From: a bacterium
GTDB lineage: Bacteria; CAIWAD01
DNA length: 64,000 bases
NCBI GenBank assembly: GCA_030685015.1
Contig: JAUXWS010000028.1
Coordinates: 24,629 to 88,628 of the forward strand
Direction: 5' to 3'
Every line of letters starts with the position of its first letter. Positions within the stretch are counted from its first letter, which is position 1. This document shows positions 1-64,000 of this stretch, one piece after another. The notes under the pieces were generated by a model. It did not search any database. It saw nothing but the letters and a program-made list of their open reading frames with translations, and was not told where the DNA came from. A program made the translations under genes and the position numbers.

Positions 1-1
1 C

Positions 2-613
2 ATGATCCTGGCCTTTGTCGAAGGGGAAGGCGAGGCACTAGCCGTGCCGCTGTTACTGCGTCGCCTGGTGTGGGAGATGCAGGTTTTCGATGTCCAGATC
101 GGCACCGCCGTGCGTCGCACGAGGGATCGATTGGCCGGCAGGGATGGCTTGCGGGCGACGATGGATCTGGCGCGCAGGATCAAGGATGTCGAGGGCGTCT
201 TGTTGCTGCTGGATGCCGATGATGACTGCCCTGCGGTAGAAGGACCCCGCATCACCGAATGGCTGCGGGATGTGGCGCCGGATGTCAGAAGCGGCCTGGT
301 GATGGCCAATCGTGAGTACGAAGCCTGGTTTCTGGCATCCTGGGAGACCATGACCGAAACGGGCGACCGGGCTCGCCTGATGAATGATCCGGATGTTCCA
401 CGTGATGCCAAGGGTCGGGTTGCGCGTGGCTTGGGCATCCGCTACCACGAGCCATTCGACCAGGTGAGACTTACCAACCTCATCGATTTGCGAGTGGCGG
501 CGCAACGCTCCCGCTCCTTCCGCAAGCTGGTGATGGAGGTGGAGCGGCTGCTCCGCCGATGCGGCCGCCAGCCCATCTCTTTCCTCGGCGAGGTATCCCA
601 TGGCCAAGGCTGA
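2..613 (+). CDS. DUF4276-family Toprim-like protein
   Basis: The 203-residue product fits the DUF4276 pattern. An N-terminal strand carries the acidic VEGEGE motif (residues 6-11). A DADDD motif follows at 71-75, and REYEAWFLA at 104-112 is typical of the family. The glutamate and the DxD pair resemble the metal site of a Toprim fold, so a nuclease-like activity is possible but not shown. Members often sit beside SMC/AAA-type ATPases in defence-like loci; any such partner would lie left of the window. The gene overlaps the next gene by 14 bp, so the two are probably cotranslated. The ATG at position 2 lies right at the window edge, so a slightly longer N-terminus cannot be excluded. Confidence 0.75.
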   Translation: MILAFVEGEGEALAVPLLLRRLVWEMQVFDVQIGTAVRRTRDRLAGRDGLRATMDLARRIKDVEGVLLLLDADDDCPAVEGPRITEWLRDVAPDVRSGLVMANREYEAWFLASWETMTETGDRARLMNDPDVPRDAKGRVARGLGIRYHEPFDQVRLTNLIDLRVAAQRSRSFRKLVMEVERLLRRCGRQPISFLGEVSHGQG

Positions 614-3600
614 CGAACTGCCCCTGCCCATCCAGCCCGTCGCCCAGCCCATCCTCTGCTCGCCCTACCGGGAGCCGGACCAGCACTGGTTCTACGACAC
701 GGCCACGGGCATTCCCTCCCAGCGTCCGGGACGCCGACCGGCGAGCTATTGGTTCAAGACGGAGCGCACGGGCTCCGCCCAGATGGATCTGCTGGCCGAG
801 GAGGAGCGGGACGATCTTCCTTTGGTGAACGCCTTGCGTGACGACGTGCGCCGTTGGAGGCAGTCGGGCTGGGAGGGCGCCTCCGAGACCACCAAGAAAC
901 TGCTGCGGCACTGGTGGCGCGAGGACCGCGGCCGTCGGCTCTTCTTCTGCCAGGTGGAGGCGGTGGAGACGGTCATCTACCTGCGGGAGATCCTCGATCA
1001 AGGGCGCAAGCCCCGTTGGAACACGCGGATCACCCAGGCCGACTACGAGAAACTGTGCCGAGGAGTGAATCCGCGCCCTGACAATTGGCGTGCCCGTGTG
1101 GCCCAGCACCCCAAATTGATCGACCGCCCCCACGAAGCCAGCGCCAAGGACCTGGTCCGCCACGCTTGCAAGATGGCCACGGGCAGCGGCAAGACCGTCG
1201 TGATGGCCATGGTGATCGCCTGGGCCTTCTGCAATCGGGGAGCGAAACCCGGTGATCCTCGCTATCCCCGTCGCGTGCTGGTGGTCTGCCCCAACCTGAC
1301 CATCCGCGAGCGTCTGGCCGTGCTGTCCTGGTCGGACCCGGGCAACTACTACGAGAAGTTCGATCTGGTGCCGGCCAACCTACGCGAGGATCTCGCCAAG
1401 GGGCAGGTGCTGGTGACCAACTGGCACCTGTTCAACGAAACACCGGAGGAGCAGAAAGTCGGCGGTGTGGCGATCAAGCGCCTGGGCCAGGAGACTCCCG
1501 AGGCCTTCGCCCGCAACCGCTTGGGCGACCTGTGGGACGACGAGCCCTTGCTGGTGCTCAACGACGAAGGCCATCATGCCTACCGCCCGGCGCCTGTTCC
1601 GGATGATGCGGATCTGACTGCGGACGAGCGGGCCGACCGCGAGGAGGCCACGGTCTGGGTGGCGGGGTTGGATCGCATCCAGGCCGCCTGCGGCATCGCC
1701 TTCTGTGTGGATCTCTCCGCCACACCCTTCTACATCAAAGGCAGTGGTTATCCGGAGGGTTCACCCTTCCCCTGGATCGTCAGCGATTTCAGCCTGGTGG
1801 ATGCCATCGAGAGCGGCATCACCAAGATCCCCCGCTTGCCGGCGATGGACAACACCGGTCGGCCCGATCCCAAGTACTTCCATCTGTGGGACCACATCAC
1901 CCGCGACCTGAAGGCCGGCGAGCGCTTCACGGGCGGCAAACCCAAACCCGAGGTGGTCTATCGCAAGGCGGAGGACGCCTTGCTGACCTTGGCGGGCGAG
2001 TGGCGGGAGCGGCACGAGCAGATCCTGGGAGCCGCTCCCGGCCAGGATCGCACGCCACCCGTGCTGATCATCGTCTGCGACAACACCCAGATCGCACAGG
2101 AGTTCTTCCGCGTCATTTCCGGGGAGAGTCTGGTGAAGCGGAAGAATGAGGCGGATGAAGATGATCTGGAAGATGAGGAGGATCATGGTAAGGCCCGCCG
2201 GAAGAAGCGGTCAAAGCACATCAAGGCGTACAGTGCGGGACTGAAAGGCTTCGCGGAGTTCTGGAACCGTCCAGGCGTGGATGTGACGATCCGGATTGAC
2301 ACGGAGCTGTTGTCCCAGGCCGAGAGCGACAAGGTGGATGCCACGCGCAAAGAAGCGGCCGAAGCGCTGCGGCGTGTCGTCTCCACCGTGGGTCGCCTCG
2401 GCGAACCGGGGGAGAAGGTCCGCTGCGTGATCAGCGTGAACATGCTCAGCGAAGGTTGGGACGCCAACAATGTGACGCACATCCTGGGCTTGCGTGCCTT
2501 CCGCAGCCAGCTTCTGTGCGAGCAGGTGGTGGGGCGTGGCCTGCGGCGGATGGACTATGAGCCGGATCCTGCCACGGGTCTTCTGACACCCGAGTACGTG
2601 GACATCTTTGGCGTGCCCTTTTCCCTGATCCCCTTCAAGGGCCGCCAGCCAGGAACGGGGGCGCCCCAGGAGGACCGGCCACGGCACGAAGTATTGGCCC
2701 TACCGGAGCGGGCAACCTTTGAGATCCGCTTCCCGAATGTGGAGGGATACGTCGTCGACTTGCGGCGACACGTCATTCGCTGCGACGTGGATCGGGTCGA
2801 GACCACAACATTGGATCCCAATCGCATGGTCAAGGAGGCTTTCGTACGGCCGCAAGTGGGATATCAGGTTGGCTATCCTGGGCAGTACGGCGGCTTCGGG
2901 TTCGAAGGCCGGGATCGTCACGCCTACTATGGCTCCATGCATCCCCAGACCATCGCATTCGAGATTGCCAGGGGGATCGTGTATCAACTGACGACCTCGT
3001 CCTCCGATGGATCAAAGGCCTGCAGCCGCATTGGGCGTGCTGCCCTCTTTCCACAAGTGCTGAACATTGTCGAACAGTATCTGGCCCGCCGGGTTCGATA
3101 CAACGGCATGCATCCTTGCGAAGTCGGCCTGGAAGAGTATGTCTTGGGGATCACCTCCTTGCTGGTGGCTGCCATCGAACCTGATGAATCCGCTGGCGAG
3201 ACACCTCTTCTTCCCCGTTTGAACCGGTACCGGCCATTGGGCAGCACCGCGCAGGTCCATTTCAAGACCGTCAAGCCCGTGGTGGCAACGGTCGCCAGCC
3301 ACATCAATTTCGTCGCCTGTGACACCAGGACCTGGGAGCAGGCGGCAACGGCCCAGTTGGAGGCCTTGGCAATTGGCGGGTGGATCCAGTGCTATGCGCG
3401 GAATGACCACTTGGAGTTCCAGATCCCCTACGACTGGTATGGACATCCACGCAGTTACGAACCGGATTTTCTGGTTCGACTGCCTGATGGCAGGATGTTC
3501 ATCTTAGAGATCAAGGGCCTGCCACATGAAGAGACGGAGGCGAAGCACCAAGCAGCCCAAAGATGGGTGTCAGCAGTCAACCACTTCGGCCAGTTGGGGA

Positions 3601-3674
3601 TGTGGCAGTTCCATGTCTGCTGGGATCCACAACAGCTTCGGGCGGAACTTCAGCAGCTGATCTCATCCTGGTAG
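600..3674 (+). CDS. DEAD/DEAH helicase-nuclease, type III Res-like restriction endonuclease
   Basis: A 1024-residue protein of the type III restriction Res kind; from memory it most resembles the BPTD_3080-type restriction endonucleases. Walker A is MATGSGKT near residues 190-198 and the DExH box is DEGHH near 322. A helicase C-terminal motif-VI stretch around residues 640-650 contains VVGRGLRRM. The C-terminus holds a PD-(D/E)XK nuclease motif, EPDF at about residue 955 followed by LEIKG about 15 residues later. It should unwind or translocate on DNA and cut it. No modification methylase is present, so this is not a complete type III R-M system as seen. It overlaps the DUF4276 gene and ends 14 bp from the convergent mpl gene. 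Confidence 0.85.
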   Translation: MAKADELPLPIQPVAQPILCSPYREPDQHWFYDTATGIPSQRPGRRPASYWFKTERTGSAQMDLLAEEERDDLPLVNALRDDVRRWRQSGWEGASETTKKLLRHWWREDRGRRLFFCQVEAVETVIYLREILDQGRKPRWNTRITQADYEKLCRGVNPRPDNWRARVAQHPKLIDRPHEASAKDLVRHACKMATGSGKTVVMAMVIAWAFCNRGAKPGDPRYPRRVLVVCPNLTIRERLAVLSWSDPGNYYEKFDLVPANLREDLAKGQVLVTNWHLFNETPEEQKVGGVAIKRLGQETPEAFARNRLGDLWDDEPLLVLNDEGHHAYRPAPVPDDADLTADERADREEATVWVAGLDRIQAACGIAFCVDLSATPFYIKGSGYPEGSPFPWIVSDFSLVDAIESGITKIPRLPAMDNTGRPDPKYFHLWDHITRDLKAGERFTGGKPKPEVVYRKAEDALLTLAGEWRERHEQILGAAPGQDRTPPVLIIVCDNTQIAQEFFRVISGESLVKRKNEADEDDLEDEEDHGKARRKKRSKHIKAYSAGLKGFAEFWNRPGVDVTIRIDTELLSQAESDKVDATRKEAAEALRRVVSTVGRLGEPGEKVRCVISVNMLSEGWDANNVTHILGLRAFRSQLLCEQVVGRGLRRMDYEPDPATGLLTPEYVDIFGVPFSLIPFKGRQPGTGAPQEDRPRHEVLALPERATFEIRFPNVEGYVVDLRRHVIRCDVDRVETTTLDPNRMVKEAFVRPQVGYQVGYPGQYGGFGFEGRDRHAYYGSMHPQTIAFEIARGIVYQLTTSSSDGSKACSRIGRAALFPQVLNIVEQYLARRVRYNGMHPCEVGLEEYVLGITSLLVAAIEPDESAGETPLLPRLNRYRPLGSTAQVHFKTVKPVVATVASHINFVACDTRTWEQAATAQLEALAIGGWIQCYARNDHLEFQIPYDWYGHPRSYEPDFLVRLPDGRMFILEIKGLPHEETEAKHQAAQRWVSAVNHFGQLGMWQFHVCWDPQQLRAELQQLISSW

Positions 3675-3688
3675 GGCCGGTCGCCAGA

Positions 3689-5404
3689 TCAGGCCGCAGG
3701 CATGCCTTTCCAATCCTCCAGCAGCCGCTGCCGCAGCCCGCCGAAGGATCCGTTGCTGAAAATGACCCATAAATGGCGCTCCGGCGGGAGGGCGGCCAGG
3801 CGCTCCCAGCCGCTCTCGGGGCATTGACCCGAAAGCAGGGTTCGCAGCATGTCGGCGATGCGGGCCGGGTCGTCCTCCTGGAGGAAGGCAACGCCCCGCT
3901 CACCCAGGTTTCGCCGCGTGGCGGCGAAATCGAAAAGTTCGGTCCGCTCATACTTCCAGGGTCGATGCAGGCCGCCCATCACCACGGCGTCGGCTCCCGA
4001 AAGGCTATCCATCCAGGCCTCCTGCATCACATTGCGCACGCTGGTGTTGGAGCGGGGCTCGACCAGCGCCGTGATCATCCGGTCCGGGTGCTTGTGCCGC
4101 AAGGCGGCGAGCGCCTCCCGCACCGCCGTGGGATGGTGCCCGAAATCGTCATAGAGCAACAAGCCATCCTTGCAGGTGTAGCCGTCCATCCGTCGGGCCG
4201 GGCCTTTGAAGTCCTGCAGCAGCTCCAGCGCCCGCCGCCGGTCGCCGCCGCAGCTGTCCACCACGGCCAGGGCCGCCAGAATGTTGCGGCCATTGTAGGC
4301 GCCGCCCAGTGGGGATCTGACCGACACCTCCATCATGCGATCGGGCTGTCGCAGGCTCGCCCGGCCAAGCGCCGCCGCCTGTCCCCGGGACAGACGCGCC
4401 GCGTCACTCCCCGGAAACAGTGTTGCGCAGCGAGTGGCCAAGTTGTCCATCGGCTCGCTTGTGGCCGCATTTGACTTGGCCAGATCTCGCACCCAGGCGG
4501 GATCTTCGGGCAGGGCGAAGCGGAAGAGACTGCCGGTGGGCAGCGCTTCCTCGCCGAGAAGGCGGTAGGCGCTGTCCGCTGACGCGCCGAAACCCACCAA
4601 AGGGGCCAGACCGCGGGCCGCCGCCGCGACGGCCTCGTCGCTCTCCGCGTTCAGCAAGACCAGCCCGTTCTCCGGCACTTGGTTGACCAGGCGGCGGAAG
4701 GCGGTGCGGATGGCTTCCAGGTCGCTGAAGATGTCGGCGTGGTCGAATTCCACATGATTGATCACCAGCACGCGCGGCCAATAGTGGAAAAACTTGCTGC
4801 GCTTGTCGTAGAAGACGCTGTCGTACTCGTCGCCCTCGCTGACAAAGGGTGCTCCTTCCGCCCCGATGGGGCGCAGGCTCTCCCCCAGCCCCCCCGGCCG
4901 TCCCCCGATGAACCAGCCGGGCTGCAGCCCCAGCTGCTCCAGCAGCCAGGCCGCCAGGTTGGCCGTGGTCGTCTTGCCGTGGGTGCCGCTGATCACGACG
5001 GATCTGGCGCCGGGCAGGAACTCGTGGCGAAGCACCTCCGGCAGCGAGGTGAGGGGACAGCCCAGGGCCAGGGCCTCCTCCAACTCCGGATTGCCCCGCG
5101 GTATGGCGTTGCCCACCACCACGCGCAGCTCCGGATGCCGCTCCCGCCAAGCCCGGACGCGACCCCGGGCATAGCCCTCCTCCCACGTCACGCCCGCCTC
5201 GCGCAGCATGTCGGACATGGGCGGATAGATTCCCTGGTCCGAGCCGCCCACGGTCTGGCCCATCCGCCGGAGGCAGATGGCCAGCGCCCCCATCGCCACG
5301 CCGCCCACGCCGATGATCCAGGTCGCGCCCCCGCTGTTCCGGGCCCTTGGCCCGTTCTGCCGGGCCTTCGGCCCGGCCTTGCGGGCGCCATCCTGTTGTT
5401 GCAT
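3689..5404 (-). CDS. mpl: UDP-N-acetylmuramate:L-alanyl-gamma-D-glutamyl-meso-diaminopimelate ligase
   Basis: Mur-ligase family enzyme of 571 residues that reattaches the recycled murein tripeptide to UDP-MurNAc in the cytoplasm. The ATP loop GTHGKTTT is at residues 140-147. The segment VVVGNAIPRGNPELEEAL (about 95-112) is the Mpl-type version of this region and separates it from MurC. Mur central and C-terminal domains follow, ending near residue 565. The first ~25 residues (rich in K, R, P and G) are longer than the usual Mpl start and are encoded by GC palindromes at 5340-5377, so the true start may be internal, close to the GATWIIGVGG strand. It is divergent from the response-regulator run. 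Presence of mpl implies a meso-DAP peptidoglycan. Confidence 0.9.
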   Translation of the reverse strand: MQQQDGARKAGPKARQNGPRARNSGGATWIIGVGGVAMGALAICLRRMGQTVGGSDQGIYPPMSDMLREAGVTWEEGYARGRVRAWRERHPELRVVVGNAIPRGNPELEEALALGCPLTSLPEVLRHEFLPGARSVVISGTHGKTTTANLAAWLLEQLGLQPGWFIGGRPGGLGESLRPIGAEGAPFVSEGDEYDSVFYDKRSKFFHYWPRVLVINHVEFDHADIFSDLEAIRTAFRRLVNQVPENGLVLLNAESDEAVAAAARGLAPLVGFGASADSAYRLLGEEALPTGSLFRFALPEDPAWVRDLAKSNAATSEPMDNLATRCATLFPGSDAARLSRGQAAALGRASLRQPDRMMEVSVRSPLGGAYNGRNILAALAVVDSCGGDRRRALELLQDFKGPARRMDGYTCKDGLLLYDDFGHHPTAVREALAALRHKHPDRMITALVEPRSNTSVRNVMQEAWMDSLSGADAVVMGGLHRPWKYERTELFDFAATRRNLGERGVAFLQEDDPARIADMLRTLLSGQCPESGWERLAALPPERHLWVIFSNGSFGGLRQRLLEDWKGMPAA

Positions 5405-5457
5405 AATCGCGTCCTCTTCAGCTTATTCAGCACGGCATGTGGCCAGTGGAGGTGATC

Positions 5458-5838
5458 GTGAGCGACAGCCGGAATATCCTGATCGTCGATGACAACGCGG
5501 ACCAGTGCGACATCCTGGCCAACCTGGTGGCGGAGATCGGCCACAAGGCCTATACGGCGACCGATGGTCAGATGGCCCTCCAGGTGTTTCAGGAGCGATC
5601 CATCGACTTGGTGATCACCGACATCAAGATGCCCCGGATGGACGGCATGACCCTGCTGGAGCGCATCCGCCAGCTGGATCCGGCCGTCCGCGTCATCGTC
5701 ATCACCGGTTTCCCCTCGTCCGAGACCATCCTGCGCACCATCGAGAACGACGGCTACACCTACCTGGTCAAGCCCGTCAAGCTCAAGTCCATGGCCACGC
5801 TCATCGAGAAGGCGTTCAGCGACCCCATCGAAGGCTGA
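5458..5838 (+). CDS. CheY-like single-domain response regulator
   Basis: A receiver domain with no output domain, 126 residues from the chosen GTG. The acidic pocket VDD is at residues 10-12, the phosphoacceptor aspartate in VITDIKMP at 55, the switch threonine in VITGF at 83, and the lysine in LVKP at 105. I chose GTG 5458 because GGAGG at 5448-5452 sits five bases upstream; an in-frame ATG at 5437 is the alternative. It is the first gene of a plus-strand run leading into prenyl synthase and PTS genes, with only 6 bp to the next start. The partner kinase is not in the window. Function could be protein-protein signalling; the target is unknown. Confidence 0.88.
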   Translation: MSDSRNILIVDDNADQCDILANLVAEIGHKAYTATDGQMALQVFQERSIDLVITDIKMPRMDGMTLLERIRQLDPAVRVIVITGFPSSETILRTIENDGYTYLVKPVKLKSMATLIEKAFSDPIEG

Positions 5839-5844
5839 GCCCGT

Positions 5845-6810
5845 GTGAGCGCGCCTTTCCAAGACCTGCGCGAAGCCATCGACCGGCACATCGAGGCGGT
5901 GGTCGATTCCTGTCCCTACCCGGCCTCCCTCTACGATCCCATCCGCTATGTCATGCGGGTCGGCGGCAAACGCGTGCGGCCCCTGCTCGTGCTGCTCTCG
6001 GCGCGCAGCCTGGGCGCGGCCGAAGGGTCCATCCTGGACCTGGCCGCGGCGGTGGAGCTGCTCCACACCTTCACCCTGGTGCATGACGACATCATGGACC
6101 GGGACGACATGCGGCGCGGGCACCCCACCATCCATGCCCGCTGGGACGAAGGGACGGCCATCCTCGCCGGCGACGCCCTCATCGGCCTCGCCTACCGCTG
6201 CCTCAGCCGCCAGGATGGCCAGCGCATGGGCGAGATGATCCGCACCTTCACCGACGCCGTGGTGGAGGTCTGCGAGGGACAGGCCCTGGACAAGGAGTTC
6301 GAGGGTCGCCTGGACGTGACGCTGGGCGACTACGAGGACATGATCGCCCGCAAGACGGGCCGCCTCATCAGCATGTCCGCCCGCATCGGGGCGCTGGCCG
6401 GTGATGGCGACGAGGGGCAGGTGGCGGCGCTCGAACACTTCGGCGCCTGCCTGGGCAAGGCCTTCCAGATCCAGGACGACCTGCTCGACTACTTCTCGTC
6501 GACGGAGGAGCTGGGCAAAGCCGTGGGCTCGGATCTGGCCATGCGCAAGGTGACCTATTCCACCCTCAAGGGCCGCGAACTGCTGACCGGGCCGGCCGCC
6601 CGGCGCCTGGAGGAAGTGCTGCAAGGCGGCGCCGCGGGGGTGGGCGAGATCCGCCCCCTGCTGCTGGCCGGCGGCGTGCCGGAGGCGGGACGCCGGGATG
6701 TGGAGCAGCTGGCCGCCCAGGCCCGCGCGGCCCTGGCCGAAGTCCTCCCCCCCGAGCACCGGATCGAGCTGGAGCGCTACGCCCAATGGATCCTGCACCG
6801 GACCCATTGA
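5845..6810 (+). CDS. Short-chain polyprenyl diphosphate synthase (FPP/GGPP type)
   Basis: Trans-isoprenyl diphosphate synthase, 321 residues, GTG start. GGKRVRP at 40-46, the first aspartate-rich motif DDIMD at 81-85 and the second motif QIQDDLLDYF near 208-217 are all intact. The first motif has the DDxxD spacing without the two-residue insertion of bacterial type II FPP synthases. The fifth residue before it is phenylalanine (76). By the known chain-length rules this favours a short product such as GGPP or FPP over a long-chain quinone tail; that is inference. It lies 6 bp after the response regulator and 10 bp before the PTS EIIC gene, so it is probably in the same transcript although the pathways are unrelated. 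Confidence 0.88.
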   Translation: MSAPFQDLREAIDRHIEAVVDSCPYPASLYDPIRYVMRVGGKRVRPLLVLLSARSLGAAEGSILDLAAAVELLHTFTLVHDDIMDRDDMRRGHPTIHARWDEGTAILAGDALIGLAYRCLSRQDGQRMGEMIRTFTDAVVEVCEGQALDKEFEGRLDVTLGDYEDMIARKTGRLISMSARIGALAGDGDEGQVAALEHFGACLGKAFQIQDDLLDYFSSTEELGKAVGSDLAMRKVTYSTLKGRELLTGPAARRLEEVLQGGAAGVGEIRPLLLAGGVPEAGRRDVEQLAAQARAALAEVLPPEHRIELERYAQWILHRTH

Positions 6811-6820
6811 GGGGAGCCTC

Positions 6821-7534
6821 ATGACCCTCTCCCTCGCCCTCCTCATCTGCATCCTGCTCTATTTGGATTCCTGGCCTGTGGGGCAATTCCTGCTCGGCCG
6901 GCCTGTCCTGCTGCTGCCCCTCCTCGGGCTGGCCTGCGGCTTCCCCCTTGCCGGCCTCTGGCTCGGTCTCGTGCTGGAGCTGCTGGCCGTGCGCAGCCTG
7001 CCCATGGGCAGCTCCCTGCCGCCCGAACCGGGGCTGGCCGGAGCCTGGAGCCTCTTGTCCCTGGGTCTGGGACCGCAGCCCTTCCTCGCCCGCCTGCCGG
7101 CGGAGGAGGGGATGCTCCTCGCCCTCCTCCTCGCCCTCCCCCTGTGCTGGATCGCACCCTGGTTGACGGAGGCGCAGCGCCGCCTCAACGGGAGACTCTG
7201 GCGTCCGCTTTTCCAAGGGGCGGTGCTCGCCGGGAATGCTCCCCGCTGCGGCCGCTTGATGGGGGCGGTGATGGGACAGACCGTACTGCTCGCCGGACTT
7301 GCCTCGACCCTGATGCTGCTGGCGCTTCCCGTCCTTGGCGCCTGGCTGGAGCCGCTGGCGGGCCGCCTCGCCGCCGGTCGCCTGGCCGGCCTCCTGCCCT
7401 TGCCCTGGGCCCTCCTGGCCGTGGCCCTGGGAGGTCTCTGGCGCCATGTCGGCGGACGCCGGGGCAGCCGATTTCTTTGGTCGGGCGCTGCCATCGGTCT
7501 GGCCTTGGCCTGGCTGGGCGGGATCCTGCCATGA
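6821..7534 (+). CDS. PTS mannose-family EIIC component
   Basis: Very hydrophobic 237-residue membrane protein with several predicted helices (about residues 2-50, 95-112, 145-170, 190-205, 215-235). Sequence and position fit EIIC of the mannose/fructose/sorbose (Man) family, the sugar-translocating subunit. The ATG is followed immediately by a hydrophobic helix. Its stop overlaps the EIID start as ATGA (7531-7534), typical of translational coupling between IIC and IID. On its own the family assignment is weak because the sequence is divergent; the adjacent EIID, HPr and EI genes make it firm. Confidence 0.8.
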   Translation: MTLSLALLICILLYLDSWPVGQFLLGRPVLLLPLLGLACGFPLAGLWLGLVLELLAVRSLPMGSSLPPEPGLAGAWSLLSLGLGPQPFLARLPAEEGMLLALLLALPLCWIAPWLTEAQRRLNGRLWRPLFQGAVLAGNAPRCGRLMGAVMGQTVLLAGLASTLMLLALPVLGAWLEPLAGRLAAGRLAGLLPLPWALLAVALGGLWRHVGGRRGSRFLWSGAAIGLALAWLGGILP

Positions 7535-8271
7535 ACGCCCCCGGCCCCTTCCCGATCCTGCGCATCTTCCTGCGCAGCATGCTCATCCAGGGCGCCTGGA
7601 ACTACCGCGGCATGCAGCACCTGGGCTTCCTTTGGGCCCAGTTGCCCGCCCTGCCCCGGGCGGAGGCCGCCCGGCGCCAGGCCTTGGGGCGCGCCTTCGA
7701 GTTCTACAATGCCCATCCTTACCTTTGCGGCTACTTGCTGGGCGCCGCCGCCCGCCTGGAGGAAGAGGGACAGGGCGAGGCCCTGGCCCGGCTCAAGCGG
7801 GCGGCCATTCCGCCCCTGGGGGCCGTGGGTGACCGCTTGTTCTGGGCGGGGTTGAAGCCGTTGAGCGGTGTGCTGGCCGTGCTGGCCCTGCTGCCGGCCG
7901 CCCGCCATCCGGGTGGAAGCCTCCTGCTCGCGCTGGGGGTGGGAGCCGCGCTGCTGGCCACCGCGGCCTACAACTGGGCCCACCTCGCCTGGCGCTGGCG
8001 CGCCCTGCGGGAGGGCCACCGCCTGGGACTGGGCGTGTCGGCCGCCATTCGCGCCCTGGCCTCCCACCCGCTGGTGGCGGGCAGCTCCACCGCCCTGGCC
8101 CTGGCGGCCGGTCTGGCCCTGCCCATGGCCTTGCCCTGGGCCGCCGGCGCCGGCGACCAGGCGGGCACCGGCCTCTTTTTCGTGGTTGCCCTGGCCAGCT
8201 GGCAGCTGCCGGCCAGGTCCTGGACGCTTCCCCTGCTTCTGGTGGCACTCCTGGCCGCCTGGACCCTGTGA
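7531..8271 (+). CDS. PTS mannose-family EIID component
   Basis: A 246-residue protein with the EIID N-terminal signature: ILRIFLRSMLIQGAWNYRG followed by MQHLGF (residues 8-32), then FEFYNAHPYLCGYLLGAA (about 53-70), a known EIID-like motif. Hydrophobic helices follow in the C-terminal half. EIID works with EIIC to form the membrane channel of Man-type sugar permeases, a split found only in this PTS family. The ATG is embedded in the EIIC stop. The usual EIIA and EIIB partners are not encoded in the window. Confidence 0.85.
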   Translation: MNAPGPFPILRIFLRSMLIQGAWNYRGMQHLGFLWAQLPALPRAEAARRQALGRAFEFYNAHPYLCGYLLGAAARLEEEGQGEALARLKRAAIPPLGAVGDRLFWAGLKPLSGVLAVLALLPAARHPGGSLLLALGVGAALLATAAYNWAHLAWRWRALREGHRLGLGVSAAIRALASHPLVAGSSTALALAAGLALPMALPWAAGAGDQAGTGLFFVVALASWQLPARSWTLPLLLVALLAAWTL

Positions 8272-8304
8272 CATGTTGCCTGAAGGGATGGGAATGGGGA
8301 GGAC

Positions 8305-8571
8305 ATGCTGACCCGCGACCTGCAAGTCATCAACGAGCTGGGCATCCATGCCCGGCCGGCCCAGCACATCGTCAAAATCGCCTCGCGCTACCGGGCCGAG
8401 CTCTTCCTGGTGAAGGACGGCCACCGCATCAACGCCAAATCGATCATGGGCGTGCTCATGCTGGCCGCCGAGCAGGGCTCCACCGTGCGCCTCGAGGCCG
8501 AGGGCGAGGGGGCCGAGGATCTTCTGCGCGAGATCGAGCAGCTCTTCGCCGACCGCTTCCACGAAGATTAG
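8305..8571 (+). CDS. ptsH: Phosphocarrier protein HPr
   Basis: Complete 88-residue HPr. The phosphorylated histidine is His15 in GIHARPA and the regulatory serine is Ser46 in NAKSIMGVLML, so both the EI-dependent site and the HPr-kinase site are present. It shuttles phosphate from EI to EIIA/EIIB proteins in the cytoplasm. GGGGAGG lies just upstream of the ATG. The conserved Ser46 context suggests that an HPr kinase/phosphorylase may exist elsewhere in the genome. It is separated from ptsI by about 150 bp of stacked hairpins. Confidence 0.95.
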   Translation: MLTRDLQVINELGIHARPAQHIVKIASRYRAELFLVKDGHRINAKSIMGVLMLAAEQGSTVRLEAEGEGAEDLLREIEQLFADRFHED

Positions 8572-8583
8572 TGGACTGATTGG

Positions 8584-8652
8584 GCCCAATCCGCAAGCGG
8601 ATTGGGCTTGGCCGAAGCGAAGCTTCGGCAGGAAGCATGGCCTAAGCCATGC
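8584..8652. repeat. Three consecutive perfect hairpins between ptsH and ptsI
   Basis: Three inverted repeats lie in a row: 8584-8607 (11-bp stem GCCCAATCCGC, loop AA), 8611-8629 (8-bp stem GCCGAAGC, loop GAA) and 8635-8652 (7-bp stem GCATGGC, loop CTAA). None is followed by a clear T-run, so they look more like mRNA-stability or attenuating structures, or a repetitive palindromic element, than simple terminators. Confidence 0.8.
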
Positions 8653-8719
8653 GACGACCGCCAAGTGGCCAAGTCCGACAGGCTGCTGGCGCCGCCGGCC
8701 CACAACAGCAGGGGACATC

Positions 8720-10501
8720 ATGCGCGAGCACCGCATCGAGGGGATCGGCGTCAGCCCCGGCATCGTCATCGGCGAGGCCCGCCTGCACGCCCGCCGGCGC
8801 ATGATGGTCCGGCCGCGGCCCCTGGCCGAGAACCAGGTCGAGGCGGAGCTGCGCTCCTTTGAGAAGGCCATCGAGAAGTCGCGGAAGAGCATCCAGAAGG
8901 TTTCCAAGCAAGTGCGCCACCGCCTGGGCGCCGACTCCGCCAACATCTTCGAGGCCCACCTGCTCATCCTCGAGGATCCCATGCTCACGGGGCGGGCCCG
9001 CGAGTTGATCACCCAGGAGCGCGTCAACGCGGACTTCGCCCTCCTCACCGCCATGAGCGAGATCCAGACCGCCTTCCGCGACGTCAAGGACGAGTTCTTC
9101 CGCCAGCGTCTGAGCGACCTTGAGGACGTGGGACGGCGCCTGATCGAGACGATCCAGAACGCCCGCGTCGGCCGCCGCGCGGAGCCGCTGGGACCGCACA
9201 TCCTGGTGGCCGACGACCTCAGCCCCTCGGAAGCGGCCTGCCTGGACACCAAACGCGTGATCGGCCTCATCACGGAGAAGGGCAGCCAGACCAGCCACAC
9301 GGCCATCCTCTGCCGCAGCGTGGGCGTGCCCGCCATCGTGGGGGTGAGCGGCGCCCTGGAGCAGGTGAAAGACGGCGACGTCTGCATCCTGGACGGCCAT
9401 GCCGGCCATGTCCTGGTGGAGCCCGGGCAGGCCGCCATGCTGGACTATTCCGTGCGCCGCCGCACTTTCGCCACCTTCCAGCGCGACCTGGACCAGCTGC
9501 GCGGGGAGCGGGCCCGCACCCTCGACGGCCATGAGATCGAGCTGTCGGCCAACATCGAGCTGCCCACCGAGCTGGGCGGGCTGGCCGCGGTGGGCGGGGA
9601 CGGGATCGGCCTGTTCCGCAGCGAGTACCTCTTCCTGGCGGCGGAGACCATGCCCGGCGAGGAGACCCAGTTCCGCGAGTACCGCAAGGCGGCCCGCGCC
9701 GTCCACCCCCAGCGCGTCATCATCCGCACCTTCGATCTGGGCGGCGACAAGCAGCCGGGCGGCATGCAGTTCCCCCGCGAGGCCAACCCCTTCCTGGGGT
9801 GGCGGGCCATCCGCGTCAGCCTGGACCGCCCGCGCATGTTCCGCACCCAGCTGCGGGCCATCCTGCGGGCCTCGGTGGAGGGGAACGTCCAACTCATGTT
9901 CCCCATGATCAGCGGCCGGGAGGAGCTGCGCCGGGCCCTGGCCGTCCTGGCGCAGGTGAAGGCGGAGCTGGACGCCGAGGGCCTGCCCTGGAACCGCGAG
10001 ATGAAGACGGGAATCATGATCGAGGTGCCATCCGCCGTGCTGGTGGCGGATCAGCTGGCCTCGCTCGTCGACTTCTTTTCCATTGGAACCAACGACCTCA
10101 CCCAGTATACTCTGGCGGTCGACCGCAACAACCACAACGTGGCCCACCTCTACCGCAGCATGCACCCGGCCGTCCTGCGCGGCATCCGCATGACCGTGGA
10201 AGCGGCCCGGCGGGCGGGAATCTGGGTGGGCTGCTGCGGCGAGCTGGCCGGGGATCCGGCCGCGCTCATGCTGCTGTTGGGACTGGGGCTGGACGAGTTG
10301 TCGGTCAGCCCGGTCATCCTGCCGGAGATCAAGCTGCTGGTCCGCTCCCTTCGCCTGGAGGACTGCCGGACCTTCACCGACCGCGTGATGGGCCTGGGCG
10401 ACGCCGACGAGATCCAGGCCGCCTGCGACGAGGCCTTGCGCGCCCAATTTGGAGACTTGCCGCTCTGGCGGCCCGCCGCGCCCAAGGGCGACAATCGCTG
10501 A
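8720..10501 (+). CDS. ptsI: PTS enzyme I (phosphoenolpyruvate-protein phosphotransferase)
   Basis: Full-length 593-residue EI. It takes phosphate from PEP and passes it to HPr. The active histidine is His193 in GSQTSHTAILCRS. The PEP-binding TIM barrel follows, with GIGLFRSEYLFL near 294-305, the FDLGGDKQ stretch near 338-345, SIGTNDLTQYTLAVDRNN near 454-471, and the catalytic cysteine in VGCCGELAGD near 503. The family's usual length is about 570-590. ATG start about 150 bp after ptsH. Next gene begins 2 bp after its stop. Confidence 0.96.
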   Translation: MREHRIEGIGVSPGIVIGEARLHARRRMMVRPRPLAENQVEAELRSFEKAIEKSRKSIQKVSKQVRHRLGADSANIFEAHLLILEDPMLTGRARELITQERVNADFALLTAMSEIQTAFRDVKDEFFRQRLSDLEDVGRRLIETIQNARVGRRAEPLGPHILVADDLSPSEAACLDTKRVIGLITEKGSQTSHTAILCRSVGVPAIVGVSGALEQVKDGDVCILDGHAGHVLVEPGQAAMLDYSVRRRTFATFQRDLDQLRGERARTLDGHEIELSANIELPTELGGLAAVGGDGIGLFRSEYLFLAAETMPGEETQFREYRKAARAVHPQRVIIRTFDLGGDKQPGGMQFPREANPFLGWRAIRVSLDRPRMFRTQLRAILRASVEGNVQLMFPMISGREELRRALAVLAQVKAELDAEGLPWNREMKTGIMIEVPSAVLVADQLASLVDFFSIGTNDLTQYTLAVDRNNHNVAHLYRSMHPAVLRGIRMTVEAARRAGIWVGCCGELAGDPAALMLLLGLGLDELSVSPVILPEIKLLVRSLRLEDCRTFTDRVMGLGDADEIQAACDEALRAQFGDLPLWRPAAPKGDNR

Positions 10502-10503
10502 TC

Positions 10504-13455
10504 ATGCCGCACCTGCTCATCCTCCTCCTTGTCGGGTTGCTGACTGCCATCGGGCTGCACGCCCAGGAAGCCTGCCAGGCCCCCATCATCCTGCAGGCCA
10601 CCACCAACCAGAACCAGGCCCTGCTTCGCTGGAAGCCGGCCTGGGACCAGACGGCCTGGCGCGTGCAAAGCGCCACGCAGGCCGACTTCACCGATTCCAC
10701 GAACCTGGGCACCGCCCTGGCCCCCGCCTGGAACTGGCAGTTGCTGGCCGGCGAGCCGAGCCGCTTCTTCCGGGTGCAGGCGGTGGACGGCCCGCCCTTG
10801 CCCGTGGAGACGCCCATCGAGACCTTCGAGTGGATGCCACCCCTTCACTCCTGGCCGGGTGAGGATCTGGCCCCCGAGGACTGGGAACAGGATTTCCAGC
10901 AAGCGGCGGAAGGGCAGGCCAGCCTGCGCCTCTTCGGCAACACGGTCAAGGCGCAGTGGCTGGGCGGACCGCGGCTGGACTTCGGCGAGACCTGGAGCGT
11001 GGCGACGCGCGTCTCCGGCGTGGCCGACCGGCAGATGATCGGCTTCGCCGACAGCGTCAACGTGATGTGGTACGTGCTGTGGGGACAGCGCGGCGGCTAC
11101 GGCGACACCCCCGGCCAGTCCGGGCAGATCGAGGTGAGCTGCTACCAGGGCTGGTTCCCGCAGGACCAGTGGGTGGAGGCCCTGCTGCCGCTGGGCCAGG
11201 ACTGGCAGGGCAAGTTCGGCTACCTGCCGCGCCTTTGCCGCGTGCTGTGGGCCAACGAGAGCGACACGGCCGCCGGCCAGGTCTGGTTCGACAATCTGCG
11301 CCGCGTGGACCCCGCCGCCGCCGCGCCCGTGTCCGCCCCGCTGGCCGATGTGCTGGGCCAGACCGGGGACTCGCTGCAGGTGCGGTTGAGGAATGCCCAG
11401 GCGCTGGAGGGGCAAAGCCAGACCTGGAGCCTGGGGGACGGCCGCCGCCTCGCCGGCGACGACCTGACGGTCAACCTGCTGGCCGCCCGCGACCATCGCA
11501 TCTCCCTGCTGGTGGAATCCGCCGATGGGCGCTGGGACGCCGCCTCGGCGGTGGTGGAGGGGGGCGGGTCGCCGCGGCGGGTGACGCTGGCCTTCGGTGG
11601 CGACGTGATGACGGCCCGCGCCTACGAGGCGGCGGGAGGCATCATTCCCACCCAGGGCGTGGACGCCATCTTCGACTCCATCCGCGCCGAGCTGCAGGCC
11701 GTGGACCTTGCCCTGGTCAATCTGGAATGCCCCTATACCACGGCCACAACCCGCCATCCCACCAAGAGCATCGCCTTCAAGAGCCAGCCCCAGAACCTGA
11801 TCGGCGTGATCAACGCCGGGGTGGACCAGGTCAGCCTGGCCAACAACCATGTCTTCGACTACATGGAGGGCGGCATGCTGGAGACGATGGCCCTCCTTGA
11901 CGGCCATGGCCTGCCCTGGACCGGATCCGGCCTGAACTCCATCCGCGCCCGGCGGCCTTCCTTGCTCTCCGCCGACGGACTGGGCATCGGCGTGGCCGCC
12001 TTCTGCGACCGCACGGGCAACTACAACAACGCCCAGCCCTACCTGGACGCCGGCCTCTCGCGACCCGGCTTCTCCCTGTGGAGCCGCGGCGACATGCAGG
12101 CCGTGCTGCCCGCCCTGACCGACGCCTTCGATCTCGTCGTCCTCCAGGTCCATTCCGGCAACGAGTACTCGACCCAACCCAGCGGCAGCATGACGCAGGT
12201 GCTGGAAGCCACGGGTGAGGACCGCCCGGCGCTGCCTCCCGTGGACGGGGCCGCCCTCCAGGCCGAGGAGGGCCTGCCCCACAATCCCGAGGAGCGCGGC
12301 CTCTTCGCCCGCGAACTTCTGCCCGACCAGACGGAGCGCGCCCTGCGCCGCGAGGCGGTGGATCTGGGGGCCCGCCTCGTCATCACCCACCATCCCCACA
12401 TCGTGCAGGGCTTCGAGGTCTATCACGACGGATTGATCGCCCACAGCCTGGGCAACCTCGTGATGGACCTGAGCTACCAGGAGACGATGCCCAGCGTGCT
12501 GCTGGGAGTGGCGGACGACGGCCAGGCCCTGCAATCGGCCTGGGTGACGCCCGTCTTCATCGAGAACTACAAGCCGCGCGTCTGCCGCGGCGAGACGGCC
12601 ACGCTCCTGCTGGACCACGTGGCCCGCATCTCGCGGCCCTTCCATACCTGGGTGCTGGAACAGCCTGGCGCGGGCAAGGCCTGGATCGCCCTCGACACCC
12701 TGGCCCTGCAGTTCACGACCGCCACCGGCGAGGAGACGCTGCCCCTGGAACTGCGCTCCGGCTGGTACACCAGTCCGCCCCTGCGCCTCTCCGGCGAGGG
12801 CGAGCTGGCCCAGCTGCGCCTGCTCAGCGCGGCCACGGGCGCCCAGATCCGTCTGGGGCGCGACCAGTGCTGGTGGGGCAACATGGAGGACGAGGGCGCC
12901 GGGCTGTGGGACATCAATTCGGCGCAGGAGGGCTTCGTCACGGACATGGCGCGGCGCGGGGCCCGCTCCCTGCGCATCACCGAGAGCGGCGGGGCCAGCA
13001 ACTACGTCTACTACACGGTGCGCGCCCCGCTGGATCTGGTCGCCTCGTGGAGCCTGCTCGGCTGGCTGCGCACGCAGAACGCCTCCAGCGCCGACCTGCA
13101 GATCCGCTACTACAACACGCGCAGCTCCAACCTGTTGAGCTCGGCCACCCTGCCCACCGTCAGCGGCACGGCGGAGTGGACCCGCGTCTGGCAGGATCTC
13201 AGCCCGCCCACGGGGGCGAACTTCTACCAGTTGCGGCTGGGCCTGACGGCGTCCGCCGCGGCCTCCACCGCCTGGTTCGACGATGTCTCGCTGGTGGAGT
13301 GGGATGCCTGGCAGGGGATGGCCAGCCAGGTGAACTTGCCCCTGCGTGTGCCCAACGATCTGCAGTGGGTCCAGTTGCGGGTGCCCGCCGCCGCCGCCTC
13401 GTTGCTGTTGGAGTGGACGCGCCAGACCTGCGGCAATCCGCCGGCCGGACTGTGA
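10504..13455 (+). CDS. Secreted CapA/PgsA-type metallophosphatase-like protein with Ig/carbohydrate-binding modules
   Basis: A 983-residue exported protein with an N-terminal signal peptide (LLILLLVGLLTAIGLHAQ). Residues ~20-340 look like fibronectin/jelly-roll beta domains. Residues ~357-665 form a CapA (PGA_cap) domain: LAFGGDVM, VNLECPYTT, SLANNHVFDYMEGG, LVVLQVHSGNEY, and THHPHIVQGFEVYHDGLIAHSLGN. CapA/PgsA proteins are associated with poly-gamma-glutamate capsule, but the fold is calcineurin-like and the substrate here is unknown. Residues ~780-983 resemble a CBM4/9-type jelly roll (FDDVSLVEWDAW). It begins 2 bp after ptsI. I infer a surface or periplasmic protein; a capsule role is not proven. 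Confidence 0.78.
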   Translation: MPHLLILLLVGLLTAIGLHAQEACQAPIILQATTNQNQALLRWKPAWDQTAWRVQSATQADFTDSTNLGTALAPAWNWQLLAGEPSRFFRVQAVDGPPLPVETPIETFEWMPPLHSWPGEDLAPEDWEQDFQQAAEGQASLRLFGNTVKAQWLGGPRLDFGETWSVATRVSGVADRQMIGFADSVNVMWYVLWGQRGGYGDTPGQSGQIEVSCYQGWFPQDQWVEALLPLGQDWQGKFGYLPRLCRVLWANESDTAAGQVWFDNLRRVDPAAAAPVSAPLADVLGQTGDSLQVRLRNAQALEGQSQTWSLGDGRRLAGDDLTVNLLAARDHRISLLVESADGRWDAASAVVEGGGSPRRVTLAFGGDVMTARAYEAAGGIIPTQGVDAIFDSIRAELQAVDLALVNLECPYTTATTRHPTKSIAFKSQPQNLIGVINAGVDQVSLANNHVFDYMEGGMLETMALLDGHGLPWTGSGLNSIRARRPSLLSADGLGIGVAAFCDRTGNYNNAQPYLDAGLSRPGFSLWSRGDMQAVLPALTDAFDLVVLQVHSGNEYSTQPSGSMTQVLEATGEDRPALPPVDGAALQAEEGLPHNPEERGLFARELLPDQTERALRREAVDLGARLVITHHPHIVQGFEVYHDGLIAHSLGNLVMDLSYQETMPSVLLGVADDGQALQSAWVTPVFIENYKPRVCRGETATLLLDHVARISRPFHTWVLEQPGAGKAWIALDTLALQFTTATGEETLPLELRSGWYTSPPLRLSGEGELAQLRLLSAATGAQIRLGRDQCWWGNMEDEGAGLWDINSAQEGFVTDMARRGARSLRITESGGASNYVYYTVRAPLDLVASWSLLGWLRTQNASSADLQIRYYNTRSSNLLSSATLPTVSGTAEWTRVWQDLSPPTGANFYQLRLGLTASAAASTAWFDDVSLVEWDAWQGMASQVNLPLRVPNDLQWVQLRVPAAAASLLLEWTRQTCGNPPAGL

Positions 13456-13457
13456 CC

Positions 13458-13537
13458 CCTTCCCCCTCCCAGGGGGAAGGCCGGGATGGGGGTTCATGCT
13501 GACCGGCGCAGTCCCCTTCCCCCTGCCAGGGGGAAGG
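13458..13537. repeat. Two direct copies of a C-rich palindromic element
   Basis: Two palindromes, 13458-13480 (10-bp arms CCTTCCCCCT, 3-base centre) and 13515-13537 (11-bp arms CCTTCCCCCTG, single central base), are each followed by a GCCGGGA-type flank. A third copy lies in the opposite orientation at 15759-15781, with the same flank inverted. This looks like a dispersed intergenic repeat (REP/MITE-like) and may also stop transcription after the CapA-like gene. Confidence 0.85.
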
Positions 13538-13569
13538 CCGGGAAGGGGGTCCTTCCCTGCACAGAGCCG

Positions 13570-14046
13570 TCAGACCACGCCCTTGAGCCCCAGCAGACGG
13601 CGGATCGCCCCCAGCTGGCCCACGTGATACAGGGCGTGGACGAGCACGAACATGGCGGACTGGGCCTGGTTGGCGATGCCCAGCCGGTTCTCCCCCACGG
13701 GAGCCTGCCATTCCTCCTGGCCGCGGCCCATCCACAGGGCGCGCAGGGCGGCCAAGCCCTCCTCATGGCGCAGGAGCAGGGTGTCGGGGTCGGGCCAGTC
13801 CTCGGGCCGCTCTTCGACAGGGGCGCCGTAGTCCAGGGCCTTGTCCAGTTCCGTCCCAAAGACGATCTCCCGGCCCGTCTCCTGGTTCAGGCTGAGCGCC
13901 AGGTGGGCCAGGATCCAGTGTCCGCTGTGCAATTCCCCGCCCGGACGCGCCTTCCAGTGCGCCTCGTTGAAGTCCCGCGTGTACATCTTCAGCAGCATGT
14001 CCAGCTTGTCCAGGCCGAACAGCAGGGTGGTGGCAGGTTCACTCAT
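13570..14046 (-). CDS. DinB-like four-helix protein
   Basis: A 158-residue protein with the DinB/YfiT-like layout: helix 1 with LDMLLKMYTRDF, then SGHWILAHLALSL (residues ~41-53), and a C-terminal helix with VLVHALYHVGQLGAIRRLLG (~134-153). The histidines in GHWILAH and ALYHVGQ would form the metal triad seen in this superfamily. Many members are metal-dependent thiol transferases or are of unknown function, so no reaction is assigned. It is transcribed against both neighbours. The start is preceded by GGAGG (minus strand, just right of 14046). Confidence 0.8.
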   Translation of the reverse strand: MSEPATTLLFGLDKLDMLLKMYTRDFNEAHWKARPGGELHSGHWILAHLALSLNQETGREIVFGTELDKALDYGAPVEERPEDWPDPDTLLLRHEEGLAALRALWMGRGQEEWQAPVGENRLGIANQAQSAMFVLVHALYHVGQLGAIRRLLGLKGVV

Positions 14047-14192
14047 GAGGCTCCTCCTGGTGATGGCCGGGACAACTTAGTACCTTCGCCCACCGTCATG
14101 GCATCGGTGTCAGGTATCGATACGACCACCCGATCACGCGACTACATGGCCCCCCGGGGCATTCGACATCACGGCATGGTAAGGAGGATCTT

Positions 14193-15218
14193 ATGGCGCG
14201 CGTCATGCTTTTTGTGGATGGAACCTGGCTCTACCAGAACATGTCCCGGCTGCTCAACTACACCGAGGACCGCAACTACCAGGTCGATTTCCTCAAGCTG
14301 CCCCACGTCATCATCTCGGAGCTGAGGGAGCAGACCCCCGGCGTCTCCTACGAGTTCGTGCGCGGCTTCGTGTTCGGCGCCTACCCCGTCAAGGTGGACC
14401 CGCTGGACGAGACCCTGTCCCTGCGCCAGCGGGATTTCTACCTGCGCCTGCGGGAGGAGTCCTACTATCACGTGGAGACCTACCCGGTCAACTTCAAGGG
14501 AAGGCGCATCCGCCGCAGCGACCGTGATCCGGGCGATCCCTTCCATCCGCGGGAGTCCCAGGGCGCCATCAGCCTGGCCGCCTCGGCCCTGCACCACTGC
14601 TACATGGACGCCTGCGACGTCTTCATCTTCCTCATCGGGGACCGTGATTACAAGCCGGCCATCCGCGCCATCCGCCGCATGGGCCGCCGCACCGCCATCG
14701 TCAGCATCCAGAACGCCTGCACGCCGGAGTTCGCCACCCCGGAGGACCGCACCCAGGTCGCCGATTTCGACACGATCTGGATGGACGAGATGGTGGCCGC
14801 CATCCAACTGGTCCGCCAGCCCCACATGCTGGAGTGCCAGGGTCCGGACCACGCCGGCGATCGCATGACCTGGACCACCTACTATCCGCGTCCAGGCCAG
14901 CGCTTCTTCTGCGACGACTGCCGCTCCCGCTTCGAGGAACAGCGCGAAGCCCAGGCCTCCAGTTACGTGGACGAGCGGGATCGCGCCGTGGAGGCGGGGG
15001 AACTGACCTTCGGCCACGTGAAAACGCTGAAGCTGGACAAAGGCTTTGGCTTTGTCACCTCCGACGCCGGCTACGACTACTTTTTCCACTTCTCGGATCT
15101 CGGACAGGGGGTGGACTTCAGCGATGAGCTGCTCGGCCAGGCCGTGAGTTTCTACATCGTGCGCGATCCCACCGATGAGAAGGCGGGCGCAGCCACCGAG
15201 GTGCGCGTCGTCTCCTGA
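14193..15218 (+). CDS. NYN-domain (PIN-like) ribonuclease fused to a cold-shock domain
   Basis: A 341-residue protein. The N-terminal NYN domain has the catalytic-type aspartate in LFVDGTWLYQN (Asp9) and the acidic cluster in DACDVFIFLIGDRDYKPAI (about 139-157), the PIN-like nuclease pattern of LabA/NYN proteins. A CQGPDH segment (~215-220) and CDDC (~240-243) could bind zinc. Residues ~272-341 are a cold-shock domain with RNP1 KGFGFV and RNP2-like YFFHFSDL. The predicted role is RNA cleavage guided by a single-strand RNA-binding CSD, in the cytoplasm. A strong AAGGAGG (14181-14187) precedes the ATG. It is monocistronic as far as can be seen. Confidence 0.85.
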   Translation: MARVMLFVDGTWLYQNMSRLLNYTEDRNYQVDFLKLPHVIISELREQTPGVSYEFVRGFVFGAYPVKVDPLDETLSLRQRDFYLRLREESYYHVETYPVNFKGRRIRRSDRDPGDPFHPRESQGAISLAASALHHCYMDACDVFIFLIGDRDYKPAIRAIRRMGRRTAIVSIQNACTPEFATPEDRTQVADFDTIWMDEMVAAIQLVRQPHMLECQGPDHAGDRMTWTTYYPRPGQRFFCDDCRSRFEEQREAQASSYVDERDRAVEAGELTFGHVKTLKLDKGFGFVTSDAGYDYFFHFSDLGQGVDFSDELLGQAVSFYIVRDPTDEKAGAATEVRVVS

Positions 15219-15295
15219 GCCGACTTGTGTTCTCCATCCACCCACCATGCCAGCACTGCTGGCGCAGGGCTTTTCCGCGCTGACGCGCGGTGGTT

Positions 15296-15325
15296 CCCAC
15301 TTTCTTTTCGCCAAAAGAAAGTGGG
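15296..15325. repeat. Pyrimidine-rich 13-bp hairpin
   Basis: Perfect inverted repeat with arms CCCACTTTCTTTT and AAAAGAAAGTGGG around CGCC. It lies about 78 bp after the NYN-CSD stop codon, so it could also end that transcript. Related to the hairpin at 15670-15701. Confidence 0.8.
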
Positions 15326-15669
15326 GCAAAGAAAAGGCTCGCAGACCCTGACCGGCGGTGTGTGTGACACGCGCGGGGTCGCGCGTGTCAGGACTTCTTG
15401 GTCACCATCTCTTCGGCCTCTGCGCGCGCATACGCTCAGACGCCGCGCTGCGCGCGACGTCCCGGCGTGGCGCGCGCAACGAGGCCGAAAACAAGGCACA
15501 AGACAACGCAGCGTCGCTTCGTCCAGGACGGTTGGGTTGCTTTATGGAGAAGCCGAAGGCTGAACCAACTGCCATGGTGTCCGCATCAGGTGATAGGGCC
15601 CTCTGTCCGACGGCGGCCGTGAGGCCGCCCAGTTAGGGCCCTGAGTGCCTTGGAGAGGGCTTTCTTTGG

Positions 15670-15701
15670 GCACCTTTCTTTCGCCCGTGAAAGAAAGGTG
15701 C
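15670..15701. repeat. Pyrimidine-rich 13-bp hairpin, second copy
   Basis: Perfect arms GCACCTTTCTTTC and GAAAGAAAGGTGC around GCCCGT. It shares the core of the hairpin at 15296-15325, which suggests a repeat family. Confidence 0.8.
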
Positions 15702-15758
15702 AAGAGCGCGGCGCTGGCGACGCATCAGAAGTGCCCGGGCGGTGAACCCCCATCCCGG

Positions 15759-15781
15759 CCTTCCCCCTGGCAGGGGGAAGG
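15759..15781. repeat. C-rich palindromic element, inverted third copy
   Basis: Arms CCTTCCCCCTG and CAGGGGGAAGG around a single G. The left flank TGAACCCCCATCCCGG is the reverse complement of the right flank of the copy at 13458-13480, so this copy is inverted relative to it. Confidence 0.85.
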
Positions 15782-15981
15782 AGCCCGAAGAGCAGTGGTG
15801 AAGCCCCATTCCGGCCATTTCACTGAGAGGGTGCAAGAGCCTGTCCTGGCAGCGGGAAGGAGTCCATTCCGGCAATGGGGGAGAGGGCGTCGTCTGCGTC
15901 GCTTGACGGGAATCGACACTTGTTTGACACTCGCCGGACCCTCGCGCCCAACCTTGTCTCCGTCATGACAAGGAGGGACTG

Positions 15982-16830
15982 ATGCGCTGGCATTTGCTCT
16001 TGGTGTTGGCGGGCGCCGGCCTGTTGGCCGGCTGTTCGGATTCGGACGACACAGGGAACGGCTCCAGCCTGGCCACCTTGCGTGGGACGGTCACGCTGCA
16101 CGGCAACTGGCCGACGGAGGGCAACATCCAGGTCTCCCTCTTCTCGACCTGGCACAGCAATCTGCCCGTCAACATCGCCCCCCAGGGGCCGCCCGACTTC
16201 CACACCGCGGCGCTAGGCAGTCCCAACCCGGCCGCCACCGTGCATCAGGTCGCGTTCGAGATCCCCGACATCAATCCGGGCTCCTACCCCAGTCTGGTGG
16301 TGGGCTGGCGCAACGGCGGACAAATGGGCCTGGATGAGCCGGTGCTCGGGCTCTATGGCGGCGACTTCGCGGTGGGCGACTCCCTCCCCGAGGTGGTCGT
16401 CCTCACGGCCGGCCAGGAGCTGGAGCTGGACTTTGTCGGATACCTGGACCGCATCCCGGCTCCCGTGATCCTGCAGCCGGGCCAGATCGAAGGCGCCGTG
16501 CAATTCACCGACGCCTGGCCCACGGCCTTTAACAGCGTCTTCGTCATCCTCATGGCCAGCGCCAATCCCGGGGTGCCCTCCATGCCCCTGGCCATGGAGA
16601 TGATCAGCGCCTCTGATCCGGGCTTCCTGCTCACCGTCCAGTTCGCCGGCACCCTCAACGCACATCTGGCCGTCTATGGCTATCCCTACGGCTCCGACCC
16701 TGCCTCCGCCTTCTTCGGTGGCCACGGCTGGGACTGGAGCGCCGCCACGCCGGCGCTCACGCCCATTGTGCTGGAGGAGGACCAGAGCGGCGTGGGCAAC
16801 CTGATTCTCACCTGTCGCAGCGGGGAGTGA
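15982..16830 (+). CDS. Lipoprotein of unknown function, linked to a TonB receptor
   Basis: A 282-residue lipoprotein. The signal peptide ends in the lipobox LLAGC (Cys18), followed by an acidic SDSDD linker that suits outer-membrane retention. The rest is beta-rich with two repeated halves: GTVTLHGNWPTEGNIQVSLFS (near 35-55) and a similar segment, GAVQFTDAWPTAFNSVFVI, near 170-188. Each looks like a transthyretin/carboxypeptidase-regulatory-type beta sandwich. Its stop is next to the start of the TonB receptor, so the pair is an operon. I infer that it is a surface accessory protein for that receptor, perhaps for substrate capture. No enzymatic motif seen. Confidence 0.72.
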   Translation: MRWHLLLVLAGAGLLAGCSDSDDTGNGSSLATLRGTVTLHGNWPTEGNIQVSLFSTWHSNLPVNIAPQGPPDFHTAALGSPNPAATVHQVAFEIPDINPGSYPSLVVGWRNGGQMGLDEPVLGLYGGDFAVGDSLPEVVVLTAGQELELDFVGYLDRIPAPVILQPGQIEGAVQFTDAWPTAFNSVFVILMASANPGVPSMPLAMEMISASDPGFLLTVQFAGTLNAHLAVYGYPYGSDPASAFFGGHGWDWSAATPALTPIVLEEDQSGVGNLILTCRSGE

Positions 16831-16841
16831 GAGCGTCGGGC

Positions 16842-19037
16842 ATGCGACCGGCACTGCTCATCCTATTGCTGGCGGCGGGCCAGGCCGGCGCCGCGGCCCT
16901 GGTCGGCCGCGTGGTGGATGCCGAGTCCGGCGCCCCGCTGGCCGGCGCCAACCTGCGCCTGTTGGAGAGCCGCAGCGGCTGCGCCACGGATCTGGCTGGA
17001 CGCTTCCGCCTGGACCTGGACGAGCGCGCCGCCGGACGCGTGCTGGTCAGCCACCTGGGTTACCGCGATCGCGAGCTGGCGGCGACAGCCCGCCCCGAAT
17101 CGCTGCTGGTGCGTCTGGAGCCGTCGTGGCTGCGCGCCGGGGATCTCGTCTACAGCGCCGACGCCCGGGAGCAGACCACGCGCAACGCCACCTCCCGCGT
17201 CGAGATCCTCACCCGCGAAGAGCTGGAGCGGGCGCCTTCCCAGGAACTCTCCCGTGTCCTGGAGACCGTGCCCGGCGTCTCGGTCAAGCGCTCCGACGGC
17301 AGCACCACCAATTCACTCAGCATCCGCGGCAGCTCCAATCTGCTGGGCGGCGGCGTGGGCAATCGCGTGCTGCTCCTGGTGGACGGCAAGCCGGCCATCA
17401 CGGCGGACACGGGCGGCGCCGACTGGTCCATGGTGCCGCTGGCCGTCGTCGACCGTGTGGAGGTGGCCAAGGGCTCCTACAGCTCCCTTTACGGCTCCAC
17501 GGCCATGGGCGGCGTGATCAACCTGGTCACCATGCGCGAATTCCCCCGCCACCGCACCACCGTGCAGGCGGGCTACGGCCTGGGCGAGTTGCCGGCGGGG
17601 GATGCCCGGTTCCGCGATACGCCGGCCACGGAGAACCACCTCTCCATCACCCACACCAACCAGCTGGACAGGTTGGGCTACTACCTCAGCTACGCCAAGC
17701 GCGAGTCCAACGGCCACCGCCAGAACAGCGACTACCTGCACCACGCCCTCAGCACGCGCTTCCGGCTTGGCGAGCGGCAGGCGCCCCGCCACTGGGAGCT
17801 GACCCTGGGCTACGCCACGCTCAACCGTGGCTTTCCCCACAGCTGGGACAGCCGCCGCCGCCCCCTCCACATCAGCCACCACCATCCGGAGTGGCTGGAT
17901 GACCGCCAGGAGAAGGCGGCGGTCAGCGCCGACCTCTCCTTCGAGCAGGCGGGGCCGCGCTCGATCCTCAAAGCGCGATCCTGGGCCACGGCGGGGGTCT
18001 CGCGCACAGCCTACCATGACGCTGGCATCACCGACACGCGCAGCGACGCCGACAAGCTGGGGCTGCGCCTCAGCTGGGACTGGCTGGGCTGGCGCCGCCA
18101 GGAGTGGATCCTGGGCGCCGACCTCATCACCGACCGGGTGGACGGGCGTCCGGCCGATGTGTTCTACGGCCGCCACCAGACCTCCACCCGCGCCGTTTTC
18201 TTCCAGGACCAGGTGCGCCTGCCGTGGTCGGCGCCCGGTTGGCTGGCGGAGCCGCTGTTCACCCTGGGCGCCCGCGCCGACCACCATCTCATCCACGGCG
18301 GCCGCGACGAGCTGCAGCTCTCGCCCAAGGCCGGGGTCAGCCTCTCCGGGGACGGGCCGCTCGCCGACTGGACGCTGCGCGCCTCCGCCGGCACGGCCTT
18401 CCGCAACCCCTCCATCGCCGACCTGTTTCTCAAGAGTGTCCCGGGGAACGACTATTCCTTCATCGCCAACCCGGAGCTAAAGGCGGAGGAGAGCCGCAGC
18501 TGGGAGGCGGGCCTGCTCTGGCGGGGACGGCGCGTCTCGCTCGATTTCACCCACTTCCGCTACCAGTACCGCGACATGATCCATTACCGCGACTCGGGCC
18601 AGCCCAGCGTGTTCGAGATCGTCAACCTCAACCGCTCGCGCATCCAGGGCATGGAGATCTCCGCCGATTACCGCTCGCGGCGCCTGGCCGGCAACCTGGG
18701 CTACACGCTCGTCGACGCGCTGAACCAGGACACGGGCGAGCCCCTTCCCTACCAGCCGCGCCACACGGTGGCGGGCAGTGCCGCCTGGATGCCCGGCAAG
18801 TGGCGCCTGTCGGCCACCGCGCGCCACGTCTCGGAGACGGAAAAGGTGCGCTTCTACGCATCGGACGCGCCGGGCGCCTACACCCTGCTGGGACTCAAGG
18901 CGGCCTACACGCTGGGGGATGTGGAGGTGGCGGGCGCCGTGGAGAACCTGGGCGGCGTGGCTTACGAGGAGATGGAGCGCTACCGCATGCCGGGCCGCAC
19001 CTGGCGGATGGATCTTCTCTTCCACCTGGGCGGCTGA
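16842..19037 (+). CDS. TonB-dependent outer-membrane receptor with carboxypeptidase-regulatory N-domain
   Basis: From ATG 16842 the 731-residue product has a clean signal peptide (MRPALLILLLAAGQAGAAA); a GTG at 16827 overlapping the previous stop is an alternative start. A carboxypeptidase-D regulatory-like domain covers ~20-95 (VVDAESGAPLAGANLRLLES). The plug follows at ~105-220 (SRVEILTREELERAPSQ, VLLLVDGKPAI, VEVAKGSYSSLYGSTAMGG). A beta barrel of about 500 residues ends with the aromatic-rich strand WRMDLLFHLGG. It imports a substrate across the outer membrane using TonB energy. The closest visual match is the siderophore/vitamin class with a short plug, but the ligand cannot be named. 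Operon with the upstream lipoprotein. Confidence 0.9.
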   Translation: MRPALLILLLAAGQAGAAALVGRVVDAESGAPLAGANLRLLESRSGCATDLAGRFRLDLDERAAGRVLVSHLGYRDRELAATARPESLLVRLEPSWLRAGDLVYSADAREQTTRNATSRVEILTREELERAPSQELSRVLETVPGVSVKRSDGSTTNSLSIRGSSNLLGGGVGNRVLLLVDGKPAITADTGGADWSMVPLAVVDRVEVAKGSYSSLYGSTAMGGVINLVTMREFPRHRTTVQAGYGLGELPAGDARFRDTPATENHLSITHTNQLDRLGYYLSYAKRESNGHRQNSDYLHHALSTRFRLGERQAPRHWELTLGYATLNRGFPHSWDSRRRPLHISHHHPEWLDDRQEKAAVSADLSFEQAGPRSILKARSWATAGVSRTAYHDAGITDTRSDADKLGLRLSWDWLGWRRQEWILGADLITDRVDGRPADVFYGRHQTSTRAVFFQDQVRLPWSAPGWLAEPLFTLGARADHHLIHGGRDELQLSPKAGVSLSGDGPLADWTLRASAGTAFRNPSIADLFLKSVPGNDYSFIANPELKAEESRSWEAGLLWRGRRVSLDFTHFRYQYRDMIHYRDSGQPSVFEIVNLNRSRIQGMEISADYRSRRLAGNLGYTLVDALNQDTGEPLPYQPRHTVAGSAAWMPGKWRLSATARHVSETEKVRFYASDAPGAYTLLGLKAAYTLGDVEVAGAVENLGGVAYEEMERYRMPGRTWRMDLLFHLGG

Positions 19038-19258
19038 GCGGGCTCCCGTCGCCGGACCTCACCCCACCAGAAAAGCGTTCTCCAGATGGACCACGAAGAC
19101 GTGAAGCGTGCCCCTGGGCACCGGCCCCGCTGGCTGCTCAATCAAACATGGCGTGGAATCACCACCTGACCAGCACTGGATCAGCCGAGGCGGATGGGCT
19201 TGCATGGGCAGGGCTTCTCAGGCAGGGGGATTGTTAGCCTTGTCACAAGGGAGATGGT

Positions 19259-21160
19259 ATGGCACATTTGCGACCCGGGTCGCAGGGCCTCCCCATGCGC
19301 CGCCGGCACCCTTCCACCGGCTATGCGAGAGTTGCCATGCCTGTTGCACCATGTCGTTGGCGCTTGTTGCTTCTCATTGCCTCAGCGTTGTTGCTCTCGT
19401 GCACGGGGGACATGCCCCAGCAGCCGCGGCGGGACAATCCTTTTGATCCACTGATGGGCAGGGAAGGGGATCCCTTCCAGTTTGATATCCATCTCGCGGG
19501 AGATTCCCTGTTTCTGAACTGGGCATGGCCGCCGGGCGTCAACCTGGATGGGGCACGGCTCTATCAGTCCTTTGACGGCCAGGTCTGGACGGCCGTGCAG
19601 GATATGCCCCCGCCTGTTTCAACGCTACGCATCCCACTGGATGCGGAACGCCGGGGGCGCTGGCTGTCGCTGGCCCTGACGGCGCTGGCCGGCGGGGCCG
19701 AATCGTCCCTCGACAACGATGAGGTTCGAACCCGGCGGACACCGCCTCTGCTGGTGGCGGCAAGCACAGGGAGCCGCTACTGCAACCAATCCCGGGTGAC
19801 CGCCCTGGTGCGATGCGCGGATGCCGTCACGATGAAGGTGGCCGTTGGAAACGACAGCGCCACCGCGCTGTGGCAGACCTATGCCCCCACCGTCGACCTC
19901 GATCTGCCTGCCTTCAACGGCTGGCATGCGGTCTCGGCCTGGTTTCGGCTGCCCGATGATGCCGTGGAGTCCATCCTGGATTCCCTCGCCTTGGACACCG
20001 CCTGCGCCATTGCCGCGGCTTCGTGGGAGCCCTTGTCCGGGGCGTCAGCGCCCTTGCGGCCGGGCGACGCTCTTCGTCTGCACGTGCAGTTGGAGCATGA
20101 CTTCCTGGGTGCCGAGATCGGTGCGCGCGTCGTGGCCTACTGGCCCGGCCAGGCCGACAGCCTGTTGTTGGCGGACAGGGGCGATGGCCACTACCAGACA
20201 GACTATTCAATTAACGAAGACTTCTGGCAAACTGGCCAGCCCATCGAGATCCATGTGTGGGATCGGGCGGGCAATCGCCCCACCCCTCTCACGCTTGCGA
20301 ATCCCTTGGTCACAAGCCGGATGATCCTGGTCCCCGCCGGCACCTTCACCATGGGGCAGACGGGGGTGGCCGTTCCCACTCACGAGGTGACCCTGACCCG
20401 ATCCTTTCTCCTTGACCGCACCGAAGTGACCAATGAACAGTATCGGGTCGCCCTGCAATGGGCCTACAACCAAGGGCTGGTGACTTTGAGTGGCGGGACT
20501 GTCCAGGCCTATGGCGTCAACCTGCTCTACATGAACGACGCCGATTGCCTGCTCAGAATCAGTGGCGGCCGCTTCTCCATCGAGCCGGTCACACGGGGTA
20601 GTCATGCGGGATCCCTTGGTGACCAGCACCCCGTTAATGGGGTCACCTGGTTTGGGGCCGCCTCTTACTGCGATTGGCGCAGCATGATGGCTGGATTGGA
20701 ACCCTACTATCAAGGGCTGTGGAATCAGATACCCGGCTCACGCAGTCCCTATGCCGCCCTGGGCTGTCGCCTGCCCACGGAGGCGGAGTGGGAACACGCG
20801 GCACGTTTCAACGACGGCCGCACCTATCCGTGGGGCAACGGGGAGCCGACCTGCAACCTTGCCAACACCCTAGGTTGTGTAAACGGAACAGGCCCCGTGG
20901 GCAGCAAACCGGACGGGGACAGCGCACTTGGCTTCCAGGACATGGCTGGCAACGTATGGGAGTGGACGAATGATTTCAGCTCGAACTATGTGGGCGACGA
21001 TCAGGTGGACCCGGTTGGTGCTGTCAGCGGCACCGACCGGGTGGTACGTGGCGGCGGCTGGTACAGCAACAGTTCGCGCGCCCGTTGTGCCTACCGGAGC
21101 GGCAGCGCCCCCGCGAATCGCTACACCGACATCGGCTTCCGCTGTGCCAGGACTCCCTGA
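19259..21160 (+). CDS. Lipoprotein with C-terminal FGE-sulfatase (C-type-lectin-like) domain; candidate DGR target
   Basis: A 633-residue protein. ATG 19259 is preceded by AGGGAG at good spacing. A tighter lipoprotein signal peptide starts at in-frame ATG 19337 and ends in the lipobox LLLSC. Residues ~60-350 are beta-rich with Ig-like segments. Residues ~356-633 are an FGE-sulfatase/SUMF1 domain: VPAGTFTMGQ, RTEVTNEQYRVA, HPVNGVTWFGAASYC, CRLPTEAEWEHAARF, GFQDMAGNVWEWTNDF, VVRGGGW and IGFRCARTP. The formylglycine-generating active-site cysteines are not evident, so a binding role is likelier than catalysis. The last ~110 bp match the end of the gene at 35756-37609 in a way that indicates targeted mutagenesis. 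Confidence 0.85.
   Translation: MAHLRPGSQGLPMRRRHPSTGYARVAMPVAPCRWRLLLLIASALLLSCTGDMPQQPRRDNPFDPLMGREGDPFQFDIHLAGDSLFLNWAWPPGVNLDGARLYQSFDGQVWTAVQDMPPPVSTLRIPLDAERRGRWLSLALTALAGGAESSLDNDEVRTRRTPPLLVAASTGSRYCNQSRVTALVRCADAVTMKVAVGNDSATALWQTYAPTVDLDLPAFNGWHAVSAWFRLPDDAVESILDSLALDTACAIAAASWEPLSGASAPLRPGDALRLHVQLEHDFLGAEIGARVVAYWPGQADSLLLADRGDGHYQTDYSINEDFWQTGQPIEIHVWDRAGNRPTPLTLANPLVTSRMILVPAGTFTMGQTGVAVPTHEVTLTRSFLLDRTEVTNEQYRVALQWAYNQGLVTLSGGTVQAYGVNLLYMNDADCLLRISGGRFSIEPVTRGSHAGSLGDQHPVNGVTWFGAASYCDWRSMMAGLEPYYQGLWNQIPGSRSPYAALGCRLPTEAEWEHAARFNDGRTYPWGNGEPTCNLANTLGCVNGTGPVGSKPDGDSALGFQDMAGNVWEWTNDFSSNYVGDDQVDPVGAVSGTDRVVRGGGWYSNSSRARCAYRSGSAPANRYTDIGFRCARTP
21041..21157 (+). other. Candidate DGR variable region (VR), copy A
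   Basis: The codons from GTG 21041 to the stop align gap-free with 37490-37606. Variable codons here are GTA, GGC, TAC-AGC-AAC, CGC, AGC-GGC-AGC-GCC, GCG, AAT and TAC-ACC-GAC. All the others (for example AGT TCG, GCC CGT TGT GCC TAC and the final 30 bases) are identical to copy B including wobble bases. Every difference can be explained by change at adenines of a template with AAC-type codons. The invariant 3' end (21131-21160) would be the initiation-of-homing part. No template repeat or reverse transcriptase is in the window. Confidence 0.8.
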
Positions 21161-21316
21161 TCCTTGGGCGCTAGGCCATTGGTTCTTGGCTGGTTTTCCG
21201 GGTGGGGGACTCGCGGGCAAACCTGAAAGAATTGTCCCGGCAAGGGGCCAAGACCCACCGTGCGCAAGGAGATGGTCCACGGAGCGGCCGGCGTTTGGAG
21301 GCGTGAGGAGGAAGCT

Positions 21317-21916
21317 TTGCTGAGCATCCCAGGCCTGCTGGTGGCGATCTTGGTCGCCCTGCATTCCGCCGTCGCCCTCGAGGCGCCGACGAAGCAGGTG
21401 GACGCCCGCGGACCTTTGCAGGTGGGCGCCGCCGCCCCGCCTTTCGCCCTGCCGGGGCCGGAGAGCGGCGTCATCAGCCTGCGCGAGGAACTGCGCCAGG
21501 GTCCCCTCCTCCTCTGTTTCTGGGCCAGTTGGTGCCAGCCCTGCAAGGCAGGGCTGCGCCGCGTCGAGAGCTGGACGGCCGCCCGCGTCGGACAGGCGCG
21601 GTCCCTGCCGCGCATCCTCTGTCTCAACTACGCCGATGACCGGGAACGAGGCTTGGCCCTCTGGCGGGAACTGGGCCTCAGCCTGCCCGTGGCCTGGGAT
21701 CGCTACGGCGCGGTGGGCGAGCGCTACGGACTGAAGGAGGACGGCGCCAGCCTCCCTCTGACCGTCTTCATCGGCCAGGACGGCCTGCTGCGGGCCCTCA
21801 TCGTGTCCGAGGGCCCCGACCTGCCCCTCCTGCTGGACCGCCTCATGGCCGAGGAGGAGGAACGGCAACACCCGCCGGCCCCTGGCGCCTCTCCCGATGC
21901 CGGGCGGCGCCCATGA
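21317..21916 (+). CDS. TlpA/ResA-like thioredoxin-fold protein
   Basis: Thiol-disulfide protein of 199 residues from the chosen TTG 21317, which has GAGGAGGA at 21305-21312 and gives a clean signal sequence (SIPGLLVAILVALHSAVA). A GTG at 21260 is possible but gives a long charged N-terminus. The redoxin domain starts at VGAAAPPFALPGPESG. The CxxC active site is WCQPC, preceded by FWASW. SLPLTVFIGQDGLLRA supplies the cis-proline. It is exported or membrane-anchored, probably reducing or oxidising envelope protein disulfides. Its stop overlaps the ATG of the PEGA protein (ATGA), which itself has a conserved cysteine pair and is a plausible partner (inference). Confidence 0.85.
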   Translation: MLSIPGLLVAILVALHSAVALEAPTKQVDARGPLQVGAAAPPFALPGPESGVISLREELRQGPLLLCFWASWCQPCKAGLRRVESWTAARVGQARSLPRILCLNYADDRERGLALWRELGLSLPVAWDRYGAVGERYGLKEDGASLPLTVFIGQDGLLRALIVSEGPDLPLLLDRLMAEEEERQHPPAPGASPDAGRRP

Positions 21917-24237
21917 AGCGATCCCGCGCCGCCTGTGCCGTGATGGTCCTCTTCACCCTGCTCCTGGCCTGGCCCGGTCCCTGCCGTGGACAGGGCGCCT
22001 CCCCGCAAGGCGCCGCCCTCCTGGCTGTGATCGATCGCACCACCCTGCCGCTTCCGGGCCTGAAGGCGGACGAGCACCGCTACCTGGTCGGCCGCATCTA
22101 TTCCGGGGCCGAACAGCGCCTGGGCAACCGCGTACGGGTGATGACGGAGCAGAACACCTTCACCCTGCTCCAGGACATGGGCATCAATCCCGCCGATTGT
22201 GTGCAGCAGGACTGCGAGGTGGCCATCGGACGCAAGATCGGCGCGGACTGGCTGATCGTCACCAAGATCTACCGCTTCGACGAGCGCAGTCCCTTCATCT
22301 TCGAGCTGGGCCTTTACCAGACCGGCTCCGGCGCCTTCCACGGCGCCCAGGAGGCGCGGGGGCAAAGCACGATCGAGTTGAGCGACCGCGCCCGGGAGGC
22401 CGCGGACAAGCTCTTCGACAAGCTGCTCGAGAAGCTGGGGGGCGTGGCCCGTGCCGAGACGGCCCAGCTGACCTTCCTGATGGAGCCGGGACCGGTCTTC
22501 ATGCTGCGCGACGGGCTGGCGATCGGCACCCTGACGGTGCCTGCCAGCGGCCGCCTGCGCCTGGACACGGCCCCGGGCAGCCACGACTTCGTCTTCAGCC
22601 GCGAGGGCAAGGAGGATGTGCGCAGCTCCCTCGAGGCGGATCCGGCCCGACCCCGCGAGATCGAGGTGCAGTTCCAGCCGGGACGGCCGGAGGTCCGGGT
22701 GGAGGGGTCGGGCAAGGGGCTGCTGCGCGTGGCCAGCGAACCACGCGGCGCCACCGTGCACTTGGATGACGTGGAAGTGGGCACGACCACGCTGCAGCTG
22801 GTCGATGTGGCGGCCGGCTCCCACCGCGTGCGCCTCAGCAAGCCGCTCTACAAGACACGGGAAGTGGATGTGGCGGTGGCCGAGGACGCCGTGGCGGAAG
22901 TGAGCGAGACTCTGGCGCCGGATTTCGCCCCCCTGGAGATCCTCTCGGAGCCGGCCGGCGCCTCGGTCTGGGTGGATGGACAGGAAAGGGGTCGGACGCC
23001 GTGGCGCGAGGAGCGCTTTCCCGCGGGCCGCAGCGCTCTGCGCCTGCGGTTGGACCTGCACCATGACCTCGAGGATGTCCTGACGGTGGAGGCGGGCCAG
23101 CCCCTGCGCCTCAGCCTGTCGCTCCAGCCGGCCTTTGGCAGCCTGCGGGTGGAAACCCAGCCGCCGGGCGCCCAGGTCTTCGTGGACGAGGAGGAGTGGG
23201 GCGCCGCCCCCGTCGCGCGGGACCGGGTGCGCAGCGGTCGCCACACCGTGCGGGTCCGCGCGGACCTCTACAACGATTACGAAAGCTGGGTGGAGGTGCA
23301 GGACGGCGGGCGCCACACGGTGCGGGCGGACCTCAGCGCCGACTACGGCACGCTGCGGCTGGCCGGCTCGCCGGCCGGGGCCCGCGTCCTGGTTGATGGC
23401 GCGTACCGGGGAGTCCTCCCTATTGATCTGCGCCTGCCTCCCGGCCAGCACCGCCTGCGCGTGGAGGAAGTCGACCACGACGTCGTGGAGGAGGACATCA
23501 CCGTGGCCGTGGGCGAGGAGCGGGACCGCCGCCTGGACCTGGTCCGCCAGACGGGTGGGCTGCGCATCCTGGTGGAACCCCCCGATGCCATCATCCACCT
23601 GGACGGCCTGCGCCTGGGTCCCAGCCCCCAGGTGGTGAAGGAGCTCCCCACCGGTCGCCACCAGGTGCGGGCCAGCCTGGCGGAGCACGCCGACCACAGC
23701 CGCAGTGTGACCATCCGGCGCGGGGTGCAGGAGCAGGTGGACATCACCCTTTCCCGCGCGGCCTGGCTGGAGTACCGCCAACGGCGGCTCAAGGCGACCT
23801 TGGGTTCCCTGGTCGTTCCGGGCGGAGGCCAGCTCGCCGCCAGGCAGCCGCGGGGACTCGTCTACCTGCTGGGCGCCGCGGGTGGCATCGCCCTGGCAGT
23901 GGATTCCTGGCAGCGTCATGACCGGCTGGAGCGGGACTACGAGGAGGCGCGCCACCACTATGCCAGCTCGCTGGATGAGGCGGAGCTGAACCGGCACTAC
24001 GCGGACATGGAAGCGGCCTGGGACGGGATGAAACGCCAACGGGACCTGCACTGGGCCGGCGTGGGGCTGGCCGGTGTCGCCTGGCTGGCGGGAGTGGCGG
24101 ACGGCTGGCTGCTGGGCGGGGGTTCCCGGGACACGGGCAAGGAAAAGGCAAGCCAAAAAGAACATGGCTGCACCTTGCATTTCGGCTTGGCGAGATTTGC
24201 GAACGCACCTGCCATAGAGTTGTGTGTTCGCTGGTGA
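21913..24237 (+). CDS. CsgG/FlgO-like module + five PEGA repeats + membrane segments (paralogue 1)
   Basis: A 774-residue envelope protein. A signal peptide covers ~1-27. Residues ~35-205 are a CsgG/FlgO/LpoB-like module with the family signature ALLAVIDR, VMTEQNTFTLLQDMGIN and IGADWLIVTK, and a cysteine pair at 96 and 101. Five PEGA-type beta repeats follow (~268-610), each starting GxLRV..xPxGAxVxVDG. A PGGGQL segment with a hydrophobic helix at ~635-660 and another at ~713-732 resemble a DUF5683-like membrane tail. PEGA repeats usually bind surface glycan or peptidoglycan; the exact role is unknown. ATGA overlap with the TlpA-like gene. A duplicate lies at 27621-29903. Confidence 0.8.
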   Translation: MKRSRAACAVMVLFTLLLAWPGPCRGQGASPQGAALLAVIDRTTLPLPGLKADEHRYLVGRIYSGAEQRLGNRVRVMTEQNTFTLLQDMGINPADCVQQDCEVAIGRKIGADWLIVTKIYRFDERSPFIFELGLYQTGSGAFHGAQEARGQSTIELSDRAREAADKLFDKLLEKLGGVARAETAQLTFLMEPGPVFMLRDGLAIGTLTVPASGRLRLDTAPGSHDFVFSREGKEDVRSSLEADPARPREIEVQFQPGRPEVRVEGSGKGLLRVASEPRGATVHLDDVEVGTTTLQLVDVAAGSHRVRLSKPLYKTREVDVAVAEDAVAEVSETLAPDFAPLEILSEPAGASVWVDGQERGRTPWREERFPAGRSALRLRLDLHHDLEDVLTVEAGQPLRLSLSLQPAFGSLRVETQPPGAQVFVDEEEWGAAPVARDRVRSGRHTVRVRADLYNDYESWVEVQDGGRHTVRADLSADYGTLRLAGSPAGARVLVDGAYRGVLPIDLRLPPGQHRLRVEEVDHDVVEEDITVAVGEERDRRLDLVRQTGGLRILVEPPDAIIHLDGLRLGPSPQVVKELPTGRHQVRASLAEHADHSRSVTIRRGVQEQVDITLSRAAWLEYRQRRLKATLGSLVVPGGGQLAARQPRGLVYLLGAAGGIALAVDSWQRHDRLERDYEEARHHYASSLDEAELNRHYADMEAAWDGMKRQRDLHWAGVGLAGVAWLAGVADGWLLGGGSRDTGKEKASQKEHGCTLHFGLARFANAPAIELCVRW

Positions 24238-24266
24238 GTAATTAATGTGGACAAGGGAGGTAAGTT

Positions 24267-26402
24267 ATGAAGAAGATGTCCTTCCATGTTGGACTGATGG
24301 TTGTCTCGACGCTGTTTTGTTCCTGTTTGACTGAGGACGAAGAACAACAGCATCCGACCGGAAACATCGCTGGTGTCATTACAGACTCCGTCACGGGCAG
24401 CGGACTGGCTGGTGCTGTAGTGTCGACGGTTCCCATCACGACCACCGCCATCAGCGATGCCAATGGGCAGTTCAACGTTTCAGATGTCGCAGTGGGGTCC
24501 TATCTGACATCCGCTGCCAAGACGGGTTACTCCACACGCACGGTTAGCACCTCCGTGCTGGCCAACCAGACCGCCACCGTGTACATGAGCCTTGAAGTCC
24601 TGCGACCAACACTGCATGTCTCGACGACGAATCTCTCCTTCGGCACCACCACCACCACCATCACATTGTCAATTCAAAACTCGACAGGGTACGGGGAGCT
24701 GCAGTGGACAATTGAAGAAGACTCGCCTTGGTTGTCGGTCTCACCGTTAACGGGGACAACGACACTAGAGACGGATCTGGTCACGGTCAGTGTCGATCGC
24801 TCGGGCCTCAGCGCGGGCAACTACCAGGGGCAGTTGCAGGTGGTGTCCACGGGCGGCTCTCAGCCGGTCGGAGTGCTCGTGACCGTGCCGGACACCAGCG
24901 GTCCGCAACTGACAGTGAGCCCATTGGAACTCGATTTCGGCAGCAACCAGAGCACCGCCATCGTCTCGGTCACCAACACGGGTATTGGGACCCTATCCTG
25001 GTCGGTAGTGGAAGCCTATCCCTGGGTGTCGGTAAACCCAAGCTCTGGCACAACCAGTACGGAAACTGACCAGTTGGTCTTTACTATCGACCGCACGGTG
25101 GTGGCCGTAGGCATCCACCAAGGGCAGGTGGCCATTACGGCTCTGCAGGGTGGCAACGCAGCCGTCTCCTTGTCCATGGAGGTAACTCCCAGCGCAATTC
25201 CGCCAGTTACACTGAATGAGCCAACTAACGTCACTACGCACGGCATGACCCTGGCCTGGACCCGGACGGAGATCACAAACTTCGCCTTGTACAGGCTTTA
25301 TCGATCCACCACGCCGGGCGTGTCTAACCTATCCACCCTTGTTTATGAGACCAGTTCCCGAACATCCAACCTATTTTCCGACACAGGGCTTAGTTCGGGA
25401 ACAACCTACTACTATAGGGTCTATCTACTTGCGACGGATCAATCAGAGTCGGGGAGCAATGAGATCAGCGGAACTACGATGTCACAAGTTGGCACTTGGA
25501 GTACAATTTATAGTCCGCCTAACAATAATTGGTATGGTAGTGCTATATGTATGATTGGTTCAAATGTAGGATATTTTGGATTTAATACAGGCAGTAGGCC
25601 AACAATTTTATATTGGGACGGATCAATAATGACTGAGGAAACACTGCCTGCTGTTGATCAAAATGAGTCGTACTCCTATATTTCAGATATAGAGTTTATA
25701 AATAGCAACGAGGTATACGCATCTTATCAATATCCGTATTCAAACCCATCTCAGAATTCTGGTTTATATATGTTCAATGGGTCAACATGGAGTAAATATC
25801 AAGCTCTTGATAACATGTCAATATACTCTTTAGAGATTACACCATCTGGTAACCTATGGGTAGGATCTAATGGTTTTTTGAAGAGAAAAATAGGCAGTCA
25901 AATTACGACATATAATGTCGACGCTACTTCAATAATGGATATTCACGCATTGTCTGATGATAACATATTTTGCTGCGATATTGATGGAAAAATCTTTCAT
26001 TATGATGGATTTGGATGGGCATTGATAACAAATCCGCCTATAGGTGTAGATAACTGCGAATCAATTTATGCATCATCTGTTAATGATATATATATTGACA
26101 CAAAAAAATCATTATATAGATATGACGGATTTTCGTGGAATTTAGTCTTGCAATCAAGAAATACATCTTCGAAAATACGAGACGTGTATATTCGATCTGA
26201 ATCAAATATCTGGTTAGGTGGTTATATGATTGATTTTACAGATGATAATATTCTCGATAGATTCGAGTTTGCTTTTTACGATGGAACTAGTTTTCGTGGG
26301 GTTGAGAGTCCATCCAATAAAGAGATCGTCAAGATCCAGTTCTTTGGGAATGTGGGGTGGGCTGTGGATACCGATGGCAACGTGCTGAGATATAGCGAGT
26401 GA
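24267..26402 (+). CDS. Modular lipoprotein: carboxypeptidase-regulatory, BACON-like, Fn3 and AT-rich C-terminal beta domain
   Basis: A 711-residue lipoprotein with lipobox FCSC and a strong AGGGAGG before the ATG. Order: carboxypeptidase-regulatory-like domain (~33-108, GVITDSVTGSGLAGAVVST), two BACON-like beta sandwiches (~114-208 and ~213-307, each with SPWLSVSPLTGTT or YPWVSVNPSSGTT), a fibronectin III domain (~312-406), then a C-terminal ~300-residue repeat-containing domain (LYMFNGSTWSKYQ, IFHYDGFGWALI, LYRYDGFSWNLV) that looks like a beta propeller. Base composition falls sharply at about 25490, exactly where the Fn3 domain ends: 17 of 60 bases are G/C at 26041-26100. BACON and propeller domains suggest glycan or protein binding at the surface. 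The signs of chimerism are discussed in the findings. Confidence 0.78.
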   Translation: MKKMSFHVGLMVVSTLFCSCLTEDEEQQHPTGNIAGVITDSVTGSGLAGAVVSTVPITTTAISDANGQFNVSDVAVGSYLTSAAKTGYSTRTVSTSVLANQTATVYMSLEVLRPTLHVSTTNLSFGTTTTTITLSIQNSTGYGELQWTIEEDSPWLSVSPLTGTTTLETDLVTVSVDRSGLSAGNYQGQLQVVSTGGSQPVGVLVTVPDTSGPQLTVSPLELDFGSNQSTAIVSVTNTGIGTLSWSVVEAYPWVSVNPSSGTTSTETDQLVFTIDRTVVAVGIHQGQVAITALQGGNAAVSLSMEVTPSAIPPVTLNEPTNVTTHGMTLAWTRTEITNFALYRLYRSTTPGVSNLSTLVYETSSRTSNLFSDTGLSSGTTYYYRVYLLATDQSESGSNEISGTTMSQVGTWSTIYSPPNNNWYGSAICMIGSNVGYFGFNTGSRPTILYWDGSIMTEETLPAVDQNESYSYISDIEFINSNEVYASYQYPYSNPSQNSGLYMFNGSTWSKYQALDNMSIYSLEITPSGNLWVGSNGFLKRKIGSQITTYNVDATSIMDIHALSDDNIFCCDIDGKIFHYDGFGWALITNPPIGVDNCESIYASSVNDIYIDTKKSLYRYDGFSWNLVLQSRNTSSKIRDVYIRSESNIWLGGYMIDFTDDNILDRFEFAFYDGTSFRGVESPSNKEIVKIQFFGNVGWAVDTDGNVLRYSE

Positions 26403-26498
26403 GGACGTGTCGTAATGAAAGAGGAACAAACTAGTCGTTATAGCGAGGAGGACTTGGAAGGACAATCGGGTCCGGGGTGGCTAGAATGAACGCGATTA

Positions 26499-27601
26499 TT
26501 AACCCGGCCCTTAAATTCCCAGGGCCGCATACTGAGCACTTGGGTGCCTGAAGTAGGACATGACGTGCTCGGGCAGGGCTGAGATCCGATCCATGAAGGC
26601 CGTTGCCTTGTGCAGGAGGGCCTCGGTCGTTCTGCTGGCAGGGCCCGTTCGCAGCGCGGTCTTGAAGTCCCGATTCAGATACTCGTCCGGATTGGATTCG
26701 GGCGCGTAGGGCGGCAGGAACACCAATTCGATCTGGTGCTCGCGACCCACCATCCAGGCTTGGACCTTCTTGGCATGATGTACCCGCAAGTTGTCCACCA
26801 CCAAGTAGATCTTGCGATCAGCATGGTGGATCAATCCCGCCAGAAACGAGATGAAGCGCTCGGCGTTGATCGTGTCCTCCACGATGCGGAAACTCACTTC
26901 CCCACGGGCGGAAATCGCCGAAATCATGGACAGCTTCTTCCAGCGTGCCGGCACCTTGAGCACCGGGGTTTGGCCGCGCGGGGCAAACCCACGCACCCAG
27001 TGGGCGTCTTCTTTCACCGCCGTCTCATCGCCCCACAGGATCGTGGCACCCTCTGCCTTGGCCCGTGCCGCCACGGCAGGAAAAGTCTCCTTCAGCCAGG
27101 TCTCGATCTTCTTGGGGTCCTGTTCCAGCGCTCGCTTCATGGGTCGCTGCGGTGTGAAACCCCAGCGTTTCAAATACTTCCCAATCAGACGATCCTGCAT
27201 CTCGATGCCGAAGCGATCCAGAATCAGCGCCTTGATCGCAGGACGGGTCCACAGGGCAAAAGGCAACTGCAGCTGATCCGGAGTCTTGCTGATGATGCGT
27301 TCCCGGATCCACACCTCTTCTACGAAGGTCAGCTTTCGACCCGAGCCAACCGGACGACCACGCGGCTTCTCAATCAGTCCGGCTTCCCCATCCCTGCGGC
27401 TACGGGTAATCCAGACTTCCACCGTATTGGTGTGCACACCAGCTACAGCAGCCAGCTCCGGAATCGTCATGTCGGTCTGGGCACGCAGCCGCATCACCAT
27501 GGTGCGAAGCAGGTTTCGTCCCTCAGCCGTCAGTTTGCGGGCATCGATCTTTTCCATGCCCCCAAGTTAAGAAATTCCTTCGTATTTTTGGGCCGGGTTA
27601 A
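26499..27601. mobile_element. IS630-family insertion sequence
   Basis: A complete 1103-bp element. Its 12-bp terminal inverted repeats, TTAACCCGGCCC at 26499-26510 and its complement at 27590-27601, are perfect. TA dinucleotides at 26497-26498 and 27602-27603 form the target duplication typical of the IS630/Tc1 superfamily. It contains one intact transposase gene on the minus strand. It is inserted inside the signal-peptide codons of the downstream PEGA-protein gene. Confidence 0.95.
26511..27557 (-). CDS. IS630-family transposase
   Basis: Intact 348-residue transposase. An N-terminal helix-turn-helix region (MTIPELAAVAGVHTNTVEVW, ~30-49) is followed by a second winged-helix part (ALWTRPAIKALILDRFGI). 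The DDE catalytic core has WGDET for the first aspartate, LVVDNLRVHHA for the second, and LPPYAPESNPDEYLNRDFK for the final acidic residue. It catalyses cut-and-paste transposition into TA. The gene fills the element, leaving about 12 bp and 44 bp to the two ends, and shows no frameshift, so it may be active. Confidence 0.95.
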   Translation of the reverse strand: MEKIDARKLTAEGRNLLRTMVMRLRAQTDMTIPELAAVAGVHTNTVEVWITRSRRDGEAGLIEKPRGRPVGSGRKLTFVEEVWIRERIISKTPDQLQLPFALWTRPAIKALILDRFGIEMQDRLIGKYLKRWGFTPQRPMKRALEQDPKKIETWLKETFPAVAARAKAEGATILWGDETAVKEDAHWVRGFAPRGQTPVLKVPARWKKLSMISAISARGEVSFRIVEDTINAERFISFLAGLIHHADRKIYLVVDNLRVHHAKKVQAWMVGREHQIELVFLPPYAPESNPDEYLNRDFKTALRTGPASRTTEALLHKATAFMDRISALPEHVMSYFRHPSAQYAALGI

Positions 27602-27620
27602 TAGGCTCATCCTTTCCCTC

Positions 27621-29903
27621 ATGTTGTTGTTTACGATGGCGTTCGTATCACAGGCACAATCGCCGCAGGAAGATTCTCAGGCCCTACTCGCTGTGGTTGA
27701 CCGCACTGCCTTGCCGCTGCCGGGACTAAAGGCGGACGAGCTGCACTATCTCGTCGGGCGCCTTTACCCGTGGGCCGAGCAGCGCTTAGGCAGCCGCGTG
27801 ACAGTCATGACCGAGGAGAACACCTTCACCCTTCTTCAGGACATGGGCATCAATCCCGCCGATTGTGTGCAGCAGGACTGCGAAGTGGCCATCGGACGCA
27901 AGATCGGCGCGGACTGGCTGATCGTTACAAAGCTCTATCGTTTTGATGACAAGGCTCCGTTCATCTTTGAGCTGAGGCTCTACCAGACGGCCACCAGCGT
28001 TTTCCTCGGGTCGCAAGAAGCACGCGCCCTGACGGTGATCGATCTGGCTGACCAAGCCAACGCGGCAGCGGAAAAGATCTTCACGCGATTGATAGACAAA
28101 CTGGGCGGAGTGCGCCACGTTGAAACCGCCCAGCTGACCTTCATACTTGAACCTGGACCCGTGTTTGTGCAACGCGACAACCAGGCAATCGGCACACTAA
28201 CGGTACCTGCCAGCGGTCGCCTGCGCTTGGACACATCACCGGGCAGCCACGACTTTGTCTTCAGCCGGGAGGGTAAGCTGGATTGGAGCAGGAAGCTTGA
28301 TGCCATGACCGGTGCCCCGCAAGAAATCTCCGTGAGCTTCCTTCAAGGCAACCCGGCCGCCATACCGTCTGGCTCGGGCAGTGGCGTCCTCCGCGTGGCC
28401 AGCCAACCCGGTGGGGCGACCATCCATCTGGATGACGTGGAAATCGGCACAACCACGCTGCAACTTGCCGACATCACTATCGGCATGCACCGCTTGCGTC
28501 TCAGCAAGCCTTTGTACCAGACCATCGAAAGGAATGTGCTGATCAGCGAAGATGCCGTCACGGAGGTCAGCGAGAGCTTGGCACCAGACTTCGCTCCATT
28601 GACTGTGCGCTCTGATCCGCCAGACGCCGTCGTGCTGCTGGACGGCCAGGAGCGCGGTCGTACGCCCTGGAGCGTTGAACGCTTTCCCACTGGTCAGTAC
28701 AGTTTGCGCTTGCGGGCAGACCTGTATCACCAGGAGGAGCGCGTCCTCCGTGTTGAGCCCGGTGTTCCACTGCAGATAGATGCGCGCCTGAGACCGGCCT
28801 TCGGTTCCCTCATGGTCGAATCCCATCCCGATGGTGCCGAGGTCTTTGTGGACGAAGTGTCGTGGGGACGCGCGCCTGCGCAGCGTGACAAGGTCCGGAG
28901 TGGTCGTCACGCCGTCCGTGTTCGCCTTGAGCTATTCAACGATTACGAGAGCTGGGTGGACGTTGCGGACGAGGGCCGTCACATCGTGACGGCGGATCTC
29001 AGCGCGAACTATGGCACCCTGTCGCTATCGGGATCGCCAGTGGGCGCGCGTGTTCTCGTGGACGGAACGAGTTCAGGCACGCTTCCCATAGAACTCCGCC
29101 TTCGACCGGGCAGCCATCGGTTGAGGGTAGAGCGGGATCAATACAATCCCTTCGATGAGACTATCGTTCTGGCTGTGGGAGACCGGCGGGAAAGACAGAT
29201 CAATCTTGTCCGCCAGACTGGTGCCTTGTTTATCATGGTGAGTCCGCCTGAAGCCAGAATCTACCTCGACGGTCGACGCCTAGGAGAAAGTCCGCAGATC
29301 CTCAAGGAGCTGCCCACAGGCCGCTATCAGGTTCGGGCTAGCTTGGCGTCTTACGCGGATCATGCGGAAATTATCGATTTGACCGTCGGATCTCAAACGC
29401 GATTGGAAATCACCCTGTCACACGAGGCTTGGCTCGAATACGCTGCACGGCGTCGCAAGGCAACCTACGCGGCGGTCCTGTTTCCAGGCGGAGGACAACT
29501 CATCAGTGGCCAGAAGCGAGGAGCCATCTATTCGCTGGCCGCGGGGGCAGGCGCTTGGCTGTCAGTTCTGTCTTCACAGAAGTACGAGACTGCCCTGAAA
29601 GACCTTCATCGTGCGGAGCTGCAATACCGCAACTCGATTGATCCGCTGGAGCACGCCCGGCACTATCAGGAAATGCTGGATGCCAGGGATGAACAGAGAC
29701 AATCTCGCCGCCTATACTGGGCAGGTATGGCGACAGCTGGTACCAGTTGGTTAGTGGGCGTGGTAGACGCTAGGCTGTTCGGCGGTACCGCGCGCGAAAC
29801 AGATATACATAAGGTCGAAAATCGACGAGGGACGTTTTGGCACCCACGACTGGTACTCACCTCAAATGTCCCAGGAGTGGCGATTCTGTGGTCCTGGCAT
29901 TGA
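27621..29903 (+). CDS. CsgG/FlgO-like module + PEGA repeats (paralogue 2), 5' end disrupted by IS630
   Basis: Duplicate of the protein at 21913-24237 with the same architecture: CsgG-like module with VMTEENTFTLLQDMGIN and the cysteine pair, five PEGA-type repeats, a PGGGQL membrane segment and a final hydrophobic helix. The remaining frame opens at ATG 27621 and encodes MLLFTMAFVSQAQS, only a stub of a signal peptide without a basic n-region, and with no ribosome site. Removing the IS and one TA joins ATG 26486 in frame (MNAIRLILSL then MLLF), restoring a 770-residue protein. Export is therefore probably lost unless a start inside the IS is used. Third-position use is less GC-rich than in paralogue 1. 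Confidence 0.8.
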   Translation: MLLFTMAFVSQAQSPQEDSQALLAVVDRTALPLPGLKADELHYLVGRLYPWAEQRLGSRVTVMTEENTFTLLQDMGINPADCVQQDCEVAIGRKIGADWLIVTKLYRFDDKAPFIFELRLYQTATSVFLGSQEARALTVIDLADQANAAAEKIFTRLIDKLGGVRHVETAQLTFILEPGPVFVQRDNQAIGTLTVPASGRLRLDTSPGSHDFVFSREGKLDWSRKLDAMTGAPQEISVSFLQGNPAAIPSGSGSGVLRVASQPGGATIHLDDVEIGTTTLQLADITIGMHRLRLSKPLYQTIERNVLISEDAVTEVSESLAPDFAPLTVRSDPPDAVVLLDGQERGRTPWSVERFPTGQYSLRLRADLYHQEERVLRVEPGVPLQIDARLRPAFGSLMVESHPDGAEVFVDEVSWGRAPAQRDKVRSGRHAVRVRLELFNDYESWVDVADEGRHIVTADLSANYGTLSLSGSPVGARVLVDGTSSGTLPIELRLRPGSHRLRVERDQYNPFDETIVLAVGDRRERQINLVRQTGALFIMVSPPEARIYLDGRRLGESPQILKELPTGRYQVRASLASYADHAEIIDLTVGSQTRLEITLSHEAWLEYAARRRKATYAAVLFPGGGQLISGQKRGAIYSLAAGAGAWLSVLSSQKYETALKDLHRAELQYRNSIDPLEHARHYQEMLDARDEQRQSRRLYWAGMATAGTSWLVGVVDARLFGGTARETDIHKVENRRGTFWHPRLVLTSNVPGVAILWSWH

Positions 29904-29916
29904 TATGGAGCAATTG

Positions 29917-30510
29917 ATGCGACTGTACCATTGCTGTCTTGTACTTGCTCTGCTAATGGCGGGATGCACCGCAAGTACACGGCTTCTTCCCGGCCAGGAG
30001 CGGCAGATGTCGGGGGGCGACCCGCCAGCCTGGGTCCTGGCCCCCGTCAAGGAGGACACGCGGGAGGCCAAGGCCTTCTGTGGCGTGTCCCGCAACCTGG
30101 GCAGCGAAGGGGCGGCCCGGGACGACGCCCTGCGCAGCGCCCGGGAACAGATCATCGACGCCATCGGCGTCCAGGGCGAGCACGTGCTGGTGCAGGTGAG
30201 CAGCTCCCTGGGACCCGCGGGCGGCATCCTAGATCCCGCCGTCGCGCTGGACAACACGACCAAGCTGGTCTCCGAGGGCCAGGTGCGGACCCGGGCCCGC
30301 CAGTTCCACATCGAGAGATGGCAGCGGCTGGGCGAGTCCGGGCTGGAGTACTATCACAAGGCCTATGTGCTGGTTCATTGGAGCCATGCGGACGCCGCGG
30401 AGGCGGTCCGCCAGGCGGTGCGCGCGGCGGCGGGACCCGATGCGCAGGTCCAGGCCAATGTCGAGCGCGCCCTGGATCGGATGAAGGAGCTGAAGGCCGA
30501 GGACTGGTAG
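29917..30510 (+). CDS. LPP20-like lipoprotein (1 of 3)
   Basis: A 197-residue lipoprotein with lipobox LMAGC. I chose ATG 29917 because GGAG lies just upstream; ATG 29905 is an alternative. It belongs with the LPP20/FlgP-type lipoproteins: SGGDPPAWVLAPVKEDTREA (~28-47), an alanine-rich DARxxAREQIIDAIG-type helix, and a C-terminal helix ending LKAEDW. It is clearly paralogous to the product of 31670-32278, which has the same ends. In other bacteria LPP20-family lipoproteins such as FlgP sit on the outer membrane near FlgO/FlgT at the flagellar base, but here only the family resemblance is seen. Composition switches from AT-leaning to GC-rich inside its first 30 codons. Confidence 0.75.
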   Translation: MRLYHCCLVLALLMAGCTASTRLLPGQERQMSGGDPPAWVLAPVKEDTREAKAFCGVSRNLGSEGAARDDALRSAREQIIDAIGVQGEHVLVQVSSSLGPAGGILDPAVALDNTTKLVSEGQVRTRARQFHIERWQRLGESGLEYYHKAYVLVHWSHADAAEAVRQAVRAAAGPDAQVQANVERALDRMKELKAEDW

Positions 30511-30522
30511 CGGGAGGTTTCC

Positions 30523-31644
30523 TTGCCCTCATCGTTCTCGCCTGGAACCCGCTGGGCGCTCCTCGGCCTGGTCCTGCTCCTGGTCGCCTGCGGCGCGTCC
30601 CGCTCGCTCAAACCCGGGGAGAGCCGCGTGGTCCGGGCGCTGGGAGATGCCGGCCTGCGCTCCCAGGCCGGACCGGGGCTGTTCATCGGCGTCTCCCACG
30701 CCTGCGCCGACGAGTCCGAGGCGCGCCGGGACGCCGAGCTGCAGGCCCGCCAGGCCATCATTTCCTCCCTCCACAGCCAGGTTGAGAGCAGCGTGCTGCA
30801 GCGGGTGACGCTGGATGGGCGTCCCGCCCAGATCCTTGAGGCCTCCGTGGAACAGGAGGCCCAGGTGCGCGCCCTCAGCCGCAACCTGGTCAGCGTGCAG
30901 GCCGAGGCCTGGTACATCGAGACCCGGGAGCGCGCCACGGACAGGGGTCTGCAGGTGGAGGTGCAGGCCTGGTGCCGCATGCGCTATGACCGGGCGGATC
31001 ACCAGCGCCTGCTGCAGGAGCTGCTGGATGAACTGGGTCCCGCCATCGAGGAGGGCGGCCGCAGCGCCGGCCTGGCCCTGGCCGGTTCGCGCGTGGGAGA
31101 AGGACTCCGCCTGGCCGGCCGGGCCTGGCGCCAACTGAAAGCCCTGGACCGCTACGAAGGCTGGACCCCCGCCCAGCTGAAGCGACGGGAGGACCTGCGC
31201 CAGGGGGTGGAAGAGGCGCTGGGCCGATTCACCATCCACGTGGCCCTGGAGACCCGCTTGGACAAGCAGCCGGTCGTGAGCGGGTTCGGACCGGCCCTGG
31301 CCCGCGCCCTGCGCCGCCAGCTGCCCGTGACCATCCTGGAGGGCGCCGCTGTGGCGCAGGCCTCCGGAGCCCTGTTGACGGGAACCCTCGACCTGACGAC
31401 GCGCACCGTGGCCGGCGGGCTGGTGAGCTGCACGGGCCGGCTGGAGACCACGCTGCAAACGCTGGCGGGCGGGGAGGTCCTTTGGCGGGCGGTGGAACCG
31501 GGCGGCGGCCTGACCGACCTGCGCGAGGCGGGAGGCAACGCCGAGTGGGCCGTGCGCCGGTTGCTTGAGAGCAAGATGCTGCTGGAGAGCCTGCCCGAAT
31601 CCCTGGCCACGGGCTTGCGCCAGCGCCTCTTGGAGCAGATGTGA
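30523..31644 (+). CDS. LPP20-like lipoprotein with extra C-terminal domain (2 of 3)
   Basis: A 373-residue lipoprotein, TTG start with GGGAGG at 30512-30517. The lipobox is LLVAC. The first ~170 residues have the LPP20 pattern: a short N-terminal segment, GVSHACADESEARRDAELQARQAI, then a beta strand with GLQVEVQAWCRMRYDR. After an alpha-helical linker (~165-235) comes an LpoB/CsgG-like alpha/beta region (FTIHVALETRLDKQPVVSG, LLTGTLDLTTRTV, WRAVEPGGGL). This two-part plan recalls FlgT, which joins an LPP20-like domain to C-terminal domains; that is a structural analogy only. It is 12 bp after lipoprotein 1 and 25 bp before lipoprotein 3, in one operon. Confidence 0.68.
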   Translation: MPSSFSPGTRWALLGLVLLLVACGASRSLKPGESRVVRALGDAGLRSQAGPGLFIGVSHACADESEARRDAELQARQAIISSLHSQVESSVLQRVTLDGRPAQILEASVEQEAQVRALSRNLVSVQAEAWYIETRERATDRGLQVEVQAWCRMRYDRADHQRLLQELLDELGPAIEEGGRSAGLALAGSRVGEGLRLAGRAWRQLKALDRYEGWTPAQLKRREDLRQGVEEALGRFTIHVALETRLDKQPVVSGFGPALARALRRQLPVTILEGAAVAQASGALLTGTLDLTTRTVAGGLVSCTGRLETTLQTLAGGEVLWRAVEPGGGLTDLREAGGNAEWAVRRLLESKMLLESLPESLATGLRQRLLEQM

Positions 31645-31669
31645 CACACCATTTCCACAGGAGGAGACC

Positions 31670-32278
31670 ATGAGACAGCTGCGACGGATTCTGCCCCTGC
31701 TGCTGGCCGCCCTGGTGCTGGCGGGATGTGCCGGAGGCCGCAAGATGATGGAGGGAAGCCGCCGGCAGATCAGCGGCGGGGACCGCCCCAGTTGGGTGGA
31801 CAATCCCCAGAAGGAGAGCACCAAGGAGATGAAGGCCTTCGCCGGCCTCTCCCGCCAGTTCGCCATGGAGTCCGATGCCCGCACCGATGCCCGCATGAAC
31901 GCCTACATCCAGGCCATCGACGCCGCCGGACTGCAGGGCAAGCGCATGTTCGACCAGGTGGCCAGCCTCATCGGCGCCTCCTCGGACATTCTCACCCCGG
32001 GCGTGGTGCAGGACGAGATGACCCGTCTCAAGGGCCAGGGCGTGGCCATGGGCGATGTCAAACAGTGGCACGTGGAACAGTGGGAGCTGCTTGAGAACGG
32101 CGCCCTGCGCCGCTACTTCGTGGTCCAGGCCCTCTTCATGATGCCGAAGGATGCCCCCAAGCAGTTCATGGAGAACCTGCTCAAGGCCAAGGCCGCCGCC
32201 GAGGCCGACGAACAGGTGCGCCAGAACATCAACCGCGCCCTGGAAAAGATGCAGGAAATGCAGAGTGAGGATTGGTAG
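31670..32278 (+). CDS. LPP20-like lipoprotein (3 of 3)
   Basis: A 202-residue lipoprotein with lipobox VLAGC and a strong GGAGGAG before the ATG. SGGDRPSWVDNPQKESTKEM, the alanine-rich helix SDARTDARMNAYIQAIDAAG and the C-terminal MQEMQSEDW match lipoprotein 1 at both ends. Predicted to be an outer-membrane lipoprotein of unknown role, expressed with its neighbours and followed by CsgG-like paralogue 3. Confidence 0.75.
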   Translation: MRQLRRILPLLLAALVLAGCAGGRKMMEGSRRQISGGDRPSWVDNPQKESTKEMKAFAGLSRQFAMESDARTDARMNAYIQAIDAAGLQGKRMFDQVASLIGASSDILTPGVVQDEMTRLKGQGVAMGDVKQWHVEQWELLENGALRRYFVVQALFMMPKDAPKQFMENLLKAKAAAEADEQVRQNINRALEKMQEMQSEDW

Positions 32279-32309
32279 CCGCCATCCATCGACTCCACAT
32301 GTCATCCTG

Positions 32310-33548
32310 GTGAAAGCGCACGTTGCTTCCAGGGCTGCGCCCAAGGCGTGGGCCGCCGCCTGGATCATGGCCGTCCTCGCCTGGCCGGGCCTGTTCTCCG
32401 CCCTGGGCGGCGCCTGGGCGATGGAGGCGCCTGTTGTCGGCGCCACCCTGGTGGCGGTCATCGACCGTTCAAGCGAGGCGGGCAGCGGCTTGAACGAGGA
32501 CCAGCGCTCCATCCTCTCCCAGGCGGCGCGCGGCCAGCTGGTCAGATCCCTGGCCCACCGTGGATGTGTCGTCCTGTCCGAAGAGAACACCATCGCCATT
32601 CTGCGGGACATGGGCGTCGACCTGGCCACCTGCGAGGGCGAATGCGAGCTGCAAGTGGCCCGCACCCTGCAAGCGGACTGGCTGGTCTCCATCCGCCTTG
32701 TGCGGCTGGGCGGCGAGTGGACCGTCCAGGCCAACCTCTTCCGCACCTCCAGCGGAGCCATGGTGGGCGGCGAGACCCGGGAGTGCGGCAGCGAACGGGA
32801 GCTGCGACCCGCGCTGCAGCACCTCATCCGGGACCTCTGCCACAGCCAGTTCCCCGAAGCAGGGGGGGACAGGGTCGGGGTCGCGGCGGAGCCTCCCGCG
32901 ACCAGCCCGCCGCGGGAGGCGGAAGGGGTCGTGCTTCGGGACCGGGAGCCAAAACCGGTCCCGCCGGCCACCGGCTGGGAAGAGCGCCGCTCGGGCATCC
33001 GCAACCGCTTCTGTCTGGAAGGCGGCTGGGGTCCCTGCTTCTTCTATCCCCGCCAGGAGGGAACGGTCCGGCGCAGCGTCATGGCCTGGGGCGCGGACCT
33101 GCGCTACGCCGACAGAAGCGCCTCGCTCTACGACCTCGTCCTCAGCTGGTGGCGCGCCACCGAGGACTTCGATGACCACCCCGAGGCGAAGACGCACTAC
33201 GCCCTGCTGCGGGCGGTCGTCGAGATCACGCCCCTCCACCTGGGGCCGGTGCACGCCTTCGGCCGCGCCGGCTACCAGGTGATCCAGACCCGCACCAAGT
33301 GGGACGAGCGCCTCCTGCTGGGCGGCCCGGGCCTGGAGTACCGCGCCCGCGGAGGCCTGGCCCTGGCGGCCGGCATGGACTTCCTGAAAGAGCATAGGCT
33401 GAGCGACGGCCGCTTCAGCGAGGTCACGCGCCACTATCGCGCCGAGTGCTCGTGGTCCGGCGCCAATCTCGGCCTGGGATTGGAAGCCCTGTTCGGGGGC
33501 GAGGCCAAGGCGGAGGAATCCATCACGGCAAGACTGCTCATCTATTGA
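32310..33548 (+). CDS. CsgG/FlgO-like module fused to a beta-rich C-terminal domain (paralogue 3)
   Basis: 412 residues from GTG 32310, chosen because it is followed by a signal peptide (WIMAVLAWPGLFSALGGAWA); ATG 32367 is another option and no strong ribosome site is visible. The N-terminal module shows TLVAVIDRSSEAGSG, VVLSEENTIAILRDMGVDL, the CEGEC cysteine pair and LQADWLVSIRLVRLG. After a proline/charged linker (~190-230) the C-terminus (~235-412) has alternating strands with many Tyr/Trp/Arg residues and ends in an aromatic residue (ITARLLIY), like a small outer-membrane barrel. Operon with the LPP20-like genes. Function unknown. Confidence 0.7.
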   Translation: MKAHVASRAAPKAWAAAWIMAVLAWPGLFSALGGAWAMEAPVVGATLVAVIDRSSEAGSGLNEDQRSILSQAARGQLVRSLAHRGCVVLSEENTIAILRDMGVDLATCEGECELQVARTLQADWLVSIRLVRLGGEWTVQANLFRTSSGAMVGGETRECGSERELRPALQHLIRDLCHSQFPEAGGDRVGVAAEPPATSPPREAEGVVLRDREPKPVPPATGWEERRSGIRNRFCLEGGWGPCFFYPRQEGTVRRSVMAWGADLRYADRSASLYDLVLSWWRATEDFDDHPEAKTHYALLRAVVEITPLHLGPVHAFGRAGYQVIQTRTKWDERLLLGGPGLEYRARGGLALAAGMDFLKEHRLSDGRFSEVTRHYRAECSWSGANLGLGLEALFGGEAKAEESITARLLIY

Positions 33549-33570
33549 GCGTCTCGCCCTTACGACTTGT

Positions 33571-33597
33571 CATACTTTGAAAGTATGATTATCATAC
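33571..33597. promoter_or_regulatory. Overlapping palindromes upstream of the AAA_14 ATPase (candidate operator)
   Basis: CATACTTT-G-AAAGTATG (33571-33587) overlaps GTATGAT-T-ATCATAC (33583-33597), giving three alternating CATAC/GTATG half-sites that end 4 bp before the ATG at 33602. The AT-rich block stands out from the GC-rich surroundings. It would suit autoregulation by a dimeric repressor. Confidence 0.6.
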
Positions 33598-33601
33598 ATC
33601 C

Positions 33602-34840
33602 ATGAGCAGCACAAAGCAAAGCCCTCTGCCCCGTCTGGCCGCCGGGGGCCTCAAGAAGGCCCTGGCGCTATCCCCCGTCGTTGTGCTCACCGGGGCGCGG
33701 CAGACGGGCAAGACCACCCTGGTGAAGGCTCTGCCTGAACTGGCCGGCCGGCCCTACCTGAGCCTGGACGACCTGGACCTGCGCACCCAGGCCCTGGAGG
33801 AGCCGGAGGCCCTGGCGCGGCGCGCTCCCGCCCTCGTGCTGGATGAAGTGCAGCGGGCAAAGGACCTGCTCATCGCCGTCAAGCGCGTCGTGGATGAGGA
33901 TGCCCGGCGCACTCCCGGCCGCTTCGTGCTGACCGGATCGGCCAACCTGCTCATGCAGGAGCAGGTCGCGGAGAGCTTGGCCGGTCGCGCCGTCTACGTC
34001 CAGCTCTGGCCTTTCACCCGCCGCGAACGCCTGGGCCTGGGGCGGGCCGGCGCTTGGAGCCGCCTGCTGGAGACGCCCTCGGCGGACTGGGCGCGCTGCC
34101 TGCGCGAGGAGGCCGGTCCGCGGGAGGACTGGCGCGACGCGGCCCGGCGCGGCGGGATGCCCGTGCCCAGCCTGCTGGAGGACCCCGAGGCCCGGCGCCT
34201 GTGGTTCTCCGGTTACGTGCAGACCTACCTGGAGCGCGACTTGCAGATGCTGCGCTCCGTGGCGGGCTTGCCCGACTTCCGCCGCCTGATGCGCGCCGCC
34301 TGCCTGCGCATGGGCGGCCTGCTCAACCAGACCGAACTCAGCCGCGACACGGGCATCGTGCAGCCCCAGGTGCACCGCCACCTGGGCCTGCTGGAGGCCA
34401 GCTACCAGGCCGTGCGCCTGCCGGCTTTTTCGGTCAACCGCACCAGGCGGCTGATCAAGGCGCCCAAGCTCTACTGGAGCGACACGGCCCTGGCCCTGCA
34501 CTTGGCCGGCGAGACGGAGCCCCGCGGCGCCCACCTGGAGAACCTGGTGCTGGCGGACCTGCTGGCCTGGCGCGACGCCCAGGCGGAGACGGTGAGCCTG
34601 CTCTACTGGCGCACGGCCACGGGCCAGGAGGTGGACTTCGTGGTGGAGACGCCGCGCCGCCTGCTGCCGGTGGAGGTCAAGGCCGCCACCCGCGTCCAGC
34701 CGGCCGACGCCAGGGGCCTGGAGGCCTTCCTGGACGAGTACCCGGACCTGGCCGAGGGCGGCCTGCTCCTCCACGCGGGCGAGGAGGCCTTCCCCCTGAC
34801 GCGCCGGGTCTGGGCCGCGCCCTGGTGGCAGGTATGTTGA
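33602..34840 (+). CDS. AAA_14 / DUF4143 ATPase
   Basis: A 412-residue ATPase of the AAA_14-DUF4143 type. Walker A is GARQTGKTT (31-39), Walker B is LVLDEVQRA (~78-86) and sensor 1 is FVLTGSAN (~108-115). A winged-helix part follows (LNQTELSRDTGIVQPQVHRHLGLLE). The DUF4143 C-terminus carries VDFVVETPRRLLPVEVKAA, which resembles a PD-(D/E)XK core. Such proteins are frequent in bacteria and archaea, often transferred, and their function is not established. Here the gene interrupts the CsgG-like cluster, has its own palindromic operator, and overlaps the next gene by 7 bp. Confidence 0.88.
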   Translation: MSSTKQSPLPRLAAGGLKKALALSPVVVLTGARQTGKTTLVKALPELAGRPYLSLDDLDLRTQALEEPEALARRAPALVLDEVQRAKDLLIAVKRVVDEDARRTPGRFVLTGSANLLMQEQVAESLAGRAVYVQLWPFTRRERLGLGRAGAWSRLLETPSADWARCLREEAGPREDWRDAARRGGMPVPSLLEDPEARRLWFSGYVQTYLERDLQMLRSVAGLPDFRRLMRAACLRMGGLLNQTELSRDTGIVQPQVHRHLGLLEASYQAVRLPAFSVNRTRRLIKAPKLYWSDTALALHLAGETEPRGAHLENLVLADLLAWRDAQAETVSLLYWRTATGQEVDFVVETPRRLLPVEVKAATRVQPADARGLEAFLDEYPDLAEGGLLLHAGEEAFPLTRRVWAAPWWQVC

Positions 34841-35733
34841 GCCAGGGCCGGAGGACCACGCGGCCGCGCCGCGCCCGGGAGGTGCTGGCGCGCCTCGTCC
34901 TCTTCGCGCTCCTGGCCCTCCCCGTCCCGGCGCGGGCCGGGCTGCTAGCCGTCATCGACCGCTCCCACCCCACCAGCGCGGAACTCAATGCCGACCAGTT
35001 GAGCCTGCTGGCGCAGGCCGTGCGCGGCGAGGCCGCGCGCCACCTGGGCGCCCGGGAGGTCGCCGTGCTCTCCGAGGAGAACACCGTCACCATTTTGAAG
35101 GACATGGGCGTGGATCTGGCCCGCTGCGAGGGCGAGTGCGAAGTGGAGCTCGCCCGCACGCTGCAGGCCGACTGGCTGGTCACGAGCAAGGTCGTGCGCT
35201 TCGGAGCGCAGTGGACCCTGCAGCTGAACCTCTTCAAGACCGCCACGGGCCAGCTGGCGGGCTCCGAGCAGCTGACGGCGAAGGGGAAGGAGGATCTGGT
35301 CAACGGCGTCCCGCGCGCGGCCTGCCGGCTCCTGGCCGGCACCTGGGCGCCCGACTCCGCCTGCGCCTCCCTGGCCCAGCCGGCGGCGCCGGGGCAGCAA
35401 TCCGCCGGGACGCCCGCCCGGCCCGCCGTGGTCAGGACCGCCGACTCTGCACCATCAACCCCGTCGCCTGCCGCCGTGCAGCCGCCGAAAAACACCCCGG
35501 GCAGATCGACGCGCTGCCTGGGCACGACCCAGGCCGGCGCCCGCTGCAAGCGCACCACCGAGAGACCCAGCGGCTACTGCTGGCAGCACGAGGACCAGGC
35601 CGGGACCCGCCCGTGGACCGAACCGGCCCCGGACCTGCCGGACGCCGAGCGCTGCCGGGCGATGACACAGAGGGGAACGCGCTGCACACGGCGCGCCACC
35701 GCCAATGGCCTCTGCTGGCAACACAAGAAATGA
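34834..35733 (+). CDS. CsgG/FlgO-like module with two C-terminal Cys/His knuckles (paralogue 4)
   Basis: 299 residues. A signal peptide ends near 36 (ALLALPVPARA). The CsgG-like module covers ~37-185, with LLAVIDRSHPTSAEL, VLSEENTVTILKDMGVDL, cysteines 98 and 102, and LQADWLVTSKVVRFG. A proline/alanine linker leads to two tandem ~27-residue knuckles, RCLGTTQAGARCKRTTE...YCWQHE and RCRAMTQRGTRCTRRAT...LCWQHKK. Each has C-x7-C-x9-11-C-x2-H and resembles the DUF5763-type zinc-binding repeat. A likely metal-binding exported protein; role unknown. The ATG overlaps the ATPase stop. Confidence 0.75.
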   Translation: MLSQGRRTTRPRRAREVLARLVLFALLALPVPARAGLLAVIDRSHPTSAELNADQLSLLAQAVRGEAARHLGAREVAVLSEENTVTILKDMGVDLARCEGECEVELARTLQADWLVTSKVVRFGAQWTLQLNLFKTATGQLAGSEQLTAKGKEDLVNGVPRAACRLLAGTWAPDSACASLAQPAAPGQQSAGTPARPAVVRTADSAPSTPSPAAVQPPKNTPGRSTRCLGTTQAGARCKRTTERPSGYCWQHEDQAGTRPWTEPAPDLPDAERCRAMTQRGTRCTRRATANGLCWQHKK

Positions 35734-35755
35734 TCCAGGACCCGGAGCCGACGCC

Positions 35756-37609
35756 ATGCCCTTGCTGCGACTGCTGATCCTTCTTTGCCTGGTCGGGCCG
35801 GCCCCGGCCCAGCTTCTCGCCGTGCTGGACAAGTCCAAGCCGGAGGACGCCGGCCTCTCCCAGGCCAAGCTCAACATCCTGGCCCAGGCCGCCCGCGGCG
35901 AGGCGCGCCGCCGGATTCCGGAGCAGTTCCAGGTCATGAGCGAAGAGAACACGATCACCATCCTCAGGGACATGGGGGTCAATCTGGCGGCCTGCGAAGG
36001 CGAGTGCGAGGTGGAGATCGCCCGCAAGTTGCAGGCCGACTGGCTGATGAGCGTCCAGCTGGTGCGCTTCGGCAGCGCCTGGAACCTGCAACTCAATCTC
36101 TTCGAGACGGCGACGGGCGCCCTCAAGGGCAGCGAGCGGGCGCAAGTGGCCCAGGAGGACCGCCTGATCGCCGTGGCCGAAGAGAAGACCGGCCTCCTCG
36201 CCCTGCTGGTGGGGCGCCGGTCCGACCTGCCCGCCAGCGGCCGCATTGGTGGCGGCGGCGAGGAGTGGGAGCTGCCCGCCACGGTGGGTGTCCTGGTCAC
36301 CTTCGAATCCACCCCGCCCGGCGCCACCGTCACGCTGGACGGCAGCTACCTGGGCGAGACGCCCATCACCCGGGAACTGACCCCGGGTCCCCACAGCCTG
36401 AAGCTCAGCCTGTCCCGCTACGAGGACCTGGTCGAGCGGGTGACCGTGGACAAGAGAGCGGTGCTCGCCCGACCCTTGACTCCCCTGTTCGGCTGGCTGA
36501 CGGTGGAGAGCACACCCGCGGCGCAGCCGGTCTGGCTGGACGGTGTCCGGGCAGGGGACACGCCCCTTAGGGATCACGTGCTGGGCCATGGCCCCCACGT
36601 GGTGCAGGTGGGGGACAGCGTCCGGACCTACCCGGTGGGCGAGCGCTTCGCCTTGGCCAAGGGGGAACGCAAGACCCTGAGTTTCGACGTCCTGCAGCGA
36701 ACGGGCGGCCTGGTCGTGCGGCTGGTGGACGCCCAGGGCAATGCGCTGGAGCAGGCCGTGACGGTGGACGGCACGCCCCGCGGCAACAGCCCGCTGCAAC
36801 TGAAGCTGCCCATCGGGGAGCATGTGGTCGAGGCGGACGGGAAGCGGCATTCCGTTCGGGTGGTGGAGAAGGAGATCGAGTCGCTGGTCCTGACTGTGGA
36901 GCGCGCGGCCGCGTCGCCTGCGGGGGGCCAGGGCGTGGCCGGCCCCCTGCCCGGCATGACCTTCGTCACCCTGCCAGCTGGCAGCTTCCAGATGGGCAGC
37001 ACCACGGGAGATGAGGACGAGAAACCCGTGCACAAGGTGACGCTCTCCTCTTTCGCCCTGATGACGACGGAAGTGACGCAGGTCCAGTGGCGGGCGGTGA
37101 TGGGCGACAACCCCTCCTACTTCAAAGGCGACGACCTGCCCGTCGAATATGTGAGTTGGAATGACGTGCAGGACTTCCTCCGCAAGCTCAACCAAAGAGA
37201 TCCCGGCAAAGGCTACCGCCTGCCCACGGAGGCAGAGTGGGAGTATGCCTGCCGGGCGGGGTCGACCGCGAGGTGGTGCTTCGGAGACAATGAGTCGCAG
37301 CTGGGTGACTACGCATGGTACATCGCCAACGCCGATGGCCGCACCCATCCGGTGGGCCGGAAGCGGGCCAACGCCTGGGGCCTCTTCGACATGCACGGCA
37401 ACGTGTGGGAGTGGTGCCAGGACTGGTATGGGAACTACCCCTCAGGAGATTTGACGAATCCCGCAGGACCGACCAGCGGCGCCTACCGGGTGGTGCGTGG
37501 CGGCAGCTGGGGCCACGTCAGTTCGAACGCCCGTTGTGCCTACCGGGGCTACAACACGCCCACGGATCGCAGCTACTACATCGGCTTCCGCTGTGCCAGG
37601 ACTCCCTGA
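35756..37609 (+). CDS. CsgG/FlgO-like module + PEGA-like repeats + FGE-sulfatase/lectin domain (paralogue 5); candidate DGR target
   Basis: 617 residues. A signal peptide covers ~1-19 (LLILLCLVGPAPA). The CsgG-like module has LLAVLDKSKPEDAG, VMSEENTITILRDMGVNL, cysteines 80 and 84, and LQADWLMSVQLVRFG. Three PEGA-like repeats (~178-385) follow. Residues ~400-617 are an FGE-sulfatase domain: TLPAGSFQMGS, MTTEVTQVQWRAVMG, PVEYVSWNDVQDF, YRLPTEAEWEYACR, GLFDMHGNVWEWCQDW, VVRGGSW and IGFRCARTP. The end of the gene (37490-37606) matches the lipoprotein at 19259-21160 in the DGR pattern. The protein would display a variable lectin-like tip on an envelope-anchored PEGA stem. Confidence 0.87.
   Translation: MPLLRLLILLCLVGPAPAQLLAVLDKSKPEDAGLSQAKLNILAQAARGEARRRIPEQFQVMSEENTITILRDMGVNLAACEGECEVEIARKLQADWLMSVQLVRFGSAWNLQLNLFETATGALKGSERAQVAQEDRLIAVAEEKTGLLALLVGRRSDLPASGRIGGGGEEWELPATVGVLVTFESTPPGATVTLDGSYLGETPITRELTPGPHSLKLSLSRYEDLVERVTVDKRAVLARPLTPLFGWLTVESTPAAQPVWLDGVRAGDTPLRDHVLGHGPHVVQVGDSVRTYPVGERFALAKGERKTLSFDVLQRTGGLVVRLVDAQGNALEQAVTVDGTPRGNSPLQLKLPIGEHVVEADGKRHSVRVVEKEIESLVLTVERAAASPAGGQGVAGPLPGMTFVTLPAGSFQMGSTTGDEDEKPVHKVTLSSFALMTTEVTQVQWRAVMGDNPSYFKGDDLPVEYVSWNDVQDFLRKLNQRDPGKGYRLPTEAEWEYACRAGSTARWCFGDNESQLGDYAWYIANADGRTHPVGRKRANAWGLFDMHGNVWEWCQDWYGNYPSGDLTNPAGPTSGAYRVVRGGSWGHVSSNARCAYRGYNTPTDRSYYIGFRCARTP
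37490..37606 (+). other. Candidate DGR variable region (VR), copy B
   Basis: It aligns without gaps to 21041-21157. Variable codons here are GTG, AGC, GGC-CAC-GTC, AAC, GGC-TAC-AAC-ACG, ACG, GAT and AGC-TAC-TAC; the rest match copy A base for base. At 19 of 23 differing positions one copy has A; at the other four neither has A but both are compatible with a mutated A. Outside this block the two FGE domains are much less alike. Confidence 0.8.
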
Positions 37610-37644
37610 GCCCTTGGGTTCTTGGGTCTTGGCCCTTGGCTTAT

Positions 37645-37665
37645 GGCCGCGCCACCGGCGCGGCC
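37645..37665. terminator. GC hairpin downstream of the FGE/PEGA gene
   Basis: Perfect 9-bp arms GGCCGCGCC and GGCGCGGCC around ACC, 36 bp after the stop codon. There is no T-run. It could end transcription, or act as the 3' cruciform often found downstream of DGR variable regions. Confidence 0.5.
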
Positions 37666-37854
37666 GCGCGAGTTGTCATGAGGAAGCTGCCGCCGAACGC
37701 CGGGAGAGGAGATGGGATCTGTGGCCCTGCACCCCGCCCGGTCGCTGGCGACACGTCACGCCAGTGGCAAGGCCGGTTGGCGCCGGGGGAGGGATGAGCC
37801 CGGCGGGAGGAGACACGAAAGGGACCGCCTGGCGACGATCCCCTTGATGTGAGA

Positions 37855-37927
37855 AGCCATCCGGGAGACTCGAACTCCCGACCTGCGCATTACGAATGCG
37901 CTGCTCTACCAACTGAGCTAGGATGGC
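37855..37927 (-). tRNA. tRNA-Thr (anticodon CGT)
   Basis: On the minus strand the sequence folds into a standard cloverleaf. The acceptor stem is GCCATCC/GGATGGC and the D stem GCTC/GAGC. The anticodon stem is GCGCA/TGCGC with loop TTCGTAA (anticodon CGT), and the T arm is GGGAG-TTCGAGT-CTCCC. CCA is not encoded. It reads ACG threonine codons. Confidence 0.97.
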
Positions 37928-37980
37928 CTGCAAGGCGCACAGTATAGCGTCCGGTCACTGGGGAGTCAAGCTGGGCGGGC

Positions 37981-38010
37981 CGTAGGGACACGATGCATCG
38001 TGTCCCTACG
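37981..38010. repeat. 30-bp perfect palindrome next to the secA stop
   Basis: Arms CGTAGGGACACGATG and CATCGTGTCCCTACG join with no spacer, 5 bp beyond the secA stop codon (38016). It may end the secA transcript, or be a dispersed palindromic repeat. Confidence 0.8.
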
Positions 38011-38015
38011 GGGCC

Positions 38016-41006
38016 TCATTCATCCTTGCCGTGGCATTGCTTGTACTTCTTCCCGCTGCCGCAGGGGCACGGGTCATTGCGCCCGATGCGTGGCCCCTCC
38101 CGCTTCACCGGCTCCTTCTTCACGCGGGCCGCCTCGCGCTCCTCGCGGGAGGTCGTTTTCGGCGCCATGGCGCCGCCGCTCTGCAGCAGTCCGGCCTCCT
38201 GGTGGTGGGCTTCGGCCCCCTCCACCCCGCGCCCGCGGAACTCGGTGTCCTCGGCCCGGATCTCCACGTTGGCCCGGGTGATGAGCTGCAGCGTGTCCTC
38301 GTAGGTGCCCAGGAGCATGTCGTTGAACATCTCCAGGCCCTGCTTCTTGTACTCCACCAGGGGGTTCTTCTGGGCGTAGGCCTGGAAGCCGATGCCCGCC
38401 TTCAGTTCGTCCATCTCGGCCAGATGCTGCTTCCAGCGGCGGTCGATGGCCGTGATCAGGGCGAAGCGCTCCAGGCGGGGCATCAACTCCTCGCCGATCA
38501 GCTCCCGCTTGCGCGCGTAGGTTTCCCGACCCATGCGGCACAGCGTCTCGCGCAGGCCGTCGAAGGTGGTCGAGGCCTGCTGCTCCTCCGTCACCTGCAA
38601 GTTGATGAGGAGGATGCGCAGCAGGTCCTGGCGCAGGGCCACCCAGCTCCAGTCGTCGGGCTGATGGACGGGCTGGCAGTGCTTGTCGAGGATGCTGTCC
38701 ACCACGTCGTCGATCATCTCCTCCATGACGAGGGACTGGTCCTCACCCAGCAGGGCGCTGGACCGGCGGGCGTAAACCGTGTTGCGCTGCACGTTCATCA
38801 CGTCGTCGTATTCGAGCAGGTGCTTGCGGATGGCGAAGTTCTGCTCCTCCACCCGTTTCTGCGCCTTGCTGATGGAGTTGGAGATCATCTTGTGGCTGAT
38901 CACCTCCCCCTCCTGGATGCCCAGGCGGTCCATCACGCCGGCGATGCGGTCGCTGCCGAAGAGGCGCATCAGGTCGTCTTCCAGGCTCAGGTAGAAGACG
39001 GAGTCGCCGGGGTCGCCCTGGCGGCCGGCACGCCCGCGCAGCTGGAGATCGATGCGCCGGCTTTCATGGCGCTCGGTGCCAAGGATGAAGAGGCCGCCCG
39101 TCTTGTGGCCCGCCTCGTCGGTGCGGACCACGCCCTCGCCCAGCTTGATGTCCGTGCCGCGACCGGCCATGTTGGTGGCGATGGTGACGGCGCCCGCCTG
39201 CCCGGCGTTGGCGATGATCTCCGCCTCGCGCCGGTGCTGCTTGGCGTTGAGCACGTTGTGGGGGACTTTCGCCTTGCGCAGCAGGTCGGAGAGGATCTCC
39301 GACACCTCCACGCTGATCGTCCCCACCAGGACGGGCCGGCCCTCCTGATGCAGGGAGGTGATGCGCGCGACGATGGCCTGGTACTTCTCCCGCTTGGTGC
39401 GGTAGATGAGGTCGTCCTGGTCGTCGCGGATGATGGGCCGGTTGGTGGGGATCTCCACCACGTCCAGCTTGTAGATGGCCCAGAACTCGTTGGCCTCGGT
39501 GGCGGCCGTGCCCGTCATGCCGGCCAGCTTCTCATACATGCGGAAGTAGTTCTGGAGGGTGATCGAGGCGACGGTCTGGGTCTCGCGCTCGATGTTGACG
39601 TCCTCCTTGGCCTCCAGCGCCTGGTGCAGGCCGTCCGAGAAACGGCGGCCGTGCATGATGCGGCCCGTGAACTCGTCCACGATCTGGACTTTGCCGTCCT
39701 GCACCACGTACTCCACGTCCTTCTCGTAGAGCGTGTAGGCGCGCAGCAGCTGGCTGATGTTGTGGATGCGCTCGCTGCGGTCGCCGAAGACGCGGTTCAA
39801 CTCATCCACGGCGCGCAGGCGCTCCTCCTCGCCCAGTCCGGGGTCTTCGTCGATCTTGACCAGCTCGGTGGAGAGGTCGGGGATGACGAACATCTCCTCG
39901 CCCTGGGAGGTGACCATGGCCAACTTGTGGCGGCCCTTCTCCTGCAGGTCGATGCTGTGGGCGCGCTCGTCGATGGAGAAGAGGAGCTCGTTGTCCAGCT
40001 CGTGCAGGCGCTTCTCGCGCATGTAATCGTTCTCCACCTGCGTGATCTTGCGCTTGACGCCCTCCTCCTTCACGATCTCGAGGAACTCGGGCAGCTTGGG
40101 TGCGCTGCGCTGGGCGAGCAGCAGGCGCAGCCCCGCCTCGTAGCGGTCCTCCTCCTTCTCGCTCTTCCACAGCCCGGTGGCCTCGCTGATCAGTCCGCGC
40201 GTCTGTCGCACCTGGTCGTCCACCAGGCGGCGCACCGGCTCCTTCAGCTCGACGAACTTGTGGGTGGATTTCTCCACCGGCCCGGCGATGATGAGCGGCG
40301 TGCGCGCCTCGTCGATGAGGACGGAGTCCACCTCGTCCACGATGGCGAAGTTGAAATCCCGCTGGACGCGGTCCTCCACGTGGAGGACCATGTTGTCGCG
40401 CAGGTAGTCGAAGCCCATCTCGTTGTTGGTGCCGTAGCAGATGTCGCACTGGTACATCTGCTTGCGCACCTCCGGGTGCTGGCCGTTGAGGATGACGCCC
40501 ACGCTCAGCCCCAGCCAGCGGTAGATCAGTCCCATCCACTCGCTGTCGCGCTGGGCCAGGTAGTCGTTCACCGTCACCAGATGCGCCCCGCGCCCGGTCA
40601 GGGCGTTGAGGTAGAGGGGCATGGTGGCGACCAGGGTCTTGCCCTCGCCCGTGGCCATCTCCGAGATGCCGCCCCGGTGCAGGCTGATGGCGCCGATCAA
40701 CTGCACGTCGTAGGGCACCATGTCCCAGGCGACTGTCTTGCCCGTCACCGTGTACTGGGTGCCCAGGCAGCGGCGGCAGGCCTCCTTGACCACGGCGTAG
40801 GTCTCATGCAGGAGGTCGTCCGTGCTCTCGCCCGCCTTGATGCGCTGGCGGAACTCGGCGGTCTTGCCCTTTACCTCCTCGTCGCTCAGCGCGGCCAGTC
40901 CGGCGAAGATCTCGTTGATGCGGTCCACATCCGTCTGGAACTTGGCCATGGTATGGGCGCGGCGATCGGTCTTGCCGCCAAAGATGTTCTTCAGGAATCC
41001 CAGCAT
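38016..41006 (-). CDS. secA: Preprotein translocase ATPase SecA
   Basis: Complete 996-residue SecA, somewhat longer than the E. coli protein. It drives unfolded proteins through SecYEG. Walker A is MATGEGKT (117-124), the DEVD box is at 224-227, and the preprotein cross-linking region follows. The second nucleotide-binding fold has [21 protein letters not shown] and [11 protein letters not shown]. The C-terminal SEC-C zinc motif is C980-P-C982 ... C991-H992. It is transcribed opposite to the aminotransferase gene, about 240 bp away. The many exported proteins in the window depend on it. Confidence 0.98.
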
Positions 41007-41248
41007 GCAGCACTCTCATTATCTGGATCCGACCGGACGGCGGGGTGGACTGATCCACCCTGCCCTCATCTGGATCATGTCGCGCAGGCAACCGGCCAAA
41101 GTAGAGGAGGAGGCGGTCGATTCCAAGCCGCCGCGGTTCATCTCCATGATGGACGGGCCCCTTCCCGCCCGGAATGGCCTCATCGGCGGCCATTCTCCAC
41201 GTTGGGCGCCGGTTGAACTTGTTTTCACAACCTGGAGGCATCCATCAT

Positions 41249-42481
41249 ATGGGCACGCTTGTGCACGGGAGCATTTCCTCCCAACTGGCCATGGACCTGG
41301 AGGAGCGCCACGGCGCCCACAACTACCACCCCCTGCCCGTGGTCCTGGCCAAGGGCGAGGGCGTCTTTCTGTGGGATCCGGAGGGTCGGCGCTACTTCGA
41401 TTTCCTCTCCGCCTACAGCGCCGTCAACCAGGGGCACTGCCATCCCCGCATCGTGCAGGCCCTGATCGACCAGGCCCGCCTCCTGACGCTGACCAGCCGG
41501 GCCTTCTTCAACAACGTCCTGGGGGACTACGAACGCTTCGTCACGGACTATTTCGGCTACGGCATGGTCCTGCCCATGAACACAGGGGTGGAGGGGGACG
41601 AGACAGCCTGCAAGCTGGCCCGGAAATGGGGCTACATGAAGAAGGGGATCCCGGCGGACCAGGCGAGGATCATCGTCTGCGAGGGCAACTTCCACGGCCG
41701 CACCATGGCCATCATCAGCGCCAGCACGGATCCGGACTGCACCACCGGCTTCGGCCCCTTCATGCCGGGCTTCCTCAAGATCCCCTACAACGACCTGGCC
41801 GCCCTTGAGGCGGCGGCGGCGGATCCCACCGTCTGCGCCTTCCTGGTGGAGCCCATCCAGGGCGAGGCCGGCGTCTTTGTGCCCGACGAGGGCTACCTGA
41901 AGGGTGTGCGGGAGATCTGCACGAGCCACCAGGTGCTCTTCATCGCCGACGAGGTGCAAACCGGCATCGCCCGCACCGGGCGCCTACTCTGCTGCGACCA
42001 TGAAGGCGTGCGGCCCGACCTCCTCATCCTGGGGAAGGCTCTGTCCGGCGGCATCCTGCCCGTCTCCGCCGTGCTGGCGGACGCCGAGATCATGCTCTGC
42101 ATCCGGCCCGGCGAACACGGCTCCACCTTCGGCGGCAATCCCCTCGCCTGCAAGGTGGCCATGGCCGCCCTGGAGGTGGTGCGCGATGAGAAGCTGGCCG
42201 AGAACGCCGAGCGGCTGGGCCGCGTCTTCCGGCAGCGCCTGGCCGCCCTCGGCCACCCGATGGTGGGCACGGTGCGGGGCAAGGGTCTGCTCAACGCCGT
42301 GGTGGTGACGCCCCAGGGCGGCAAGACGGCCTGGGACATCTGCGTGGCCATGAAGGAGAGAGGCCTGCTGGCCAAGCCCACCCACCAACACATCATCCGC
42401 TTCGCCCCGCCCCTGGTCATCACGGAGGCGCAGATGGAGGAGGCCCTGGGCATCATCGCGGAGACCTTCAACCAGTTCTGA
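41249..42481 (+). CDS. rocD: Ornithine aminotransferase-like class III PLP enzyme
   Basis: 410 residues from ATG 41249, which follows CTGGAGG; an in-frame start at 41174 would add an unlikely extension. Features of ornithine-oxo-acid transaminase: [78 protein letters not shown], and the PLP lysine in ILGKALSGG. It converts ornithine and 2-oxoglutarate to glutamate semialdehyde and glutamate, in arginine/proline metabolism. Length is normal for the family. Monocistronic here. Confidence 0.92.
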
Positions 42482-42490
42482 TACCCCAGA

Positions 42491-42516
42491 GTTCGCTATC
42501 GCTATCGCTATCGAAC
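42491..42516. repeat. Short palindrome with three CGCTAT/CTATCG units
   Basis: GTTCG and CGAAC flank three repeats of the hexamer CTATCG just after the rocD stop. Probably a small structured intergenic repeat. No other function visible. Confidence 0.6.
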
Positions 42517-42688
42517 TCATGATGCCAAGCGGCTGGCCCTTCACCGTGCCATGTGCCAGGGTTGTCCAGCCCGCGTGACACATGCGTCCCATGGCGCACT
42601 TTTTCCTTGCCTCCCGTCAGGCTCTGTACTAAGCTCCCCCCACGCGTCCCACCTGCCGGACAGCATGTTCAAACGCCGGGAGTGACTC

Positions 42689-43729
42689 ATGCGCCTCAGC
42701 CTGCATCTGAGCGCCGTGACCGTGCTGGTCTCAGCCCTGGCCGGCCGCGCCGCTGTGTGGGAGGTGTCGGCCCACTGGCTGGACGACAATCGGCTGGTCC
42801 TCCAGGCGGGGGACGAGGGCCGCGTCACGGGCAGCCCCGACCATCCCCACGTCAATCTGGGCAACGTGGACTGGCAGGGCGGCACCTTGACCCTGGACGG
42901 GTGCCGCCTGGTCCCCGACGCCGGACGCACGCCCCCCGGCCTGCCCCTGGTGGTGCACGAGGGGCAGGTCCTCAACCTGATCGACAGCTGGATCGAGGGT
43001 GCCGAACAGGCCATCGTGCTGGCGGGGGGCGAGGCCAACCTCACCCAGGTGACGCTGGCCGCGACGGAGCAGAACATCCAGAGCACCCATCCCGCCTCGC
43101 GCCTGACGCTGCAGGATGTCAACATTTGCGTGGCGGAGACCGGCCTCGCCCTGGACAGCGTGGATACGGTGCTCATCCAGGGAACCTTGTTCCTCACCAA
43201 CATCACGGCCCTGCGCATCGGTCAAGGCAGCCTGGTCCAGTTGGAGGACTGCCTCTTCCAGGGCAACGAGTGGGACATCCGGGTGGGCGCCGCCGCCCAG
43301 CCGCCGCTTCTGCTGGACGACGTGGATCTGGTGGACTGCCGCCATGCCCACGTGGAGAACGTCAGTCCCCTGGCCATGGACCTGGGCAACGCCCACCTCT
43401 CCCACCCGGAAAAGCTCATCGGTTTGTGGCAGCGCAACGGAGTGGATCCGGGAGCGCCGGCGCATCCCTTGAAGGCGGCACTTCCTCCTCTGATTGACGA
43501 TGAAGATTTAGTGGATATTGTGTTACCAAATCGATCAAGTTGCGTTGGAACTCCTATTCCTTGTGTAATAAGCAAATATAGGATTTACGTTTCTTATCAG
43601 CCGTACAATGGATTTGTGAGCTTTTATGAATTTAACCCAGGGCATTCTGTTTCGCTAAGTGCAAATTACAGTGGAGGCGTTTTTTATAGAATTACGGCTA
43701 ATATTGGATCATGGGGAATAGAGAGATGA
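42689..43729 (+). CDS. Secreted right-handed beta-helix-like protein with AT-rich C-terminus
   Basis: 346 residues with a signal peptide (SAVTVLVSALAGRAAV). Residues ~45-245 are short repeated turns of beta-helix type (GGTLTLDGCRLV, LNLIDSWIEGAEQAIVL, LTLQDVNICVAETGLAL, LVQLEDCLFQGNEWDI), as in pectate-lyase-like or NosD-like proteins. From about residue 264 (43480) the codon use becomes AT-rich up to the stop, and the sequence no longer fits the helix pattern (YRIYVSYQPYNGFVSFYEF). No catalytic residues are recognised. Its stop overlaps the next start (ATGA at 43726), so the two genes are coupled. Confidence 0.7.
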   Translation: MRLSLHLSAVTVLVSALAGRAAVWEVSAHWLDDNRLVLQAGDEGRVTGSPDHPHVNLGNVDWQGGTLTLDGCRLVPDAGRTPPGLPLVVHEGQVLNLIDSWIEGAEQAIVLAGGEANLTQVTLAATEQNIQSTHPASRLTLQDVNICVAETGLALDSVDTVLIQGTLFLTNITALRIGQGSLVQLEDCLFQGNEWDIRVGAAAQPPLLLDDVDLVDCRHAHVENVSPLAMDLGNAHLSHPEKLIGLWQRNGVDPGAPAHPLKAALPPLIDDEDLVDIVLPNRSSCVGTPIPCVISKYRIYVSYQPYNGFVSFYEFNPGHSVSLSANYSGGVFYRITANIGSWGIER

Positions 43730-44550
43730 AAAGTAACAACTTAAAAATCGAATTGTATAGGTCTGTAATTCTATACAAAAACGGCATGTATGATGATTGT
43801 ATAAAGGAAATTGATACTGATATCGAAATTGTTACTGATGATAAAAGGTCGGAGTTGGTTTTCATCAAAGCTATGGCATTCTTTAAAAGTGGTAATATTG
43901 ACTCTGCGATGCCAATACTAAGATCAATTATTGATTGCAAAAATACAAGTGATGAAATAAGAATTAAATCTTGTATGAATCTAATTACAGCGGCGTTATT
44001 CAAATATGACGTTGATTTTGCAAGAGAATGTAATGAGGAATATGGTATTTTATGCGCGGAAAGCTACTTACGACCAGAAGGCTGGTACGATCTATTAAAA
44101 GTAGAATTTTTGGAAACAAAGGATATAATTAATATTTATGAAAGAATTAGTTCCGAAAGAGAAAGAAAGCACTATCAAACAATTGCTGCAATTGTTTTGA
44201 ATAAGCAAAATAGAGCCAATGATTTATTGACTTTCTACAATACATTGAAAGAGAATGGAGCCATAAGTGCGAATATTGTATCAATAGTTTTTGATCATTA
44301 CAATAAGGCTGCTGACATTCCTAGAATGAAAGAAGTATTGAACGTGTCAGAGCGCCTTTTCACGAGCTCAAATCAATTAGTACTGCTTGACTACATGAGA
44401 TTGTCGGTAATGATTCACTCCGGGAATTTAGATGACAGTTCTGTGGCAACTGCGAAGAGAATACTAGAGTCTATGCTGTCAGTAAGAATTTTCATGTCCG
44501 ATATCTTGATTAAGACTTGCAGTGAGGTGATAAGACGTTCGGACATCCAT
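43480..44550. other. AT-rich compositional island spanning two genes
   Basis: G/C counts by eye: 19 of 60 at 43801-43860 and 24 of 60 at 44041-44100, against 42 of 60 at 44761-44820. The block starts inside the beta-helix gene and ends inside the sigma-54 activator, at the junction with its AAA+ domain. Both frames stay open across the edges. No inverted repeats or duplications were seen at the borders. Confidence 0.8.
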
Positions 44551-45594
44551 AATCGCGTCCTCGTCCCCTCCCGCTTCGGCATCATCGGCATCACGCCCGT
44601 GATCAGCGCCCTGCGCGACCGCATCGAGCGCTTCGCCCGCTCCACCTCGCCCGTCTTCATCCAGGGGGAGAGCGGCACAGGCAAGGAACTGGTGGCCCAG
44701 GCCCTCCACGACGCCGGGGACCGCGCCGCCGCGCCCTTCATCCCCGTCAACTGCGCCGCCGTGCCCGAGAGCGTCTTCGAGAGCCAGCTCTTCGGCCATG
44801 TGGCGGGCGCCTTCACCGGCGCCGGCAAGGACCAGCCCGGCCTCATCGAGCTGGCGGGCGGCGGCACCCTCTTCCTTGACGAAGTGGGCGAGCTGCCGCT
44901 GGCCGTGCAGGCCAAGCTCCTGCGCTTCCTCGAGAACGGCGAGTTCCGCCGCCTGGGCAGCGACAAGATCCTGCGCAGCCGGGCCCGCATCCTGGCCGCC
45001 ACCAATCGCGGCCTGGCGGGTGACCCCGCCTTCCGCGAGGACCTGCACCAGCGCCTGCGCCGGCTGGAGATCACAGTGCCGCCCCTGCGCGAGCGTCGCG
45101 AGGACATCCGCTATCTGGCCCGCCACCGCATCCGCCAGCTCAACCTGCAGGACGGCAGCGGCTGGAAGCAACTGGACGAGCCCGCCGAGCGCCTGCTCGA
45201 GACCCTCGATTATCCGGGCAATGTGCGCGAGTTGTTCAACCTGGTGGACCACGCCTGGCATGAGGCCGTGCAGCCGGTCGGCGTCGAGGAGGTGGAGCGG
45301 GCCCGCCGCCGCCTGGAGGCGGAGCGACTCGCCGCGCTTCAGCGAGCCGCGGGCGACAAGGGGCTGGCCGTCGACTTCCTGGCGGGGACTTCCTGGACCC
45401 TGGACTTCAGCAGTGGCCCGGCGCCGCTCAAGCGCATCCAGGAGCAGGCCGCCGTGCAGGCCATCCACCAGGCCCTGCAGCACTTCGACGGCGACGTGGA
45501 CAAGGCCGCCGCCTATCTCGACATCTCGCGCCGCTCCATCTACCGCTACCTGGAACGCGAGCGGGGCGGCCCGGAGGAGATCGACGCCCCGTGA
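43726..45594 (+). CDS. Sigma-54-dependent transcriptional activator with helical-repeat N-terminal domain
   Basis: 622 residues from ATG 43726; ATG 43711 is an alternative. The N-terminal ~275 residues are AT-rich in coding and look like TPR-like helical repeats (IFHKAMAFFKSGNIDSAM-type pairs), not a receiver, GAF or PAS domain. The AAA+ domain (~285-520) has GESGTGKE, the sigma-54 contact GAFTGA, the Walker B stretch GGGTLFLDEVGELP, and the arginine region RLRRLEITVPPLRERREDI. A Fis-type HTH closes the protein (DVDKAAAYLDISRRSIYRYLER). It should activate RpoN promoters in response to a protein or ligand sensed by the helical domain; targets are unknown. Confidence 0.9.
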   Translation: MKSNNLKIELYRSVILYKNGMYDDCIKEIDTDIEIVTDDKRSELVFIKAMAFFKSGNIDSAMPILRSIIDCKNTSDEIRIKSCMNLITAALFKYDVDFARECNEEYGILCAESYLRPEGWYDLLKVEFLETKDIINIYERISSERERKHYQTIAAIVLNKQNRANDLLTFYNTLKENGAISANIVSIVFDHYNKAADIPRMKEVLNVSERLFTSSNQLVLLDYMRLSVMIHSGNLDDSSVATAKRILESMLSVRIFMSDILIKTCSEVIRRSDIHNRVLVPSRFGIIGITPVISALRDRIERFARSTSPVFIQGESGTGKELVAQALHDAGDRAAAPFIPVNCAAVPESVFESQLFGHVAGAFTGAGKDQPGLIELAGGGTLFLDEVGELPLAVQAKLLRFLENGEFRRLGSDKILRSRARILAATNRGLAGDPAFREDLHQRLRRLEITVPPLRERREDIRYLARHRIRQLNLQDGSGWKQLDEPAERLLETLDYPGNVRELFNLVDHAWHEAVQPVGVEEVERARRRLEAERLAALQRAAGDKGLAVDFLAGTSWTLDFSSGPAPLKRIQEQAAVQAIHQALQHFDGDVDKAAAYLDISRRSIYRYLERERGGPEEIDAP

Positions 45595-45910
45595 GCGCTC
45601 GCGGCGCCAACCCCGCGACGTCCTCTTGCCCTCTTCCCCACATGTCTAAGGCGCCGGTGTCAGGCAATGTGCCCGACACCAGCCGTGTTTTTTCCAGTCA
45701 AGCAAAGCTCGCAGTCGCTGCAAACCAATTAGCCCTTGACATGGCTCGTTGTCCGATGTAGTTTGCCCGAGCAACAAGGCAGCGGCCCGCGGCGGCTTTG
45801 GCTCGTCACACAAGGAATTGGTCCACAACCTGGGTTTCCATCGCCATCCGCATCGGCCGGATGGATTCCGCGCACATGCATCTCAATCCATGGATAAGGG
45901 GAGGTTCGGC
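45595..45910. other. Intergenic region upstream of the second TonB receptor operon
   Basis: 316 bp without a gene. It holds a GC-rich inverted motif at 45655-45690 (GGTGTC...GACACC), similar in style to the TGGTGCCTG/CAGGCACCA hairpin near 56824-56843, then a candidate sigma-70 promoter at 45736-45764, and the ribosome site AGGGGAGG right before ATG 45911. Confidence 0.55.
45736..45764 (+). promoter_or_regulatory. Candidate sigma-70-type promoter for the TonB/PorV operon
   Basis: TTGACA at 45736-45741, then a 17-bp spacer, then TAGTTT at 45759-45764. The -35 box is perfect; the -10 box matches only partly. It would give a leader of about 140 bases before ATG 45911. Confidence 0.45.
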
Positions 45911-48694
45911 ATGAAACGATGCTTGACTGCAATCGGATGCTGGCTCCTTCTGCTTCCTGGCCTGGCGCTGGCCGGCACCACGGGCAGCTTGAAGGGCACG
46001 GTCAGCAGGGTGGGCGACGGCAACCCGGTGGTGGGAGCCAACGTCGTGCTTGAAGGAACGACGATGGGGGCGGCCACCGACATCAACGGCGTGTACTACA
46101 TGGCCAACATCCCGGCGGGCACCTACGACCTGCGCATCACGGCGGTGGGGTACAAGGCGACCACGCTGACGGATCTCCGCATCAGCGCCGACCTGCTCAA
46201 GAGCCAGGACGTGGCGCTGGAGGAGACGATGATCCAGGGCGAGGAGGTGACCATCTTCGCCGAGCGTCCGCTCATCGAGCTGGACAAGACCTCCAGCGTG
46301 CAGATCACGGAGGCGGCCCAGCTGCAGCAGCTGCCCGTGCGGGGCTACAACGAGATCATCAAGATCCAGTCCGGCGTGCAGACCTATAATTACAACAGCA
46401 GCAACGCCGGCCGCTACTACAACGAGAACACCAACGGGCCGCGCATCTCCGTGCGTGGCTCGCGCGAGGACGAGGTGCTCTTCAACGTGGACGGCGTGAT
46501 GCTCAACGATCCCTACTCGGGCTTCGTCACATTCCGCGTGCCCGACCTGGCCTGGGACGAGTTCGCCTTCCACAAGGGCAACTTCTCCGCGGAGTACGGC
46601 CGCTTCATGTCGGGCGTGGTGAACTGGACCACCAAGACGGGCGGCGAGCGCTACCAGGTGGGCGCCGAACTGACCAGCGACGCCATCAGCCCCGAGGACA
46701 ACCGCTTCGACCAGACCAAGTACGGCGTCAGTCTGGGCGGGCCCATCGTGCCGGGCAACACGGCCTATCGCTTTTTCCTGGCCTATGAGCACGGCGACTA
46801 CGGCGACCGCGGCCCCTCCTACGTCGACAAGGGCGCCAAGGAGATGAACGGCACCGTGTGGGACGCCGCCGCCCTCAAGCTGACCAACCGGCTGACGGAC
46901 AAGATGCGCCTGGACCTGGGCCTGCTCTACAGCGACGAGGAGTGGAACGAGTACCGCCACGCCTACCTCTTCAACCTGGACCACATGCCCTGGTACCACG
47001 ATGAGAACCTGTCCTTCTACGGGCGCTTCAACCACGCCGTGGCGGCGGACCTCAACTACACGCTGACCGCCAGCTACACGAAGATCAAGCGCTTCCGCGG
47101 GGACAACGTCTTCCGCGATGACATCATGGCCTACGGCACGAACAGCATGGCCACCTACGACCCCACCTCGCTCTTCTGGCAGCCGGGCCGCATGTTCCGC
47201 AACTTCATGAAGCGCCAGACGGAGTACGTGGGCCTGCGGGCGGACGTGCAGAAGCTGATCGGCTTCGACCACGACCTGCGCAGCGGCTTCGACGTGCAGC
47301 TCTACACCCTGCGCTACTATGAGCACGGTTTCCCCAACGCCGTGATCAGCGATGCCCCCTGGTTCGACCTGAACAACTTCGGCTACGACGAGCTGGGCAA
47401 CGAGCATGATGGCCGCGGCTCCCTGACCACCGGCCCCGACTCGGGGGACGCCAACTACATCATGGCTCCGCCCCAGCCCGTGACCATGGGTTACTACGTG
47501 CAGGACAAGATCCGCCTCGACTACGGCATCCGCTTCGACCTGGGCCTGCGCTGGGACTACCTGGATCCCGACGCCCAGCGCTTCAAGAACCCGGCCGCCC
47601 CCCTGGGCGCCGACCAGGAGCTGGTCTTCGGCGACGACACGGAGGACGTGGAGGCCTTCCACATCTGGAGCCCGCGCCTGGGCGTCAGCTTCCCGGTGAG
47701 CGAGGTGACCACCTTCCACTTCAACTACGGGCGCTACACGCAATTCCCGTCCTTCTACTCCTACTACGTGGATTACTCCTACTTCGAGCGCATGTCGAAG
47801 TACGGCGGCTACCACACCATCCTGGGCAACCCCAACCTGGAGCCGACCAAGACCACCAGCTACGAGTTCGGCATCGACCACGGCATGGGGGATTACACGG
47901 CCCTGGCCTTCACGGCCTACTACAAGTCCATCCGCGACTACGCCAACGTGCTCAATCTGCCGGCCGTGCCATCCACCTACAGCACCTACTTCAACATGGA
48001 CCGCGCCATCACCAAGGGCCTGGAGGTGGAGTTCCGGCTCAAGCCCTACAAGCGCTTCTCCGGGGCCGTCAACTACACCATCTCCTGGGCCAACGGCACC
48101 GGCTCCTCCAACAACGGCAACGACCGCGTGGCCTGGACGGGCAGCGACCCGCCCAAGTTCACCAACCCGCTGGTCTACGACCGCCGCCATCACCTCAGCG
48201 GCGTCATCCTCTACGAGTTCGCCGCCGGCGACGGTCCGCGCCTGATGGGCTGGCCCCTGCTCGAGCGCAGCACCTTCGGCTTCAACCTGGATGTCGCCTC
48301 CGGACGGCCCTACACCAAGAAGAAGGTCTACAACGAGATCACCCTGGGCGCCAACTTCCCGGAGAACGAGCGCGCGGTCAACGCCGCCAACATCGACTGG
48401 AGCTACCAGCTCGACTTCCGCTTCACCCGCACCTTCAAGACGGGTCCCGTCGACCTGGGAGTCTTCCTCAACGTGATCAACGTCCTGGACGCGGAGAACT
48501 TCGTCAGCGTGTGGGAGTCCTCGGGCGACGCCGGGACGACCTACTGGCTGGAGACGAGCGAGGGCCAGGCCTGGATGGCCGGCATGGCCGCCCAGGGCGT
48601 GGACGGCGAGGGCTTGTACCGGCTGCGCGAGGACGATCCCAACAACTGGAACGTGCCGCGCATGCTGCAAGTGGGCCTGACGGTCAACTACTAG
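45911..48694 (+). CDS. TonB-dependent receptor (large, SusC/OmpA-type regulatory N-domain)
   Basis: 927 residues, ATG preceded by AGGGGAGG. A signal peptide ends near 24 (LLLLPGLALA). A carboxypeptidase-regulatory beta sandwich covers ~28-110 (GTVSRVGDGNPVVGANVVLE, AATDINGVYYMANIPAGTYD). A plug domain (~120-260) has QLQQLPVRGYNEIIKIQSGV, ISVRGSREDEVLFNVDGVML and FSAEYGRFMSGVVNWTTKTG. A long barrel ends with RMLQVGLTVNY, an aromatic C-terminus. It is the first gene of a three-gene operon with a tailed secreted protein and a PorV-like protein. The substrate is unknown; in FCB bacteria such receptors are often linked to surface protein or glycan handling. Confidence 0.9.
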   Translation: MKRCLTAIGCWLLLLPGLALAGTTGSLKGTVSRVGDGNPVVGANVVLEGTTMGAATDINGVYYMANIPAGTYDLRITAVGYKATTLTDLRISADLLKSQDVALEETMIQGEEVTIFAERPLIELDKTSSVQITEAAQLQQLPVRGYNEIIKIQSGVQTYNYNSSNAGRYYNENTNGPRISVRGSREDEVLFNVDGVMLNDPYSGFVTFRVPDLAWDEFAFHKGNFSAEYGRFMSGVVNWTTKTGGERYQVGAELTSDAISPEDNRFDQTKYGVSLGGPIVPGNTAYRFFLAYEHGDYGDRGPSYVDKGAKEMNGTVWDAAALKLTNRLTDKMRLDLGLLYSDEEWNEYRHAYLFNLDHMPWYHDENLSFYGRFNHAVAADLNYTLTASYTKIKRFRGDNVFRDDIMAYGTNSMATYDPTSLFWQPGRMFRNFMKRQTEYVGLRADVQKLIGFDHDLRSGFDVQLYTLRYYEHGFPNAVISDAPWFDLNNFGYDELGNEHDGRGSLTTGPDSGDANYIMAPPQPVTMGYYVQDKIRLDYGIRFDLGLRWDYLDPDAQRFKNPAAPLGADQELVFGDDTEDVEAFHIWSPRLGVSFPVSEVTTFHFNYGRYTQFPSFYSYYVDYSYFERMSKYGGYHTILGNPNLEPTKTTSYEFGIDHGMGDYTALAFTAYYKSIRDYANVLNLPAVPSTYSTYFNMDRAITKGLEVEFRLKPYKRFSGAVNYTISWANGTGSSNNGNDRVAWTGSDPPKFTNPLVYDRRHHLSGVILYEFAAGDGPRLMGWPLLERSTFGFNLDVASGRPYTKKKVYNEITLGANFPENERAVNAANIDWSYQLDFRFTRTFKTGPVDLGVFLNVINVLDAENFVSVWESSGDAGTTYWLETSEGQAWMAGMAAQGVDGEGLYRLREDDPNNWNVPRMLQVGLTVNY

Positions 48695-48714
48695 GCTAAG
48701 CAAGGAGTCGATAG

Positions 48715-51700
48715 ATGAAGCGAATCACGACGACCGGGGCCCTGTCCATCCTGCTGGCCTGCGTCTGCGCCCTTCCCGCGCACGCCGAGCGTCGGCAGGT
48801 GGTCGGCAAGGTCTCACCTGGAACGGACGTCACGTCGACGACGATCACGATCGACGCCAACCAGCTCGACATGTTCGTCACCAACGTGGGCGTCTTTGCC
48901 TATGACAAGTCCAACATCCGTGGCAAGTCGGATGGACTTTACTTCCCCAACAATTATCCCCTCTCCGACAAGTCGGTGATCTACGACGCCGGCCTCTGGC
49001 TGGGCGGCATCCGCGGCGCGGACACCCTCGTCACGGTGGCCGAGTATAGCCAGGAGTACGTGCCCGGACGGCTGGGCAGCAATCCCAGCGCCCCGGAGAA
49101 CCGCGTCTACAAGGTCTACAAGAACCACTTGGCCAAGGTGGCCGACGGCTTCATGGTGCGCAATCCCGGCGACCACGAGGACATGATCCCGCTCTCGGCG
49201 GACGACTACACCCAATGGCCGGTGACGCAGGGCGCGCCTCTGGGCGGGGACGGCACCCCCTGGATCAACGAGCTGGGCGCCGACCAGATGACCTTCACCG
49301 TCTTCAACGACGGCGACGCCGCCGTGCACGGCAACGACGCCGGCGCCACGGCGCCCATCGGGATCGAGGTGCGGCAGACCACCTTCGCCTTCGACCGCAG
49401 CGACGCCCTGGGCAACGTCATCTTCATGAAATACGTGCTGATCTACGATCCGGCCGCCGCGGGCCAGCCCGCCCTGCCCCTGGAGGAGGCCTATGTCTCC
49501 CTCTGGAGCGACCCCGACCTGGGCAGCGCCGGCGACGACTACGTGGGCTGCGATCCGGAGATCGGCCTGGGCTTCTGCTACAACGCCAACAACCAGGACA
49601 AGGCCTACGGCAGCACCCCGCCCGCCACGGGCTTCGACTTCTTCCAGGGTCCGCGCAACAGCTACGGCATCGAGTGGCCGCCCAACTCGGGCGATGTGCC
49701 GGAGTTCCTGCCCATGACCTCCTTCAACAAGTACATCAACGGCACGGACCCCCACTCCTTCCTCGACAGCTACAACTACATGCGGGGACTCAACATCGAC
49801 GGCACGCCACTGGCCAATGGCACCACCTTCCAATTGCCGGGCGACCCGGTGACGGGCACGGGTGAGATCGACACCGACCCCGCCGACCGCCGCTTCATGA
49901 TGTCGGCCGGGCCCTTCCGGCTGATGCCGGGCGACACGGTGGAGGTGGTGGCCGCCGTGCTGGTGGCCCAGGGCACCAACCGCTTGAGTTCGATCACCTT
50001 CCTGCGCTTCGTGGACACCTTTGCCCAGTCCGCCTTCGAGGCGAACTTCGTGGTGCCGGCGCCGCCGGCCATTCCGGCCGTGACAGCCGCGGAACTGGAC
50101 CGCAAAGTGACCCTCACCTGGGGCGGCGCCGCCGAGGCTGATCCCGGCGACTACCCCTTCCAGGGCTACAACGTCTACCAGGGGCGCACGGCGGCCGGTC
50201 CGTGGCAACGCATCGCCACCTACGACATCATCGACGGCATCGCCACCATCTTCGACGACGCCTTCGACCCGGCCACCGGCGAGATCTACAGCCAGCCGCT
50301 GCAGTTCGGCACGGATTCGGGCATCCTGCGCCACATCGAGATCACCAGCGACGCCTTCACCTGGGCGGGCAACCCGGGCCTGGTCAACAACCATCCCTAC
50401 TACTTCGGCGTCAGCGCCTACAGCTACAATCCCGACGAGACGCCCAACAACCTGGAGTCCTCCAAGTCCGTGGTGATCGTCACGCCCAACCGCGGCGCCG
50501 GCGGCAGCGACTGGCGCACGGTGGCGGTGCCGGACACGGCCCAGCACGTGGCGGGCGGCTCCGACGGCCTCGTCCTGATCAACCCCATCAACGAGGCGCT
50601 CCTGCGCAACATGACCTACAACGTGGGCTTCTATGACACGACGCTGGTGGAGGTGGATCCCGCCAACGGCGACACGCTGGACCTCTGGACCGAGACCTGG
50701 TGGCGCATCTCCGACACGACGGCGGCGCGCGCCCGCGGACGCGCCCAGACCCTGGATCCAGAGGCGGGAGGCGTGGCCTATCCCGACTTCGAACTGCATC
50801 CCATCGGCTTCCCGGTGGTGGACGGCATGCTGGTGACGGTGCTGGGACCACCCCTGGTCGGCGCCGATTACCTGTGGACGGGGGAAGGGGGCGCGGCCCG
50901 CTGGCTGACCGGCGTCAACTGGGGCGGCGAGCTCCTCTTCGGCGGCTTGTCACTGGGCCTGCATTTCTTCGGCAGCACCCTGCAGCCGGCCGACTACCAC
51001 ACCGTGGAGGTGCGTCTGACACCCAACGTGGCGGACTGGTCCAACTGTGCCGTCTACCACCGGCCGGGCTATGCCATGCAAGGCATCGGCCAGTTCCCCG
51101 GCAGCGCCTGGGACATGGACGCCGATCCGCCCCGCCGCCTCAACATCTGCTTCGTGGAGAACGCGGCCATCGCGGACGGACTCTGGAACCCGGACGATTT
51201 CGAACTGGGCGGCCGCCATTACCTCTTTGTCATGAACAGCGACTACAACGGAGGGGTGGACTACGACGACGACGCCAACTGGGGTCCGGCGGCGGACGTG
51301 CAATGGGCCTGGTGGCCAGTCCTGCGCGGCAACGCCACCACCTTCGCCGAGATGCTGGTCTCCAACCCCGGTGCCTTCACCTTCATCCCCAACTATGTGA
51401 ACTCGCCCGCCGACCAGTTCACGTTCACGACCACGGGCGTGGGCCGCTCCACGGGGACGGCGGCCCTGGCCGAGGTGCGGGCGGTGCCCAACCCCTACTA
51501 CGGCCATAGCGCCTATGAGACCAAGTCCGACGTCAAGGTGGTCAAGTTCACCAACCTGCCGGATGTGGCGACGATCAAGTTGTTCAACATCGCCGGCGAT
51601 CACGTGAAGACGCTCCAGAAGGCCGCCAACACCAGCCATGAGATCGCCTGGGACCTGAAGAACGAGTACGGCGTCTACGTCGCCAGCGGCGTCTACGTCT

Positions 51701-51783
51701 ACTACGTGGAGGCCCCGGGACAGGGCGACAGCTTCGGCAAGCTGGCCGTCATGCTCGAGGAAGAGCGGCTCAAGGAGTATTGA
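48715..51783 (+). CDS. Large secreted surface protein with FlgD-like C-terminal sorting-type domain
   Basis: 1022 residues with a signal peptide (SILLACVCALPAHA) and AAGGAG before the ATG. The body is a repeated beta architecture with conserved blocks NVGVFAYDKSNIRGKSDGLY, VIYDAGLWLGGI, VTVAEYSQEY, MTFTVFNDGD, WSDPDLGSAGDDYVGCDPE, a central fibronectin-like stretch (~455-545), and SDYNGGVDYDDDANWGPAADV. The C-terminal ~90 residues (RAVPNPYYGHSAYET..IKLFNIAGDHVKTL..GVYVYYVEAPG) are the FlgD-Ig/type A T9SS-like sorting module. Most likely displayed or released at the surface with help of the PorV-like protein that follows. A shorter paralogue lies at 52919-55585. Confidence 0.8.
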   Translation: MKRITTTGALSILLACVCALPAHAERRQVVGKVSPGTDVTSTTITIDANQLDMFVTNVGVFAYDKSNIRGKSDGLYFPNNYPLSDKSVIYDAGLWLGGIRGADTLVTVAEYSQEYVPGRLGSNPSAPENRVYKVYKNHLAKVADGFMVRNPGDHEDMIPLSADDYTQWPVTQGAPLGGDGTPWINELGADQMTFTVFNDGDAAVHGNDAGATAPIGIEVRQTTFAFDRSDALGNVIFMKYVLIYDPAAAGQPALPLEEAYVSLWSDPDLGSAGDDYVGCDPEIGLGFCYNANNQDKAYGSTPPATGFDFFQGPRNSYGIEWPPNSGDVPEFLPMTSFNKYINGTDPHSFLDSYNYMRGLNIDGTPLANGTTFQLPGDPVTGTGEIDTDPADRRFMMSAGPFRLMPGDTVEVVAAVLVAQGTNRLSSITFLRFVDTFAQSAFEANFVVPAPPAIPAVTAAELDRKVTLTWGGAAEADPGDYPFQGYNVYQGRTAAGPWQRIATYDIIDGIATIFDDAFDPATGEIYSQPLQFGTDSGILRHIEITSDAFTWAGNPGLVNNHPYYFGVSAYSYNPDETPNNLESSKSVVIVTPNRGAGGSDWRTVAVPDTAQHVAGGSDGLVLINPINEALLRNMTYNVGFYDTTLVEVDPANGDTLDLWTETWWRISDTTAARARGRAQTLDPEAGGVAYPDFELHPIGFPVVDGMLVTVLGPPLVGADYLWTGEGGAARWLTGVNWGGELLFGGLSLGLHFFGSTLQPADYHTVEVRLTPNVADWSNCAVYHRPGYAMQGIGQFPGSAWDMDADPPRRLNICFVENAAIADGLWNPDDFELGGRHYLFVMNSDYNGGVDYDDDANWGPAADVQWAWWPVLRGNATTFAEMLVSNPGAFTFIPNYVNSPADQFTFTTTGVGRSTGTAALAEVRAVPNPYYGHSAYETKSDVKVVKFTNLPDVATIKLFNIAGDHVKTLQKAANTSHEIAWDLKNEYGVYVASGVYVYYVEAPGQGDSFGKLAVMLEEERLKEY

Positions 51784-51805
51784 TCAAAGCGTGGGAGGAT
51801 CTGCT

Positions 51806-52825
51806 ATGCGAACGACCTGTTTTGGCGTCCTCGCGGGCGCTTTGATCGCCACCCTCGGCCATGCGGAGGTGACCGCCGTCGGCACGGCCGGCGCGCAGGA
51901 GCTGCGCATTCCGGTGGGGGCGCGCATGACGGCCTTGTCCGGGTCCAACATCGGCGATGTGGGCGGGGTCGAGGCCATTTTCTGGAACCCCGGCGGACTG
52001 GCCGCCATGACGAGCACCCAGGCCTCATTCGGCAACTTCAAGTACTGGGCCGACATGGACATGGTCCAGTTCTCGGCCGGGCACAACTTCGGGGAGAAGG
52101 GCGCCTTCGGCATCGCCGCGCGCGTGCTCAACGTAGGCGATCTCATCGTCACGACGGAGGACATGCCCCAGGGCACGGGCGAGGTGATCCAGCCCAAGTT
52201 CTCCATCGTCACCTTCGGCTGGGCCAAGCAGATGACGGATCGCGTCAGCCTGGGAACCAGCCTCAACCTGCTCTCCGAGAAGATCAAGGACATGAGCGCC
52301 AAGGGCTACGCCCTGGACTTCGGCGTCCAGGTGGTCACGCCCATGAAGGGCCTCAACTTCGGCGTGGTGCTGAAGAACTTTGGGCCGGACATGAGCTACG
52401 ACGGCTACGGCGGGGAGCAGCGCGTCATCTATGACACGGACGAGCACGGCGCCGCCCACCGGGTGGGCAAGCCCATCTACCAGCCCTTCGAGCTGCCCTC
52501 CAGCTTCCAGTTCGGCGTCACCTACGCCGCGCTGGAGGACCCGCTCAACCGTCTGGCCTTCCACGGCACCTACCAGTCCAACCACCACAGCTCGGACGAG
52601 TACCGCTTCGGCGCCGAGTACTCCTTCCTCAACCAGCTCTTCGGGAGGGTGGGTTACGTGATGGCGGCCGACGTGGCCGACGACCAGGATTTCCTCTACA
52701 CCTGGGCGGCGGGACTGGGCTTCATGCTGGACCTGGGCGAGAACAACATGTACATCGACTGGAGCTACAACCCCAACGACCACTTCGACGCCTCGCAGTG
52801 GTACACCATCCGCTTCGACTTCTAG
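51806..52825 (+). CDS. PorV/PorQ-family outer-membrane protein
   Basis: 339 residues, ATG preceded by GGGAGGAT. A signal peptide ends near 20 (GVLAGALIATLGHA). The PorV-like start follows: AQELRIPVGARMTALSGSNI, then EAIFWNPGGLAAM, then alternating strands of a FadL-like barrel (GVQVVTPMKGLNFGVVLKNFG) and a final aromatic strand WYTIRFDF. PorV in the type IX secretion system shuttles cargo with a C-terminal signal to the attachment complex. Placement directly after a protein with such a tail supports that role. No T9SS motor genes (PorL, PorM, PorT, SprA) are in the window. Confidence 0.85.
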   Translation: MRTTCFGVLAGALIATLGHAEVTAVGTAGAQELRIPVGARMTALSGSNIGDVGGVEAIFWNPGGLAAMTSTQASFGNFKYWADMDMVQFSAGHNFGEKGAFGIAARVLNVGDLIVTTEDMPQGTGEVIQPKFSIVTFGWAKQMTDRVSLGTSLNLLSEKIKDMSAKGYALDFGVQVVTPMKGLNFGVVLKNFGPDMSYDGYGGEQRVIYDTDEHGAAHRVGKPIYQPFELPSSFQFGVTYAALEDPLNRLAFHGTYQSNHHSSDEYRFGAEYSFLNQLFGRVGYVMAADVADDQDFLYTWAAGLGFMLDLGENNMYIDWSYNPNDHFDASQWYTIRFDF

Positions 52826-52842
52826 ACTGATTTCCCATCGAT

Positions 52843-52880
52843 CGAAAGCCCCCGTCACCGGCCGGTGACGGGGGCTTTCG
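52843..52880. terminator. Bidirectional terminator, 38-bp perfect palindrome
   Basis: Arms CGAAAGCCCCCGTCACCGG and CCGGTGACGGGGGCTTTCG meet at 52861/52862. It sits between the convergent porV-like gene (stop 52825) and the gene ending at 52919. The short T stretch (CTTTCG) on both sides suits a two-way terminator. Confidence 0.85.
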
Positions 52881-52918
52881 CCATCCGTGTTGTCAGGGAT
52901 GCGCTCCGGAATGGGGGC

Positions 52919-55585
52919 TCATTTCAACAGCAGGATCCGGCGCATCTCCTGCTCGAGCGGCGTGCTCAATCGCAGGAGGTAGAGACCCGAGGCCAGGTCA
53001 TCGCCCCGGATCACGCGCCGGTGATCTCCCGACGCCAAGCCGCCCAGCTCCAGCATCCGAACCCTCTGCCCGAGCAGATTGAACAATTCCAGGCGCAGGG
53101 AGGCCACCGGCCGTTCCAAGTGGAAACCCAAGGTCGTCACCGGGTTGAAGGGATTGGGCTGGAGGCCCGTGATCGACAGGGCGCGGGGCTGCGGCGAGGC
53201 CACAGGATTCGCCACTTCGCTGCCGATTTCCATGGTGAAGCGCATCAGATCCCCTTCCGCCGGTCCCGTCTCGCCGACGCGGCGCAGCCAGCATGCCCAC
53301 AGCACGTCGGCGCCGGGAGCCCAGTTGGCGTCGTCGTCGTAGTCCACCCCACCGTTGTAGTCGCTCCCCATGATGAAGAGATACTCGCGCCCTCCCAGGG
53401 CGTCGTCGCGGGGATTCCAGACTCCGTCGGGAAGGTCGGCCTCGTTTTCGACGAAGCTGACATTCAAGCGGCGCGGGGCGTGTCCCTCCTGGAAGTGCCA
53501 GGCCTGGCCCGGGAAATGACCGATGCCGTTGAAGGCGTAACCGGGACGAAGGTAGGTGGCGGCCGCACTCCAATCGTCCTCGTCCTCCGAGAATTGGAGG
53601 GTGATGTCGTGATACAACTCGGGCGCAGCCTGCAGCATGGGCAGCGTGCTGCCGAAGAAACTGTGGCCGACGTCGACGCCACCACCGAAGAAGGCGCCGC
53701 CGAAGTTGCACCCGGCCAGCGGACTGGGGCCGCCATCCGCCGTCAGGTAGTCCACGCGCCAGATCTGGACCTCTGGTTGGTTCCAGGCATAGTCGAAGAA
53801 TTGAAAGCGGGCCATGTTGCCCAAGATACCCAGCGTGCTTTCATGCTCGCCGCTCGTTTGCGACGAGATGCTGATCGGGCACGCAATGGAGGCGCCGGGC
53901 GGGATCGGATCCAGGCCGTTCTCCCAACTGACCTCGATGCCGTCGCCGGGGTGGAAACTCTCCAACATGGCCTGCGTCGTGCCAATGTTGCTGATGGTCA
54001 GATCTCCATGATAGCCCTGGGGAGGCAATATCCCCAGGTCGCCCACGGGATCCAGGGAGAGCCAGGGCCCATTGGCGCTGAGGTAGGCCTCGAGTATCAG
54101 GCGCCCGTACGAGAACAACTGAAGCGTCCCCGTCTGCATCTCCGGCGATGTCGCGGTGAAACTCAGCGGGTGCTCGGAGACGGCGTCGCCCGGCAGTGTG
54201 AAGGGCAGGCTGGTGAGCCATTGAAAGGACGGATGACTGACGGCGATGCTGTCCACCTCCCAGGTGCCCAGGTTCCCGTTGTGCAGCACTAGGGACTGGG
54301 TCCCGATCTGGCCGGTCTCGACATGGATGAAATGCAAGGGATCGGCGGTGAAGGGCATGTACTCCGCGTCCAATGGCCAGGGCGCCGTCTGTCGGAGGTC
54401 GGTCAGGCTGCTCAGTCGATCCAGGCCCTGCCCCACGGCGATTGCCGCATTCAGCTCCTGGCGCTGGCCCGGCGCGAAGGCCACGGGACCGCAGGCCAGC
54501 ATCATGCGCTTGTCGGCAGGATTGGTGTCCAGCAAACCCGTGCCCGTCACGGGATCACCCGTGAAGTCGAAGGGTCCTGCCGGACGGGGAGCGCCGTCCA
54601 TGGTCAAGCCCGCCATGGTGTAAAAGGACTCCCAGTGGTGGTGGGGATCGAGCCCGTTGATGTAGAACGAAAAAGAGGTGGCGGGGAGATTGCGCTCATC
54701 AGGATGCCAGGCGTTCCCATGCCAGGCCGAATCCCCCGGCGAGGGCTCGTACAGGCCGGCGCCGAGGACCAGGCCCAGCGCCGGTGGAGTATCGCCATAG
54801 CGCGAGTCGGCGTTGGTGGCGTTGTAGCAGTAGGCAAGGGATCGTTGTGGATCGCAGCCCACGAGATCGTCGCCGGCCCCGCCCAAGTCCGGATCCATCC
54901 ACACGGCGGCGATGAACTGGCTGAAATCGTGTCCGCCCTGGTTGAGCATCTCCCAGCGCAGCCAGATCTCGCGTTCGTCGCCGGGCTCGGCCGAGCACCA
55001 GCTGGTCAACCGTACTTCTACGCCCAGGGGCTCGGTGCTGCCCGCGTCGTTGTAGTGGATGGCCGGATTGCCGTCGTTGAAGACGGTGAAGAGCATGTGC
55101 GTGGCCTCGGGCAGGTCGGCGATCCAAGGGTGCTGGCCATCGGCGGACAACGGCGCACCCTGGTCCGCCGGCCAGTCACTCCATGTGGCGGGGTCCTGCG
55201 TGACGCTGTAGACATGCCATTGGGACCCCGCGGGATTGCTTCCCCAGCCCCCGGGGGCGTACTCCGTGGAATACTCCGCCACGGTGACCAGCGTGTCGCC
55301 GTCCTCCCTGATCCCGGCCAGCCACAGGCCGGCGTCGTAGATGACCGTGCGGTCGTCGAAGGGCCAGTTGTTCGGGTAATACAAGCCATCCGACCGCCCC
55401 CGAAGATTGGATACGTCGTAGGCGAAGCGCCCCTCGTTGGGGATGAAGCAGGCCAGGGCATTGCCTTCGATCAGTATGCCCGTGTCGTAGTCGCGGCCGG
55501 CTGGAGGGTCGTGGCCGGCAGGCGGCGCTGCCAGGAGCAGGCGCACCGCGAGTGGCAGGGGCAGGATCAAGGTCAGGATCTTCAT
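52919..55585 (-). CDS. Secreted surface protein with FlgD-like tail, paralogue of the protein at 48715-51783
   Basis: 888 residues with a signal peptide (LTLILPLPLAVRLLLAAP). It shares block order with the larger protein: NEGRFAYDVSNLRGRSDGLY, VIYDAGLWLAGI, VTVAEYSTEYAPG, MLFTVFNDGNPAI, WMDPDLGGAGDDLVGCDPQ, SDYNGGVDYDDDANWAPGADV. A central region has BACON/Ig-like strands (GNLGTWEVDSIAVSHPSF, TISNIGTTQAML). The C-terminus has QPNPFNPVTTLGFHLERP, LELFNLLGQRVRMLELG and ends RRILLLK, a type A sorting-like domain. Predicted cargo of the same secretion route as its paralogue, but transcribed separately and convergently. Confidence 0.8.
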   Translation of the reverse strand: MKILTLILPLPLAVRLLLAAPPAGHDPPAGRDYDTGILIEGNALACFIPNEGRFAYDVSNLRGRSDGLYYPNNWPFDDRTVIYDAGLWLAGIREDGDTLVTVAEYSTEYAPGGWGSNPAGSQWHVYSVTQDPATWSDWPADQGAPLSADGQHPWIADLPEATHMLFTVFNDGNPAIHYNDAGSTEPLGVEVRLTSWCSAEPGDEREIWLRWEMLNQGGHDFSQFIAAVWMDPDLGGAGDDLVGCDPQRSLAYCYNATNADSRYGDTPPALGLVLGAGLYEPSPGDSAWHGNAWHPDERNLPATSFSFYINGLDPHHHWESFYTMAGLTMDGAPRPAGPFDFTGDPVTGTGLLDTNPADKRMMLACGPVAFAPGQRQELNAAIAVGQGLDRLSSLTDLRQTAPWPLDAEYMPFTADPLHFIHVETGQIGTQSLVLHNGNLGTWEVDSIAVSHPSFQWLTSLPFTLPGDAVSEHPLSFTATSPEMQTGTLQLFSYGRLILEAYLSANGPWLSLDPVGDLGILPPQGYHGDLTISNIGTTQAMLESFHPGDGIEVSWENGLDPIPPGASIACPISISSQTSGEHESTLGILGNMARFQFFDYAWNQPEVQIWRVDYLTADGGPSPLAGCNFGGAFFGGGVDVGHSFFGSTLPMLQAAPELYHDITLQFSEDEDDWSAAATYLRPGYAFNGIGHFPGQAWHFQEGHAPRRLNVSFVENEADLPDGVWNPRDDALGGREYLFIMGSDYNGGVDYDDDANWAPGADVLWACWLRRVGETGPAEGDLMRFTMEIGSEVANPVASPQPRALSITGLQPNPFNPVTTLGFHLERPVASLRLELFNLLGQRVRMLELGGLASGDHRRVIRGDDLASGLYLLRLSTPLEQEMRRILLLK

Positions 55586-55687
55586 GGCACTTTCCGGAGC
55601 TTGTGTGTGCCAACAAGATACGGCTCCAATTGTCTGTCACCAGATGGAGCCGCGTGATGGGAGGGAACCGGCAGGGCCGGATGCGTG

Positions 55688-55717
55688 GGAGCCGGTCCGG
55701 CGTACCGGACCGGCTCC
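55688..55717 (-). terminator. Hairpin downstream of flagellin
   Basis: 13-bp arms GGAGCCGGTCCGG and CCGGACCGGCTCC with loop CGTA, about 30 bp beyond the flagellin stop at 55747. No T-run follows on the minus strand, so it may be a strong mRNA-end structure. Confidence 0.6.
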
Positions 55718-55746
55718 AGGAGCGAGTCGACGAATCCGACAGAAGA

Positions 55747-56589
55747 TCAGAACAGGTTGAGGGCCAGCCGGGGGATCTGATTGGCCTGGGCCAGCATGGC
55801 CGTGCCGGACTGCATGAGGATCTGGGAGCGCACGAAGGCCGACATCTCCTCGGCCATGTCGGCGTCACGGATGGTGGATTCGCTGGCCACGGAATTCTCC
55901 CGCTGGACCTGCAGGTTCTGGACCGTGTATTGCAAACGCTCCACAAAGGCGCCCACCCGGGTGCGCTCCGTGTCCTTGGTGTTGATGGCGTCGTCCAGCA
56001 GGGTGATGGCACTTTGGGCCGCGGCCGTGTCCGTCAGGGCGGCGCTGTCCAGGCCCAGGGCGCTGGAGGTCAGCTCGGCCAGATTGAAACGCAAGGTGTC
56101 CACGTCGTCGGTGGTGTAGGTCCCCACCTGCAGTTGAATGGCCCCGCCGGAGCCGCCCGCCGCGTAGGTGCCGTCCAGCAGCGTCAGCCCGTTGTAGTTG
56201 GTCACCTGGGCCACGCGTGTGATCTCGCTCTTCAACTGCTGGAACTCCACGTCCAGGTAGCTGCGGTCCAGGCTGGTCAAGGTTCCGTTGGCCGCCTCCA
56301 CGGACAAAGCCCTCATGCGGATCAGCTTGTCGTCCATGATCGCCATGGCGCCCTCCGCCGTGGCCAGCAGGTTGATTCCCTGGTTGGCGTTGCGTTCGGC
56401 CTCCACCATGCTGGCGATCTGGGCGCGGAACTTCTCCGAGACGGCGAGGCCGGCCGGATCGTCCCAGGCCTTGTTGATGCGCAGGCCGCTGGACAGCCGC
56501 TCCACGGCCTGGGACATGTCCAGGTTCGTGGTGGAAAGGGTTCGCTGAACCGCCAGCGAGGGAATGTTGTGGTTGATGCGCATAGCCAT
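55747..56589 (-). CDS. fliC: Flagellin
   Basis: 280-residue flagellin consisting of the conserved terminal D0/D1 regions with a short central part. N-terminus MRINHNIPSLAVQRTL, LSSGLRINKAWDDPAGLAVS, NQGINLLATAEGAM. C-terminus DADMAEEMSAFVRSQILMQS and MLAQANQIPRLALNLF. Secreted by the flagellar export machinery to form the filament, without a signal peptide. The hypervariable D2/D3 domain is almost absent, as in short flagellins of many phyla. No other flagellar gene lies nearby. A likely sigma-28 -10 element is upstream on the minus strand. Confidence 0.97.
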   Translation of the reverse strand: MAMRINHNIPSLAVQRTLSTTNLDMSQAVERLSSGLRINKAWDDPAGLAVSEKFRAQIASMVEAERNANQGINLLATAEGAMAIMDDKLIRMRALSVEAANGTLTSLDRSYLDVEFQQLKSEITRVAQVTNYNGLTLLDGTYAAGGSGGAIQLQVGTYTTDDVDTLRFNLAELTSSALGLDSAALTDTAAAQSAITLLDDAINTKDTERTRVGAFVERLQYTVQNLQVQRENSVASESTIRDADMAEEMSAFVRSQILMQSGTAMLAQANQIPRLALNLF

Positions 56590-56665
56590 CGGAAACCTCG
56601 CGATGCTGATGGAACCGGGACCTTGCTTCAGCCCCGACCAGGACAGGGGCGGGGCCGGTCCACCT

Positions 56666-56673
56666 CATCGGCA
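56666..56673 (-). promoter_or_regulatory. Sigma-28-like -10 element for flagellin
   Basis: The minus strand reads GCCGATGA, 7 of 8 matches to the FliA -10 consensus GCCGATAA, about 77 bases before the flagellin start. The -35 region (TCAGAAGT at an 11-base spacing) matches the consensus poorly. Confidence 0.4.
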
Positions 56674-56859
56674 AGAGTCAGGCACTTCTGAAGTTTGGAA
56701 GGTGCGAAGGGGGCGGACGACGGAGAGGGGGCCACCACCGCTGGTTGTCATCCGACCATGGGCCGGGGAGGGTTGTCGGGAACATCTTGTTTGAAAGGTG
56801 TGGGTGAGGCGCCGGTGCCCATGGTGCCTGTCCCAGGCACCAGCATCCGACCAAGGCAA

Positions 56860-56886
56860 ACCCCGGCCGCTGGTCGCAGCCGGGGT
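56860..56886 (-). terminator. Hairpin terminator of the tailed secreted protein gene
   Basis: 8-bp arms ACCCCGGC and GCCGGGGT with an 11-base loop, followed on the minus strand by TTTGCC, 32 bp after the stop at 56919. Confidence 0.6.
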
Positions 56887-56918
56887 CCTGCTTGCAGGAT
56901 GCAAAAAGTCTGCTGTAA

Positions 56919-57836
56919 CTATTTGACCAACAGCAATTTCCGTGTCTCATGCCAGAGCGCGGTCTGCAGCGTGTAGAAGTAGATGCCGGCGGGCAACCCA
57001 GACGCGTCATAGCTCACCCGATGGGCGCCGCGGGCGGCCAGGCCGTCGTGGAGGACCGCCACCTCGCGGCCGGCCAGATCATGGACGACGAGACGCAGAC
57101 TACTTGTCTCGTCCAGTTCGAAGGGAATGACGGTCACCGGGTTGAAGGGGTTGGGCCATGCCTCGCCCAGGTGGAAGGAGGCGGCCGTCTCGCGGGCCTC
57201 CACCACCTGGCCGGGCTCGATCTCCAGCTGGGCGGAGAACATCACGCCGCCGGGGCCGCCCAGATCATTGGCCACCACATAGAGGTGGTTGAGTCCGGGC
57301 TGAAGCAGGTGGCCCACCGAGTGCGGACCGGTGACGTGCTGGCCTCCGAAGTTGCCGCCCGTGGTGCCCGGCACGGGGCTGCCGTTCAGGTAGACGCCTT
57401 CATTGCCGTTGCCGCCCAGCACGTTGTCCACCGAGAAGTAGAGGGTGAGGCTGGCTGAGGCGACAAGAGAAGTGGTGACAGTGAAGGGATGGCAGTAGAG
57501 CGCGCTGCCGCCCTCGCCCGCCCCGCCAAAGGAGGTGGAGAGGTAGCGGGCCACCGGGTCGGCAGGGAGGGAGGCGATCCAGGCGCCGTGATTCCCGATG
57601 ATGAAACCGGGTGCCCCGGCCTGGGCGGCGGCGAAGTCGGCCGCGTTCAAGGGAGCCATGTAGGTGTTGGCCGGTCCCGGCAGGTGCGTGACCAGGGGAT
57701 CCAGCGTCCCGATGGGCCCGTTGCCACTGCGCAGGGTGATGGATTCAAGGGCGGGCGCCGTGGCGGCCATCGCCAGGGTCAGGATGGTCAGTCCGACCAA
57801 GCGGTTGGCATGAACAAATCGAAGCAGTCCGTGCAT
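56919..57836 (-). CDS. Secreted protein with FlgD-like C-terminal sorting-type domain
   Basis: 305 residues from ATG 57836, which follows AGGAGG; an upstream frame to 57995 lacks support. A signal peptide covers ~1-31 (LVGLTILTLAMAATAPALE). Residues ~35-215 form a beta-rich domain containing GSPVPGTTGGNFGGQHV and LNHLYVVANDLGGPGGVMF, similar to the jelly-roll domains found before PEP-CTERM or T9SS tails. The C-terminus has WPNPFNPVTVIPFELDETSS, VVHDLAGREVAVLHDG and ends TRKLLLVK, a type A sorting-like tail matching that of the protein at 52919-55585. A likely secretion-system cargo; function unknown. Confidence 0.78.
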   Translation of the reverse strand: MHGLLRFVHANRLVGLTILTLAMAATAPALESITLRSGNGPIGTLDPLVTHLPGPANTYMAPLNAADFAAAQAGAPGFIIGNHGAWIASLPADPVARYLSTSFGGAGEGGSALYCHPFTVTTSLVASASLTLYFSVDNVLGGNGNEGVYLNGSPVPGTTGGNFGGQHVTGPHSVGHLLQPGLNHLYVVANDLGGPGGVMFSAQLEIEPGQVVEARETAASFHLGEAWPNPFNPVTVIPFELDETSSLRLVVHDLAGREVAVLHDGLAARGAHRVSYDASGLPAGIYFYTLQTALWHETRKLLLVK

Positions 57837-58393
57837 GGAACACCTCCTCGTGCCGGCGGGCCGGCTTGAACAAACTGGTAGCGTGTCTTTCCACCGTTGA
57901 TGCTGTTTTGCCGCCGTAGCGACAGGCGGAAAGAAGGGGTCGGCAAAGCTGAAGCACAACTCCTTTGGGACAATTGAATTTGTTTTTGAGTTCACATCAT
58001 GAGGCTGCGCCGCGACATGTTCACCACATCACGGACCAAAGATTCATCACCAGGCATGGCGTCTACTCATTTACATTGGTCGAGTTGGGCAGCGACAGAA
58101 CTGGATCCATTCAAGTTTTGCGCGATGTAGACCAAGCAATATTCATAGGATCTGACATTGGCGTTAGGTGTTTTATGCAACAGGAATTTTTGCAGGCCCA
58201 GCTTATTCACAAATCATGCCTGAGAGCTTCTCTAACTGATTAAAAACTCACTGTGTAGAACTGTCTTTGATGGCAAGGTGTTTGGTAGTTCTCTTGCGAG
58301 TCTGTGGCCACCGTGGGAAGGGCTTGTAACTACGACTTTTAGTTCTGACATTTTCGCTGCGTCAAGAGTGTTTTTATCTGAAAGGAGTTAGAC
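57837..58393. other. Gene-poor, moderately AT-rich intergenic region
   Basis: 556 bp between divergent genes. A TTG-started frame at 57965-58243 encodes 92 residues without a ribosome site or recognisable motif and I do not call it. AAAGGAG lies just before ATG 58394. No clear promoter or repeat seen. Confidence 0.5.
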
Positions 58394-58843
58394 ATGACAA
58401 TCAAAGAAGCCAAGGATCAGCTCTTCACCGCCTGCCACGTCATCCTTGATAACGTTGAGGCCTTCCATCTCGAGGATGTTGAAGGCGTCACCTTCAAGAA
58501 GGGTGGTGACACAGTTACCTACAACAAGAAGGAAGCCATTGCTTTCTGGCGACTGGCCGCTTTCATGGACCAGGACTGGAAGGCCACGGCCAAGCTCAAG
58601 GGCAAGACCAAGGACGGCAAGGAGCGCAGCTGGCGCAAGCCCCGCGCCACCCTGAAGGCGACCGCTGCCCGCGGCCAGGGGCGCAAGCCCTGGTCCAGCG
58701 AGTCCAAGGCCAAGATGGCGCTGGTGCGTCGCATGGTGGAAGGCGAGGTGAGCCTGAACCAGACCGTCGAGCGCCTCTATGGCCGCGGCAAGGATTTCAC
58801 CTGGTTCGTGGCCAACTACGACGCCATCAAGGGTGGCAAGTAG
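58394..58843 (+). CDS. Small basic protein of unknown function
   Basis: 149 residues, ATG preceded by AAAGGAG and followed by a good terminator, so it is likely a real single gene. The N-terminal part (~1-60) is mixed acidic/aromatic with FHLEDVEGVTFKKGGDTV. The middle (~62-105) is highly basic (KLKGKTKDGKERSWRKPRAT, ARGQGRKPWSSESK). The C-terminus (~105-149) looks like a short helical DNA-binding-type unit (KMALVRRMVEGEVSLNQTVERLYG). Nucleic-acid binding is a guess from charge only. I do not recognise the family. Confidence 0.6.
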   Translation: MTIKEAKDQLFTACHVILDNVEAFHLEDVEGVTFKKGGDTVTYNKKEAIAFWRLAAFMDQDWKATAKLKGKTKDGKERSWRKPRATLKATAARGQGRKPWSSESKAKMALVRRMVEGEVSLNQTVERLYGRGKDFTWFVANYDAIKGGK

Positions 58844-58870
58844 CCGTCGCGAACTGACAGCCAACGCTGC

Positions 58871-58893
58871 AAGGGCGCCCCGCGGGCGCCCTT
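58871..58893 (+). terminator. Rho-independent-type terminator
   Basis: 10-bp arms AAGGGCGCCC and GGGCGCCCTT around CGC, followed by CGTTTGT, 28 bp after the stop of the basic protein gene. Confidence 0.8.
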
Positions 58894-59009
58894 CGTTTGT
58901 GCAGGGGGCAGGACACCTTGGGTGGGCACCCAATCTTGACATCCTCCCTCACTGGCGGGAACAGGACTTGCGGAAGCGGAGCCGGATCATGGCCGGTCCT
59001 GTCTGCCCC

Positions 59010-60194
59010 TCATGCCTCCAAGCGTCGGATCGCTGCCGCAATCGGTCCATGGGCGTGCAGGATCAACCACAGCATCGCTTCGCGCAGCTCCTCGCGCAGA
59101 GAGTCGGGCAGCGATTTGTCGTAGTCCTGGAGGCGGATAAGACCGAAGCCCTGTTCCCACTCCTGGAACCCAAAGGAGTCTTCGCTTGAGGATAGGCCGC
59201 GCAAGTCGTCCATCAATCTTTGGATGACGCTCTCCGCCATGCCGATCTGCTTCAAGTACCAATAATCAAGTTGGAAGCTCACCAGACACTTGTTGCGATT
59301 GCCCGCGTTGCCTGGTTGGTCATTGAAGAGCCAGAGTCGGTAGCAGAACTGCCAGTTGGCCCACGGAGCCGTCTCGTGCCAGAGCATGAAGTAGCGCCAG
59401 CGGTAATCCGTGCCAGCCCAGCGGCTGCTGCGCGCCGGGCGCATGGCCGCGCTCAACCGGGGATCGGCGAACAGTTCATCGCGCAGACGCAGACAGAAGC
59501 GGGTCACTTCGTCGTCGTCGCGGCCCTGGCGGGTTTGCGGCTCGCCTCGTGAAGGCACGGCGCCCACGTCCGTCGGCTTCACAAGCAATTCCTCGATTCC
59601 CTCGACTGGCAGCAGCGTGCTGGACTGCAAATAGAAGTGCCCCGTGTCCTCGTCGTGGAAGGGTGTGATTTCCATGCACTTGATCTTGAGGCCGTGCCTT
59701 TCGGTCAGCCATTCAACTGCGGTGACGGCCTCCCGGGCGAAGCGATGCGAAGCCAGAATGATGCGCTGGCGGGTGTTGATGCGCCCGGGTTCCAGGGGAG
59801 CCACGTGGTCCAGGATGTTCTGGCGCGCCCATTCTGTGCGTTCCTCGGGCGAAGCCGTGCCAAGATCCGGCTGGTTGCGTGCCAGGTAGAGCGCGTACTG
59901 TGCAACGATCTGCTCGAAGTCGAACTTGGCCCAGTATGAGGCGTACTTGATGGCTTGCCATTGGACGTCGGCGCCACTGTCGTCGCGCTTCAGCTCGATC
60001 ACCACCACGTCTCCGGAGCGATCGAGGGCGATCAGGTCCGGGCGCTCGTTGGTGCCCTGAAAGCAGGCTTGTTCCTTGGCCACCATGAGCAGGCCCGGCT
60101 CCAGCACGGCGGGCGTCTTGCAGATCCACTCCTGGATGTCGAACCGCTCACGAAAGCCGTGCGCGCCGAAGTCGATTTCCTTGATCTTCACCAA
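59010..60194 (-). CDS. PD-(D/E)XK nuclease-like (DUF91/NucS-like) protein in a helicase operon
   Basis: 394 residues, TTG start at 60194 (GTG 60191 is an alternative). The N-terminal half carries the nuclease core NERPDLIALDRSGDVVVIELKRDD (split about residues 49-72: PDLIAL, then VVVIELKRD), a canonical PD-(D/E)XK arrangement as in endonuclease NucS/DUF91 proteins. The C-terminal half (~220-394) has WRYFMLWHETAPWANWQFCY and resembles DUF4268-type regions. It follows the Res-type helicase on the same strand with 76 bp between. I infer a second nuclease subunit of a restriction/defence unit. Confidence 0.75.
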   Translation of the reverse strand: MVKIKEIDFGAHGFRERFDIQEWICKTPAVLEPGLLMVAKEQACFQGTNERPDLIALDRSGDVVVIELKRDDSGADVQWQAIKYASYWAKFDFEQIVAQYALYLARNQPDLGTASPEERTEWARQNILDHVAPLEPGRINTRQRIILASHRFAREAVTAVEWLTERHGLKIKCMEITPFHDEDTGHFYLQSSTLLPVEGIEELLVKPTDVGAVPSRGEPQTRQGRDDDEVTRFCLRLRDELFADPRLSAAMRPARSSRWAGTDYRWRYFMLWHETAPWANWQFCYRLWLFNDQPGNAGNRNKCLVSFQLDYWYLKQIGMAESVIQRLMDDLRGLSSSEDSFGFQEWEQGFGLIRLQDYDKSLPDSLREELREAMLWLILHAHGPIAAAIRRLEA

Positions 60195-60270
60195 GCCTGC
60201 TGCCTTCAGATCAATTCAATAGAGCGATTTGGTCATGACGTTGCTCCTGTGGGCCTAGCAAGCGGAGATG

Positions 60271-62958
60271 TCAGCAAGGCTGGAACCTCGTTGCCAACCC
60301 AGCCAGCGACATCTGCTCCTGGATCTGGTCGTGGGGGATCAGCAGGTAGCGCCAGGGCTTCCCACCGTTTTCCAGGGCATGTCGCGTGGCGTGCTGGCAC
60401 CAAGTGACCGCCGCCTTGGCCTTGGCCAGCACCACGGGATCGTCCATTTCCGTGGCGCGCTTGGGCTCGCAAAGGAACTTCTCGATGGCGGTCTCCACGA
60501 TGAAATCCGGCTCGTAGGTCGAATCCTTGTGGTAGAAGATCGAAAGGGAACCCTTGCCGGGACGCACCCACTTCAGCACCTGGCTGTCGTTCTCCAGCAG
60601 CACGGCAAAGCGCCGCTCGGGATCCGAATCGAACTTCACGGCGGGATAGAGGGACTTGGAGAAGCCCCCGAAGGCCATCGAGCCGATGCGGCTGCGCAAG
60701 CCTTCCGGGATGGGCGCGCGGAAGTCGCGCAGCTCCTCGTCGGCCGCAGTCGTGAAGGTGTTGGAACGCAGCGCCTGAAAGCCCCGTGTCACCGTGGCCA
60801 CGTAGTCGCCGGTGGGCTCGACGAAGTGGTCCTGCATCTGGGCATGGATCAGCTGGACCAGATTCCGCTGGTGGTATTGCAGCACGTTCACCACGTCGTC
60901 TTCCGTGGCCAGGTAGCTGCGCAAGTGGGCCACCACTTGTCCCGCGAGCTGGTAGAGCAGGCCCGCCTGTTCCTCGTAACAGATGTCGTCATAGTCCACC
61001 AAGCCGCGCACCAGATAGTCCTCTGGCCGAGTTTCCGGCACGATGCCGCTGCCGTCCTGCAGCTTGTATTGCTGGTGGTCGTGCAGATGCCGGATCAGGA
61101 TGTCCTGGGAAACCGGCTGCAGGCGGATGTTGCGCGTGTCCAAATCGAAGTCGGCGTACTGGCACTTCACTTCATCCCTGGGCACCACCACGATGCGCGG
61201 CACATCGATGGACAGGGTCTGATAGAGGACCGTGGTCTCGCGCACCACCTTGCCCACGTCCACGGTCACGGTGATGCCTTCCAGCGTGCCTTGCGCTGGA
61301 CGCACCGCCTCCTGGACCTTCTGCGCGATCTCGTGCTGGATGGCCGGCTCCAGCAGCTGGTCACTGCCTTTCAAGCGCTCGTACTGCTTGATGACCTGGT
61401 AGGTGGCCTTGGCGACGGCCTGTTCCTCTGGTTTGTCGAACAAGCGCGGTTGCACCACTGCGGGTTGGCCAGGTTGGGCTGCCGGACGCGTGGCCAGGAG
61501 TTGGCCGGACAACACCTGTTCGAAGGTGCTGGGCACCTCGTGAACCTTGCGCCCGACCTCGGGAATGTCCCGGCCGATCACCACCCCGCAGCGGATGATG
61601 GAATCGGGGTCATTGGCGTGGTCGACGATCTCCTGGAATTTGTCGTGGGACACGATGGTCAGGCGATCCACGGCGGGAACGCCCACGCGGTTGCCAAAGG
61701 GAAGGCGCAGTCCGCGTCCAATGGACTGCTCCACCAATGTCCGCGAATTGGCGGCGCGCAGAGGCACGATGGTGAAGAGGTTGGTGACGTCCCAGCCTTC
61801 CTTCAGCATGTTGACGTGGATGACGATCTCCACTGGGTTGTCCACGTGCTCCACCGTGAGCAGCTGCTGGACCACCTCGTCCTTTTCCTCCCCGCGCAGT
61901 GCGGAGTGGACCTGGATCACCTTGCCTTTGTAGCGCCCTTCGAAGAAGTCGTCGCCTTCGATGACCTGCTGCAAGGCCGCGGCATGGGTTGTGTTCTGGG
62001 CCACCACCAGCAGGAAGGGTTTGACGTAGTGTTTGTCGTGGTTGCGCGCATACACCTCCAGGTCCACCTTGGTGTTCTCGTGGATGCGCACGCCGTCTTC
62101 CAGCTTGACCTTTTCCAGACCTTCTTGTGTGTAGGCGTCGGGATCGAAGTTCTCCCGCGTGGCCACGGCCGGTTCTTTGACGAAGCCGTCTGTCATGGCC
62201 GCCGACAGGGGATAGCTGTAGATCACGTTGCGGAAGGGAACCGATCGCGTGCCTTGCTCCACCTGCGGCGTCGCCGTCAGCTCCAGCCCCAGGATGGGCT
62301 TCAGTTCGTTGATGGCGCGCACCCCAGCGCTGGCCCGGTAGCGGTGGCTTTCGTCCATCAACATCACCAGATCTTCCCGCTCCGCCAGATAGTCGAAGTA
62401 GCTCTGGCCGATGTATTCGCTCAGGCGCTTGATGCGCGGCGCGCTGCCGCCCCGCACTTCGCTGTTGATCTTGCTGATGTTGAAGATGTTGATGTGCACG
62501 CCATCGTCGAACAGGCTGCCGCGCACGGCTCCGGCGCTTTCGTAGGTGTCGCCGGTGATGACCACGGGCGGCTGCGTGCCGAACTCCCCGATGCCCTTGA
62601 AGACGTACTTGGGCGTGTTGGGCGTGAAGTCGGCGATCAGCTTGGAATAGATGGTCAGGTTGGGCGCCAGCACGAAGAAGTTCTTGATGCCCTCCGCCTG
62701 GAACAGGTAGGCGATGAAGGCGCCCATCAGCCGCGTCTTGCCCACGCCGGTGGCCAGGGCGAAACACAGGGACGGGAACTCGCGCTCGAAGTCCTCCACC
62801 GACGGAAACTCGCTGCGGATGGCGGCCAGTGCCGGCATGGGATCCGCGCCTTTGGCCAGGGTGGCGATCTCGCAGACACGGGCCAGGATTTCCAGCGACT
62901 GCCGCTGGGGAGGCCGCAGGCTGAGCCGGTTGCTGATGGCGTTGACGTGTCGGTTCAT
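60271..62958 (-). CDS. Type III Res-like DEAD/DEAH helicase with C-terminal nuclease motif
   Basis: 895 residues. Walker A is ATGVGKT (69-75) and the DExH box is MDESHR (~201-206). SAT-like LELTATPQ follows, then NMLKEGWDVTNL and motif VI EQSIGRGLRLPFG. Near residues 814-837 are EPDFIVE and FLCEPK, a PD-(D/E)XK-like nuclease core. This is the architecture of type III restriction Res subunits, but no Mod methylase is seen on either side. The C-terminus ends TRFQPC. It lies between the AlbA_2/RecG-like gene and the DUF91-like nuclease, all on the minus strand. It differs clearly from the helicase at 600-3674. Confidence 0.88.
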   Translation of the reverse strand: MNRHVNAISNRLSLRPPQRQSLEILARVCEIATLAKGADPMPALAAIRSEFPSVEDFEREFPSLCFALATGVGKTRLMGAFIAYLFQAEGIKNFFVLAPNLTIYSKLIADFTPNTPKYVFKGIGEFGTQPPVVITGDTYESAGAVRGSLFDDGVHINIFNISKINSEVRGGSAPRIKRLSEYIGQSYFDYLAEREDLVMLMDESHRYRASAGVRAINELKPILGLELTATPQVEQGTRSVPFRNVIYSYPLSAAMTDGFVKEPAVATRENFDPDAYTQEGLEKVKLEDGVRIHENTKVDLEVYARNHDKHYVKPFLLVVAQNTTHAAALQQVIEGDDFFEGRYKGKVIQVHSALRGEEKDEVVQQLLTVEHVDNPVEIVIHVNMLKEGWDVTNLFTIVPLRAANSRTLVEQSIGRGLRLPFGNRVGVPAVDRLTIVSHDKFQEIVDHANDPDSIIRCGVVIGRDIPEVGRKVHEVPSTFEQVLSGQLLATRPAAQPGQPAVVQPRLFDKPEEQAVAKATYQVIKQYERLKGSDQLLEPAIQHEIAQKVQEAVRPAQGTLEGITVTVDVGKVVRETTVLYQTLSIDVPRIVVVPRDEVKCQYADFDLDTRNIRLQPVSQDILIRHLHDHQQYKLQDGSGIVPETRPEDYLVRGLVDYDDICYEEQAGLLYQLAGQVVAHLRSYLATEDDVVNVLQYHQRNLVQLIHAQMQDHFVEPTGDYVATVTRGFQALRSNTFTTAADEELRDFRAPIPEGLRSRIGSMAFGGFSKSLYPAVKFDSDPERRFAVLLENDSQVLKWVRPGKGSLSIFYHKDSTYEPDFIVETAIEKFLCEPKRATEMDDPVVLAKAKAAVTWCQHATRHALENGGKPWRYLLIPHDQIQEQMSLAGLATRFQPC

Positions 62959-63046
62959 AGACTTCCCAGAGATTGCTGGTTGAATTCAGATGGTAGCCAC
63001 GCTATATGTGTGCACTTACAGTATGGGTTGGGTCCTTCCTTGGGTT

Positions 63047-63083
63047 CATAGACGTTCATAGCAGGTCATAGATCCGTCCATAG
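63047..63083 (-). promoter_or_regulatory. Tandem CTATG decamer-spaced repeats upstream of the Res-like gene
   Basis: On the plus strand CATAG occurs at 63047, 63057, 63067 and 63079, spaced 10, 10 and 12 bp, about one helical turn. The minus-strand motif GTCTATGAACC recurs exactly at the Res start codon. A candidate operator for the helicase gene. Confidence 0.4.
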
Positions 63084-63090
63084 GAAGCCA

Positions 63091-64000
63091 TTATGGCTGG
63101 GGTGATTGGTACCAGGTCCAGCGTCGTGTCCCATGCTTGACCAATCTGTTTTCTCCGACAAGGCGTCCAAGCAATTGCGTGGCTTGACGTTCCGAGATGC
63201 CGCACAGTTCGACCACATTTGACCTTGTGATGCGCTGATGCGCCTGGACAAACTGCAAGACGGCCGCCTCCTGGCGGATGGGATCAAGACCATGGACCCG
63301 GACATAGGCCTCAGGCTGGCCAACCGCGTCATAGAACCTGGCCGCCAGGTGATAGACACGGCCACGGTGTTCACCCCTCGCCTCCACCAGGCCTTCCTCG
63401 ACCAGGCGCTCCAGCAGCGCGCGCGCATCTTGCTGGGAGCGCTGGATATCCCGTGCCGCCTGTTCCGTCGTCATGCGTCGTTCGTGGAAGAGCTGGTTCA
63501 GGACAATCATCAGGTCGACTGTCATGGGTCCCAGGCGTCGCTCGCGTTCGAACACAAAGGCGGCAAACTCCAGGGATTCCGCGCCTCCCCGCAGGGTCAG
63601 CCGCACGCCGGTGGCATCCGAGCGGGAGTAATCGGGAATGGGGCGGCCATAGCGCAGCTGCCCCAGATAGACCTTGTCCACGCCACGTCCAGTCTGCTCC
63701 ACCAGCCCGATGCGCTTCGCTGCGGCGTAGAGGCGCGCATTGCGCGGCAGGGGCTCGTGCACCAGCAGATTCGTGGGGGTGACCCCTTCCGGAAAGCCGC
63801 CGGGGCTGGTCAGCTCCAGACGATCAGGATGCCATTGCAGATGCACCGTTCCCATGCGGCGGTAATCACGATGGAACAGCGCGTTCAGCAGGGCTTCGCG
63901 AAAGGCGCTGAGCGCATAGTCAGGCACCGGCAGGCGGATCATGCCAACCTGCACCTCGCGCTCTTGGGTGCGTGCGTCAAAGCGGGCCTGGAAGGCTTCC
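63091..64000 (-). CDS. AlbA_2/RecG-like ATP-binding transcriptional regulator, C-terminal part (cut by window end)
   Basis: Partial: the minus-strand frame is open to base 64000. The GTG at 63954 is probably internal. The visible part starts with the HATPase_c_4-type block of Schlafen/AlbA_2 regulators: VPDYALSAFREALLNALFHR followed by DYRRMG, LELTSPGGFPEGVT, NARLYAAAKRIGLVEQTGRG. A winged-helix region follows (AARDIQRSQQDARALLERLVEEG), then a second one near the end (ITRSNVVELCGISERQATQLLGRL). Such proteins are often linked to restriction or defence loci and may control the downstream helicase and nuclease genes. Confidence 0.8.
   Translation of the reverse strand, partial: EAFQARFDARTQEREVQVGMIRLPVPDYALSAFREALLNALFHRDYRRMGTVHLQWHPDRLELTSPGGFPEGVTPTNLLVHEPLPRNARLYAAAKRIGLVEQTGRGVDKVYLGQLRYGRPIPDYSRSDATGVRLTLRGGAESLEFAAFVFERERRLGPMTVDLMIVLNQLFHERRMTTEQAARDIQRSQQDARALLERLVEEGLVEARGEHRGRVYHLAARFYDAVGQPEAYVRVHGLDPIRQEAAVLQFVQAHQRITRSNVVELCGISERQATQLLGRLVGENRLVKHGTRRWTWYQSPQP

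What the first reader, a model, noticed from the sequence alone, without database searches (positions are those of the whole stretch)
21041..37606. Two candidate DGR variable regions 16 kb apart in FGE/C-type-lectin genes
Seen: 21041-21157 and 37490-37606 align without gaps over 39 codons. 24 codons are identical to the wobble base, while 15 codons differ at 23 positions. One copy has A at 19 of those positions; at the other four (21062/37511, 21101/37550, 21109/37558, 21128/37577) neither does, but both bases could come from a mutated A. Variable codons cluster as NNC triplets (TAC AGC AAC against GGC CAC GTC; TAC ACC GAC against AGC TAC TAC). A template such as TGG AAC AAC AAC AGT TCG explains them. 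Known: DGR targets (Bordetella Mtd, Treponema TvpA) end in exactly this FGE/CLec fold with RGGSW..R..IGFR. Inference: both genes are trans targets of one DGR encoded outside the window.
Basis: partly seen in the sequence, partly recalled or inferred. Interest (0 to 1): 0.93.

Follow-up and report, generated by a model that had tools for sequence, protein, structure and literature searches.

The report
Orphan targets of a hypermutating retroelement
Two surface-type protein genes in this bacterial genome end in sequences that a diversity-generating retroelement has rewritten at adenines; three more genes in the genome carry the same kind of ending, but the template that rewrote them is missing from the assembly, while two other complete retroelements of the same type are present.

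Summary
The genome (3.61 Mb, 105 contigs) holds three more VRs of this family; at all four sites where neither window copy has A, another copy does. Two complete DGR cassettes (HRDC, bAvd, DGR-type RT, template at the RT 3' end) and their own VRs lie elsewhere in the genome; there 66 of 81 TR/VR mismatches fall on template adenines. Neither template can have made the window VRs (22 or more non-adenine mismatches). The template of this third family (TR3) and its RT are not in the 97%-complete assembly: unassembled or lost. VR plus downstream element thus behave as a module that moved between FGE genes. New member of a known kind; Treponema denticola is a close parallel.

The parts
19259..21160 (+). 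target gene 1: 633-aa protein with lipobox-like signal (LLLSC) and C-terminal FGE-sulfatase domain
   Evidence: ORF; Pfam PF03781 E 1.4e-49, residues 354-631; signal read from the translation
21036..21160 (+). variable repeat 1 (TR3 family)
21147..21160 (+). VR-type 3' end of the repeat (CCAGGACTCCCTGA), IMH-like; DGR VRs seen here have AGGAC, their templates AGCAC/AGTAC
   Evidence: alignments; control FGE genes
35705..37609 (+). target gene 2: 634-aa protein with signal-type N-terminus, PEGA domain and C-terminal FGE-sulfatase domain
   Evidence: ORF; PF03781 E 2.9e-54 and PF08308 E 8.9e-26; best solved structure TvpA 2y3c E 1.1e-38
37485..37609 (+). variable repeat 2 (TR3 family)
37596..37609 (+). 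VR-type 3' end of the repeat (CCAGGACTCCCTGA), IMH-like
37610..37644 (+). downstream element shared by the TR3-family targets (CCCTTGGGT..CTTGG..CCCTTGG)
   Evidence: this copy against C90b, C90a, C41 p 0.002-0.004 by shuffling; no match to TR1/TR2 targets
37645..37665 (+). hairpin/cruciform-like inverted repeat GGCCGCGCC-ACC-GGCGCGGCC, 35 bp past the stop codon
   Evidence: local stem; fold of the stretch is not unusual against shuffles, z -0.97

Best explanation
The two segments are variable repeats of a diversity-generating retroelement (DGR): an RNA copy of a template repeat is reverse transcribed with errors at adenines and the cDNA replaces the 3' end of the target gene, changing exposed residues of an FGE/C-type-lectin-fold domain in secreted or lipid-anchored proteins. 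They belong to a family of five targets of one template (TR3). TR3 and its RT are not in the assembly: either an unassembled third cassette acts on them in trans, or it was lost and these are leftovers. The VR together with its downstream element has spread to FGE genes of three separate lineages. Shown: VR pattern, three more copies, two complete DGRs of the same type in the genome, exclusion of their templates, framework/VR discordance. Inferred: TR3 itself, presence or loss of its cassette, current activity, ligand-binding function.
For: Exact pattern and statistics. Five copies in the genome; all four sites lacking A gain one. The inferred template explains the window copies with 17/17 and 16/16 changes at A (circular in part). 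Two complete DGRs: RTs at C86 and C67 (GNLTSQ, YMDD; closest solved RT 8ub7 E 1.8e-43 against 2e-19 for a group II intron RT), bAvd PF22296 and HRDC next to each, templates at the RT 3' end; TR1/VR mismatches 26/27 and 22/32 at A, TR2/VR 18/22 (p 1e-16, 2e-7, 3e-11). VR-type AGGAC end as in VRs of G000 and of the distant genome G051. Best structural relative of target 2 is TvpA. One clade of TR3 carriers rejected, p-AU 1e-45.
Against: No TR3, third RT or third bAvd in a 97.24%-complete assembly. Target 1 has no clear downstream hairpin and a weak downstream element; C90:29698 has TGA in place of the conserved TGG; C41 and C90:9947 carry a few non-A changes (6 and 2). No read or strain data for activity.
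Confidence: 0.93

Rival explanations
1. Gene conversion or recombination among paralogous FGE genes keeps the last 120 bases alike, and ordinary positive selection makes the binding loop variable; no retroelement needed.
For: The shared stretch runs about 35 bases past the stop in several targets, beyond a normal template, which points to DNA-level transfer at some stage.
Against: Differences fall at A-containing sites far more than upstream and at first and second codon positions while constant codons are identical to the wobble base; the same genome has two TR/VR systems acting on FGE genes with the same pattern. Gene conversion alone would also homogenise the variable codons.
Confidence: 0.05
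2. The window VRs are templated in trans by the two DGRs that are in the assembly (TR1 or TR2).
For: Both cassettes act on FGE genes and TR1 is 74% like the inferred template.
Against: 22-25 (TR1) and 27-38 (TR2) mismatches at non-adenine template positions against each of the five VRs, against 0-6 for the inferred TR3.
Confidence: 0.02
3. The TR3 DGR is gone from this genome and the five VRs are fossils that no longer change (a sub-case of the best explanation; the figure is its share).
For: No template or third bAvd in a 97% assembly; stop codon in one copy; target 1 and C41 lack a hairpin; T. denticola isolates with target genes but no RT or TR are reported (PMC4891356).
Against: Contig C90 breaks in a tandem repeat 272 bases after one VR, VR/TR regions are repeats prone to assembly gaps, and four of the five copies have almost no non-A changes, which speaks for recent templating.
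Confidence: 0.4

Closest known systems
Treponema denticola DGR (TvpA and six further targets)
   Same: one template feeding several dispersed targets, some of them lipoproteins; isolates with orphan targets lacking RT and TR are described (PMC4891356); TvpA is the best solved relative of target 2
   Different: here two further DGRs with their own templates coexist, the third family's template is not found, and the five targets have unrelated FGE frameworks
Bordetella phage BPP-1 DGR (Mtd)
   Same: adenine-specific TR/VR differences, IMH at the VR 3' end, GC-rich downstream hairpin, Avd and RT (PMC3240598)
   Different: bacterial-genome FGE targets; template inside or across the 3' end of the RT gene; hairpin loops do not follow the GRNA consensus, and not every target has a hairpin
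Cyanobacterial and Thiohalocapsa multi-target DGRs
   Same: remote targets far from the RT (PMC7517822; PMC10907252), FGE domains among targets
   Different: remote targets there were assigned to a template present in the genome; here the template is absent from the assembly

Membership tests
DGR variable repeat/target gene | VR at the 3' end of a C-type-lectin-fold (FGE) domain gene | tested here: met
DGR variable repeat/target gene | copies differ almost only where the template has A | tested here: met
   19/23 in the pair; 28 of 31 variable columns in the four close copies show A, and the pair differs from upstream at p 2e-4; template inferred, not observed
DGR variable repeat/target gene | matching template repeat in the genome | tested here: inconclusive
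   none found in the 97% complete assembly, which has gaps; TR1 and TR2 excluded
DGR variable repeat/target gene | DGR-type RT in the genome | tested here: met
   two, C86 and C67, each with bAvd and HRDC; neither is linked to this template family
DGR variable repeat/target gene | IMH-type 3' end distinct between VR and TR | tested here: inconclusive
   window VRs have the AGGAC form of the VRs here; TR3 not available to compare
DGR variable repeat/target gene | hairpin/cruciform downstream of VR | tested here: inconclusive
   9-bp stem after VR 2, none clear after VR 1
DGR variable repeat/target gene | diversification in a population | not testable with these tools
   no reads or same-species genomes held; same-genus genomes carry no such VR

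The most novel reading that the evidence does not exclude
VR plus downstream homing element is a mobile module: TR3-type ends have replaced the ends of FGE genes of lineages that serve the other two DGRs of the genome, so targets switch between coexisting retroelements (template capture).
Probability: 0.5. Interest if true: 0.6.

Novelty: new member of a known kind. Interest (0 to 1): 0.5.

Why it matters
A genome with three DGR template families acting on one protein fold, where targets of the third sit on frameworks related to targets of the other two, is a natural case for asking how DGRs recruit new target genes. It also shows that remote and orphan targets, which contig-based surveys miss by design (stated in PMC8144416), can be recognised from VR-to-VR comparison alone.

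Tried and rejected
TR1 and TR2 as donors. Searching a TR3-type constant block in 85,000 species genomes and in IMG/VR: six chance hits without FGE context, and none. Inferred TR3 against phages and plasmids: only short or 74% partial matches. Same-genus and same-family genomes: no matching VR or TR and no DGR RT (the G002 hit has the group II intron motif QGGPLSP). Joining contig C90 to another contig through its terminal tandem repeat: no partner. Folding of the downstream stretches is not exceptional against shuffles, so the hairpin is weak evidence. The C105 FGE copies were examined as a possible fourth system: degenerate, no RT.

Full report
Observation. The two segments are as described: ungapped over 39 codons, 24 codons identical, 23 differing bases, 19 with A in one copy. 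The pattern is far from ordinary paralogy. In the pair, shared amino acids use the same codon 24/25 times in the repeat and 37/70 upstream (p 3.8e-5); differing sites involve A 19/23 against 105/245 upstream, and third-position changes are 2/23 against 103/245.

More copies. Searching the window's genome (G000, 3.61 Mb, 105 contigs, 97.24% complete) with the repeat gave five copies in all: the two in the window, C90:29698, C90:9947 and C41:102049. Variable columns without any A are seven, all singletons in C41 or C90:9947. An inferred template with A at the variable sites differs from the window copies at 17 and 16 sites, all template A, and from the others with 1, 2 and 6 non-A changes. Since the template was inferred from the copies, this shows consistency, not proof.

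DGRs in the genome. Six RT regions were found. Two, at C86 and C67, are DGR-type: motif GNLTSQ, YMDD, best solved match 8ub7 at E 1.8e-43 (to my knowledge the Bordetella DGR RT; the database names it only 'Reverse transcriptase') against 2e-19 for a group II intron RT. Each is preceded by an HRDC-domain gene and a bAvd gene (PF22296), and no other bAvd exists in the assembly. Their A-rich templates lie at the 3' end of the RT gene, inside it for C86 and across the stop for C67. TR1 has VRs at C88:30585 and C52:3228, TR2 at C67:86046, all in FGE genes; mismatches at template A are 26/27, 22/32 and 18/22. So mutagenic retrohoming of FGE genes by this RT type is established for this genome by sequence pattern.

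Not the donors. TR1 and TR2 need 22-38 changes at non-adenine positions to give any of the five VRs of the window's family. A third template is required and is not in the assembly, nor in 59 other genomes, IMG/VR, or phage and plasmid collections. C90 ends in a tandem repeat 272 bases past a VR, a plausible but unproven place for a missing cassette. Loss is the alternative; orphan targets are known in T. denticola isolates (PMC4891356).

Ends of the repeats. In G000 and in the unrelated genome G051 the VRs end in AGGAC where the templates have AGCAC or AGTAC; the five copies carry the VR form. Of twelve other FGE genes from G000 and relatives only one has AGGAC in its last 15 codons. Downstream of the stop, the five share a stretch (CCCTTGGGT..CTTGG..CCCTTGG) that the TR1/TR2 targets lack, while those share another (TACCCTTTTACCCTTTG) (the link of target 1 is weak, p 0.004-0.1). 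A hairpin follows VR 2 (37645-37665) and C90:9947, as in the targets at C88 and C67, but not VR 1 or C41; fold energies are not exceptional.

Framework and VR disagree. With the VR removed, target 2 groups with the TR2 target at C67 and a same-genus FGE gene (100/100 support; 58% identity to C67), target 1 is nearest to the TR1 targets (49-55% identity, placement not decisive), and the other three form their own group. Holding the five together is rejected (delta lnL 139, p-AU 1e-45; identities). The shared VR is therefore not inherited with the gene. Either a 3' segment carrying the homing signals was copied between genes and then kept uniform by templating, or the TR3 cDNA integrated into new FGE genes. 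The shared downstream stretch favours the first.

Targets and function. Target 1 has a lipobox-like signal; target 2 a signal-type N-terminus and a PEGA domain; both end in FGE-sulfatase domains. The best solved relative of target 2 is TvpA, a DGR variable protein. Diversified ligand binding at the cell surface is the likely role, by analogy.

Known or new. Multi-target and remote-target DGRs are known (PMC4891356, PMC7517822, PMC6642488, PMC10907252). New here, as far as the papers read go, is the coexistence of three template families on one fold with targets of one on frameworks allied to targets of the others.

Verdict. DGR target genes, high confidence; belonging to a third, unassembled or lost DGR; new member of a known kind with an instructive framework/VR discordance.

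Noticed in passing
L031 (C86) 8953-9080 and L032 (C67) 12153-12280: Template repeats lie inside or across the 3' end of the RT reading frame, so the RT tail is read from the template in another frame (glutamine-rich QQQQ tail in C86).
   Followed up: partly
L008 1524-1526 (C90:29721-29723): One TR3-family target has TGA where all others have the conserved TGG, truncating the protein.
   Followed up: no
L043 and L047, match regions from 1501: The VRs of TR1 (C88) and TR2 (C67) carry small indels against their templates that shift the frame near the C-terminus.
   Followed up: no
L092 (C105) 122-664 and 8545-9093: A lower-GC stretch (55%) with two FGE copies, the second broken by stops, A-rich in the VR position and with an AGGAC end; perhaps a decayed target of another DGR.
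   Followed up: partly
L095 and L096 (G051), L073 (G029): Distantly related genomes carry clean DGR cassettes of the same RT type, with two VRs per template in G051 and one in G029.
   Followed up: partly
window 22000-22365, 27681-28031, 32439-32804, 34840-35454: Several window genes share the N-terminal domain of target 2 (38-52% identity), a local family of paralogues.
   Followed up: no
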